DNA from: a virus
IMG/VR virus record: IMGVR_UViG_3300030419_007235
Coordinates: 1-33,531 of that record
Direction: 5' to 3' (one strand)
Length of the DNA: 33,531 nt
Below are positions 1 to 33,531 of the stretch, piece by piece. A program made the position numbers and the translations under genes. Under the pieces are notes generated by a model. That model had not been told where the DNA came from. It made no database searches and worked only from the letters and a program-made list of their open reading frames with translations. Position 1 is the first letter of the stretch. The number at the start of each line of letters is the position of its first letter.

Positions 1-2
1 GT

Positions 3-1352
3 CACATACTGTGTACAGACATAAGTTATCGATCTGCATCAGATCCTGATGTTGTACACACTGTAAATTTAGCAGATCTGCCAATAAGTTATGAACATTT
101 TAGATCATGGTGGTTCAATAAAGCCATGGCACCAGTAAGAGAAAATTATTATTTAGGAGACTTTATACATGATATGATGACCGAGCTAATTCAACCTGCT
201 TTGGGTACTAACTGTGTGGACTATCCCGATAAGTACAGTCCACCAGAATTTCAAATAAACTCATTTAATCTTCCTGGTTCTTGGGCCGATTTGGAGGGTC
301 CGGGTGATGCAATGATGAAACCCGGGCCTATGAACGCCCATAATTTATACCGATATGACATGGAAAGAGCGATGACGAGATCGCTCTCTGGCGATGGCGG
401 CTTGTGGTTCTCCAGAATAAATGGAATACATCTTGATCTTATCCGTAACAGGTTTCACGGCTCGCCAGAAAAAGGTCCAAGCATAAAATTTGAACACGGT
501 CTTAAAGGAGGAAGATCTCCAACTTATAATGTTACAGTCTTGCACCAAGTGCCCAAAAGCGCCATTCAACGATCTGGAAATAGAAGACTAGACGAAGAAA
601 ATGGCATATATCATATTATTTTTGGTGAATCCGAAACCGGCTTGATTAAAAGTATGGAGTTTTCCAAAGAAGATCTTCCGGGTCTACGAGAAGCAAGGCT
701 GTTCCACGGAGGAGGGTTTGCAGGCACCAGTATTATAAGAGAAAAATATAATGCATCAATTACAATGGTCGGAAACATTATGTTTAAACCAGGCAGTGTA
801 ATATATGTCCAACCTAAGCCACTCGATCTTGGTTTTGCAATCGACCGCAGACAGTCCAATGCCAGCAGGATTGGTTTGGGCGGGTATTTCTTGGTGCTTG
901 ATGTACAAAACTATATAGAGCTAGCCGGTGGTGTAGATTGGGAAACCAGTCTTACCACAAAATTTTTGGGCTTTGCCGGAACCGATGGAACGGGTAACAA
1001 TTCTGTTGGTGCCTCCTCCGGCGAGTTTGATACGTTCTCAAGACTTGTTGAGTCTCCTGCTGCCTCCTATGTGGCCGAATTCGGCACTCTTGGTAACAGC
1101 AGCACTCAACAAGAAAGAGCTATTGAGATACTATCTCAAACAAAAAATCCAACAGACACCCAAAAACGAGCATACGGAAAAGGCAGCCTTCCGAATTCCG
1201 AAGGTGATGTTCCTTTTGATTGGGAAGCAGCAGGTGGCGATATAAAAACAAACCAAGAAGTTGTGAAACAATTTTTATTAGACAAAGGGGTTAGCGAAGC
1301 ATATGCAGAGGCATATATTCAATATAGAGCCGACGAGGATCCTTACAAATAG
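3..1352 (+). CDS. Virion-like structural protein, 5'-truncated by the window edge
   Basis: The reading frame is open from the first bases of the window, 41 codons ahead of the first ATG at 126, and the upstream residues (for example DLPISYEHFRSWW) read as normal protein. The true start therefore lies outside the window. I do not recognise a named family. Around residues 215-290 counted from ATG126 there is a KPGSVIYVQP stretch followed by IGLGGYFLVLDVQNYIE and an acidic, Gly-rich stretch. This pattern of pG..v.v, then G.y.V..v.h.i, resembles beta-barrel domains of phage tail hub or baseplate proteins, but the match is only by eye. The C-terminus is acidic and ends EDPYK. The next gene starts 9 bases downstream with little Shine-Dalgarno sequence, which suggests translation in one structural operon. 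Inference: tail or baseplate component. Confidence 0.6.
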   Translation, partial: HILCTDISYRSASDPDVVHTVNLADLPISYEHFRSWWFNKAMAPVRENYYLGDFIHDMMTELIQPALGTNCVDYPDKYSPPEFQINSFNLPGSWADLEGPGDAMMKPGPMNAHNLYRYDMERAMTRSLSGDGGLWFSRINGIHLDLIRNRFHGSPEKGPSIKFEHGLKGGRSPTYNVTVLHQVPKSAIQRSGNRRLDEENGIYHIIFGESETGLIKSMEFSKEDLPGLREARLFHGGGFAGTSIIREKYNASITMVGNIMFKPGSVIYVQPKPLDLGFAIDRRQSNASRIGLGGYFLVLDVQNYIELAGGVDWETSLTTKFLGFAGTDGTGNNSVGASSGEFDTFSRLVESPAASYVAEFGTLGNSSTQQERAIEILSQTKNPTDTQKRAYGKGSLPNSEGDVPFDWEAAGGDIKTNQEVVKQFLLDKGVSEAYAEAYIQYRADEDPYK

Positions 1353-1361
1353 GTAAACATC

Positions 1362-2720
1362 ATGGCACAAAGACAACAATCATTTACTAGCGCTAACTTT
1401 TTTCAACTAAGAAGACTCTATCTTTCCAGTGCGGTACCGAACCAAGAATATAACAATTTTTTTGATTCTTTTGTCAACCCTTTTTATGGAAAAGTTAATT
1501 TTGATGGAAATATGATATATCCATCTGAAAAGTATTTAAAAAAACTGCGAACACTTAACAGCGTTACCAAAAATCAATTATATGCTCTTAATTTTGTAAC
1601 TGATGCATTTAGTGATCTACAAGATTACGTGGATCGCGCTTCTTCTCTCGGACTACTAAACACCAACAATGCTTTAGCAAATCTCAGCCCAGTTAAATCA
1701 TGGACAAGCCTGCACACAATGTATGGTGGCGTAGTTGATGCCTTGTATAGTAGCTTAATTAATCAATATCTAGAAAAACCATCAGAATTTTTTGGACTCA
1801 ATCACGCAAGACCAAAAGATTTTGACGATTTTATGAAATCTATGAAAAACGTTTTTAACAACGATCAAAAAAGATATATGTTAACAAGAGCGTCCTTTAT
1901 TTCTTCAGTAAATTGTCCTTTTTATATTTCCGGCTTAGTGATTGAGGTTGCACCGTCAATAGGTTATTCAAACGACCACTTAAAAGACTCTACTTTTTTA
2001 AAAAGTGCTAACTTTAAGTTTTATATGAACACATTGAAAAAATTTGGATTTATGGCTGATAAAAACTATCCTGGTAGAATCATTGCAGATATTGGATCTC
2101 CCCCAATGCAAGAATATATGGCAAAGTATGGAATAACATTTGATAATTTGTTTGAAAATTATTTCTATAAAGCCAGTGATTATGATTTTAACAATGTCAA
2201 AATTTATCTATCTCAATTTTACAATACATATGTCTCACAATTTCCTGCAAAGTCAGAAACGAAAGGGAAAGGGGTACAAAAGCCATATAAAGATAGCTTT
2301 AATCTTGCAAGAAATGCCACCACAAAACAAGCCATAACTCAAGATGCAAATATAATCGAAAAAGCTTGTTCCACAACAAGTAGAGTTTTGCGACAAAGAT
2401 TGACAGATGAAGATTTTCGTGTTAAATATAATGATGACTATTGGATTGGTGTGTATTCTGAAATGCTAAATTATGAACTGGGAAGACCACACAATACAGG
2501 CAAAGTTGAAAAAATAATAAAAAATGCAAAAAATTTAAAAAGAACAGTTGACTTGGAGTTTGCAATAGGTTATATTAATGAGAGTTTTAAACAATATTAT
2601 TTCCCCACCAGTATATACTCCTTGGTGAGTCGTGAAACAACACCTACAGACACACCACAAACAGTTCAGCAAGTGGCCGCTACACAGGCACCCACTGGCG
2701 GCGGCGGTAGTAGTTACTAA
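1362..2720 (+). CDS. Unknown protein, probable virion component
   Basis: This is a 452-residue protein of no recognised family. It is rich in Asn, Lys, Tyr and Phe, has no membrane segment or signal peptide, and ends in a Thr/Pro/Gln-rich linker (about residues 425-445) with a Gly-rich tail, GGGGSSY. Such low-complexity tails are common on phage structural proteins. ATG 1362 is preceded by a weak AGG eight bases upstream. It lies 9 bases after the preceding virion-like gene, and the functional theme switches to replication immediately after it, so it is most likely the last gene of a structural block. The role is inferred only from context. Confidence 0.55.
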   Translation: MAQRQQSFTSANFFQLRRLYLSSAVPNQEYNNFFDSFVNPFYGKVNFDGNMIYPSEKYLKKLRTLNSVTKNQLYALNFVTDAFSDLQDYVDRASSLGLLNTNNALANLSPVKSWTSLHTMYGGVVDALYSSLINQYLEKPSEFFGLNHARPKDFDDFMKSMKNVFNNDQKRYMLTRASFISSVNCPFYISGLVIEVAPSIGYSNDHLKDSTFLKSANFKFYMNTLKKFGFMADKNYPGRIIADIGSPPMQEYMAKYGITFDNLFENYFYKASDYDFNNVKIYLSQFYNTYVSQFPAKSETKGKGVQKPYKDSFNLARNATTKQAITQDANIIEKACSTTSRVLRQRLTDEDFRVKYNDDYWIGVYSEMLNYELGRPHNTGKVEKIIKNAKNLKRTVDLEFAIGYINESFKQYYFPTSIYSLVSRETTPTDTPQTVQQVAATQAPTGGGGSSY

Positions 2721-2729
2721 GAGTGACAT

Positions 2730-3932
2730 TTGTTAGTTCAAACGTTAGACGACAAACAGCATTGCGTTGGCATTTATAATGACGGCAAGCTTATTTATAA
2801 TTGCGAAGAGTTTGACTTCGATGCTGTAACTGCAACTTGGAATTACAACCCACTTTTTGCACAAAACGGCACCGTCATTGCTTCTTTGTTGGTCCCTGGA
2901 AAAACATTAGATGAAGTATGTCCCGATTTCTTGAGACACCGATGGGCGGCGATAAACGCCCGGCTGAGAGCCTTTTACAAGTCGTTTGCGACTTCTAAAA
3001 TCTCTCTTGATATTAACTGCTTCTACGATCTTGTGCCTCAAAGATTTTTGCTGGAATATTGTGAAATTAAAAATAAAATAACACAATATGTTATAGAAAC
3101 ATATGCGAAACCCGCAAATTACGACTTTATGAGAAATCTGGCAAAATTGACATATGAAATACGACAAAACAAGCTAAATATTGATTATTCAGAAATAGCC
3201 AGAGAAAGCCATCGGCTTAAAGTTCGAAATTTTATCAAAAAAAGCAAATATATTAAGCCATATATTTCTTATAATATGTATGGTACAAAAACTGGGCGCA
3301 TGACAACGAGGAAGGGGTATTTTCCTATTTTGACGCTTGACGGCGATTATCGCTCTATCTTAAAGCCTTCAAATGACTACTTTGTTGAGCTTGATTTTAA
3401 TGCAGCAGAGCTTCGTGTACTTTTGGGGCTTTCTGGCAAAAAACAGCCAGTAGAGGATCTACACCTTTGGAATCTAAAGAACATATTTCGAAATATTGGC
3501 ACTCGTGACCAGGCAAAGAAGAGGATTTTTTCCTGGCTTTACAACCCTCAGTCGAAAGATCATTTGCCAAGCAAATATTATGACCGCGAGGGCATATTAA
3601 GAAAATATTGGAATGGCCAAGTTGTTGTCACACCCATGAAAAGGGCAATTCAGGCGGACAAACACCATGCTTTAAACTATTTAATACAGAGCACGACAAG
3701 TGATATCGTGTTATCGAGAACTTTTAAAATTGCAGACAAACTTAAGGATAAAAACTCCTTTATTTCTTTCACCCTTCATGATAGTATTATAATCGACTTT
3801 GATGATGACGAACGAGAGCTTGTTGGGGAGTTGTTGGACGTTTTTTCACAAACACCTTTTGGCAAATTTAAGGTCAATGTTAGTGCTGGTAAATCATATG
3901 GAGATATGAGGAGGATCGAGTGGATACAATAG
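2730..3932 (+). CDS. Family A DNA polymerase, polymerase domain only
   Basis: The C-terminal half carries the family A polymerase motifs in order. These are TGR (residues 188-190), motif A DFNAAELR (222-229, equivalent to DYSQIELR), the O-helix RDQAKKRIFSWLYN (259-272, close to T7 polymerase RDNAKTFIYGFLYG), IQSTTSD (319-325) and motif C LHDS (349-352). The T7 Tyr526 position is Phe here. The protein is 400 residues, so it has no 3'-5' exonuclease domain; about 180 N-terminal residues are unlike any domain I know. The start is TTG at 2730, nine bases after the previous stop, with only a weak upstream signal, so the N-terminus is uncertain. A separate 5'-3' exonuclease is encoded at 8123, and a complete DnaE polymerase at 16238. 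It probably copies or repairs phage DNA; whether it is the main replicase is unknown. Confidence 0.9.
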   Translation: MLVQTLDDKQHCVGIYNDGKLIYNCEEFDFDAVTATWNYNPLFAQNGTVIASLLVPGKTLDEVCPDFLRHRWAAINARLRAFYKSFATSKISLDINCFYDLVPQRFLLEYCEIKNKITQYVIETYAKPANYDFMRNLAKLTYEIRQNKLNIDYSEIARESHRLKVRNFIKKSKYIKPYISYNMYGTKTGRMTTRKGYFPILTLDGDYRSILKPSNDYFVELDFNAAELRVLLGLSGKKQPVEDLHLWNLKNIFRNIGTRDQAKKRIFSWLYNPQSKDHLPSKYYDREGILRKYWNGQVVVTPMKRAIQADKHHALNYLIQSTTSDIVLSRTFKIADKLKDKNSFISFTLHDSIIIDFDDDERELVGELLDVFSQTPFGKFKVNVSAGKSYGDMRRIEWIQ

Positions 3933-4756
3933 TCGGCTTAGGTAAGGCTGGGTGTGCAATTGCAGATAAATTTGCCCAATATCCCCAGTATCAAGTTTTT
4001 AAGATAGATTCAGAGGGTATCGACAAGGATGGTAAAAACAACTTTCTCCTTGAGAAGCAAACACATCCAGAAAAATATGAACAAAATACGCCATCACTAA
4101 AATCTTTCTTTAAAAAGGCCACAAATGATGTTTTGTTTATTGTGTCTGGTTCGGGATTAGTATCAGGAGCCTCTTTACAAGTTTTAAAAAGCTTAATTGG
4201 CAAAAATATTAACATACTTTACATCAAGCCAGATTTAGAATTTTTGGGACAATTGAACATTTATCAAGAGCGTCTTGTAAGGAGTGTTTTTCAAGAATAT
4301 GCTCGCTCTGCTGCAATCGAGAAGATATATTTGGTAGATAATAAATTAGTTGATGAGATTATTGGCGAAGTTCCCATTGTGGGCTATTATGATCGACTTA
4401 ATGAACTAATCGTGTCAACATTTCATATGATAAATGTTTACAATCATCAAAACCCTATTCATGCCACGTCTTTTGATTCAAAGGAGACTGCAAAAATTAG
4501 CACATTTGGAATTGTAGATATTGTTAGTGGAGAAGAAAAGTTATTTTTTTCCCTTGACAGAATTGTTGAGAAATGTTATTATTATGCTATAAACTCAAAA
4601 GCTTTGGAAACCGATGGAAAGCTCCTTAGAAAATTGACAGATAATATTAATAAAAATATTGAAAAAGATGTCAGGGCAGCATTTCAGGTTCACTCAACGT
4701 CTTATGAAGAGAATTACGGATATTTGGTTATCAACACTGACCAAACAAACAATTAG
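3920..4756 (+). CDS. Divergent FtsZ/tubulin-like protein
   Basis: A 278-residue protein that begins almost directly with a Rossmann-like nucleotide-binding loop, VGLGKAGCAIA (residues 5-15). This is followed by FKIDSEG (27-33), the position where FtsZ has its NTD strand, and then DVLFIVSGSGLVSGAS (70-85), which occupies the place of the tubulin signature GGGTGTG. Further matches in order are NILYIKP (98-104) and IYLVDNKLVDEIIG (136-149), the latter resembling the FtsZ IVIPN stretch. The signature Gly-rich loop is degenerate and the protein lacks a full second domain of FtsZ length, so GTP binding and polymerisation are unproven. GTG 3920 overlaps the polymerase gene by 13 bases and has a good GAGGAGG upstream. 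Family assignment is by eye; an unrelated Rossmann protein is the alternative. Confidence 0.5.
   Translation: MDTIVGLGKAGCAIADKFAQYPQYQVFKIDSEGIDKDGKNNFLLEKQTHPEKYEQNTPSLKSFFKKATNDVLFIVSGSGLVSGASLQVLKSLIGKNINILYIKPDLEFLGQLNIYQERLVRSVFQEYARSAAIEKIYLVDNKLVDEIIGEVPIVGYYDRLNELIVSTFHMINVYNHQNPIHATSFDSKETAKISTFGIVDIVSGEEKLFFSLDRIVEKCYYYAINSKALETDGKLLRKLTDNINKNIEKDVRAAFQVHSTSYEENYGYLVINTDQTNN
4554..4582 (+). promoter_or_regulatory. Internal sigma70-like promoter
   Basis: TTGACA (4554-4559), a 17-bp spacer ending in TGT, then TATTAT (4577-4582). It lies inside the tubulin-like gene and would serve the small membrane protein gene at 4766 and the oxygenase-like gene after it. The architecture matches the intergenic promoters of this window. 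Confidence 0.45.
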
Positions 4757-4765
4757 GAAATTATT

Positions 4766-5023
4766 ATGAACAAGGTATTGGATTTTATCAAAAAATATTG
4801 GAAACGAGGACTGGTTATTGCCGGACTATCAGCGGTGGGTACTTATGCCGCGCTTGAGGTACATAAGGACGGAATTGAAGTCGGAAAGACGGTCGGACGA
4901 TGTGAGATGGTGTGTATCTTGTTTGACGCCGATTTTATTGCTTATGGCGACGACGGTTGTCAGTGCGAACTTTATGATGGCTTTACTTTTACCATCCCAG
5001 TAGATCCAGATTATTTTCAATAA
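4766..5023 (+). CDS. Small membrane-anchored protein of unknown function
   Basis: An 85-residue protein. Residues 1-12 are basic (MNKVLDFIKKYW), residues about 14-31 form one hydrophobic segment (KRGLVIAGLSAVGTYAAL), and the remainder is acidic with four cysteines (C48, C52, C65, C67). The arrangement suggests one N-terminal membrane helix with a small Cys-containing domain, perhaps disulfide-bonded in the periplasm. That topology is inferred. AGGA at 4757 precedes the ATG. It follows the tubulin-like gene by 9 bases. No family recognised. Confidence 0.65.
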   Translation: MNKVLDFIKKYWKRGLVIAGLSAVGTYAALEVHKDGIEVGKTVGRCEMVCILFDADFIAYGDDGCQCELYDGFTFTIPVDPDYFQ

Positions 5024-5065
5024 AAAGTTTAACAATGTAAATCGGTCAAAAAACAGGAGAATGTG

Positions 5066-5587
5066 GTGCCGAATATAAAAGTTCTGGAAGACCTGGATGT
5101 AATAATAGAGGAGCACCCACATTCAGATTTTTTTAAAAACAAATTGATAGAAGAATGTAATGCGGCAGACAGAGTAAAGGGGCACACAAATCTTGTTGGA
5201 GGTAAGTTTCATGCAGGAAAAACACCTGATTCTCCTAGTAGGCAGATTGAGAAGTGGATTGCATCAATAATTAAAAAAACATACAATGTTGAAAAAAATA
5301 AGAGTTTTTCTATGAAAGCAAGCATGTGGTTCGCAGGATATGACAAAGGACATTATGCTGACAGCCACCACCACCTTCCCTATAGTTTGTTTTCTTTTGT
5401 TTATTACATTAACGCCCCAGAAGGATCCTCTGATTTAGTTTTTACAACTAGTAATATAAAAATAGAAGCAGTAGAGGGTCGTGCCGTAATATTCCCATCT
5501 TATCTTAGGCACCATGTTTTACAAAATAAGTCTAATGGAAGGCTTGTACTTGCGGGCAATATGGTGTCTTTTAAGAATAAAAAATAA
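5066..5587 (+). CDS. 2OG-Fe(II) oxygenase-like protein
   Basis: About 173 residues (numbered here from GTG 5063). The second half has the layout of the phage 2-oxoglutarate/Fe(II) dioxygenase-like family: W89FAGYDKG, then H102-x-H104 followed by YSLFSFVYYI, a GRAVIFPS strand, the distal HH pair at 150-151 and R160 in GRLVLAGN, the usual 2OG-binding arginine position. These double-stranded beta-helix proteins are frequent in aquatic T4-like phages, and their substrates are mostly unknown. Two GTG codons lie at 5063 and 5066; AGGAGA (5055-5060) is spaced better for 5066. The 63 bases after the gene before the ssDNA-binding promoter hold no coding sequence. Confidence 0.7.
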   Translation: MPNIKVLEDLDVIIEEHPHSDFFKNKLIEECNAADRVKGHTNLVGGKFHAGKTPDSPSRQIEKWIASIIKKTYNVEKNKSFSMKASMWFAGYDKGHYADSHHHLPYSLFSFVYYINAPEGSSDLVFTTSNIKIEAVEGRAVIFPSYLRHHVLQNKSNGRLVLAGNMVSFKNKK

Positions 5588-5607
5588 ATTAACTATGAAT
5601 AAAAAGT

Positions 5608-5636
5608 TTGACAACAAAAGAAAGATATGTTATATT
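5608..5636 (+). promoter_or_regulatory. Strong sigma70-like promoter ahead of the ssDNA-binding gene
   Basis: Perfect TTGACA (5608-5613), 17-bp spacer, TATATT (5631-5636). The -10 is preceded by TGT. The 13 bases GATATGTTATATT recur exactly at 8064-8076. Predicted transcription start is near 5643, placing a hairpin at the very 5' end of the mRNA. Confidence 0.8.
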
Positions 5637-5644
5637 AAATTTAG

Positions 5645-5676
5645 CAAGGTGAGAGAGTTATCACCTTGACTCAAGG
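5645..5676 (+). promoter_or_regulatory. Structured 5' leader of the ssDNA-binding protein mRNA
   Basis: CAAGGTGA (5645-5652) and TCACCTTG (5661-5668) form a perfect 8-bp stem with loop GAGAGTTA. A second CAAGG at 5672-5676 can pair with the same CCTTG (5664-5668), giving a competing small hairpin. The remaining 25 bases to the AGGAG ribosome site are A-rich and unstructured. In T4, gene 32 mRNA is autoregulated through a folded 5' leader plus an unstructured stretch; a similar role here is inference. Confidence 0.5.
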
Positions 5677-5709
5677 CAAGCCAGCCAAAAATAAAATAGG
5701 AGAATAAAA

Positions 5710-6462
5710 ATGGCAATTAATTTAGATAAAATGAAGGAGCGCAAAGCGGCTCTTGAGGGTAAAGGCGGCAATCGCGATACGTTCTGGCGTCCACAAGACG
5801 GAGAACAGACAATTCGCATCGTCCCAACAGCCGATGGAGATCCCTTTAAGGATTTTTGGTTCCACTACAATGTGGGTAACAATCCTGGGTTTCTTAGTCC
5901 GAAGAAGAACTTCGGCGAAGACGACCCACTAAATGATTTTGTTCGGAAGCTCTTTAACGAAGGTACCGAAGAAAGCATTAAGATGGCGAAGTCACTGATG
6001 GCTCGTCAGAGGTTTTTCTCACCCGTACTTGTGCGTGGTGAAGAAGATAAGGGTGTTCGTATCTGGGGATATGGAAAGATGGTGTATGAGCAATTGCTCA
6101 ACCTTGTCCTAAATCCAGAATATGGAGATATTACCGACACAGAGACAGGAACGGATCTTGTTCTGCATTATGGTAAGCCCGCAGGAGCGAGTTTTCCTCA
6201 AACGAAGCTTACTCCTCGCCGTCGCTCATCCCTTCTTTGTGATGAAGCGGTTGGCGGTGATGATCGTTGCGCCGAATTGCTTGAGAGCATTCCCGAGTTT
6301 GATACGCTGTTTGAGCGTAAAACGCCAGCCGAAGTGGGTACATTGTTAGACGCCTACCTGCTTGGTGAAGAAAGCACCAGCGAGGAGACTACAACCCCTC
6401 CTCCTTCTACTGACACAGTTTCCTCTGTTGACGCTGCTTTCAACGAACTCATGGGAGCGTAA
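5710..6462 (+). CDS. Single-stranded DNA-binding protein, gp32-like
   Basis: A 250-residue protein with the layout of T4 gene 32 protein. It has a basic N-terminus (MAINLDKMKERKAALEGKGG), a core rich in aromatic and basic residues (FWRPQDGEQTIRIVPTADGDPFKDFWFHY, about residues 25-55), and an acidic, Thr/Pro/Ser-rich tail (about 215-250) that in this family recruits partner proteins. The Cys/His zinc site of T4 gp32 is not evident. It would coat ssDNA during replication and recombination. It has its own promoter at 5608, a structured leader and a good AGGAG site. Its direct neighbour is the RecA-like recombinase, which it would assist. The codon usage is more C/G-rich than in the flanking unknown genes, as expected of a highly expressed gene. 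Confidence 0.85.
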   Translation: MAINLDKMKERKAALEGKGGNRDTFWRPQDGEQTIRIVPTADGDPFKDFWFHYNVGNNPGFLSPKKNFGEDDPLNDFVRKLFNEGTEESIKMAKSLMARQRFFSPVLVRGEEDKGVRIWGYGKMVYEQLLNLVLNPEYGDITDTETGTDLVLHYGKPAGASFPQTKLTPRRRSSLLCDEAVGGDDRCAELLESIPEFDTLFERKTPAEVGTLLDAYLLGEESTSEETTTPPPSTDTVSSVDAAFNELMGA

Positions 6463-6479
6463 TTCTACATCCCCACAGG

Positions 6480-6504
6480 GAGGCACAGGGTAATCAGGTG
6501 CCTC
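6480..6504 (+). terminator. Intergenic hairpin between ssDNA-binding gene and recA-like gene
   Basis: GAGGCAC (6480-6486) and GTGCCTC (6498-6504) form a 7-bp GC-rich stem with an 11-base loop. Only a short interrupted T stretch (TTATTTT) follows ten bases later. It is more likely an attenuator or mRNA-stabilising hairpin that tempers read-through into recA than a full terminator. Confidence 0.45.
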
Positions 6505-6526
6505 ACACCCTTATTTTGGAGAATAA

Positions 6527-7648
6527 ATGCGAATGGCTAAAACAAAAAGCACAAAAGCCGGTAAACTTAGTTTGTCTGATATGCGTGCTCTTATTAATAA
6601 ACGCGCAGGATTGGATGTCGCTCATGACTTGACCAGCGAAAACCCAACACAAGTCAAAGACTGGATCCCAACCGGCTCACGCTGGCTGGATTCTATCATT
6701 TGTCGTGGTAAGCTTTCTGGTATTCCTGTTGGTAAAATTGTTGAGATTGCAGGCTTGGAAGCGACTGGTAAATCTTACATGGCAGCACAGGTTGCCGCAA
6801 ATGCTCAAAAGATGGGCATTGATGTTATTTATTTTGATTCGGAGTCAGCAATTGATCCTGGCTTTCTTGAGAAAGCAGGATGTGACTTGGGTAGTCTTCT
6901 TTACGTCCAGGCCGCCTCTGTTGAGTTCGTCTTGGAGACTATTGAGGATCTTCTCGGTAACAATGATAATCGCATGTTGTTTATTTGGGATTCACTTGCA
7001 CTCACACCGGCTATTTCCGACATCGAGGGTGATTTTAACCCCCAGTCTTCTATGGCTGTAAAAGCTCGTATTCTTGCCAAGGGTATGTCTAAGTTAACAG
7101 TTCCAATCGCTAACTCTCAATCAACATTCTTGGTTTTGAACCAGTTAAAGTCAAACATCACTCGTTCGCCTTCCGAGGCTATGACGACCCCTTATGTAAC
7201 ACCAGGCGGAAAGGCTATGATTTATGCTTATTCTCTCCGCATCTGGTTGACGGGACGAAAAGCCAAGGCATCTTTTGTTACTGATGACAAGGGCTTCCGC
7301 ATCGGTTCGGAGGTTAAGGTAAAATTGGAGAAATCCCGCTTTGGTACCCAAGGAAGACAGTGTAATTTCCGCATTCTATGGGGAGACGAAATCGGTATTC
7401 AAGATGATGAAAGTCTATTTGATGCTATTGCTGGATCGCCCAATTTGGTCCGCACTGGTGCTTGGTATACGCTTCTTGATTCTTCTGGAGAAGCATTGGG
7501 TCCAAAGTTTCAAGCAACCAAGTGGACTGAGCGCTTGCAGGAAGATGATTTTCGTAAGCGAGTCTATGAAATTATGGATGAAGAGGTTATTTATAAGTTT
7601 GACAATCGAGAAGGGAACGCTTCAGATTTTTATGAGCAAGATGAATAA
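6527..7648 (+). CDS. RecA/UvsX-family recombinase
   Basis: 373 residues with the RecA core. Walker A GLEATGKS is at residues 76-83, FDSES at about 103-107 supplies the catalytic glutamate region, Walker B LFIWDS is at about 154-159, and LNQLKSNI leads into the loop L2 region, followed by TPGGKA. It catalyses strand invasion for recombination-dependent replication, working with the ssDNA-binding protein encoded just upstream. Length and motif spacing fit phage RecA/UvsX proteins. The N-terminal ATG at 6527 is spaced 4 bases from GGAGA; an in-frame ATG at 6533 is also possible. No own promoter is visible; it is probably cotranscribed past the hairpin at 6480. Confidence 0.93.
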   Translation: MRMAKTKSTKAGKLSLSDMRALINKRAGLDVAHDLTSENPTQVKDWIPTGSRWLDSIICRGKLSGIPVGKIVEIAGLEATGKSYMAAQVAANAQKMGIDVIYFDSESAIDPGFLEKAGCDLGSLLYVQAASVEFVLETIEDLLGNNDNRMLFIWDSLALTPAISDIEGDFNPQSSMAVKARILAKGMSKLTVPIANSQSTFLVLNQLKSNITRSPSEAMTTPYVTPGGKAMIYAYSLRIWLTGRKAKASFVTDDKGFRIGSEVKVKLEKSRFGTQGRQCNFRILWGDEIGIQDDESLFDAIAGSPNLVRTGAWYTLLDSSGEALGPKFQATKWTERLQEDDFRKRVYEIMDEEVIYKFDNREGNASDFYEQDE

Positions 7649-7655
7649 TACAAAC

Positions 7656-7682
7656 TAATTATACGTCTAAAAAGTATAATTA
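7656..7682 (+). promoter_or_regulatory. Inverted repeat upstream of the lipoprotein gene
   Basis: TAATTATAC (7656-7664) and GTATAATTA (7674-7682) form a 9-bp inverted repeat around a 9-base A-rich centre. The right arm contains TATAAT, but no -35 element lies at a suitable distance. It could be an operator over a promoter or a weak hairpin. Confidence 0.35.
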
Positions 7683-7698
7683 AGCGATAGGAGTTAAA

Positions 7699-8040
7699 AT
7701 GAAAAAGCTTATTACAACAGTACTATTTGGTGTTTTCTTGTCGGGATGTGTGGCACACGCTCACACACCAGCCCCGCATTCTCATAGCCACGCTCATAAG
7801 CCATATCTTGTAAAGGCTTGGGTTTGGTCCCCAGGATATTATCGTGCCAATGGGGTTTGGATCCGAGGGCATTGGTATGTTGATCGTGTTCAGCGATACA
7901 AGCTGAATCGTTATCCTCGTACTCATATTCGGTGGGTAGAGGGGAGAAGACGGCCTGCGAGACCAGATCGCCCTCATCGCTATCATCGCGGAAACCGTCA
8001 TCAGCACCAACACCGGCACCCACATAGGCATCGCCACTAA
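7699..8040 (+). CDS. Histidine-rich lipoprotein
   Basis: 113 residues. The N-terminus is a classical lipoprotein signal: MKK, a hydrophobic stretch, and lipobox LSGC with C17 as the lipidated residue. A His cluster follows (H20-H33), then WVWSPGYY and GVWIRGHWY (about residues 41-60), a W..G.W repeat typical of small bacterial envelope proteins. The C-terminal tail is Arg/His-rich, with nine histidines in the last 21 residues, and is likely to bind divalent metals. It would act in the cell envelope of an infected Gram-negative host. It sits alone between recA and the exonuclease gene. A 9-bp inverted repeat lies upstream and a terminator-like hairpin downstream, which is the layout of a phage moron. 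Its function (metal capture, superinfection exclusion) is inference. Confidence 0.75.
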   Translation: MKKLITTVLFGVFLSGCVAHAHTPAPHSHSHAHKPYLVKAWVWSPGYYRANGVWIRGHWYVDRVQRYKLNRYPRTHIRWVEGRRRPARPDRPHRYHRGNRHQHQHRHPHRHRH

Positions 8041-8047
8041 AAAACAA

Positions 8048-8076
8048 TTGACACCTCTACTTGGATATGTTATATT
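8048..8076 (+). promoter_or_regulatory. Sigma70-like promoter for the exonuclease gene
   Basis: TTGACA (8048-8053), 17-bp spacer, TATATT (8071-8076) preceded by TGT. The promoter lies within the arms and loop of the hairpin at 8051-8092. Predicted start near 8083. Confidence 0.8.
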
Positions 8077-8097
8077 TCTAATGTAGAGGTGTTTTTT
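8051..8097 (+). terminator. Terminator-like hairpin overlapping a promoter
   Basis: ACACCTCTAC (8051-8060) and GTAGAGGTGT (8083-8092) are perfect 10-bp complements, followed by TTTTTT to 8097. The 22-base loop holds the spacer and -10 of the promoter at 8048. It would end the lipoprotein transcript, while the same DNA starts the next one. The long loop weakens it as an intrinsic terminator. Confidence 0.6.
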
Positions 8098-8122
8098 ATG
8101 AACACCACAACACGGTGAAATA

Positions 8123-9085
8123 ATGAAAAGATTATTAGTTGTTGATGCTCTGAACCTTTTGTTCAGAAATTATATTGTTAACCCAAGTTTGTCTACCAAT
8201 GGACAGCCCATCGGAGGGCTTAAGGGTTTTCTCCAATCGCTTCAAAAGCTCATTCGAGAGACAAAGCCCGATCAAGTTGTAATTTGTTGGGACGGGGAAG
8301 GTGGCTCTCAAAGACGCAAAACAAAAAACAAGGGATATAAAGAGGGTAGAAAGCCAATTCGCCTCAATCGTGATATTCGTAATCTTTCAGAGAATGAAGA
8401 GGTTGCCAATAAAATTTGGCAACAAACACGTCTTGTGGAATATTTAAATGAACTTCCAATTGTTCAACTTATGCTCCCCGCTGTTGAGGCTGATGATATT
8501 ATTAGCGTAGTTGTACAACACCCGAATTATTCGGGATGGCAAAAGGTCATCGTCTCATCCGATAAAGATTTTTTCCAGCTATGTGATGGAGAAACTATTG
8601 TTTTTCGACCAATTCAAAAAGAGGTAATAAATCAAAAAAATCTAGTAGAACAATTTGGTATTCATCCAAAAAACTTTGCCCTCGCCCGAGCAATAGCCGG
8701 AGACAAATCAGATAATTTGCCGGGAGTTGGAGGAGTTGGGCTGCCCACTATTTCTAAACGCTTTCCATTTTTGGCGGAAGATGTTTTTCACAATATTGAG
8801 ACACTAATGGAACACTGTGTAAAGCACCAGGGTAAAGTTAAAGCGTATACAAATGTTTTAGAAGCTAAAAGCAGGGTAATGCAGAATTATCGATTAATGC
8901 AGCTTTACACACCTTCTGTTAGCGCACAGGGCAGGCAAAAAGTAAACTATGCCCTTGAAAATTTCTTTCCAGAATTTGCCAAAACTAACATTAAGGCCAT
9001 GATGATTGAAGATGGTTTTGGAGTTGTTAATTTTATCGATTTGTTTGCGGCAATGAATAAGATAGTTGCTGATTCCAAGTTGTAA
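8123..9085 (+). CDS. 5'-3' exonuclease / flap nuclease (PolI N-domain or T4 RNase H type)
   Basis: 320 residues of the FEN/PIN-like 5' nuclease family. The N-terminus LLVVDALNLLFRN (residues 4-16) supplies the first metal-binding Asp. QVVICWDGEGGSQRRKTKNKGYKEGRK (about 52-77) is the characteristic helical-arch region, AVEADDIIS (about 120-128) and VSSDKDFFQL (about 142-151) carry the central acidic residues, and GDKSDNLPGVGGVG (about 193-206) is the helix-hairpin-helix DNA-binding segment. It removes RNA primers and flaps at Okazaki fragments. Together with the polymerase-only gene at 2730 it corresponds to a split PolI. Promoter at 8048; the ATG has only a weak GGTGA site. Confidence 0.9.
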   Translation: MKRLLVVDALNLLFRNYIVNPSLSTNGQPIGGLKGFLQSLQKLIRETKPDQVVICWDGEGGSQRRKTKNKGYKEGRKPIRLNRDIRNLSENEEVANKIWQQTRLVEYLNELPIVQLMLPAVEADDIISVVVQHPNYSGWQKVIVSSDKDFFQLCDGETIVFRPIQKEVINQKNLVEQFGIHPKNFALARAIAGDKSDNLPGVGGVGLPTISKRFPFLAEDVFHNIETLMEHCVKHQGKVKAYTNVLEAKSRVMQNYRLMQLYTPSVSAQGRQKVNYALENFFPEFAKTNIKAMMIEDGFGVVNFIDLFAAMNKIVADSKL

Positions 9086-9087
9086 AA

Positions 9088-9096
9088 CTATTTATA
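9088..9096 (+). promoter_or_regulatory. CTATTTATA element at a gene start
   Basis: CTATTTATA lies within a 14-base junction between the exonuclease stop and the ATG at 9100, which has no Shine-Dalgarno sequence. The same nine bases recur at 26353 and 33130. Reading the opposite strand it is TATAAATAG, the T4 late promoter core. Confidence 0.35.
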
Positions 9097-9099
9097 AAC

Positions 9100-9936
9100 A
9101 TGCGACTATTTAAACACTGGGCGAGAACATTTCAAAAATCAGAAGACTTTACTCCTGACGCGGAAATGCTCGTTAGTAATTTAAAAAATTATTTAAAAGA
9201 AGAGGTTGACCCTGAATCTGTTGATTTATCGAGTTTTGAGTTTCATGATCAGCTTGATCAAGACTTCTGGAACCAACCTGATGACAAGTTAGATCCAGAG
9301 ATACGTGAAAAACTGCTTGTAATTGCCGGGGATTTTTGGGATTCGCTTGAAGTGGGAGATGCAGAGTACGAAGATATTACATTCACGGGATCATTAGCAG
9401 CACATAATTATTCGCAGTTTTCTGATGTGGACCTTCATATTCTCGTAGACTTTTCCGATGTTGACGACAAAACTGAATTGGTTCGCGAATATTTTAATGC
9501 AATGAAGTCAATATGGAATCGACTTCATGACATTCTTATCAAGGGATATGAAGTTGAAATTTATGTTCAAGATGTCAACGATCCCCATGAAGCACAAGGT
9601 CTTTATTCTGTTCTTAATAACGAATGGCTTAAAAAACCAGTTCTAGATAAGCAAGATTTTGACCGCGACAACGTGCAAAAAAAAGCAGCAGGGCTCATGG
9701 ATCAAATTGATCGCGTCGAGGGGCTTCTTGATGACGGCAAATACGAAGAAGCGGAAAAATACGCCAACAAATTAAAACAAAAGATTAGAAAAATGAGAAA
9801 AACAGGTCTCGAAACAATTGGTGCTTATTCTGTAGAAAATCTTGCATTTAAGGTACTCAGACGAACAGATTACCTTGGAAAACTATCAGATGCCAAAAAC
9901 AAGGCATATGATTCGCTGCTCTCTATCAAGCAATAA
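9100..9936 (+). CDS. Nucleotidyltransferase-fold protein
   Basis: 278 residues. FTGSLAAHNYSQFSDVDLHILVDF (about 95-118) is the Pol-beta-superfamily nucleotidyltransferase signature: G97-S98 followed by D109-x-D111. VEIYVQD at about residue 150 supplies the third acidic position. The C-terminal part (about 195-278) is helical and charged. In this superfamily members transfer nucleotides to proteins, RNA or small molecules; the substrate here cannot be told. Proteins of this type recur in aquatic phages without known role. It has no Shine-Dalgarno site and is preceded by the CTATTTATA element instead, unlike its replication neighbours, which may mean a different expression class. Confidence 0.75.
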   Translation: MRLFKHWARTFQKSEDFTPDAEMLVSNLKNYLKEEVDPESVDLSSFEFHDQLDQDFWNQPDDKLDPEIREKLLVIAGDFWDSLEVGDAEYEDITFTGSLAAHNYSQFSDVDLHILVDFSDVDDKTELVREYFNAMKSIWNRLHDILIKGYEVEIYVQDVNDPHEAQGLYSVLNNEWLKKPVLDKQDFDRDNVQKKAAGLMDQIDRVEGLLDDGKYEEAEKYANKLKQKIRKMRKTGLETIGAYSVENLAFKVLRRTDYLGKLSDAKNKAYDSLLSIKQ

Positions 9937-9941
9937 AAAAT

Positions 9942-9970
9942 TTGACTTGTTTTTCCAAATAGGTTATAAT
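9942..9970 (+). promoter_or_regulatory. Sigma70-like promoter for the helicase-RNR operon
   Basis: TTGACT (9942-9947), 17-bp spacer, perfect TATAAT (9965-9970). The helicase start codon follows 24 bases later, so the leader is short. Confidence 0.8.
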
Positions 9971-9993
9971 ATAAGCTAAGATATGAGGATAAT

Positions 9994-11358
9994 TTGAACT
10001 CACAAGAGCAAGTCAGTTTTAGTCGTTACGGCAAGACTTTTCAAGAAGGTCTTGCCGCTCTTATTCTAGAAGATAGATCTTTTTGCGACCAGATTCAAGA
10101 AGTTTTAGAAACTGAATATTTCGAGCTTAAATACTTACAGGTTTTCGTTGATAAAGTGTTTTCTTATAAAGAAAAATACAACGTCCATCCAACTTCCAAG
10201 ATTCTAACCACTATTCTCAGAACAGAGCTAGACGATGAGACAGACGCCGTAAAGAAACAAACAAGAGACTTTTTCGCAAGAATTTATAATACCGATGTCA
10301 AAGATGCAGAGTTTGTAAAGAACACATCACTTGACTTCTGTCGGAAACAGGTGCTTAAGTCAGCAATGATTCGATCTGTTTCATTGCTAAAGTCGTCTTC
10401 TTTTGACGAAATTTCTAAAGTTATAAACGATGCTTTAAAACTTGGAAATGATTCTAATTTTGGATATGATTATGTTCAAGATTTTGAAAAAAGATTCGAG
10501 GTAAAAGCCAGAGACCCAGTTACTACTGGCTGGGACGAGATTGATGCTTTGTGCAAGGGTGGCATTGGAAATGGCGAATTGGGTGTTGTTATTGCTCCAA
10601 CTGGTGCGGGAAAGTCGATGGTACTTGTTCACCTTGGGACACAAGCGGTCCTCGCCGGGAAAACTGTTGTCCACTACACTTTAGAGCTTCAGGATACTAG
10701 TATCGGCATTAGATATGATAGCTGTATAACCGGCGTTTCATTATCCGAATTGCACTCTTTTAAAGAAATGATATATGAGAAAGTGCAAGAAGTAGAGGGA
10801 AAACTAATTATTAAAGAGTACCCCACTAAGTCCGCCAGCACTCAAACGATCAAAAATCATCTTGAAAAATTAAAACAAAAAGATATAAAAGTTGATATGA
10901 TTCTGGTAGACTATGGTGACTTATTAAAACCTGTTGTAGTTACTAGAGAAAAGAGGCACGACTTGGAATCAATCTATGAAGAATTGCGAGCGATAGCACA
11001 GGAGAATAAATGCCCAGTTTGGACAGCTTCTCAAACCAATCGTTCGGGTTTAAATGCTGAAGTAGTAACATTAGAGGCAATCTCTGAAGCGTACAGCAAG
11101 TGTTTTGTCGCGGACTTTATTTGCTCGGTATCCAGAACGATTGACGATAAAAATAATAATACAGGACGTATGTTTGTCGCCAAAAACCGATTTGGGCCAG
11201 ATGGGCTTGTATATCCGGCCAAAATGGATCTAAGCAGGGTTAAAATTGAAATACTACCCTCAACAGGCGAGACCATTGGCGAAATTCAGATCAACGCCGC
11301 CAAGCAGCAGTCTGAAAAATTAAAAGAAAAATATAAGAGATTTAAAGATGGGAGTTAA
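9994..11358 (+). CDS. Replicative DNA helicase, DnaB/gp41 type
   Basis: 454 residues with the RecA-like DnaB helicase core. TTGWDEIDALCKGGIGNGELGVVIAPTGAGKS places Walker A at 201-208, YTLELQD (about 225-231) is the DnaB H1a-like LEM region, MILVDYGDLL (about 302-311) is Walker B, and WTASQTNR (about 346-353) is the H3 sensor region. About 170 N-terminal residues form the interaction domain. It unwinds the fork ahead of the polymerases; no primase domain is fused and none is seen in the window. Start is TTG at 9994 with TGAGGA upstream. The next gene follows two bases later, so helicase and ribonucleotide reductase are translated together. Confidence 0.92.
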   Translation: MNSQEQVSFSRYGKTFQEGLAALILEDRSFCDQIQEVLETEYFELKYLQVFVDKVFSYKEKYNVHPTSKILTTILRTELDDETDAVKKQTRDFFARIYNTDVKDAEFVKNTSLDFCRKQVLKSAMIRSVSLLKSSSFDEISKVINDALKLGNDSNFGYDYVQDFEKRFEVKARDPVTTGWDEIDALCKGGIGNGELGVVIAPTGAGKSMVLVHLGTQAVLAGKTVVHYTLELQDTSIGIRYDSCITGVSLSELHSFKEMIYEKVQEVEGKLIIKEYPTKSASTQTIKNHLEKLKQKDIKVDMILVDYGDLLKPVVVTREKRHDLESIYEELRAIAQENKCPVWTASQTNRSGLNAEVVTLEAISEAYSKCFVADFICSVSRTIDDKNNNTGRMFVAKNRFGPDGLVYPAKMDLSRVKIEILPSTGETIGEIQINAAKQQSEKLKEKYKRFKDGS

Positions 11359-11360
11359 AG

Positions 11361-13760
11361 TTGGGAAAATTAGAAGACTATTTTGGTGGAGATGAGTTAG
11401 CTGCGAATGTGTGGCTGACAAAATACGCCTTAAAGGACAAAAATGGTAAAGTATTAGAGGAAACCCCAGATGAAATGCACAACCGTATCGCATCTGAATT
11501 TGCTCGTATAGAAGACAAGTTCGGCGGTGATAACCAGTTATCGCGAGAACAAATTTACGATTTAATTAAAAATTTTAAATATATTGTTCCCCAAGGATCC
11601 CCAATGATGGGAATTGGCAACAATCATGTTAACGTCTCCCTTTCCAATTGTGTTGTGGTTGCCTCACCAGAAGATAATATTTCCTCTATTATTGATTCGG
11701 GTAAATCTCTTGCCAACCTATTTAAAAGACGTTGCGGCGTAGGACTTGACATTAGTCAATTACGCCCCGAAGGCACCCCCGTTAACAACTCCGCAGGCAC
11801 CACCACAGGTGCTTGGTCTTTTGCTGATCTATACTCATATGTTTGTCGCATGATTGGTCAGAACGGTCGCCGAGGGGCACTCATGATATCTATGGATGTG
11901 CGCCATCCAGATATCGAAAAATTTGTTACAATGAAGCATGATCTCACCAAGGTCACAGGAGCAAATGTTTCTGTGAAGATAAGTGATGATTTTATGGAGG
12001 CAGTTGAAAACAATGGATCATTTACTCTTCGGTTTCCTGTTAACTCAGAAAGCCCAAAATACACGAGAGAAGTGGACGCCGCCGCCCTCTGGCAGCAAAT
12101 CGTAGAATCAGCCACTAAGACGGCAGAGCCAGGGCTTTTGATGTGGGGTAATATTGAAAAATATCTCCCCGCAGAGGCATATGCCGACGACGGCTTCAAA
12201 ACCATTTGCACCAATCCTTGTGGCGAAATCCCGCTTTCCGCTTACGACTCTTGTCGTCTTATCTCGGTCAATCTCAAAAATTTCGTTAAAAACCCGTTTA
12301 CAGAAAACGCATCTTTTGATTTTAAACAGTTTTCCAAAGTTGCAGCCGATGCTATGCGGCTTTCCGATGATCTTGTAGAGCTTGAAATTGAGAAACTGGA
12401 CAGTATTATTAGGGCGTGCGATACAGACGATGAGAAAGAGCTTTGGGAAAACTTAAAAGCTGCTTGCGTTAATGGCCGCCGCACTGGACTTGGAACCCAT
12501 GGGTTGGCAGATGTTCTTGCCTGTCTTTCGCTTGGATACGACTCCGAAGAGGGTATCGAGGTCATTGATAAAATTTATAAAACATTGAAAATATCTGCTT
12601 ATACCGAATCGGTAAATCTTGCCAAAGAACGGGGCGTTTTTGCCGTCTTTAACTGGGATAAAGAAAAGGACAATGCATATATTAAGTCTTTGCCCAAGAA
12701 GCTGCGCGATCTCATTGCTGAGTTTGGCAGAAGAAATATTTCTATTTTAACAAACGCTCCAACCGGCTCGGTTTCAATTATGTCGCAAACATCCTCCGGT
12801 ATCGAGCCAGTTTTTCGCAACTCTTATACGCGCCGCCGCAAATTGTCTCATAATGATGCCGATATTGAAGCAGATTTTATCGATGACTTGGGCGACCGCT
12901 GGGTCGAATACGAGGTCTTTCACCACAACATTCGCGAATACCTCGAAACTAATGAGACTGAACAAATTCCCGACTTTTTTACCGAATCTGATGCGATTGA
13001 CTGGGAGAATCGAGTCCGTATTCAGGCAACAATTCAAAGGCACATTGATCATTCAATTAGCTCTACCATTAATCTACCAAAAGGCACGGATCCAGAGGTT
13101 GTTTCGCGCCTTTACCAATTGGGGTGGAAGCTTGGGCTGAAAGGAATTACAGTTTATGTTGATGGATCACGTACAGGCGTGCTTGTCACGAATGTTGAAG
13201 AAATGAAAGAAGAATTTCCCGAGAACGAAGCCGTAAAACGCCCCACTGAGTTGCCCTGTAGCATTCACCACACAACCATTCAGGGCGAGAAGTGGATTAT
13301 TTTAGTAGGCATGCTTGACGGCAAGCCTTACGAGGTTATGGGGGGGTTGTCTAACTTAATCGAGATTCCCGCAAAGCACACCGAGGGTATTCTTGTTAAA
13401 CATCCCCGCAAGACAATGAACTCTGTTTACGACTTGCGTGTCGGCAAAAATGGTGACACTATTGTTGTAAAAGACATTGTTAAAGTTTTTGATAATCCTA
13501 ATAATTCTGCTTTCACTCGCCTTATTTCGCTCTCATTGCGTCACGGGGCTAATATTCAATATGTTGTCGAGCAGATGCAAAAGGATAGAGACAGTGATAT
13601 GTTCTCTTTCGCCAAGTGTGTCGCGAGAGTGCTGAAGAACTATATCACTGACGGCTCAACAGCAAGCGATAAGATTTGCCCAGAGTGCAATGCCGATGGG
13701 CTCATTTATATCGAGGGCTGCTTAACGTGCAAGTCTTGTGGCTATGCTAAATGTGGATAA
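11361..13760 (+). CDS. nrdJ: Class II (adenosylcobalamin-dependent) ribonucleotide reductase
   Basis: 799 residues. The catalytic barrel shows SLSNC (C97), NPCGE (N285, thiyl radical C287, E289), a second redox cysteine C298 in YDSC, and the TNAPTGSVSIMSQTSSGIEP stretch (about residues 471-490). The C-terminus has CPEC (773-776) and a TCKSC...KCG cluster, the Cys-rich tail typical of NrdJ enzymes that re-reduces the active site. It makes deoxyribonucleotides without a separate radical-generating subunit and works with or without oxygen, but needs B12. No nrdB-like partner is seen in the window, which agrees with class II. Start TTG 11361 with GGGAG about six bases upstream; the gene sits two bases after the helicase gene. 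Confidence 0.93.
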   Translation: MGKLEDYFGGDELAANVWLTKYALKDKNGKVLEETPDEMHNRIASEFARIEDKFGGDNQLSREQIYDLIKNFKYIVPQGSPMMGIGNNHVNVSLSNCVVVASPEDNISSIIDSGKSLANLFKRRCGVGLDISQLRPEGTPVNNSAGTTTGAWSFADLYSYVCRMIGQNGRRGALMISMDVRHPDIEKFVTMKHDLTKVTGANVSVKISDDFMEAVENNGSFTLRFPVNSESPKYTREVDAAALWQQIVESATKTAEPGLLMWGNIEKYLPAEAYADDGFKTICTNPCGEIPLSAYDSCRLISVNLKNFVKNPFTENASFDFKQFSKVAADAMRLSDDLVELEIEKLDSIIRACDTDDEKELWENLKAACVNGRRTGLGTHGLADVLACLSLGYDSEEGIEVIDKIYKTLKISAYTESVNLAKERGVFAVFNWDKEKDNAYIKSLPKKLRDLIAEFGRRNISILTNAPTGSVSIMSQTSSGIEPVFRNSYTRRRKLSHNDADIEADFIDDLGDRWVEYEVFHHNIREYLETNETEQIPDFFTESDAIDWENRVRIQATIQRHIDHSISSTINLPKGTDPEVVSRLYQLGWKLGLKGITVYVDGSRTGVLVTNVEEMKEEFPENEAVKRPTELPCSIHHTTIQGEKWIILVGMLDGKPYEVMGGLSNLIEIPAKHTEGILVKHPRKTMNSVYDLRVGKNGDTIVVKDIVKVFDNPNNSAFTRLISLSLRHGANIQYVVEQMQKDRDSDMFSFAKCVARVLKNYITDGSTASDKICPECNADGLIYIEGCLTCKSCGYAKCG

Positions 13761-13769
13761 GGAGATAAA

Positions 13770-14057
13770 ATGGAATTACAACCATTTAATAGACATATTT
13801 TAATAATACCAGAGTATGTCGAAAAGGAAAAAAAGAAAGAACAAAGCTCCATTCTTTTGCCAGATGATTATACCAAAGTTGAGGGCAAGTATTGCTCAGC
13901 AATTGTGCAAGGGTGGGCTGAAGACTGCCGCTTCACTCTTGAAAGAAACAGTCGCCTTCTGATTGATCGTGGTATGGTTGAGGAAGTAGAACATGGTGGA
14001 GAAAAGTATTATTTGATATTAGACAATTATGTCATTGCAAAAATTATGGAGGACTAA
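13770..14057 (+). CDS. GroES-like co-chaperonin
   Basis: 95 residues, close to the usual 97 of GroES. The pattern PFNRHILIIPEYVEKEK...SILLPDDY...GKYCSAIVQG...LLIDRGMVEEVEHGGEKYYLILDNYVIAKI follows the GroES beta-barrel: an N-terminal R-x-L strand, a mobile-loop segment with SILLP in the place of GGIVL, and the closing strand ending near the C-terminus. The SILL stretch is where GroES inserts into the apical domain of GroEL. It would cap the phage GroEL encoded at 28396 or the host GroEL. GGAGATAA precedes the ATG; it follows the ribonucleotide reductase by nine bases in the same operon. Confidence 0.8.
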   Translation: MELQPFNRHILIIPEYVEKEKKKEQSSILLPDDYTKVEGKYCSAIVQGWAEDCRFTLERNSRLLIDRGMVEEVEHGGEKYYLILDNYVIAKIMED

Positions 14058-14064
14058 GGCACTA

Positions 14065-14226
14065 ATGGCACATCATTATGGAGATTTTTACCCAAATTAT
14101 GAACCCACGCCCATAAAGGGAGATAAAAGCAAAACAAAGAGGGGTAAAAAGAAAAATGATGATGTAAAGAAAGAACAGGACCAGGAGGAAGAAATAATTC
14201 CCCCAACCAATGTGCCCCCATGCTAA
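14065..14226 (+). CDS. Small charged protein of unknown function
   Basis: 53 residues from ATG 14065, which lies just after the GroES-like stop; an in-frame ATG at 14029 would overlap GroES and is less likely. The protein has an aromatic N-terminus (MAHHYGDFYPNYEP), a Lys-rich middle and an acidic patch, and ends PPTNVPPC. It looks disordered. The next gene overlaps it by 7 bases. No family recognised. Confidence 0.5.
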   Translation: MAHHYGDFYPNYEPTPIKGDKSKTKRGKKKNDDVKKEQDQEEEIIPPTNVPPC

Positions 14227-15125
14227 AATATGATAGGATAGCTATCGGAGCAACATTGAGTTCTGTTCTATATTCTTTTTATACACAGACTCCTCTTGTT
14301 TTTGTAGAAGGGGCACACATAAGTCCTTTTGACTTTTTTGATAAAGAGATTGACTTAAGTTTGCTAAAAATAGAGCCAACTTATGCTCTCAAAAAACCAG
14401 ATAATAAAAAAATAATAGTTGGAATGCCCAAACAAAAAGTATACCAAAAAATACTAACGCTATTATCTTTATCTGGGCTTACGCCTTTTTCTCATTTGGC
14501 CAAATCAATTACGATACAAAATGATAGTCTTAAAATTGCAACAGAGGGCAACAAAGTGTTTGAAATTGGATATAACAATTTAATTGTTTTTGACGATAAG
14601 AAAATAAACGGATTATCTTCGCCCATCAAACAAAATCACGATGAGATAAGGCATGTCATGGACTGGTTTGAGGTTAACCTTGGTAGCACACACGATATTG
14701 ATTATATTGAAACGGATGATATGTTTGTTAACAAGATCTTCTTTTACAGTTCACAGCGAGATTATGTGACTTCAGATAAAAAAGACTTATTGGCAATATC
14801 TTATTTGACTGAGAAAGCTGCAATTAACGATTATCAATACTCTGACACATATGCTAGATTTAAAGTTCTTAAATGTATGAAGGCTGCCGGAATCAAAGGT
14901 CCGAAAAATGGAAAAAATCCAAATTACCCTAATCGCTCTTCTGAGCCTTTCAAATGGCTTTCTCCCAAAATCAAATTGATGAGAAGGGACATCATACCGC
15001 CACCTATGGCATTATATGAAGACACGCAGAAAATTAAATTCTGCTATGACTCACCAGAAGAAGTTATTGCGAAAAATACAATAAATTTAAATTCATATAC
15101 ATCAAAATTATTAAATGTTTTATAA
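14220..15125 (+). CDS. Unknown protein, 301 residues
   Basis: No family recognised. The first 30 residues (MLKYDRIAIGATLSSVLYSFYTQTPLVFVEG) alternate a beta strand, a small-residue turn and a helix, which faintly recalls a dinucleotide-binding start, but the Gly-x-Gly-x-x-Gly motif is incomplete. The rest has no visible signature. It is AT-rich and Lys/Asn-rich compared with the neighbouring replication genes. It overlaps the upstream small gene by 7 bases and its TAA shares one base with the next ATG (TAATG), so it is translationally coupled to the NTP-transferase-like gene. Confidence 0.65.
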   Translation: MLKYDRIAIGATLSSVLYSFYTQTPLVFVEGAHISPFDFFDKEIDLSLLKIEPTYALKKPDNKKIIVGMPKQKVYQKILTLLSLSGLTPFSHLAKSITIQNDSLKIATEGNKVFEIGYNNLIVFDDKKINGLSSPIKQNHDEIRHVMDWFEVNLGSTHDIDYIETDDMFVNKIFFYSSQRDYVTSDKKDLLAISYLTEKAAINDYQYSDTYARFKVLKCMKAAGIKGPKNGKNPNYPNRSSEPFKWLSPKIKLMRRDIIPPPMALYEDTQKIKFCYDSPEEVIAKNTINLNSYTSKLLNVL

Positions 15126-16036
15126 TGGAAGAAAAACCAGTCAACAAAACAGCATTTCATCTTGCGGGCATAATTCCAGTTGCCGGTCATCAACATGATT
15201 TTGGATTTGAGTGGGATAATGCCTTAATGCCAATAGCAGAAAACTATACTGCTATTGAGCGCTCTATTATGGAGTGTGCGTATGCTGGTTGTGAAACGAT
15301 ATGGATAGTTTGTAATAACGATGTGCAACCACTACTTCGTCATAGAATTGGTGAAATGGTGCAGGATCCCATCTGGTATGGACGAATCTTGGCAGCGCAC
15401 CCGGAAGATCATAGACGCCCTATACCAATTTATTATGTGCCAATACATCCAAAAGACAGAAATAGAGTTGATTGTTATTCGTGGAGTATATTGTTCGGTG
15501 CCCTGACTTCATACTGGATTAGTAAACAAATGAGCAAGTGGGTCACACCAGACAAATATTATGTATCTTTTCCGCTTAGTGTTTATCCCGAAGAAGCCCC
15601 AAGGCAATATAGGTCTATAATTTCTAGTGAAGATAATTTTTTTTTCCGCTACAACGAAAAGACTGTCAAGGATGGAGAGTATCTTGGCTTTTCATTCGGG
15701 CCCGACGATTTTATAAAATGCAGGCAGATTATTAGAAAAGAAGGTACAAGGGAGTGGAAACATTCAGGTGCCAATATCCCAACAGAAAAGCTGCCTCTTG
15801 AAGAAAGATGGTCGGCTCGGCATTTTTCCCTTGACAAAGTGTTTAAACCTGTTATAATAAGAGAGTCAAATGTAAAAGAGTTGGAATGGTTTCACAACTT
15901 GTCTAGTTGGGAAGGATATATTAATTTTTTTGCATCTGAGGAATCAAAAAACGTCAAACGACCTTACGAGGGTCTAATTAAATACCATGAATGGAATGGT
16001 TTAGGAGTAGAAAATGACAACGAAAACGAAGGATGA
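15125..16036 (+). CDS. NTP-transferase-like (nucleotide-sugar transferase fold) protein
   Basis: 303 residues. The N-terminal part reads AGIIPVAG, then NALMPI, then AIERSIMECAYAGCETIWIVCNND (about residues 14-69). This is the order seen in nucleotidyltransferases of the GlmU/RmlA/MobA type: an NTP-binding strand, a substrate loop, then a helix and the IWIV.N strand. The Gly-rich NTP loop is reduced to PVAGHQHD, so activity is uncertain. Many aquatic phages carry relatives of unknown substrate. It overlaps the upstream gene by one base and the downstream coiled-coil gene by 23 bases. A sigma70-like promoter lies inside it at 15831. Confidence 0.55.
   Translation: MEEKPVNKTAFHLAGIIPVAGHQHDFGFEWDNALMPIAENYTAIERSIMECAYAGCETIWIVCNNDVQPLLRHRIGEMVQDPIWYGRILAAHPEDHRRPIPIYYVPIHPKDRNRVDCYSWSILFGALTSYWISKQMSKWVTPDKYYVSFPLSVYPEEAPRQYRSIISSEDNFFFRYNEKTVKDGEYLGFSFGPDDFIKCRQIIRKEGTREWKHSGANIPTEKLPLEERWSARHFSLDKVFKPVIIRESNVKELEWFHNLSSWEGYINFFASEESKNVKRPYEGLIKYHEWNGLGVENDNENEG
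15831..15858 (+). promoter_or_regulatory. Internal sigma70-like promoter upstream of the DnaE gene
   Basis: TTGACA (15831-15836), 16-bp spacer, TATAAT (15853-15858) preceded by TGT. It lies within the NTP-transferase-like gene and would drive the small coiled-coil gene and the DnaE polymerase. Confidence 0.55.
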
Positions 16037-16217
16037 GTTGGAGCGCCAAGTCGATGATTTGCAAAAACAATTAACTGCCGAGCGAGCAAAGACAAGTCAG
16101 TTTGGAAGTGTGCTTGGTCAGTTGCGATATCGAATTGTTGAAGTGTTGGATCTTGATGTCGAAACTCGCAATAAGCTTGTTACAGAAGTCGATAGTCTTT
16201 TTAGACGGGCACTGTAA
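16014..16217 (+). CDS. Short coiled-coil protein
   Basis: 67 residues. Residues 6-26 (KDELERQVDDLQKQLTAERA) form heptads of a coiled coil; the remainder is a second amphipathic helix rich in Val, Leu and Asp. No family recognised. It starts inside the previous gene with TAGGAG upstream and ends 20 bases before the DnaE start, so it could be an accessory or dimerising partner of the polymerase. That is only positional inference. Confidence 0.6.
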   Translation: MTTKTKDELERQVDDLQKQLTAERAKTSQFGSVLGQLRYRIVEVLDLDVETRNKLVTEVDSLFRRAL

Positions 16218-16237
16218 TTTTTTAGAGGAGGGTAAGG

Positions 16238-19200
16238 ATGAGCGACAGAGTAAAGTCTAATATCCCGTTTGTGGGATTACACGCACACAGCGTAGCCGGT
16301 TCATTATTTGATGCACTTGGGTATCCCAACGAGCATATGGACTTTGCCTATAGTAATGGGTGTGATGCACTAGCGTTAACTGACCACGGGAACGCAAATG
16401 GTCTTTCTCACCAAGTACTGCACGCTAAAAAGATGAGGGAAGAGGGCAGAAATTTTAAGCCCATCTTCGGTACGGAAGCATATTTTATTCCGTCCATCAA
16501 AGAATGGCGTCAAGAGTATGAGAAGGCCATGGAGGACAAAAAACGCGCAAAAACTCTTGGTTCAACCTTGAGTGGCGCTACTGTTGAAGATGAGAATTCC
16601 AGTAAAAAGGTCCAAGATGTATTGCGCCGCCGTCGCCACCTTATCCTCCTCGCTCAAAATCAAAAAGGACTTCAGAACATTTTTAAACTGATTTCTGAAA
16701 GCTATAAAAGTGAAAACTTCTATCGCTATCCTCGTATGGACTTTGATCTCCTTGCGAAATATAGTGAGGGAGTTATTGCAGCTTCCGCATGTCTTGGAGG
16801 TGTATATGCTGGTAATTACTGGGAAAACAGGGAAAACGGCGAAGAGGCTGTTCTTGATGCAATGCGAGAAACAACTCGCAAAATGATTAACGTATTTGGT
16901 GATCGTTGGTATGGCGAGCTTCAATGGAATAACGTGCCCGAACAACATCAGCTAAATCAATATATCATCAAGATGCATGAAGAATTTGGTATCGGACTTA
17001 TTTCAACCGCAGACAGTCACTATCCAAGTCGCGATGCCTGGAAGGATCGTGAACTTTACAAGCGCCTTGGTTGGCTTGGCAAAGCCGCCCCATCTTATGA
17101 GAGCACTGAGCTTCCAATTGATGTCGAGGAGATTGGGTATGAATTGTATCCCAAAAACGGCGATCAAATGTGGGAGAGCTATAAGAAGTACTCCAAGTTG
17201 GTGGGCGTAGAATACGACGACAGCCTGGTGCTGGAGTCTATCAAACATACCCACGAAATCGCTCACCAGTTAATTGAAGATTTTCTTCCAGATAACACCG
17301 TTCGGTTGCCCGATTTCGTCGTACCAGCGGGATATACAGCGACACAGGCGCTTGTTAACATGTCATTGGAGGGTTTGCGAGATCGAGGCCTTCATAAAAA
17401 CAAAGAATATACCGAGCGCCTTCGTCATGAACTTACAGTTATTGATGACAGGGGTTTTTCAAAATATTTCTTAACAATGAAAGCAATCGCAGACAGGGCT
17501 AATAATTGTATGCTCACGGGTCCAGGTCGCGGTTCAGCCGCTGGCTCACTCGCCGCATATGCCCTTGGAATCACTCAGGTTGACCCTATTAAGTATGGAC
17601 TTCTATTTTCACGCTTTCTTCGTTCTGATGCTACCGACTATCCAGATATTGACTACGACGTAGCAGCGCCAATGGAGTTAAAAGAGCAATTAATTGAAGA
17701 ATGGGGAGATACAACTGTTGTTCCGATTTCTAACTGGAACACTCTCCAATTGCGTTCCTTGATTAAAGACATTTCCAAGTTTTACGGCATTCCTTTCAAG
17801 GAAGTAAACGAGGTTACGGGCAAGATGCTTTTAGAGGCAACCCCCGCCGCTAAGAAAGCACATGGTATTAAAGCGGGTGTTTACGCACCCACGTTTGAGG
17901 AGACAAAAGAATATTCTCCAACCTTGCAAGCATTTTTAGGCAAATACCCGCATATTGCAAGCCATATCGACAGGCTCTATGGACAGGTACGCTCTTGCTC
18001 TCGTCACGCTGGTGGTGTCGTAGTTGGTGAAAATCTTGATAAATGGATGCCCCTCATCAACTCTAAGGGAGTCCGTCAGACTCCTTGGGCAGAAGGGCAG
18101 AATGTTCGCCACCTTGAGCCAATGGGTTTTATTAAGTTTGATATTCTCGGACTATCCACGCTCGCAATGATTGACGGAGCAATTCGACACATCTTGAAGC
18201 GAGAGCACGATATAGAGGATCCGACGTTCAACGATGTAAAAGATTACTACGATAAACACCTACACCCAGATACTATTAATCTTGATAGCCAAGACGTTTA
18301 CGAGAACATCTTTCACCAAGGCAAGTGGGCAGGAATATTCCAGTTTACGGAAAAGGGGGCACAAGCATTTTGTCAGCGAGCTAAACCAACCAGCATCGTT
18401 GATATCTCTGCTATTACCTCTATTTTCCGCCCAGGACCGCTCTCAGCAAAGGTTGACGATCAGTATGTGGAGGCGAAAGAACACCCACAATATATCAAAT
18501 ATGATCACCCACTGATACAAGAGGTTACAGAGGAGACATACGGTTTCCTTATCTTCCAAGAGCAAATTGCCATCCTGGCACACAAGCTTGGTAAAGACCT
18601 GTCTCTTGATGAGGGTAACAAGCTTCGCAAGTTGTTGACCAAGAAAGGGACAGGTAAGGGTCACGAAGCTAAGATGAAAATTCACTCTAAATTTATTATC
18701 GGGTGCGTTGAAAAGGGCATACCACGCAACGTAGCAGAAGGCATCTGGGACAAGTTTGAATATTTCTCAGGATATGGTTTTAACAAATCGCACGCTGTAT
18801 CATATTCTATGCTTTCTTACCAATGTGCTTGGTTGGCACACAATCACCCCGCTGAGTGGATGGCTGCATTTTTAGATAAAGAGCCCGAGAGTAGAAAAGA
18901 AAAGGCAATTAATATTGCCAAGGGTTTTGGCTTTAATATCCGCAAATTGGATGTCAACACCTCTGGGCGTGTTTGGGAAATCTCTGAAGACGGCGAAACT
19001 CTCGTCCAACCCCTAACATCTGTTAAGGGGCTTGGAGATGCTGCGATTGACCAGATTGTACACAATCGCCCTTTTGAGAAGGTGGAGGACTTTATTTTCA
19101 ATGAAAAGATGGTATATTCCAAACTCAACAAGAAGGCACTAGATGTTCTTGTCCGCTCAGGTGCGATGAACGGGCTTGTAGACGACCGATTTAGCGGCCT

Positions 19201-19669
19201 GAAACATTTTTGGTCTGCAATTGCAGTTGACCGCCCTCGTAAGTTGAACAAGCTGGAAGATAATATTGAATTATATCGCCCTGAAGGTGATTTCGAGGAA
19301 GAGGAGATTATTCAATACACGGTGGAACTTACCGGCGTGTTTCCGATGAGCGAAGTTATGAGTGACGACATTGTAGCAAAGTTGGAGCAAAATATGATTC
19401 CTCCAATTGGAGAATTCGATCCTGACCTCAAAGTTACTTGGTTTATTCCCCGCAAGATTGTTCCGAGAAAAACAAAGAATAACAAAGACTATTGGGTTGT
19501 AGAGGTTATTGATGACACTGGCACCACTTCAAGTATTAAATGTTGGGGAGTAAATCCAAAACTTGATATTCTCTACCTTAACCGCCCATATATGGCAAAG
19601 CTTGACTGGCACCCAACGTGGGGCTTCAGTACTCGCTCATTGAGACATAATTTTAGATTATTATCTTGA
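16238..19669 (+). CDS. dnaE: DNA polymerase III alpha subunit (family C, DnaE type)
   Basis: 1143 residues, close to bacterial DnaE (about 1160). The N-terminal PHP domain keeps H15-x-H17 (GLHAHS), TDHGN (D49, H50) and TADSHYPSRDAW. The palm has GPGRGSAAGSLAAYALGIT followed by YPDIDYD, where D470 and D472 are the catalytic pair. RSCSRHAGGVVV, FRPGPLSAKVDDQYVE, YGFLIFQEQI and FNKSHAVSYSMLSYQCAWLA follow in order. The C-terminal OB-like region is present (about 1040-1143). It is a full, apparently intact replicase, and a second polymerase beside the family A gene at 2730. No clamp or clamp loader is seen in the window. Strong GAGGAGG site; probably transcribed from 15831. Confidence 0.95.
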   Translation: MSDRVKSNIPFVGLHAHSVAGSLFDALGYPNEHMDFAYSNGCDALALTDHGNANGLSHQVLHAKKMREEGRNFKPIFGTEAYFIPSIKEWRQEYEKAMEDKKRAKTLGSTLSGATVEDENSSKKVQDVLRRRRHLILLAQNQKGLQNIFKLISESYKSENFYRYPRMDFDLLAKYSEGVIAASACLGGVYAGNYWENRENGEEAVLDAMRETTRKMINVFGDRWYGELQWNNVPEQHQLNQYIIKMHEEFGIGLISTADSHYPSRDAWKDRELYKRLGWLGKAAPSYESTELPIDVEEIGYELYPKNGDQMWESYKKYSKLVGVEYDDSLVLESIKHTHEIAHQLIEDFLPDNTVRLPDFVVPAGYTATQALVNMSLEGLRDRGLHKNKEYTERLRHELTVIDDRGFSKYFLTMKAIADRANNCMLTGPGRGSAAGSLAAYALGITQVDPIKYGLLFSRFLRSDATDYPDIDYDVAAPMELKEQLIEEWGDTTVVPISNWNTLQLRSLIKDISKFYGIPFKEVNEVTGKMLLEATPAAKKAHGIKAGVYAPTFEETKEYSPTLQAFLGKYPHIASHIDRLYGQVRSCSRHAGGVVVGENLDKWMPLINSKGVRQTPWAEGQNVRHLEPMGFIKFDILGLSTLAMIDGAIRHILKREHDIEDPTFNDVKDYYDKHLHPDTINLDSQDVYENIFHQGKWAGIFQFTEKGAQAFCQRAKPTSIVDISAITSIFRPGPLSAKVDDQYVEAKEHPQYIKYDHPLIQEVTEETYGFLIFQEQIAILAHKLGKDLSLDEGNKLRKLLTKKGTGKGHEAKMKIHSKFIIGCVEKGIPRNVAEGIWDKFEYFSGYGFNKSHAVSYSMLSYQCAWLAHNHPAEWMAAFLDKEPESRKEKAINIAKGFGFNIRKLDVNTSGRVWEISEDGETLVQPLTSVKGLGDAAIDQIVHNRPFEKVEDFIFNEKMVYSKLNKKALDVLVRSGAMNGLVDDRFSGLKHFWSAIAVDRPRKLNKLEDNIELYRPEGDFEEEEIIQYTVELTGVFPMSEVMSDDIVAKLEQNMIPPIGEFDPDLKVTWFIPRKIVPRKTKNNKDYWVVEVIDDTGTTSSIKCWGVNPKLDILYLNRPYMAKLDWHPTWGFSTRSLRHNFRLLS

Positions 19670-19694
19670 CAAATAAAAAAAGCCCAGTTATAAT
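19666..19694 (+). promoter_or_regulatory. Sigma70-like promoter after the DnaE gene
   Basis: Perfect TTGACA (19666-19671, overlapping the DnaE stop), 17-bp spacer, perfect TATAAT (19689-19694). It drives the block of the GapR-like, dUTPase, zinc-knuckle and IMPDH-family genes. Confidence 0.85.
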
Positions 19695-19717
19695 AATAAA
19701 ACATTAAGGAGATTATA

Positions 19718-20008
19718 ATGGATTTATCACTTGTTAGCAATGATGTTGTTGTGGAAGCACAACTTTCTGAAACAGAAGAAGCAAAGCGTCAAAAGGTGCT
19801 TGAATATATTCGCTCACTCAAAACGATTGAGGAGGCTATCGAGCCTTACGCAGAACAAAAGCGAGAGCTTAAAGCTGAGTTTAAAGAACAGGGTTGGCTG
19901 TCGGGAGACGAAATCTCTCTTGCCGTAAAAGCTTATCGCATGCTCAAGAAGGATCAAGATATTGATGAGCTTGTTGAGATGTTTAATTTCTTGCGAGGTG
20001 AAAAATGA
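19718..20008 (+). CDS. Small helical protein, possibly GapR-like (DUF2312-like)
   Basis: 96 residues, nearly all helical. The segment EYIRSLKTIEEAIEPYAEQKRELKAEFKEQGW...AVKAYRMLKKDQDIDELVEMFNFL (residues 29-92) follows the pattern of GapR: a long coiled-coil helix rich in E/K, a short turn with a Gly, then a helix with R/K-K-x-D and a closing helix. GapR binds overtwisted AT-rich DNA ahead of the replication fork. The match is by pattern only, and an unrelated helical bundle is possible. It is first in an operon directly behind the DnaE gene and has its own consensus promoter; ATGA overlap with dUTPase. Confidence 0.4.
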   Translation: MDLSLVSNDVVVEAQLSETEEAKRQKVLEYIRSLKTIEEAIEPYAEQKRELKAEFKEQGWLSGDEISLAVKAYRMLKKDQDIDELVEMFNFLRGEK

Positions 20009-20463
20009 TTATTGAGTACAATAGAACACACCTAAACGCTCACCCACCGACACGCGGAAATCCCAGTGATGCGGGGCTGGACGTGTATTTTTCCCCCAAG
20101 ACTCGTGAGGCGATAACGGTCGCTCCCGGCGAAAGCGTTGTTCTTCCAACTGGGCTTAAATTTGGCGTTCCACATGGTTATATGCTTGAAGTTAAAAATC
20201 GTTCAAGCGTAGCAGCAAAGCGCTCACTTGTAGTGGGCGCATGTGTAATTGATTCAGGCTATGAGGGTGAGGTTTTTGTTAATCTCCACAACATCGGGAA
20301 CGAAGCACAAGTAATTGAGCCACACACTAAAATTGCACAAGTTGTCATGACACCGGTTGTGTCGTTCCGTGCGATGGAAACTACAAATCCAGATCTTTAT
20401 GGTTGGTACCCCATCACAATCAGCGACAGGGGAGACGGCGCATTAGGGAGCACAGGTGAATAG
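20005..20463 (+). CDS. dut: dUTP diphosphatase (trimeric dUTPase)
   Basis: 152 residues, typical for the trimeric family. All conserved motifs are visible: I, DAGLDVYF (22-29); II, NRSSVAAK (65-72); III, CVIDSGYEGEV (80-90), holding the catalytic Asp and uracil-site Tyr; IV, the HTKIAQVV stretch (107-114); and V, RGDGALGSTG (142-151), the phosphate-closing arm. It hydrolyses dUTP to dUMP, keeping uracil out of phage DNA and feeding dTMP synthesis. It overlaps the GapR-like gene by 4 bases and the next gene by 8. An insertion between motifs IV and V (NPDLYGWYPITISD) makes it slightly unusual. Confidence 0.93.
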   Translation: MIIEYNRTHLNAHPPTRGNPSDAGLDVYFSPKTREAITVAPGESVVLPTGLKFGVPHGYMLEVKNRSSVAAKRSLVVGACVIDSGYEGEVFVNLHNIGNEAQVIEPHTKIAQVVMTPVVSFRAMETTNPDLYGWYPITISDRGDGALGSTGE

Positions 20464-20743
20464 AAAGCAAAGACGTGCTCGCGATGCGCAAATTCGTAAA
20501 GATGGAAATGAAGAGTTGGCATCCAAAGTCGCCATGTTTGGCAAATTGCCTGATAAATGCACTGCTTGTGAAAGCCCCTACGACAAAACAAACAAAGAAA
20601 TGGCGACAACTTGGAGCGTTGTTGTGAGGAAAGAAGACGAAGACAACCCGGTTCGTCTCTATTGTCCCGATTGCTGGAATACAGCACAAGAAGTACTAAG
20701 TAACTTCTTAAAAACAATGGAAGAAAAAGAAAATGAATTTTGA
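20456..20743 (+). CDS. Small zinc-knuckle protein of unknown function
   Basis: 95 residues with two CxxC pairs, CTAC (35-38) and CPDC (70-73), spaced as a treble-clef or rubredoxin-like zinc site. The N-terminus MNRKQRRARDAQIRK is strongly basic and the C-terminus acidic. Starts at GTG 20456 inside the dUTPase gene and overlaps the IMPDH-family gene by 11 bases. Nucleic-acid binding is plausible but unproven. Confidence 0.65.
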   Translation: MNRKQRRARDAQIRKDGNEELASKVAMFGKLPDKCTACESPYDKTNKEMATTWSVVVRKEDEDNPVRLYCPDCWNTAQEVLSNFLKTMEEKENEF

Positions 20744-21764
20744 AACACATGTTACATTTGATGATGTACTGTTAGTGCCCCAATATAGCGACGTTAAATC
20801 CAGAAAGGAAGTATCGCTATCATCTGAGCTGTCAAAAGGCGTCGATCTTCGTGTGCCAATCATATCCGCGCCGATGGACACCGTTTGTGAAAGAGCTATG
20901 GCAACTAAAATGGCTGAATTTGGCGGACTTGGAATTATTCACCGGTATAATTCTATTGATGAACAGTCCACTCTTGTTCGCGACTCCTGTCATACCGGAA
21001 ATAAAACTGTCGGAGCAGCCATAGGCATTACAGGTGATTATATTGAGCGTGCCGGAGCATTAATAGAGGCTGGCGTGAGCGTGTTGTGTTTGGATGTCGC
21101 TCATGGAGATCATGTACTGATGCACGTCGCTGCTCACAATATTGTTGATAAATTTGGACACAAGGTGCATGTCATGGCGGGCAACATCGCAACTCATGCC
21201 GCTGCCGTCGAGTTGGCAGACATTGGCGTCAACAGTGTCCGAGTGGGGATCGGAGGAGGTTCAATTTGTTCCACTCGTATCCAAACTGGGCATGGCATGC
21301 CGACACTCGCATCTGTTATTGATTGTGCAAAGGCCAAAAAACAATTTCCAGATCTTAAAATTGTTGCTGATGGTGGTATTAAAACATCTGGTGATATGGT
21401 TAAGGCGCTGGCTGCTGGAGCCGATTTTGTAATGGTGGGATCTCTGTTGGCTGCTACAACAGAGGCACCTGGCGAAATTGTTTATAAAGATGGTGAGAAA
21501 TTTAAATCTTATCGTGGCATGGCAAGTAAGGACGCCCAGATGGACTGGAGAGGAAAGACCTCATCTTTGGAGGGTGTGGCAACGGTAATTCCCTATAAAG
21601 GTCGGGTGCTTCCAATCCTCGAAGGGTTCGAAAATGGAATCCGCAGTGGATTGTCCTATTCCGGCGTTCGCACCCTACAACAACTTCGCGAGAATGCCCG
21701 CTTCATTCGTCAGACCGCTTCAGGACTATCAGAGAGCAATACCCACATCATGTGGAGATATTGA
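20733..21764 (+). CDS. IMP dehydrogenase / GMP reductase family enzyme without CBS domains
   Basis: 343 residues forming one TIM barrel: TFDDVLLVPQYSDV (8-21), ISAPMDTVC (44-52), DVAHGD (121-126), the nucleophile loop VGIGGGSICSTR with C179, then VADGGI and FVMVGSLLA for phosphate binding, and SYRGMASKDAQ. The late flap reads SLEGVATVIPYKGRV, which is nearer IMPDH (EGV) than GMP reductase (EGK). The CBS regulatory pair that IMPDH normally carries after the nucleophile-side strands is missing, giving a GMPR-like length. It would raise GTP and dGTP precursors. Which reaction it runs cannot be settled by eye. Confidence 0.88.
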   Translation: MNFETHVTFDDVLLVPQYSDVKSRKEVSLSSELSKGVDLRVPIISAPMDTVCERAMATKMAEFGGLGIIHRYNSIDEQSTLVRDSCHTGNKTVGAAIGITGDYIERAGALIEAGVSVLCLDVAHGDHVLMHVAAHNIVDKFGHKVHVMAGNIATHAAAVELADIGVNSVRVGIGGGSICSTRIQTGHGMPTLASVIDCAKAKKQFPDLKIVADGGIKTSGDMVKALAAGADFVMVGSLLAATTEAPGEIVYKDGEKFKSYRGMASKDAQMDWRGKTSSLEGVATVIPYKGRVLPILEGFENGIRSGLSYSGVRTLQQLRENARFIRQTASGLSESNTHIMWRY

Positions 21765-22102
21765 TGCCAAAAAAGAAGTGGGATGAAAAGGGCGAAAAGA
21801 TACAGACTTATGTACCTGAATCACAAAAAGTAGATTTAAAAATTAAACTTCATCATCACGGGCTGACACAGGCAGGTTTTTTGCGAGGAGTTATTAAAGA
21901 ATTTCTAACCGAAGATCCACAGTTTATGGCATGGTTTGATGTGTGGAAATTAAGAAACAGTAAAATTAAATCTTCACAGCGTCATGCCAAATCAGACAAA
22001 CTAAAAATGAAGGGACAGAATGTTGCCTCTAAGTTTGGAATAAATGAAGGCGAATTAGAAGATATATTTGACGTAATTGCAAAGGAGCACCCAGACCTAT
22101 GA
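21764..22102 (+). CDS. Small basic protein, ribbon-helix-helix-like
   Basis: 112 residues from ATG 21764, which overlaps the preceding TGA by one base; GGAGA at 21754-21758 supports it over the in-frame GTG at 21752. Residues 14-49 (TYVPESQKVDLKIKLHHHGLTQAGFLRGVIKEFL) have the strand-helix-helix rhythm of Arc/MetJ-type DNA-binding proteins. A basic linker and a helical C-terminus follow. It may be a transcriptional regulator. It precedes the sigma-region-4-like gene with an ATGA overlap, which fits a regulatory pair. Family assignment uncertain. Confidence 0.5.
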   Translation: MPKKKWDEKGEKIQTYVPESQKVDLKIKLHHHGLTQAGFLRGVIKEFLTEDPQFMAWFDVWKLRNSKIKSSQRHAKSDKLKMKGQNVASKFGINEGELEDIFDVIAKEHPDL

Positions 22103-22323
22103 TAGAATGCGCTAAAAAATGTTGTGAATTAAACGTATCTTGTCCTGTTAATGATTGTCGTTACTGGATAGAGTATGAAGAGGATTTAAATTGTACAAAT
22201 ATAGCAATTGATAAAAACGGAACAATGAAATTGAGAGAAATTGCAGCACGATTAAGCCTTACGCCTGCTAGAGTTCAACAGATAGAAAAGGGCGCTCTTT
22301 GTAAGTTGAAGAAACTTATGTGA
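22099..22323 (+). CDS. Sigma-70 region 4-like mini protein with Cys-rich N-terminus
   Basis: 74 residues. The C-terminal half, GTMKLREIAARLSLTPARVQ followed by QIEKGALCKLKKL (residues 41-73), closely follows sigma-70 region 4.2 (TLEEIGKRLGVTRERVRQIE...ALRKLR), the helix-turn-helix that reads -35 elements and contacts the RNA polymerase beta flap. The N-terminal 32 residues carry C4, C8, C9, C15, C20 and C32, a likely metal site. No other sigma regions exist. T4 late transcription uses a similar small sigma-like protein (gp55) and a flap-binding co-activator (gp33), so this is a candidate phage transcription factor. It follows the ribbon-helix-helix-like gene by ATGA overlap. Confidence 0.6.
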   Translation: MIECAKKCCELNVSCPVNDCRYWIEYEEDLNCTNIAIDKNGTMKLREIAARLSLTPARVQQIEKGALCKLKKLM

Positions 22324-22407
22324 ATTTTTGTTCTTTTTGTTCTGTAGCACTCTAATTATATATGATTATTTTGCACTCAAATAGGTGCATCTAGGAGATA
22401 ACAAATT
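22324..22407 (+). promoter_or_regulatory. Intergenic region with weak promoter-like and repeat elements
   Basis: Contains a 9-base tandem repeat (TTTTTGTTC at 22325 and 22334), GCACTC twice (22347 and 22373), and a weak TTGTTC-18-TATGAT pair (22337-22342, 22361-22366). AGGAG precedes the ATG at 22408. It probably holds a promoter of a different class from the TTGACA set. Confidence 0.3.
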
Positions 22408-23013
22408 ATGAGTAAAAAGAAAATTTTATCAGAAGCACAGGTTCGCCGCTTTCAAGGTCTTGCTGGCATTCCTGCGCTTGGAGAGACGACAATTCCCACA
22501 GTGGCACTCTCCGAAATTGGTGAGGGTGAAAACGTCTTTGACCGTGAGGAAGACGATCCACCCGAGCTTCCTGGCGACGAAGGCCCAGAAGATGAATTAG
22601 AAATGGGTGTGGACTTGGAACCTTCCGATGAAGGAGGTGAATTAGATTTAAGTCCAGAACAAAAAGAAGATCTCGCTGCCGATATCGTCCGTGCAGTTGC
22701 TCAAGAGCTTTCTGTAGCCCTTGAGCTTGAGGAGCCAATTGCAGTAGATGCCCCTGGTGAAGAAGAGATGGATCTGGACGTGGGTGACGAAGAATTAGAA
22801 TTAGACATGGGGCAAGAAGAGCTTCCGCCCGAAGAGGAGGAGCCTGCCATGGCGATGAGATCGTATGGAGGGGCTGACCTTGAAGAAGCCGAAGAAGCGG
22901 AAGAGGGCAAACTTGAAGAGTCAGACGAAGATCTCACAGAGGTTGCCGATGATGAAGCTCTTGTCAACGAAGTGCTCCGACGAGTCGTTGCACGTCTTTC
23001 AAAAAAGCAATAA
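22408..23013 (+). CDS. Highly acidic protein of unknown function
   Basis: 201 residues, of which roughly a third are Asp or Glu, concentrated in residues 38-180. It starts with a short basic and helical region (MSKKKILSEAQVRRFQGLAGI) and ends with a basic helix (VNEVLRRVVARLSKKQ). No membrane segment. Phage proteins of this build include scaffold or core proteins, DNA mimics and packaged proteins; nothing decides between them. Its + strand is strongly purine-rich through the Glu/Asp repeats. A strong AGGAG site and a perfect palindromic terminator after it suggest a self-contained transcription unit. Confidence 0.7.
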   Translation: MSKKKILSEAQVRRFQGLAGIPALGETTIPTVALSEIGEGENVFDREEDDPPELPGDEGPEDELEMGVDLEPSDEGGELDLSPEQKEDLAADIVRAVAQELSVALELEEPIAVDAPGEEEMDLDVGDEELELDMGQEELPPEEEEPAMAMRSYGGADLEEAEEAEEGKLEESDEDLTEVADDEALVNEVLRRVVARLSKKQ

Positions 23014-23035
23014 AAAAATAATCTCCTAAAAATCA

Positions 23036-23065
23036 ATAAAAGCCGTGGAATTCCACGGCTTTTAT
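23036..23065 (+). terminator. Perfect palindromic bidirectional terminator
   Basis: A perfect 30-base palindrome centred on GAATTC: arm AAAAGCCGTGG (23038-23048) and its exact complement CCACGGCTTTT (23053-23063), plus AT and AT flanks. The GC-rich stem with an A run before and T run after is suited to terminate from either side. It separates the acidic-protein gene from the membrane-protein gene. Confidence 0.75.
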
Positions 23066-23073
23066 GTTATAAT
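23065..23073 (+). promoter_or_regulatory. Extended -10 promoter candidate
   Basis: TGTTATAAT (23065-23073) immediately follows the palindrome, with the same TGT-TATAAT seen in other promoters here. No good -35 lies 17 bases upstream; a second TATAAT is at 23080-23085. Would serve the gene at 23097. Confidence 0.45.
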
Positions 23074-23096
23074 AATAGTTATAATAAGAGGTTGTT

Positions 23097-23486
23097 ATGA
23101 ATTCGTTTCTTTGGTTTATTTTGGGGTTCGCATTTTGTCGTATCATGCAAAATCTGTACATAATTGGAAAAATTTCTATTTTTATGAGAAAAGCAGCAGA
23201 GGATGCTCTGAAGCTTCTTGGCACTGCTGCCGAAGATATCGCATATATTCGTCAATTAAAACACCAAACTGTAGAAAAATACGGCGATTCAGAACAATTG
23301 AAAATAATTAAGAATACAGATGATCATGTTTTCAATTCTTGGAAACGTTCCGCTGTGGAGAATTTTAAAAGAAATTTTCCTGAACCCTATAACAAGGCTA
23401 TTGAGTTTAAAAACTGGGATGAGGCGATGGAAGTTTTAGACAGGATTCACAAGTCAGAGCTTGAGAGAACAAATGTTACTAAATGA
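23097..23486 (+). CDS. Small membrane-anchored helical protein
   Basis: 129 residues. The N-terminal 30 residues (NSFLWFILGFAFCRIMQNLYIIGKISIF) form a hydrophobic segment, followed by a charged helical domain (RKAAEDALKLLGTAAEDIAYIRQLKHQTVEKYG onwards) with no recognised family. The layout suggests an inner-membrane anchor with a cytoplasmic domain. GAGG precedes ATG 23097. It overlaps the following kinase-like gene by about 14 bases. Confidence 0.6.
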   Translation: MNSFLWFILGFAFCRIMQNLYIIGKISIFMRKAAEDALKLLGTAAEDIAYIRQLKHQTVEKYGDSEQLKIIKNTDDHVFNSWKRSAVENFKRNFPEPYNKAIEFKNWDEAMEVLDRIHKSELERTNVTK

Positions 23487-24687
23487 ACTTAGAAAATTAA
23501 TTAATCAAATCAGGCTTGAAGAGGCTCTTGAAAAGGGTGTCAAGGAAGTCAAACATCCTTTCAAAGCAGTTTTTATCTTTGGGCCCGCAGGTGCAGGTAA
23601 GACTACGACCAAAGACTTTCTTGGATTGCCAGATGAATTTGTCCCTTTAACATCAGATGACGCTATTGAAAAAGTGTTTCCCAAATTTGGTATCTCGCTA
23701 GATTTTCGAGAGGAGTATCCTAAAAAAACAGAAATTAGAAAGCTTCTTCAACAAAGGACTTCTGAAAAGACAATAAGAAAAGTAAACCAGATGCTTCCTC
23801 TCTTTTTTGACACCACGGGAGAAAATGTTTCAAAACTTATTAAAATCATGGATGCTCTGGAAAGAGTTGGATACGATATTGCGGTTTTTCAAATAAACGT
23901 GCCACCGGATGTATCTATTGCAGCAGATTTGGGCAGGGATCGCACCTTGGGTTCAGAAATCATACAATCTATTTCTAACGATTATCAGAGGGACGTGGCT
24001 AAAGGCGCTGCCTATCTTAATCAACTTGGTAGACGAGGGGTGACACTTTTATCCAATTCTATTTATCCAAACATTTTTCATTTTGCAAAACCAGGCACAC
24101 TTCGACCGGGAGTTCCAAAAGATATTCTGTGGCAAGGAAAGTTGAAGTTAAACGATCCAGAGGGAAAAGCAGATCCGACATACATTGACAACCCGTTTTA
24201 TGGAGCATCGGAAAAAGAAAATGCCAAAATTCTTAACGATGCTAAAAAAGTTGCACAAGAATGGATTTCGGACAGAAACCCTAAAAACCCTATCGGAAGA
24301 GTGGTTTTAAATGCGCTGTCATATATCCAGTCTCAGGGTGTTGCCGACTTGGGAGATCAAATGTCAGACATTGCCAAATACATAGTGTGGGCAACTGAGA
24401 ACGGTAAGCCAGTCCCACCTGTCGTCAATGAAGCATCGAAAGCGCTTTTTGATCTTGAGGCAAAACTGAGAAAAACAACTCCGGCTCCCAAAAAGCCCGG
24501 AAAAGATGTCACAGCCAAAAGCGTAAAAGGAGTCGATGGACCCGTTCCCGCCTCTCTTCTGCCAACCTATGCCGATCCAGCGACACCAATTAAAAGCCCT
24601 GCTGATATACTTTATAAAGATAAGCCCTTAAAGCTAAGAGAGTTAAGAGATTTTGTTAGCCAGTTCAATAAAAAAAATAAACCTTGA
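23473..24687 (+). CDS. P-loop kinase-like protein (zeta-toxin-like) with a candidate capsid-targeting leader
   Basis: 404 residues from ATG 23473 (an in-frame TTG at 23461 is less likely). Walker A GPAGAGKT spans 37-44, and FFDTTGEN (about 111-118) and DLGRDRTLGSEII (about 150-162) follow the order of zeta-toxin and related small-molecule kinases. After about residue 220 the sequence is unfamiliar, with a Pro/Lys linker near 335-350 and a basic C-terminus. Residues 1-17 form an amphipathic helix ending L15-E16-E17-A18, which fits the T4 prohead-protease consensus (Leu/Ile)-x-Glu before Ala/Gly. Such leaders target internal head proteins. So it may be packaged and injected; substrate unknown. 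It overlaps the upstream membrane-protein gene. Confidence 0.65.
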   Translation: MLLNELRKLINQIRLEEALEKGVKEVKHPFKAVFIFGPAGAGKTTTKDFLGLPDEFVPLTSDDAIEKVFPKFGISLDFREEYPKKTEIRKLLQQRTSEKTIRKVNQMLPLFFDTTGENVSKLIKIMDALERVGYDIAVFQINVPPDVSIAADLGRDRTLGSEIIQSISNDYQRDVAKGAAYLNQLGRRGVTLLSNSIYPNIFHFAKPGTLRPGVPKDILWQGKLKLNDPEGKADPTYIDNPFYGASEKENAKILNDAKKVAQEWISDRNPKNPIGRVVLNALSYIQSQGVADLGDQMSDIAKYIVWATENGKPVPPVVNEASKALFDLEAKLRKTTPAPKKPGKDVTAKSVKGVDGPVPASLLPTYADPATPIKSPADILYKDKPLKLRELRDFVSQFNKKNKP

Positions 24688-24712
24688 CAGACATATTAAA
24701 TCTTGTTATATT
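24684..24712 (+). promoter_or_regulatory. Sigma70-like promoter
   Basis: TTGACA (24684-24689, overlapping the kinase-like stop), 17-bp spacer ending in TGT, TATATT (24707-24712). It drives the small gene at 24738 and the ClpP-like gene. Confidence 0.82.
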
Positions 24713-24737
24713 ATTAATACCATAGAAGGAGAATAAC

Positions 24738-25046
24738 ATGAAAGCTTGGGCGTGGAGACGTGAAACTGACAATAACAAAGCAAACTATTGTCTTCAAGTG
24801 GAGAATATCAAGGGCAAAAGAGCATTAAACAAGGTTGTTAAGATACTTGGTGATTGGGAGATCATCGGTGATGGGTTTAATTCCAAAACCGAAGAGTACA
24901 CGATGATTTTTTCAACGGATTTTGATAATTCACACAAATGGCAAGCTTGGGCTGAAAAGTTTCCTATTTATTTGGTTGAGCTAACATCACATGGAAACGA
25001 AAAATTACGAAACAAAAAGCTTGTAAAAGCGGGGGCAGTATTATGA
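24738..25046 (+). CDS. Small protein of unknown function
   Basis: 102 residues, Trp/Lys-rich, alternating predicted strands and helices. No family recognised, no membrane segment. It has a strong AAGGAG site and its own consensus promoter, and overlaps the ClpP-like gene by 4 bases (ATGA), so the two are made together. A role as partner or substrate adaptor of the ClpP-like protein is possible but only positional. Confidence 0.6.
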   Translation: MKAWAWRRETDNNKANYCLQVENIKGKRALNKVVKILGDWEIIGDGFNSKTEEYTMIFSTDFDNSHKWQAWAEKFPIYLVELTSHGNEKLRNKKLVKAGAVL

Positions 25047-25702
25047 TTTTTGTACCAAAAATGGCCGCGAAGAAAAAAGAGGAAGAACAGGTAGATGCAG
25101 AAAAGATCGAGCCGGTTCATATCGTAGAAAAAAAAGATGACACACCTCGTATCATGGGGATTTGTGGCGATCTTGATGAGGAAAAAGCCGGAGAGCTAAT
25201 GTATGGCATGATTGCGCTATACGAAAGTGGCACTAGTTATGCCTTAAAAGACCCTAAAGATGAAAACTCTGATATTTTGGTTTCATACGAGCCATTTGAA
25301 TTTATTATTTCCACTCTCGGTGGAAACGCGCAAGAAATGTTTAGCCTTCACGATCTTATGCGCGTTCTTAGGGAAAATTGCGACATCCATACCGTGGGTC
25401 TCGGTAAGGTGTTCTCAGCAGGTACGCTCTTGTTAGCGTCTGGAAGCAAAGGGAAGCGCAGGATTGGTAAGAATTGTCGTGTCATGATCCACAGTGTTCT
25501 CGGTGGAAATCACGGCTCTCTTCACAATCTTGAAAACGAGATGGATGAAATTCGTTGGACCCAAGATCGCTATATTGAGGCGATGGTTGAGGAGACTAAT
25601 ATGACAAAAGCTCATCTCAAGAAGATTCTTAACCGAAAGGTTAATGCCTACTTTACCGCAGAGGAGGCAATAGAACTCGGTATTGCGGATATTATATTTT
25701 AA
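25043..25702 (+). CDS. ClpP-like serine protease (S14 family), catalytic Asp apparently replaced
   Basis: 219 residues. FEFIISTLGGNAQEMFSLHDLMR (86-108) is the ClpP oxyanion/handle region, GKVFSAGTLLLASG holds the nucleophile S125, and VMIHSVLGG holds H150. In the E. coli alignment the catalytic Asp before FLSAPEA falls on N201 (RKVNAYFTAEEA), so the triad looks like Ser-His-Asn. A Lys/Glu-rich N-terminal extension of about 35 residues is not standard. S14 proteins in phages can be head-maturation proteases or degrade host proteins; without a ClpX partner here, either is possible. ATG 25043 overlaps the upstream gene; an in-frame ATG at 25061 is an alternative start. Confidence 0.85.
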   Translation: MIFVPKMAAKKKEEEQVDAEKIEPVHIVEKKDDTPRIMGICGDLDEEKAGELMYGMIALYESGTSYALKDPKDENSDILVSYEPFEFIISTLGGNAQEMFSLHDLMRVLRENCDIHTVGLGKVFSAGTLLLASGSKGKRRIGKNCRVMIHSVLGGNHGSLHNLENEMDEIRWTQDRYIEAMVEETNMTKAHLKKILNRKVNAYFTAEEAIELGIADIIF

Positions 25703-25711
25703 GGAAACAAA

Positions 25712-26350
25712 ATGGCAGTTATCAAAGGGCTTCACGCCTTTATCATTAAAGAACAGTTTAGAAAGTCGCTACAAGCAAAAGGACATGTGTTTTTTGGACT
25801 TGAAAACAAGTCTCCATACAATGTTAATATTATTGGTGTGCGTAGCGAACAGGATATCTTCAATAAGTTTGATGATGCCCTTGTAGTGATTTATCGCGAC
25901 AAAAAGAAGAACTGGGAGGTTCGATCATATTCGATCACAACAGACCCAGGCAAGATTTGGCAAGAAAAGCCGATGAATAGTAAGGGGTGTGCTATTCTCG
26001 TGCCAGACCAGTATCGAGGCGTTTACCAGATTGATGGTCACGGCGTTACGCGCTATACAGCATTGTGTCAAAGGCTCGGAGACGTAAAAGTATATAGGGA
26101 CGCTGATAAGGACCACGAGCACGACCGAGATGCTGGCACCATGGACGAGGGGATGTTCGGAATTAATATTCATCGTAGCCGCAAGTATGGTGAGGCAGAT
26201 CTTGTAAATTCTTACTCCGCAGGTTGCCAAGTTTTTAAAAACACTAATGATTTCAATGATTTCATGAAATTGATTCAAAAAAGCGCCGATAAGTTTGGAA
26301 ATGCTTTCACATATACCCTCATCAATGAGGGCGACCTGTTGGGGTTTTAA
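25712..26350 (+). CDS. L,D-transpeptidase-like (YkuD-like) cysteine-domain protein
   Basis: 212 residues. FGINIHRSRKYGEADLVNSYSAGCQVFKNTNDFNDFM (149-186) carries H154 and S169-A-G-C172 in the arrangement of the YkuD catalytic His and Cys (IHG...S.GCIR). An N-terminal barrel-like region contains a DPGKIW stretch. The classic GCIR arginine is replaced by Gln-Val, as in a group of phage and Bacteroidetes proteins. It could cut or crosslink peptidoglycan during entry or lysis, but no signal peptide is present, so export would need a tail or holin. It directly follows the ClpP-like gene by 9 bases. Confidence 0.5.
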   Translation: MAVIKGLHAFIIKEQFRKSLQAKGHVFFGLENKSPYNVNIIGVRSEQDIFNKFDDALVVIYRDKKKNWEVRSYSITTDPGKIWQEKPMNSKGCAILVPDQYRGVYQIDGHGVTRYTALCQRLGDVKVYRDADKDHEHDRDAGTMDEGMFGINIHRSRKYGEADLVNSYSAGCQVFKNTNDFNDFMKLIQKSADKFGNAFTYTLINEGDLLGF

Positions 26351-26352
26351 AA

Positions 26353-26361
26353 ACTATTTAT
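26353..26361 (+). promoter_or_regulatory. CTATTTATA element at a gene start
   Basis: CTATTTATA fills the 16-base junction between the stop at 26350 and ATG 26367. No Shine-Dalgarno sequence is present. It is a second exact copy of the element at 9088. Confidence 0.35.
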
Positions 26362-26366
26362 ATATT

Positions 26367-27581
26367 ATGAACCAGCTTGACTTATTAGTAGAAAATTACT
26401 TCACCGAATCTTTTGAGACCTCCGATCTTCTTCGGCTGGTTGAACAGGTGATGGAAGAGCAGCCGAACCAGTCACTAACGGCATGTGAGCAGGCAAAGCC
26501 CAAGGAAGCGGGAAAGAGGTTTGAATGGGTGGTGGTATATAAAGCGCGGGAAAGAGCCAAAGCTGCCCCACTTTCCGATGATAAATACATGTGTGCCGCA
26601 AACAGTTGGGCTCAACAACCATATCCCAAGGAAGATTCAGGGGTTACACTCGGAGACCTTGCTGACAAGGCTATAGATAAGGCTCTGGAATCTGGGGCAA
26701 TAACAATGAAAGATCTTGCACAAGCAGACATGCAAAGAATGGGCGAGCAAAACCCTTTCAATGACGAAAATAGAAAAGCAATCGAAATAAAGACAGATAT
26801 TGTATTTGGAGACAAAACTATTTCCGTAAAGCTATCGGGAGATGTCCAAGGGCAGAGCAGCGAAGCATTTAGCACAGTTCAGCAAATGAACAATGTGTTT
26901 ACAGAAGTCTTTGACAATTGGGAAGCCATAAATAAGAAGATTGACGAAAAAGTGTTAGAGCAGGTAAAGAAAGATTTAGAAAAGACCTTCGCTAAAATGA
27001 AAAGAATTGGGAAACAGGCTCGCCTTACGCCATCAAGGGTTAAGACACTTGTGCTGAAGGATCTGAAAAGTTCAGAGCCAAAGAAGAGGGCAAAAGCTAA
27101 AAAGAGATACGATGCACTCCTCGCCGCCCAAATTATTGACCAACAAGGTGAAATTCTCGTACAAGCATTGAATCAGGCTACATGGGAGGAAAATCATAGA
27201 CAATATATGAACGATGCAATAAACAAGCTGCTAGATTTTGATGAAGATCTGCGACGAACACTCACTGATGAAGTTCTCACAGGACGCAGAATGTTTGCAC
27301 ACGCGCCAGGAGCAGCATCAGAATATATATTATCTCCAGAACACTTCTTTGTGTTGGCTCCAGAGGTTAAAGGATACAGCAATTCTATTGACATCTTTTC
27401 CAAAGCCATGAAAGTGGATGTAAGACCTAAGAGCGGTAGGAGAATTGAAGGTACAACTATTGGCGTAAAGCCAGCTTACAGATTTGACCTTAAGAGAAAA
27501 GCCGTAGGAGAGGCAATAGAATACTTTGCAGCCTTAAAGAAAGCTAATGAAGCAGAGCAAGCAGCGCTTGGCTTAAAATAA
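26367..27581 (+). CDS. Large unknown protein, helical, possible virion-associated
   Basis: 404 residues from ATG 26367; an upstream in-frame ATG at 26295 overlaps the preceding gene and is rejected. The N-terminus (MNQLDLLVENYFTES...LLRLVEQVMEEQ) is an amphipathic helical leader. A Lys/Glu-rich helical middle (about 180-300) follows, then VLTGRRMFAHAPGAASEYIL (about 317-336), a motif I associate with uncharacterised aquatic T4-like phage proteins, and a C-terminal alpha/beta part. No enzymatic motif is visible. Lack of a Shine-Dalgarno site and the CTATTTATA element suggest a late class gene. Function unknown. Confidence 0.65.
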   Translation: MNQLDLLVENYFTESFETSDLLRLVEQVMEEQPNQSLTACEQAKPKEAGKRFEWVVVYKARERAKAAPLSDDKYMCAANSWAQQPYPKEDSGVTLGDLADKAIDKALESGAITMKDLAQADMQRMGEQNPFNDENRKAIEIKTDIVFGDKTISVKLSGDVQGQSSEAFSTVQQMNNVFTEVFDNWEAINKKIDEKVLEQVKKDLEKTFAKMKRIGKQARLTPSRVKTLVLKDLKSSEPKKRAKAKKRYDALLAAQIIDQQGEILVQALNQATWEENHRQYMNDAINKLLDFDEDLRRTLTDEVLTGRRMFAHAPGAASEYILSPEHFFVLAPEVKGYSNSIDIFSKAMKVDVRPKSGRRIEGTTIGVKPAYRFDLKRKAVGEAIEYFAALKKANEAEQAALGLK

Positions 27582-27598
27582 AATAACCAGAGGTAGAA

Positions 27599-28393
27599 TT
27601 GAAATCACCACTACGCTATCCAGGCGGCAAAAGCCGTGCTGTGAAACATATACTTCCACACTTTCCAGAAGATATCCGAGAGGTGTGCTCTCCGTTCTTG
27701 GGTGGGGGCTCAATTGAGCTAGCCTTGGCTGAGAGGGGTATACAGGTTTACGGATATGACACTTTTGAGCCGTTAATTTGGTTTTGGCTTGCTCTTCTTG
27801 GAAACCCCGAGGCGTTGGCCAACGAGGCAGACTCGCTCAGAAAGTATAAAGACTACTATTATGGACACCGAGGCTTGCCCAAGGATGATTTTAATTTAAT
27901 CAAGGAAGAGATGAAAAATGAAAAAAAATACTCTCTTCAAAACGCAGCAAAGTTTTATGCCCTGAATCGTTCGTCCTTTTCAGGGGCAACTCTTAGCGGA
28001 GGATGGTCCAAGCGGGCATCTTATGAAAGGTTTACAGATTCGTCCATAGAAAGGGTGCGGCAATTCAAAGAGCCGAAGTTGTATGTTTCCGCGCAACATT
28101 TCAAGCATTCAATCCCAGCACACCCGAAAACTTTTCTATATCTTGATCCGCCTTATCTTTTGGGCAAAGATAGAGAACACCTTTATGGAAATGCGGGAGA
28201 CAAGCATAAAGGGTTTGACCACGCGGGCTTGGCAAATATACTAAAAAAAAGAGATAATTGGATTTTATCTTATAATAATTGCCCAGAGATATTGAAACTA
28301 TATGAAGGATATGATATTCTATATCCAGATTGGAAGTACGGCATGTCGTCAGATAAGAACTCCAAAGAAGTATTAATTATTAACAAGGTTTAA
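27599..28393 (+). CDS. dam: DNA adenine methyltransferase (D12 class, Dam-like)
   Basis: 264 residues with all D12-class N6-adenine methylase motifs: PLRYPGGK (4-11), SPFLGGGSIEL (31-41, SAM-binding motif I), YGYD (51-54) and catalytic motif IV DPPY (183-186). It methylates adenine in phage or host DNA, either to protect against restriction or to mark strands; the target sequence cannot be read from protein. Starts at TTG 27599 with AGAGG upstream and lies directly before groEL with a two-base gap, so both are cotranscribed. Position between the unknown large protein and a chaperonin gives no further hint. Confidence 0.93.
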   Translation: MKSPLRYPGGKSRAVKHILPHFPEDIREVCSPFLGGGSIELALAERGIQVYGYDTFEPLIWFWLALLGNPEALANEADSLRKYKDYYYGHRGLPKDDFNLIKEEMKNEKKYSLQNAAKFYALNRSSFSGATLSGGWSKRASYERFTDSSIERVRQFKEPKLYVSAQHFKHSIPAHPKTFLYLDPPYLLGKDREHLYGNAGDKHKGFDHAGLANILKKRDNWILSYNNCPEILKLYEGYDILYPDWKYGMSSDKNSKEVLIINKV

Positions 28394-28395
28394 AG

Positions 28396-29967
28396 ATGAG
28401 CAGAAAATATTGTTCCAACGAGGAGCTACAATCAAAAATATTACAAGGTGTTGAGACTTTAGCTGATAATGTCGCAACGACACTTGGTCCCAAGGGTCGC
28501 AACGTCATTTTGCAAGAGAAGGGCAAGCGCCCCATCATTACAAAGGATGGTGTAACCGTTGCCAAGTTTGTCGATTTTGATGACTACTTCATGAACGCGG
28601 GGGCCCAAGTTATAAAACAAGCAGCGGAACAAACAAACACTGATGCCGGAGATGGCACAACTACTACAACTATTCTTTGCCGAGCAATTCTTCAACATGC
28701 TCAGCGATATATAACCGCAGGGGTTTCGCCAGTTGAGCTTAAGCGGGGTATCGATAAGGCAGTACAAGTTGTCGTTGCCAATCTTGAGGAGCAATCACGC
28801 CCAATTTCTTCTCTTGACGACATTAAGCGAATTGCTACAATTTCGGCCAATGGAGACGAAGTAATTGGAAACCTTGTTGCTACTGCTGTTGATCAAGCGG
28901 GCAAAGATGGAGCAATCACAATAGAAGAAGCTCGATCTGTTGAGACATCCCTTGATCTTGTGGAGGGTTTTCGGCTCGCGTCTGGTTGGGCAGCGTCGGC
29001 TTTCGTTACCCACGAACGAACAGCTACTACAAGATATAGCAACCCGTTGCTCTTGGTCACGGACGAAAAAATTGAAACAGTGGATCAAATTCTTCCTGTG
29101 CTTGAGGTTGTCGCACGAGAGGGCAGACCCCTTGTTATTTTTGCAGAAGAGATTGAGGGACAGGCATTAGCCGCACTGATTATGAATACAGTTCGTGGTA
29201 CTATGAAAGTGGCAGCGGTGAAAGCTCCTCGTTATGGTGAAGAGCGAAGAGGCATTCTTGAAGATCTTGCCACCTCTACAGGTGCAACATTTGTCAATAG
29301 GTTGAGCGGCATGAAAGTGTCCGAAGCAAAACTTCAAGACCTTGGGTCAGCCTCTAAGATTGAAATCACTAGATACTTGACCACTATTATGGGAGGTAAA
29401 GGTGATCTAGATAATGTAGAAAAAAGAATTGAAACACTTAAGTCACAATTAGCGGATACAGAAAATATTCATGAATGTGAACGACTACAAGATCGTATCA
29501 CAAAGCTTGCATCTGGTGTTGCAGTAATTCGAGTCGGCGGTGCCACTGAGGTAGAAATGATCGAGAAGAAGCACCGTATTGAAGACGCTCTTGAGGCGGT
29601 TAAATCTGCCCAGCAAGAGGGGATTGTCGCAGGCGGGGGCACAGCCTTTATTCGTGCATCAAATGATTTAAGTGTTGAGACCGAAAATGAAGAACAGGAA
29701 CTGGGAGTAGAAATAATTAAAGGCGCAATTCAAGAACCAATTCGTCAAATGGCAATTAATGCCGGTTCGTCACCAGACTTGACCGTCTCACGTATTTTAC
29801 TATCTGAACAAAATGAAGGGTGGGATTTTTCGACAGGAGAGTTTGTCGATCTGTTTGAAACAGGTATTCTCGACCCGGCCAAGGTGGCTCGATGTGCTTT
29901 GCAAAATGCAGCTTCCGCAGCAGGCACATTAATCACAGCAAATTATGCTATTGTCGAGGCTCAATAG
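28396..29967 (+). CDS. groEL: GroEL chaperonin, phage-encoded
   Basis: 523 residues, against about 548 for bacterial GroEL. LGPKGRNVIL (30-39), ITKDGVTVAK (48-57), DAGDGTTTTTIL (83-94, with D86 equivalent to catalytic Asp87) and EGIVAGGGTAFIRA all match the equatorial domain; the apical domain (about 190-370) is present but more divergent. The usual C-terminal Gly-Gly-Met repeat is absent; it ends NYAIVEAQ. It would form the ATP-driven folding cage for phage proteins, probably with the GroES-like protein at 13770. It is far from that gene and instead follows the dam gene by two bases, with a weak AAGG ribosome site. Phages with GroEL are known but uncommon. Confidence 0.96.
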   Translation: MSRKYCSNEELQSKILQGVETLADNVATTLGPKGRNVILQEKGKRPIITKDGVTVAKFVDFDDYFMNAGAQVIKQAAEQTNTDAGDGTTTTTILCRAILQHAQRYITAGVSPVELKRGIDKAVQVVVANLEEQSRPISSLDDIKRIATISANGDEVIGNLVATAVDQAGKDGAITIEEARSVETSLDLVEGFRLASGWAASAFVTHERTATTRYSNPLLLVTDEKIETVDQILPVLEVVAREGRPLVIFAEEIEGQALAALIMNTVRGTMKVAAVKAPRYGEERRGILEDLATSTGATFVNRLSGMKVSEAKLQDLGSASKIEITRYLTTIMGGKGDLDNVEKRIETLKSQLADTENIHECERLQDRITKLASGVAVIRVGGATEVEMIEKKHRIEDALEAVKSAQQEGIVAGGGTAFIRASNDLSVETENEEQELGVEIIKGAIQEPIRQMAINAGSSPDLTVSRILLSEQNEGWDFSTGEFVDLFETGILDPAKVARCALQNAASAAGTLITANYAIVEAQ

Positions 29968-29977
29968 CAAGAAGCCA

Positions 29978-29987
29978 ACTATATATT
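29978..29987 (+). promoter_or_regulatory. Variant of the CTATTTATA element
   Basis: CTATATATTA lies between the GroEL stop and the GTG/ATG start at 29989/29992, again with no Shine-Dalgarno sequence. It resembles but is not identical to the elements at 9088, 26353 and 33130. Confidence 0.25.
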
Positions 29988-29991
29988 AGTG

Positions 29992-30273
29992 ATGGACGAG
30001 CATACCGATACACTGATAGAGTTGAATGCTAAATTGGAGCGCCTGCTCAATGGCATTGATTCGCTTTCCGCAAATCAAGAGCGCATGTGCGAGGATATAT
30101 CCAAGATTAAAGAAGCAGTTTATAATCCTGATTCGGGATTGTATGCAAGAATAAGGGCACTAGAATTATGGAAAGAAAGTACCTCAAGAGTTCAGTGGCT
30201 TGTCACATCTGGAGTGATAATGTTGCTTGTTAAAATGTTTTGGGATGTCATGACGGCAGGAGGGGTTGGCTAG
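29992..30273 (+). CDS. Coiled-coil protein with a C-terminal membrane segment
   Basis: 93 residues from ATG 29992. Residues 1-50 form heptads with Leu/Ile positions, DSGLYARIRALELWKES (47-64) follows, then a hydrophobic segment QWLVTSGVIMLLVKMFW (67-83). The arrangement resembles the phage XhlA-type hemolysin/lysis helper (coiled coil plus one C-terminal membrane helix). That could place it in lysis or membrane docking. No holin or endolysin gene is adjacent, so this is weak. It overlaps the next long reading frame only if that gene began at TTG 30266. Confidence 0.5.
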   Translation: MDEHTDTLIELNAKLERLLNGIDSLSANQERMCEDISKIKEAVYNPDSGLYARIRALELWKESTSRVQWLVTSGVIMLLVKMFWDVMTAGGVG

Positions 30274-30280
30274 GAGACAA

Positions 30281-30928
30281 ATGGACTACTACTCTTCATA
30301 TAAGAAGGTCGCCGTACCCCGCATATCTGATCCAAAAATATTAGAGCGCATTAATTTACTTAAGCAGGAGAAAAATATCAGTCCAAACGTATTTTCTTTT
30401 CTGTCATCTCTTGCCGCAAGCTATAAAAAATATGGCGGGATTACTGAAAAACAATGTAATGCTTTTTACGATATTGAGAAAAGTTATTTAAAAAACGATA
30501 ATAGCTCAAATACAGCTTGGCAAGAACAATATAATGAAACGCATAGGGAGATTGCAAAGATTTGTGCTCTCTATTACTGTGCCAACCCTCCATACTATGG
30601 TGACTTAGCATACCGAGTGCTTTACGATAAAGAGTTTGTACCCACCAATAAACAATACGATTCTTTAACTGGCAACAAGTACGCTAAAAAAGTTTTAGAG
30701 TCACACTATTCAAGTCCAAAATTCAAAGTTAACGACTATGTGTCCTTAAGAAAGAACAATCCTTGTGAAATTAATGAGCGAAAAAATATATTTATTGTCA
30801 TTCAAGTCGCACCGGCACCAATTACGACGGCTGCGAAAAATACAAAAAAATATAAGATTTTACCAATTGACGGCACCTCCACCCACATTGTGGAAGAGCG
30901 TTGGTTAAAATTTTCAACAAGAAAATAA
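30281..30928 (+). CDS. Unknown protein with a C-terminal SH3-like segment
   Basis: 215 residues from ATG 30281 with AGGAGA just upstream; an in-frame TTG at 30266 would overlap the preceding gene. The first half is helical and Lys/Tyr-rich. The last 65 residues (KFKVNDYVSLRKNN...FIVIQVAPAP...KYKILPIDG...VEERWLKF) have strand pacing of an SH3-like barrel, similar in style to the small protein at 31293. No family recognised. A sigma70-like promoter follows its stop. Confidence 0.6.
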   Translation: MDYYSSYKKVAVPRISDPKILERINLLKQEKNISPNVFSFLSSLAASYKKYGGITEKQCNAFYDIEKSYLKNDNSSNTAWQEQYNETHREIAKICALYYCANPPYYGDLAYRVLYDKEFVPTNKQYDSLTGNKYAKKVLESHYSSPKFKVNDYVSLRKNNPCEINERKNIFIVIQVAPAPITTAAKNTKKYKILPIDGTSTHIVEERWLKFSTRK

Positions 30929-30937
30929 ATAAAATAT

Positions 30938-30966
30938 TTGACATATAACAAAAGACTTGTTATAAT
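30938..30966 (+). promoter_or_regulatory. Sigma70-like promoter
   Basis: Perfect TTGACA (30938-30943), 17-bp spacer ending in TGT, perfect TATAAT (30961-30966). Serves the run of small genes 30989-32537. One of the closest matches to the consensus in the window. Confidence 0.87.
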
Positions 30967-30988
30967 ATTAATATACAATGGAGAAATT

Positions 30989-31306
30989 ATGAATGTAACC
31001 CTTAACTTAGTAACCGATTTTCAAGATATTCCAAAAGAAGTGTCACATATGTTGAAATACGTGCAAGATGAGCTACAATCCGCGTCGAAAGGCGCAGCTA
31101 ATATTAGCGATAAGATGAAAAGGAAGTCGCCAGACCACCAAGAGGGCATGGAGCTTCTTCACGCCTTGCGCCTCGAACTGGCCAAGATCGATTCGCGAAT
31201 GGAGGATTGTATGTCAATCCTCGCAGGATATATACATTATTTAGAAAACCCTCCAGAAGAACAGGTAGAAGAAGCAGTCGAAGAGGAACAAGATGAAGAA
31301 GGGTGA
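30989..31306 (+). CDS. Small helical acidic protein
   Basis: 105 residues from ATG 30989, 22 bases after the -10 element. Helical with hydrophobic heptads up to about residue 88 (LLHALRLELAKIDSRMEDCMSIL), then an acidic tail of mostly Glu. No family recognised. GGAG precedes the start; it overlaps the next gene by 14 bases. As the first gene of a small operon with a near-consensus promoter it is probably abundant early. Confidence 0.6.
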   Translation: MNVTLNLVTDFQDIPKEVSHMLKYVQDELQSASKGAANISDKMKRKSPDHQEGMELLHALRLELAKIDSRMEDCMSILAGYIHYLENPPEEQVEEAVEEEQDEEG

Positions 31307-31547
31307 TTTAGCTTATATTCCGTCCGAGGTGATGTTGTATCAATACGACTACAATCAAGGATCTTTATCAGAATATATTAAACTAAAAAAGCCATCATCG
31401 GCAGTAGTGGTCGGTAGCTCTTATAATACTTACTCAGTTTTATATAATGGGCAAACTTGGTATGTAGGTGCTCAATATGTATATCCACTCAACGATAATC
31501 ACAAGGAGGATGCCTGTGCCAACAGTCAAACTAACGGAACTTTTTAA
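31293..31547 (+). CDS. Small SH3-like protein of unknown function
   Basis: 84 residues, starting inside the previous gene with GAAGAAGG upstream. The pattern KGDLAYIPSEVML...SSAVVVGSSYNTYSVLYNGQTWYVGAQYVYPL alternates short strands and turns as in KOW/SH3-like barrels. The C-terminus is polar. It overlaps the next gene by 32 bases. No named family. Confidence 0.6.
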   Translation: MKKGDLAYIPSEVMLYQYDYNQGSLSEYIKLKKPSSAVVVGSSYNTYSVLYNGQTWYVGAQYVYPLNDNHKEDACANSQTNGTF

Positions 31548-31821
31548 ACAAAACAGATTTACTTCAAGCGACAATCAATTCAAGATTCGACCAGTGTATG
31601 TCAATCCCGACTTTGTTGTTTGTTTGAGAGAAGATCTTCAAACTTTAAAAATATTAAAAGAAGATAGGCAGCTTTTGCCTGACGGCTTAGATTCCCGTCA
31701 CGAATTTACCAAACTCCATATTAACAGTGGCAACAGTTCTTTTGATATCACAGTGGTTGGATCACCAGATATCGTAGAACAAAAGCTTGCAGCTAAGACC
31801 AATTCTTTACTCAAGGGGTGA
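31516..31821 (+). CDS. Small protein of unknown function
   Basis: 101 residues. Two starts compete: ATG 31510 directly abuts GGAGG (31505-31509), whereas GTG 31516 has six bases of spacing and is preferred. Strand-rich sequence (FKIRPVYVNPDFVVCLRED...FTKLHINSGNSSFDITVVGSP) and a short basic C-terminus. No recognised family. It is followed 4 bases later by the next gene's start. Confidence 0.55.
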   Translation: MPTVKLTELFKQNRFTSSDNQFKIRPVYVNPDFVVCLREDLQTLKILKEDRQLLPDGLDSRHEFTKLHINSGNSSFDITVVGSPDIVEQKLAAKTNSLLKG

Positions 31822-31825
31822 TAAA

Positions 31826-32275
31826 ATGATTGAATGTTTTCTGAGAGAGCAAAGCGAATACGGAAGCCTGCTTCCAGATTACGGCAAGAAAAGGCGGCAG
31901 GGTAAATATCACGGCTCCGATTTTTATGACACTGTGCCGGGATACGGTGTTAAAAAGTGGGTGGTTGGGGTCTATATTGATGTTGATTATGATCAGCATT
32001 TAGACAGTATGCCAGAGGAAGAAGTTGTAAGGCAGTGCATTGAATACCTTAATCAGCCGCCACCACGGAAGAAGTATCAAAAGAAAAAACCACAACCCCT
32101 ATATGGAAACTTGGACCCTGAGCCTTTGCAATATTGGGTTGGCGAAGATTCAGGCGGAAAATATATTGGAGCACTTTTAATCACCGACCAAAGAAAGAGT
32201 AAAAAGTTTTGGGGAGTTGGTGGACAAGGGCGTGTTAAAAGAAAACGTGGGCGACCACGCAAGGATGAACAATGA
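31826..32275 (+). CDS. Small protein with AT-hook-like C-terminus
   Basis: 149 residues from ATG 31826 with AGGGGTG upstream; the longer in-frame ORF from 31787 overlaps the previous gene and is rejected. The N-terminal two-thirds are mixed, with a Lys-rich linker (PPPRKKYQKKKPQP), and the C-terminus is RVKRKRGRPRKDEQ. The core GRPRK is the AT-hook that binds the minor groove of AT-rich DNA in chromatin-type proteins. It may associate with phage or host DNA; otherwise unknown. Confidence 0.6.
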   Translation: MIECFLREQSEYGSLLPDYGKKRRQGKYHGSDFYDTVPGYGVKKWVVGVYIDVDYDQHLDSMPEEEVVRQCIEYLNQPPPRKKYQKKKPQPLYGNLDPEPLQYWVGEDSGGKYIGALLITDQRKSKKFWGVGGQGRVKRKRGRPRKDEQ

Positions 32276-32312
32276 GCAAACAATCACCAATAGTATATAC
32301 AGTGGAGCGATA

Positions 32313-32537
32313 ATGATTTGGACAGCAATTACATATAGTGTTTCGCAAGAGAAGATCGAATATACGATTCTTGAAGCGCCCATGGATTTTGATAAAGCAT
32401 ACACTATTGCCTCATCAGAGAGTGACAACATTGTCTTATCTCTTGTTAAGGGCAATCACCAAGGCGCTATCTATATTCCCAATCTTGATGTCAAGCTGAC
32501 TCGCTGTGGTCGCTCAAATTATTTGGGCGAATTTTAA
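32313..32537 (+). CDS. Small protein of unknown function
   Basis: 74 residues from ATG 32313, preceded by GGAG five to six bases upstream. An in-frame ATG at 32265 would overlap the preceding gene by 11 bases and has an abutting, badly spaced site. The sequence (IWTAITYSVSQEKIEYTILEAPMDFDKAYTIASSESDNIVL...) is strand-rich. No family recognised. Confidence 0.5.
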   Translation: MIWTAITYSVSQEKIEYTILEAPMDFDKAYTIASSESDNIVLSLVKGNHQGAIYIPNLDVKLTRCGRSNYLGEF

Positions 32538-32555
32538 TTTTTTTTAAAAAAATAC

Positions 32556-32583
32556 TTGACGCTTGCAGTGGGGTGATTAAATT
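32556..32583 (+). promoter_or_regulatory. Promoter candidate upstream of hsp20
   Basis: TTGACG (32556-32561), then TAAATT (32578-32583) with 16-bp spacing, weaker than the others. A small CCCC/GGGG hairpin (32592-32605) follows in the leader, ahead of AAGGAGA. Heat-shock sigma32-type elements (CTTGAA, CCCCAT) are not seen. Confidence 0.4.
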
Positions 32584-32623
32584 ATAGATAGCCCCAAGAC
32601 AGGGGTGTACAAGGAGAAATAAA

Positions 32624-33061
32624 ATGTCAAACTCAATCACGCCCGTCAGGGGCACAATTACCAATCCATTTGGTTCTATTTTTTCGGATCGTTTCTTTGA
32701 TTCTTTCTTCAACGATGCTCCGATCTATGGGGTAAATCGAAGTAGCCGCCGAGACACCGGGCTTAGTCCGAGGTTCAATGTTCAACAAAGCCAGACAGGA
32801 TATACCATTTCCGTTGCTATCCCAGGTATCAACAAAAAAGATGTCAACGTTGACGTTGAGGCCAATAATCTTACGATTTCATACACACAAGAAGAGAACA
32901 CAGAATCCTCCTTTGCTTGCTCTTCATTCCGGCGCTCTTGGCGTCTCCCAGAAGGGACTGATATAGAGAATATCACCGCTGCCTATGAAAACGGTATTCT
33001 ATCACTTTCAGTTCCTACCGCAGATGCTACAACTTATACTCGCACCATTGAAATTAAGTGA
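32624..33061 (+). CDS. Hsp20 / small heat-shock protein (alpha-crystallin domain)
   Basis: 145 residues. After a variable Phe-rich N-terminus (FGSIFSDRFFDSFF, residues 17-30) the alpha-crystallin domain runs to the end: SPRFNVQQSQTGYTISVAIPGINKKDVNVDVEANNLTISY (about 48-87), SFRRSWRLPEGTDIENITAAYENGILSLSVP (about 101-131), and the C-terminal I-x-I anchor in TRTIEIK. These motifs are conserved. It binds unfolding proteins and hands them to chaperonins, so it fits with GroEL and GroES of this phage. Many aquatic T4-like phages carry Hsp20. Strong AAGGAGA site and a good intrinsic terminator after it. Confidence 0.93.
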   Translation: MSNSITPVRGTITNPFGSIFSDRFFDSFFNDAPIYGVNRSSRRDTGLSPRFNVQQSQTGYTISVAIPGINKKDVNVDVEANNLTISYTQEENTESSFACSSFRRSWRLPEGTDIENITAAYENGILSLSVPTADATTYTRTIEIK

Positions 33062-33090
33062 GTTAAGAAAATAAGTTCAGCATTACTTAA

Positions 33091-33116
33091 GGGGCACCAA
33101 AATGGTGCCTCTTTTT
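33091..33116 (+). terminator. Intrinsic terminator after hsp20
   Basis: GGGGCACCA (33091-33099) and TGGTGCCTC (33103-33111) pair over nine bases (one G-U), three-base loop, then TTTTT. A textbook rho-independent terminator, closing the hsp20 unit. Confidence 0.85.
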
Positions 33117-33121
33117 GTATG

Positions 33122-33138
33122 AATAAATACTATTTATA
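33122..33138 (+). promoter_or_regulatory. Late-type promoter candidate overlapping an inverted AT element
   Basis: AATAAATA (33122-33129) matches the T4 late promoter core TATAAATA in seven of eight bases. ATAAATA and TATTTAT flank a single C, so the CTATTTATA element (33130-33138) is its mirror. A transcription start around 33135 would suit the ATG at 33158, with CGGAG in between. Confidence 0.4.
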
Positions 33139-33157
33139 ATGTTCGGAGCCCGCCTTA

Positions 33158-33531
33158 ATGAAATCAAATTTTACAAACGACTGGCGCAAGTTTATTAATC
33201 GCCATCAAGCCTCTAACCAGCGCAAGAGCATGAAGGATATGCTTTGGGAACGCAAAGACAACTGGAAAGTTAATCGAATGATCTTTGAGCGCGTTCTTTT
33301 TGAGGGCAGACTTGAACAGGTCCAAAAGAAATATCCAGAGTATGCCGACTATGTAGACCTGTTCTCAAAAGAAGATCCCTCCGGCAACAACAAATACCTC
33401 GCCAAGTCAGCTAAACTTTTAAAACAACGGGTTGAGTGGTATATAAAAACATATGAAAAGGCTCAGGATCGCAAGTTGGATGATGCAAGCATAACAGGTA
33501 TAAAGAATCAGTTCTTTCGTCAAATTCGTGA
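33158..33531 (+). CDS. Virion-like protein, 3'-truncated by the window edge
   Basis: Open to the last base; 124 residues visible from ATG 33158, with CGGAG ten bases upstream. It begins SNFTNDWRKFINRHQASNQRKSM and later has RLEQVQKKYPEYADYVDLFSKEDPSGNNKYLAKSAKLL. The KKYPEY...DPSGNNKYL pattern is one I recall from large uncharacterised proteins of aquatic T4-like phages, so structural role is plausible but unproven. It follows a strong terminator and a late-type promoter candidate, as expected for a new structural transcription unit. Confidence 0.6.
   Translation, partial: MKSNFTNDWRKFINRHQASNQRKSMKDMLWERKDNWKVNRMIFERVLFEGRLEQVQKKYPEYADYVDLFSKEDPSGNNKYLAKSAKLLKQRVEWYIKTYEKAQDRKLDDASITGIKNQFFRQIR

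What the first reader, a model, noticed from the sequence alone, without database searches (positions are those of the whole stretch)
13770..33061. Phage-encoded chaperone set: GroES-like, GroEL and Hsp20, plus a ClpP-like protein
One 20-kb stretch carries a complete GroEL (28396), a GroES-like co-chaperonin (13770), Hsp20 (32624) and a ClpP-like S14 protein (25043). A phage with its own chaperonin and matching lid is uncommon; T4 brings only the lid (gp31). The pair being in separate operons suggests different timing. Inference: the phage brings a full folding pathway for its own virion proteins.
Basis: partly seen in the sequence, partly recalled or inferred. Interest (0 to 1): 0.72.

Follow-up and report, generated by a model that had tools for sequence, protein, structure and literature searches.

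The report
Phage carrying its own GroEL and lid
A large, uncultured T4-like phage carries its own protein-folding chamber and matching lid; such pairs are already known in other phages, but in this phage group the two genes travel together and the chamber has lost contacts that normally hold it in its resting state, which makes it a testable odd variant.

Summary
GroEL (28396-29967), Hsp20 (32624-33061) and ClpP-like (25043-25702) are unambiguous. The GroES-like gene (13770-14057) is just under Pfam's cut-off alone, but family, predicted fold and synteny make it a Cpn10. The window is a fragment of an IMG/VR virus; longer relatives carry T4-type capsid (gp23) and prohead-protease (gp21) genes.

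GroEL and lid form a constant pair: 32 of 32 searched records with at least 15 kb upstream of GroEL carry the lid gene. ClpP-like lies upstream of GroEL in 71 of 79 loci. Hsp20 is optional (18 of 50).

'Uncommon' is too strong: cultured Flavobacterium, Cellulophaga and Vibrio phages carry both genes, and virioplankton chaperonins were surveyed in 2017. Separate transcription units are plausible; different timing is unsupported. The ClpP-like protein is probably not the main head protease.

What looks new is the clade's GroEL. ATP-site residues are kept, but R197 (0 of 78 basic) and D83 (1 of 78 acidic), which hold the resting state, are gone and the lid/substrate groove is remodelled. Best reading: a dedicated group I chaperonin with a short-roofed lid, most likely serving a 62-69 kDa gp23-type capsid protein. 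Binding, client and switching are inferred, not shown.

The parts
13770..14057 (+). GroES-like co-chaperonin (95 aa), mobile-loop core SILLP at residues 27-31, shortened roof
   Evidence: ORF, 90 families; fold; synteny in relatives
28396..29967 (+). GroEL (523 aa), group I chaperonin, no GGM tail
   Evidence: residues; tree
25043..25702 (+). ClpP-like S14 protein (219 aa; start codon uncertain), Ser125-His150-Asn201
   Evidence: upstream of GroEL in 71 of 79 relatives
32624..33061 (+). Hsp20 / small heat-shock protein (145 aa), ends with I-E-I-K
   Evidence: optional in relatives
9942..9970 (+). sigma-70-like promoter (11 of 12) before helicase, ribonucleotide reductase and GroES-like genes
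   Evidence: consensus match only
15831..15858 (+). sigma-70-like promoter (12 of 12) downstream of the GroES-like gene
   Evidence: consensus match only
19666..19694 (+). sigma-70-like promoter (12 of 12) between the GroES-like and GroEL genes
   Evidence: consensus match only
24684..24712 (+). sigma-70-like promoter (11 of 12) before the run 24738, ClpP, 25712, 26375, methyltransferase, GroEL
   Evidence: gaps within the run 24 bp or less with the start codons I chose
30938..30966 (+). sigma-70-like promoter (12 of 12) before the run that ends with Hsp20
   Evidence: consensus match only
27599..28393 (+). D12-class N6-adenine DNA methyltransferase gene, 2 bp before GroEL
   Evidence: Pfam E=6.7e-32

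Best explanation
A clade of large, uncultured T4-like phages carries its own group I chaperonin and a cognate, short-roofed co-chaperonin. The lid docks its hydrophobic mobile-loop tripeptide (here ILL, followed by P) in the apical groove of the phage GroEL and closes an ATP-driven chamber. The main client is most likely the phage's gp23-type capsid precursor (62-69 kDa in relatives), larger than T4 gp23 (about 56 kDa), which T4 folds with host GroEL plus its own roofless lid gp31. Here the phage brings the chamber as well, so it need not depend on the host ring. In the phage GroEL the D83-K327 and R197-E386 pairs that hold the resting (T) state, and the E461-R452 inter-ring pair, are each missing one partner, so I infer a ring that opens easily and may work as single rings or two-lid 'footballs'. 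Shown by sequence or model: the genes, the constant pairing, the lid's fold, the residue losses, the gp23/gp21 genes in relatives. Inferred: that the two proteins bind each other, the client, the allosteric consequence, ring number.
For: Pairing: lid gene in 31 of 32 records with >=15 kb upstream of GroEL; the 32nd has a diverged one, E=6.5e-15. ATP-site residues K51, D52, D87, T89-T91, D398, D495 kept in 80 of 80 relatives. Lid: Cpn10 fold with a disordered stretch at residues 18-26; hydrophobic tripeptide followed by P in 31 of 31 listed members; alignments leave 5-8 residues fewer than in bacterial GroES at the roof, and gp31 also lacks the roof loops (PMC6318259 passages). Client: gp23 family in 9 of 12 large relatives, eight of the nine measured at 587-648 aa, 62-69 kDa. 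Allostery: R197 basic in 0 of 78 clade rows against 23 of 23 bacterial and 10 of 12 other phage GroELs; D83 acidic in 1 of 78 against 23 of 23 and 5 of 12; R197 lost with E386 kept in 78 of 78 clade rows and 0 of 12 isolates. Roles of these pairs from PMC5941174 and PMC10723157 passages. Groove: Y203, R231, V264 and E257 replaced in 78 of 78 while F204, L237, L259 and R268 stay in 78 of 78.
Against: No interaction, assembly or client was measured or modelled. Phage chaperonins EL, OBP and AR9 work without any lid (PMC9598537 passages), so a phage GroEL need not use one. The neighbourhood is replication and nucleotide metabolism with sigma-70-type promoters, which fits early proteins as well as capsid. 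The window itself holds no recognised capsid gene. Loss of D83, E209, E461 and K80 is shared with many other phage GroELs (acid or base kept in only 5, 4, 5 and 7 of 12 isolates), and Mx1 and EL also lack R197, so part of the pattern may be general phage divergence. The bacterial panel is mostly Bacteroidota (16 of 23). The lid's mobile loop is not clearly longer than in GroES, unlike gp31. The single-sequence hhalign to E. coli GroES is weak.
Confidence: 0.6

Rival explanations
1. The two proteins do not work together: the lid caps the host GroEL, as gp31 does, and the phage GroEL works without a lid, as EL, OBP and AR9 chaperonins do.
For: Genes 14 kb apart, not adjacent; lid-free phage chaperonins exist (PMC9598537 passages); gp31 precedent (PMC3012670 passages).
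Against: The pair is constant in 32 of 32 records; the GroEL is 43% identical to E. coli GroEL and keeps F204, L237, L259 and R268 of the groove, whereas EL shares 22% (PMC7185714 passage).
Confidence: 0.15
2. The chaperonin pair mainly serves early phage enzymes (the large DnaE polymerase, ribonucleotide reductase) rather than virion proteins.
For: Both genes lie among replication and nucleotide genes; near-consensus sigma-70 promoters on the coding strand, 8 against 0; no T4-type late motif on the coding strand.
Against: A gp23-type capsid gene, the textbook client, is present in relatives; chaperones made early can be used late.
Confidence: 0.25
3. The GroES-like protein caps the phage ClpP-like ring, as plastid CPN11/20/23 caps ClpP in Chlamydomonas.
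For: Best solved sequence match of the lid family is Chaperonin 11 of entry 7ekq (E=3.6e-9), the Chlamydomonas ClpP complex (title; PMC8889267 passage); ClpP-like gene upstream of GroEL in 71 of 79 loci.
Against: Lid kept in the 3 whole records searched whose GroEL has about 10 kb upstream without a ClpP-like frame (G006, G030, G034; ClpP elsewhere in them was not sought). Three of seven checked ClpP docking-pocket positions are charged or glycine in the window (Y60 to E, F112 to R, L114 to G; pocket positions recalled, alignment uncertain there). CPN11 also has a short roof, which can explain the score.
Confidence: 0.05
4. Host chromosome contamination or a recent capture of host groEL.
For: An 89% identical copy lies in a record titled candidate division WOR-3 bacterium chromosome.
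Against: That record has 100-N gaps beside the phage pieces, which lie at three scrambled places, and has another GroEL of 63% identity to E. coli. Clade on one side of a branch, stem 1.11.
Confidence: 0.01

Closest known systems
T4 gp31 / RB49 CocO co-chaperonins with host GroEL
   Same: Cpn10 fold (gp31 VIA Z 8.6-9.0), short or absent roof, T4-type capsid gene in relatives
   Different: Here the phage encodes the GroEL ring too; loop not clearly lengthened; no sequence match to gp31 at E<=1
Phages with both groES and groEL: Flavobacterium immuto and elemo, Cellulophaga Calle, Vibrio pv27
   Same: Both genes on one phage genome; pv27 also has a ClpP-like protein
   Different: Adjacent (immuto, elemo), one gene between (Calle), about 7 kb apart (pv27), 12-26 kb apart here. 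Their GroELs keep R197, and E386 except D in Calle, and are about 45% identical or less to this one
EL, OBP, AR9 phage chaperonins
   Same: GroEL homologues in large phages
   Different: Reported to work without a co-chaperonin (PMC9598537 passages); EL far more diverged (PMC7185714 passages)
Virioplankton GroELs (Marine et al. 2017, seen only as cited in PMC9611531 and PMC7185714; paper not held)
   Same: Chaperonin-carrying phages with large genomes, gene order tied to GroEL phylogeny (PMC9611531 passage)
   Different: Whether this clade is among their groups could not be checked
Cyanophage Hsp20
   Same: Small heat-shock protein in marine cyanophages (titles and abstract starts of PMC3827213 and PMC5028025 in listings)
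   Different: Optional in this clade

Membership tests
Group I chaperonin (GroEL/Cpn60) | Cpn60 sequence family over full length | tested here: met
   Pfam E=4.2e-73, residues 22-521; 43% identity to E. coli
Group I chaperonin (GroEL/Cpn60) | ATP-site residues D52, D87, TTT 89-91, D398, D495 | tested here: met
   window and 80 of 80 relatives
Group I chaperonin (GroEL/Cpn60) | Requires a co-chaperonin | tested here: inconclusive
   constant co-occurrence, no binding test
Group I chaperonin (GroEL/Cpn60) | Double ring of 14 | not testable with these tools
   E461 of the E461-R452 ring contact is acidic in 1 of 78; K105 and R452 are basic in 75 and 76 of 78
GroES/Cpn10 | Cpn10 sequence family | tested here: met
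   window alone just under the Pfam cut-off; 24 of 30 members hit at E<=0.01; 13 of 46 records over the cut-off, 25 of 46 at E<=0.1
GroES/Cpn10 | Cpn10 beta-barrel fold | tested here: met
   on the model
GroES/Cpn10 | Mobile loop with hydrophobic tripeptide | tested here: met
   31 of 31 listed members; loop of low confidence in the model
GroES/Cpn10 | Heptamer that caps GroEL | not testable with these tools
   -
T4 gp31 family | Sequence relationship to gp31 | tested here: inconclusive
   structure match; gp31 not among the 11 sequence hits at E<=1
Hsp20 | Alpha-crystallin domain | tested here: met
   Pfam E=8.5e-18
ClpP (peptidase S14) | Ser-His-Asp triad | tested here: inconclusive
   Ser and His in 84 of 84 frames; third position Asn in 51 and Asp in 33, Asn in the window
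ClpP (peptidase S14) | Encoded with a Clp ATPase | not tested
   none among the window proteins scanned; whole genomes not scanned
Head maturation protease of S14 type | Best family match is a head maturation protease | tested here: met
   best PHROG is head maturation protease, E=3.8e-14; the pv27 relative is annotated so
Head maturation protease of S14 type | Sits with portal and capsid genes as the prohead protease | tested here: not met
   no recognised head gene in the window; S77 prohead protease in 8 of 12 large relatives
T4-like phage | gp23 capsid and gp21 protease | tested here: met
   in relatives only: 9 of 12 and 8 of 12 records; not found in the window, which is a fragment

The most novel reading that the evidence does not exclude
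This phage clade carries a naturally 'unlocked' group I chaperonin: the salt bridges that enforce the resting state and part of the ring-ring interface have been removed and fixed, and the ring is matched to a short-roofed lid, giving a lid-ready (single-ring or football) machine specialised for an oversized T4-type capsid protein. It would be a natural counterpart of the laboratory mutant D83A/R197A.
Probability: 0.3. Interest if true: 0.7.

Novelty: new variant of a known kind. Interest (0 to 1): 0.45.

Why it matters
Whether a chaperonin's cooperative switching is needed for folding, or is a cost of serving many clients, is usually tested with laboratory mutants. A phage clade that has fixed the loss of the same contacts while keeping ATP-site residues and a lid offers a natural test with one suspected client. 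It also extends the T4 gp31 story: a T4-type phage that supplies chamber as well as lid need not depend on the host ring for capsid folding.

Tried and rejected
Host contamination or recent host capture: rejected. ClpP-like as the prohead protease: judged unlikely because of a separate S77 protease in relatives, although its best PHROG is 'head maturation protease' and the pv27 homologue is annotated so. Lid for ClpP instead of GroEL: kept only as a weak rival. T4-type late promoters: 5 TATAAATA hits, all on the minus strand; 9 of 100 shuffles reach 5. tblastn of the window's lid and of one diverged member (L086) in the phage collection: no match at E<=0.01. Megablast of 20 kb of the window in the phage collection: no match. 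Hhalign of the lid family against E. coli GroES alone was weak (probability 12, E 0.0025), so the fold rests. The host could not be named. Marine et al. 2017 is not held. A GroEL-GroES complex could not be predicted. The second structure job was not used.

Rows dropped before counts: 37 of 80 GroEL loci, mostly on short contigs, were not searched as whole records (searches used 43 GroEL-bearing and 3 lid-bearing records). Of 263 GroEL relatives the tool kept 80. One of 31 lid sequences (L087) was left out of alignment A2 because its frame had no Met start near the match. The tree used 29 of 78 clade rows and left out fragments L147 and L174, the over-long L168, the phage copy L172 and the diverged L216 and L217; its root is a midpoint and it warns of long branches. 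The residue panel of 23 bacterial rows holds 16 Bacteroidota by the origin of their handles and a fragment (L147). Records are not independent; L019 and L020 have the same gap length. In the gap table I used later start codons than one search lists for five genes (26375, 30983, 31525, 31832, 32308). Residue counts are for 80 relatives, for 78 distinct clade rows including the window.
Full report
What the window is. The window is a 33,531-base virus record of IMG/VR, with no tRNA genes found and a tightly packed run of genes on the + strand. Family matches include a single-strand DNA-binding protein, UvsX-like recombinase, 5'-exonuclease, DnaB-like helicase, ribonucleotide reductase, DnaE-type polymerase, dUTPase, IMP dehydrogenase, a D12-class DNA methyltransferase, GroEL and Hsp20. 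A 20-kb stretch has no megablast match in 50,697 phage records, so that collection shows no close cultured relative.

The four genes. GroEL, Hsp20 and the ClpP-like protein pass Pfam cut-offs with wide margins. The GroES-like protein does not: Cpn10 20.1 bits against 21.1. A search for it found four relatives, 71-74% identical, and a profile of five sequences found it in 34 of 46 whole records. The 31 distinct sequences collected share a loop with three hydrophobic residues followed by proline and a [DEQ]N[YH] motif near the C-terminus. Twenty-four of 30 members hit Pfam Cpn10 and 23 of 30 hit PHROG 'co-chaperonin GroES' at E<=0.01. The AlphaFold model has mean pLDDT 82 with a stretch under 50 at residues 18-26, where the mobile loop should be. 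Foldseek puts Cpn10 structures first, seven entries at E<=0.001 including T4 gp31; the VIA second look gives 16 co-chaperonin entries at Z 10.3-7.7 before the first oxidoreductase at 6.9.

Constant pairing. A GroEL search in IMG/VR found 263 relatives, of which 80 were kept, on contigs of up to 190 kb. I searched 43 of these 80 as whole records. Thirty-one of 43 carry the lid gene on the same strand, 12.4-26.4 kb upstream of GroEL (median 15.6 kb); 11 of the 12 others have less than 15 kb upstream. Among the 32 records with at least 15 kb, 31 have it, and the last, G036, has a diverged copy, E=6.5e-15 with the larger profile, about 12.5 kb upstream on the same strand by its coordinates. ClpP-like lies 0.5-2.9 kb upstream of GroEL in 71 of 79 loci with at least 3 kb upstream; Hsp20 lies downstream in 18 of 50 loci with at least 3 kb downstream, and Pfam HSP20 occurs in 16 of 43 whole records. 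So GroEL and lid are the fixed unit, ClpP nearly so, and Hsp20 is optional.

Phage lineage. Of 12 large relatives searched, 9 carry a gp23-type capsid gene and 8 an S77 prohead protease; none of 8 carries a family B polymerase. Eight of the nine capsid frames were measured: 587-648 aa, 62-69 kDa from the first Met. In a tree of 61 GroELs the 29 sampled clade members form one side of a branch (100/100, stem 1.11), with none of the 22 bacterial or 10 cultured-phage rows inside (midpoint root, long branches flagged). An 89% identical copy in a WOR-3 'chromosome' lies in phage pieces at three scrambled places with 100-N gaps beside them, so it is not host evidence.

The phage GroEL. The ATP-site residues checked are invariant in 80 relatives. 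Against 23 bacterial and 12 other phage GroELs, the clade (78 distinct rows with the window) differs: R197 is S, A or T in all 78, with no base at positions 195-198 (bacteria basic 23 of 23, isolates 10 of 12); D83 is acidic in 1 of 78 (23 of 23; 5 of 12); K80 basic in 10 of 78 (22 of 23; 7 of 12); E209 acidic in 0 of 78 (22 of 23; 4 of 12); E257 acidic in 0 of 78 (22 of 23; 9 of 12); Y203 in 0 of 78 (21 of 23; 8 of 12); E461 acidic in 1 of 78 (20 of 23; 5 of 12). The partners E386 (78 of 78), K327 (basic in 76 of 78) and R452 (basic in 76 of 78) stay. Published work says that D83-K327 and R197-E386 stabilise the taut state and that E461-R452 supports the ring interface (PMC5941174 passages), that removing the first two frees the apical domains, and that R58-E209 forms on ATP binding (PMC10723157 passages). 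I infer an easily opening ring. Cautions: losses at D83, K80, E209 and E461 are common among the other phage GroELs too, and Mx1 lacks both D83 and R197; what is peculiar to this clade in the panel is loss of R197 with E386 kept, 78 of 78 against 0 of 12. K105, which passes signals between rings, is basic in 75 of 78. The C-terminal GGM tail is missing from the window's protein, as from other phage GroELs shown.

The lid. Alignment leaves it 5 residues shorter than a thermophile GroES and with an 8-residue gap against E. coli GroES (a weak alignment), in both cases at the roof. gp31 also lacks the roof loops, which is thought to help fit the 56-kDa gp23 (PMC6318259 passages), and gp23 folding needs GroEL plus gp31 (PMC3012670 passages). 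These are the grounds for naming the capsid protein as the most likely client. No result here shows the interaction or the client.

Transcription. Sigma-70 sites with at least 11 of 12 matches number 8 on the + strand and 0 on the - strand of the window, and 265 against 21 in the 80 relatives; with a looser rule there are 69 in 20 kb against 42.4 (sd 6.2) in shuffles. Sites at 9942, 15831, 19666, 24684 and 30938 would place the lid with helicase and reductase, GroEL with ClpP, and Hsp20 in a third unit. These are consensus matches, not evidence of function. All are of one type, so 'different timing' has no support.

ClpP-like. Ser125 and His150 are invariant in 84 frames; the third position is Asn in 51 and Asp in 33. 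Three of seven checked positions of the pocket that docks Clp ATPases in E. coli (positions recalled) are charged or glycine in the window; relatives vary. Its best PHROG is a head maturation protease, but relatives have a separate S77 prohead protease, which argues against that role. Its job is unknown; work with a host Clp ATPase is the default guess.

What is known. Cultured phages with both genes: Flavobacterium immuto (adjacent), elemo (adjacent, reverse order), Cellulophaga Calle (one gene between), Vibrio pv27 (about 7 kb apart, with a ClpP-like gene elsewhere) (PMC12063606 passage). A paper states that some phages have both (PMC7185714 passage), and Marine et al. 2017 surveyed virioplankton chaperonins (as cited in PMC9611531, passage; not read). 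The pair is therefore a known kind; the fixed residue losses, the constant long-range spacing and the short-roofed lid make this a variant. My literature searches covered open papers with capped lists; I saw no description of this clade in the titles, abstract starts and passages shown.

Noticed in passing
window 16238-19669 and 2730-3932: A DnaE-type polymerase (1143 aa) beside a short PolA-like frame (400 aa), while 8 of 8 large T4-like relatives searched have no family B polymerase; the nearest cultured-phage DnaE listed is about 30% identical.
   Followed up: partly
window 20733-21764: IMP dehydrogenase (Pfam E=1.9e-108), found near dUTPase and DnaE in the relatives L161-L163 too.
   Followed up: partly
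window, + strand: Eight near-consensus sigma-70 promoters on the coding strand and none on the other; 265 against 21 in 80 relatives.
   Followed up: partly
L143; CP070664.1 (G047) 585-6664, 203942-213476, 458211-461148: A WOR-3 'chromosome' record holds pieces of a close relative of this phage with 100-N gaps beside them: apparently phage contigs binned into a bacterial assembly.
   Followed up: yes
window 23461-24687: Zeta-toxin-like kinase domain (Pfam E=9e-6) in a 408-aa protein just before the ClpP-GroEL run.
   Followed up: no
12 of 80 loci, e.g. L063, L049, L081: A second ClpP-like frame several kb upstream of the first.
   Followed up: no
window 23036-23065, - strand: A 13-pair hairpin followed by T-rich sequence, like a terminator for the minus strand although no long gene was seen there.
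   Followed up: no
window 3920-4756: 278-aa protein without Pfam or PHROG match whose glycine-rich start and SGSGLVSGAS stretch look tubulin/FtsZ-like by eye only.
   Followed up: no

Follow-up and report, generated by a model that had tools for sequence, protein, structure and literature searches.

A zeta-toxin/polynucleotide-kinase-type protein of a marine T4-like phage with a candidate capsid-targeting, protease-cleaved leader

The window analysed here is a stretch of 33,531 nucleotides, IMG/VR record IMGVR_UViG_3300030419_007235, a 33.5-kb fragment of a marine T4-like phage whose genes lie on the plus strand. The phage group to which it belongs carries genes for a DnaE-type polymerase, UvsX, dUTPase, IMPDH, GroES/GroEL-like and ClpP-like proteins and Dam; relatives were gathered via the polymerase, yielding 13 related records. 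The features of the locus are given below, with an arrow marking predicted cleavage positions.

22408..23013, plus strand: acidic 201-aa protein starting MSKKKILSE↓A (open reading frame, family alignment)
23097-23486: gene 23097, 129 aa with a hydrophobic N-terminus, directly upstream of the kinase
23473..24687, plus strand: kinase gene, 404 aa (open reading frame; Pfam Zeta_toxin above cut-off; orthologues)
23473..23523, plus strand: candidate capsid-targeting leader MLLNELRKLINQIRLEE, residues 1-17, predicted cut E17↓A18 (alignment; gp21 rule, PMC9026906)
23554..24072, plus strand: P-loop kinase core, about residues 28-200 (alignment, fold matches)
23581..23604, plus strand: Walker A motif GPAGAGKT, residues 37-44 (Pfam match, alignment)
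24073..24684, plus strand: clade-specific C-terminal extension, residues 201-404, no known domain (Pfam/PHROG, alignment)
25043..25702, plus strand: ClpP-like protease, conserved in the block (Pfam CLP_protease, 1.9e-25)
26353..26362, plus strand: ACTATTTATA, late-promoter-like motif 4 bases 5' of the 26367 ATG (motif search)
26367..26459, plus strand: conserved leader of gene 26367, residues 1-31, predicted cut MEE31↓Q, also LVE9↓N (DNA comparison, HMM)
26460..27581, plus strand: exchangeable cargo of gene 26367, unrelated in the window and in the related phages L001, L017 and L032 (DNA comparison)

The earlier note on this DNA had proposed a kinase-like gene with a P-loop and zeta-toxin-like motifs, and both points were borne out. 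The reading frame runs from the ATG at 23473 to the stop at 24687 and encodes 404 residues; a TTG is found 12 bases 5' of this ATG, and the orthologues begin at the ATG position. The Walker A motif is accompanied by a Pfam Zeta_toxin match (E = 8.9e-6) of 25.7 bits against a curated cut-off of 22.3, the relatives scoring 47-54 bits, and a second, weaker match is to AAA_33. The product is a P-loop kinase of the zeta-toxin/polynucleotide-kinase type. Residues K43, D62, D113, R155 and R157 are invariant, including in the homologues from phages HTVC008M and Melnitz, and because the catalytic residues are retained even at 22-25% identity the window protein is likely an active kinase. The C-terminal extension of about 200 residues is missing from both of these homologues.

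An AlphaFold (AF2) model built from 11 sequences was poor overall (mean pLDDT 59.5). Structure comparison nevertheless matched its core to polynucleotide kinase, phosphoseryl-tRNA kinase, adenylate kinase and zeta/PezT; polynucleotide kinase was the top match (Z 10.5 over 146 residues, rmsd 3.5), with many P-loop kinases scoring Z 8-10. A search of the kinase profile against the sequences of solved structures returned nothing significant. Confidence in the N-terminal helix was low, residues 1-20 averaging pLDDT 47, and the start of the kinase core lies near residue 30.

The end of this helix had been placed at LEE-A in the earlier note, with correct numbering: MLLNELRKLINQIRLEE precedes A18 and forms a separate amphipathic N-terminal helix ending L-E-E↓A18. 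Across 11 orthologues with 46-89% identity to the window protein, L6, L9, I10, E17, A18 and L19 are invariant in 11/11, P3 is L, I or M, and P2 (position 16) is free. T4 gp21 is described as cleaving after L/I-x-E, and the propeptides of mature head proteins as 7 to 65 residues long (PMC9026906). Judged from the alignment, the fixed E17-A18 together with the free P2 fits the pattern that a gp21-type protease would impose.

The frequency of the motif was evaluated in 557 non-redundant proteins of the phage group, where [LI]xE[AG] has a background of about 1.3 per 1000 internal positions, so that about 2.5% of proteins would carry one in residues 2-21 by chance. Within the first 20 residues the motif is enriched 2.4-fold (33 observed, P = 5e-5), and in the same proteins no N-terminal enrichment was observed for [LI]xD, [LI]xK, [LI]xQ or [AV]xE. 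As [LI]xE with other following residues is likewise enriched at the N-terminus, by 1.6-fold, the signal may in part come from the composition of N-terminal helices in general, or from sites where P1' is another residue.

A search for the same leader on other genes, proposed in the earlier note, gave a divided outcome. The cleavage rule recurs on other genes, and the leader sequence itself does not detectably do so: with the HMMs of two other leader families the kinase leader reached a best E of about 0.16, in a comparison where short leaders afford little power. Membership of the common MKLTKSxLKQIIKEEL class was rejected on these grounds (HMM E 0.16 or worse), as was identity with the leader of gene 26367, to which the HMM search gave no match. 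The MKLTKSxLKQIIKEEL leader was itself observed on at least 20 different N-termini, on many genes of L117 as well as in L103, L125 and L079. In the window, the protein encoded at 9100-9936 starts MRLFKHWARTFQKSED, resembling the WRxFLxE[AS] leaders found on many unrelated genes of relatives.

A gp21-type protease was not seen in the window, a 33.5-kb fragment. Peptidase_S77, the gp21 type, is encoded in 4 of the 13 related records, the three largest included (E 6e-25 to 3e-31), and relatives also encode a Gp23 capsid protein (1.3e-72). The S77, scaffold-like and capsid proteins of these relatives have L-x-E sites near their own N-termini.

The kinase domain is also present in the cultured T4-like phages HTVC008M, Melnitz, Atu_ph07 and Cronobacter S13 and in Aeromonas phages, with the following N-termini.

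HTVC008M: MIPFILKE↓G
Melnitz: MKTFAELQE↓G
Atu_ph07: MKWNDLNE↓A
Cronobacter S13: MNFKEFCQLDE↓A
Aeromonas phages: ..LEE↓K, with K and not A/G after the site

These leaders cannot be aligned, and nearly all end in L-x-E directly before what would be the mature protein; because they differ in length as well as sequence, inheritance of an aligned segment does not by itself account for the common L-x-E. In HTVC008M and Melnitz the core has no preceding helix, just 8-9 residues ending L-x-E, and in the alignment the HTVC008M site falls four residues C-terminal to E17 of the window protein. A literature search found no virion proteomics of HTVC008M or Melnitz.

In Atu_ph07 the kinase domain sits in gp53, within CDS 31-76 (CDS counted from the record start, the DNA primase/helicase being gp70 as in PMC6102473). 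Attai et al. (PMC6102473) report a mass-spectrometric identification of 131 virion proteins, of which CDS 31-76 account for 29. A leader of the form M[KR](W/L)xxL[TNL]E is found on ten Atu_ph07 genes, gp53-gp61 and gp63, leaving out gp62. L/I-x-E occurs within residues 3-16 in 24 of 45 genes of the cluster versus 6 of 40 neighbours (P = 2.6e-4), a count in which the ten tandem genes, being paralogues, are in part a single event. The gp53-gp61 genes (L137 39484-48752) form a tandem array; their products share a W-x-x-L-[TN]-E leader, and by eye the bodies of these proteins appear ADP-ribosyltransferase-like.

Helical leaders had also been ascribed to genes 22408 and 26367, and were recognised in both, as the MSKKKILSE↓A start of the former and a conserved two-helix leader on the latter. 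The 22408 family has an N-terminal L-[LI]-x-E-[AGS]-like site throughout, and gene 22408 gave no significant Pfam or PHROG match; its product is probably a prohead-core or internal protein. Elsewhere, ClpP-like proteins starting ..SPL[LI]KE↓AKL, a possible prohead-protease site, were observed at L048 13440-14045, L083 5996-6601 and L088 6463-7068.

Gene 26367 has counterparts at L001 12929-14191, L017 14529-15989 and L032 10879-12192. Its DNA is 73-86% identical to all three up to window positions 26454-26464, past which the sequences show no relationship before about 27582-27600, close to the Dam methylase gene that follows the cargo. The first 29-32 codons are hence kept and the remainder differs in the four phages, with the junction at M-E-E31↓Q, and it is possible that this leader-cargo junction is a cleavage site. 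An HMM of other family members, with the four phages excluded, ranked the leaders of those four above nearly all other N-termini (E 2e-4 to 7e-3). The window cargo has no relatives among the viral contigs or phages searched, and is weakly matched by PHROG 22045 (4e-9). For the L017 cargo, a homologue exists in cyanophage ACG-2014f; this homologue is without such a leader and likewise lies beside a Dam gene. A D-x-x..[IV]S[LV]K-like motif was noted by eye in all four cargos. It is conceivable, though doubtful, that the 22.4-27.6 kb block constitutes a virion effector cassette, in which fixed capsid leaders and exchangeable enzymatic cargos would recombine at the prohead-protease site. Such a cassette would load the particle with the kinase and with a further, variable effector, which might be a nuclease from whose action the neighbouring Dam methylase would shield the phage.

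The motif ACTATTTATA recurs in the window at 9087-9096 and 33129-33138 and at related loci, and lies on the coding strand 5' of tail and other structural genes. It is strand-specific: matches of at least 9/10 occur at 46 of 679 genes and, when the reverse complement is used, at 3. None of the polIII (0/89), dUTPase (0/73) or IMPDH (0/74) genes has the exact core upstream. The T4 late promoter TATAAATA was also considered, and in coding orientation is nowhere matched exactly on the plus strand of the window; the enriched element is the reverse-oriented ACTATTTATA, not TATAAATA. From this distribution we infer that ACTATTTATA may be a late-promoter-like element of the phage group. A similar motif (at least 8/10) lies 21-32 bp upstream in 11 of 13 kinase loci, some of which are near-identical. 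The window's own kinase is without it, because gene 23097 lies directly upstream.

In combination, these observations are best explained by a kinase that is carried in the virion and whose leader is cleaved, which we regard as the probable situation. The N-terminal helix could instead belong to the kinase fold or to an oligomer or partner interface, with the enzyme acting in the infected cell, for example in nucleotide metabolism or RNA repair, and never in virions. The resemblance of the fold to polynucleotide kinase, tRNA kinase, adenylate kinase and zeta would agree with such a role, as would the presence of metabolic genes such as those for IMPDH and dUTPase among the neighbours; in the alignment the leader is followed by the conserved KEVKHPFKA, with no evident linker between the two, and L-x-x-E-A is equally suited to an ordinary amphipathic helix. 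However, the HTVC008M and Melnitz cores do without the helix, which in the window protein is modelled with low confidence ahead of the core, and both the protease-like pattern of an invariant E17-A18 with a free P2 and the late-promoter-like motif speak against an enzyme confined to the cell. A purely intracellular role is consequently considered unlikely, if still a serious competitor.

Expression in the cell as a zeta-type toxin, within a toxin-antitoxin or superinfection-exclusion module, is quite improbable, even though Pfam Zeta_toxin is the best curated match. No epsilon-like antitoxin partner was recognised adjoining the kinase, and PADLOC gave no significant match (E 0.025 only). Gene 23097 was rejected as an antitoxin: relatives that lack the kinase still retain it, located between their 22408 and ClpP genes, and in L001, L002 and L017 it is missing beside the kinase.

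The packaged kinase of the earlier note is thus favoured by the protease and capsid type of sister phages, the conservation of the site, the convergent leaders, the Atu_ph07 cluster and the motif at most orthologues, and disfavoured by, among other points, a leader that is not detectably common to other genes. Packaging, cleavage and ejection, together with substrate and effect, are what we infer from these comparisons. The kinase would be produced late, and its 17-residue amphipathic helix would direct it to the prohead core, the role that the capsid-targeting sequence plays for IPI-III in T4. A gp21-type S77 protease would then cut after L-x-E (E17↓A18), leaving the mature kinase free inside the head, and upon ejection along with the DNA it would phosphorylate a host target as infection begins, possibly as an early host-takeover effector. 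The interpretation in the earlier note is largely supported, and the kinase would be a cargo not previously recognised for a delivery mechanism that is itself known. If true, a kinase family of several T4-like lineages joins the repertoire of injected proteins, and L/I-x-E near the N-terminus combined with leader-cargo swaps would provide a sequence rule for predicting injected effectors in metagenomic phages.

The T4 internal proteins IPI-III share with the kinase a short N-terminal leader ending L/I-x-E before A/G, and the phage group has a gp21-type protease; the kinase leader differs in its length (17 versus 10 residues) and sequence, and its cargo is an enzyme with a 404-aa precursor. Among the T4 internal proteins, leader sequences are similar between packaged genes of the same phage, a property that is supportive and not strictly defining. 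T4 Alt is an enzyme with a short cleaved leader that is packaged and injected (PMC9026906), although Alt is an ADP-ribosyltransferase and the window protein a kinase. The zeta toxin family is characterised by UDP-N-acetylglucosamine kinase activity and a cognate epsilon-type antitoxin. Zeta toxin/PezT and bacterial polynucleotide kinase have the same type of P-loop kinase core, whereas the window kinase is without a recognised antitoxin, phosphatase or ligase partner and adds the C-terminal extension and the N-terminal leader. Atu_ph07 gp53 is a fusion in which the kinase follows a domain that we interpret as ADP-ribosyltransferase-like and that has no Pfam match, and its leader has 8 residues; the likeness of gp53-gp61 and gp63 to the present case lies in the homologous kinase domain of gp53, the leader on all ten genes and their location in a virion-protein gene cluster.
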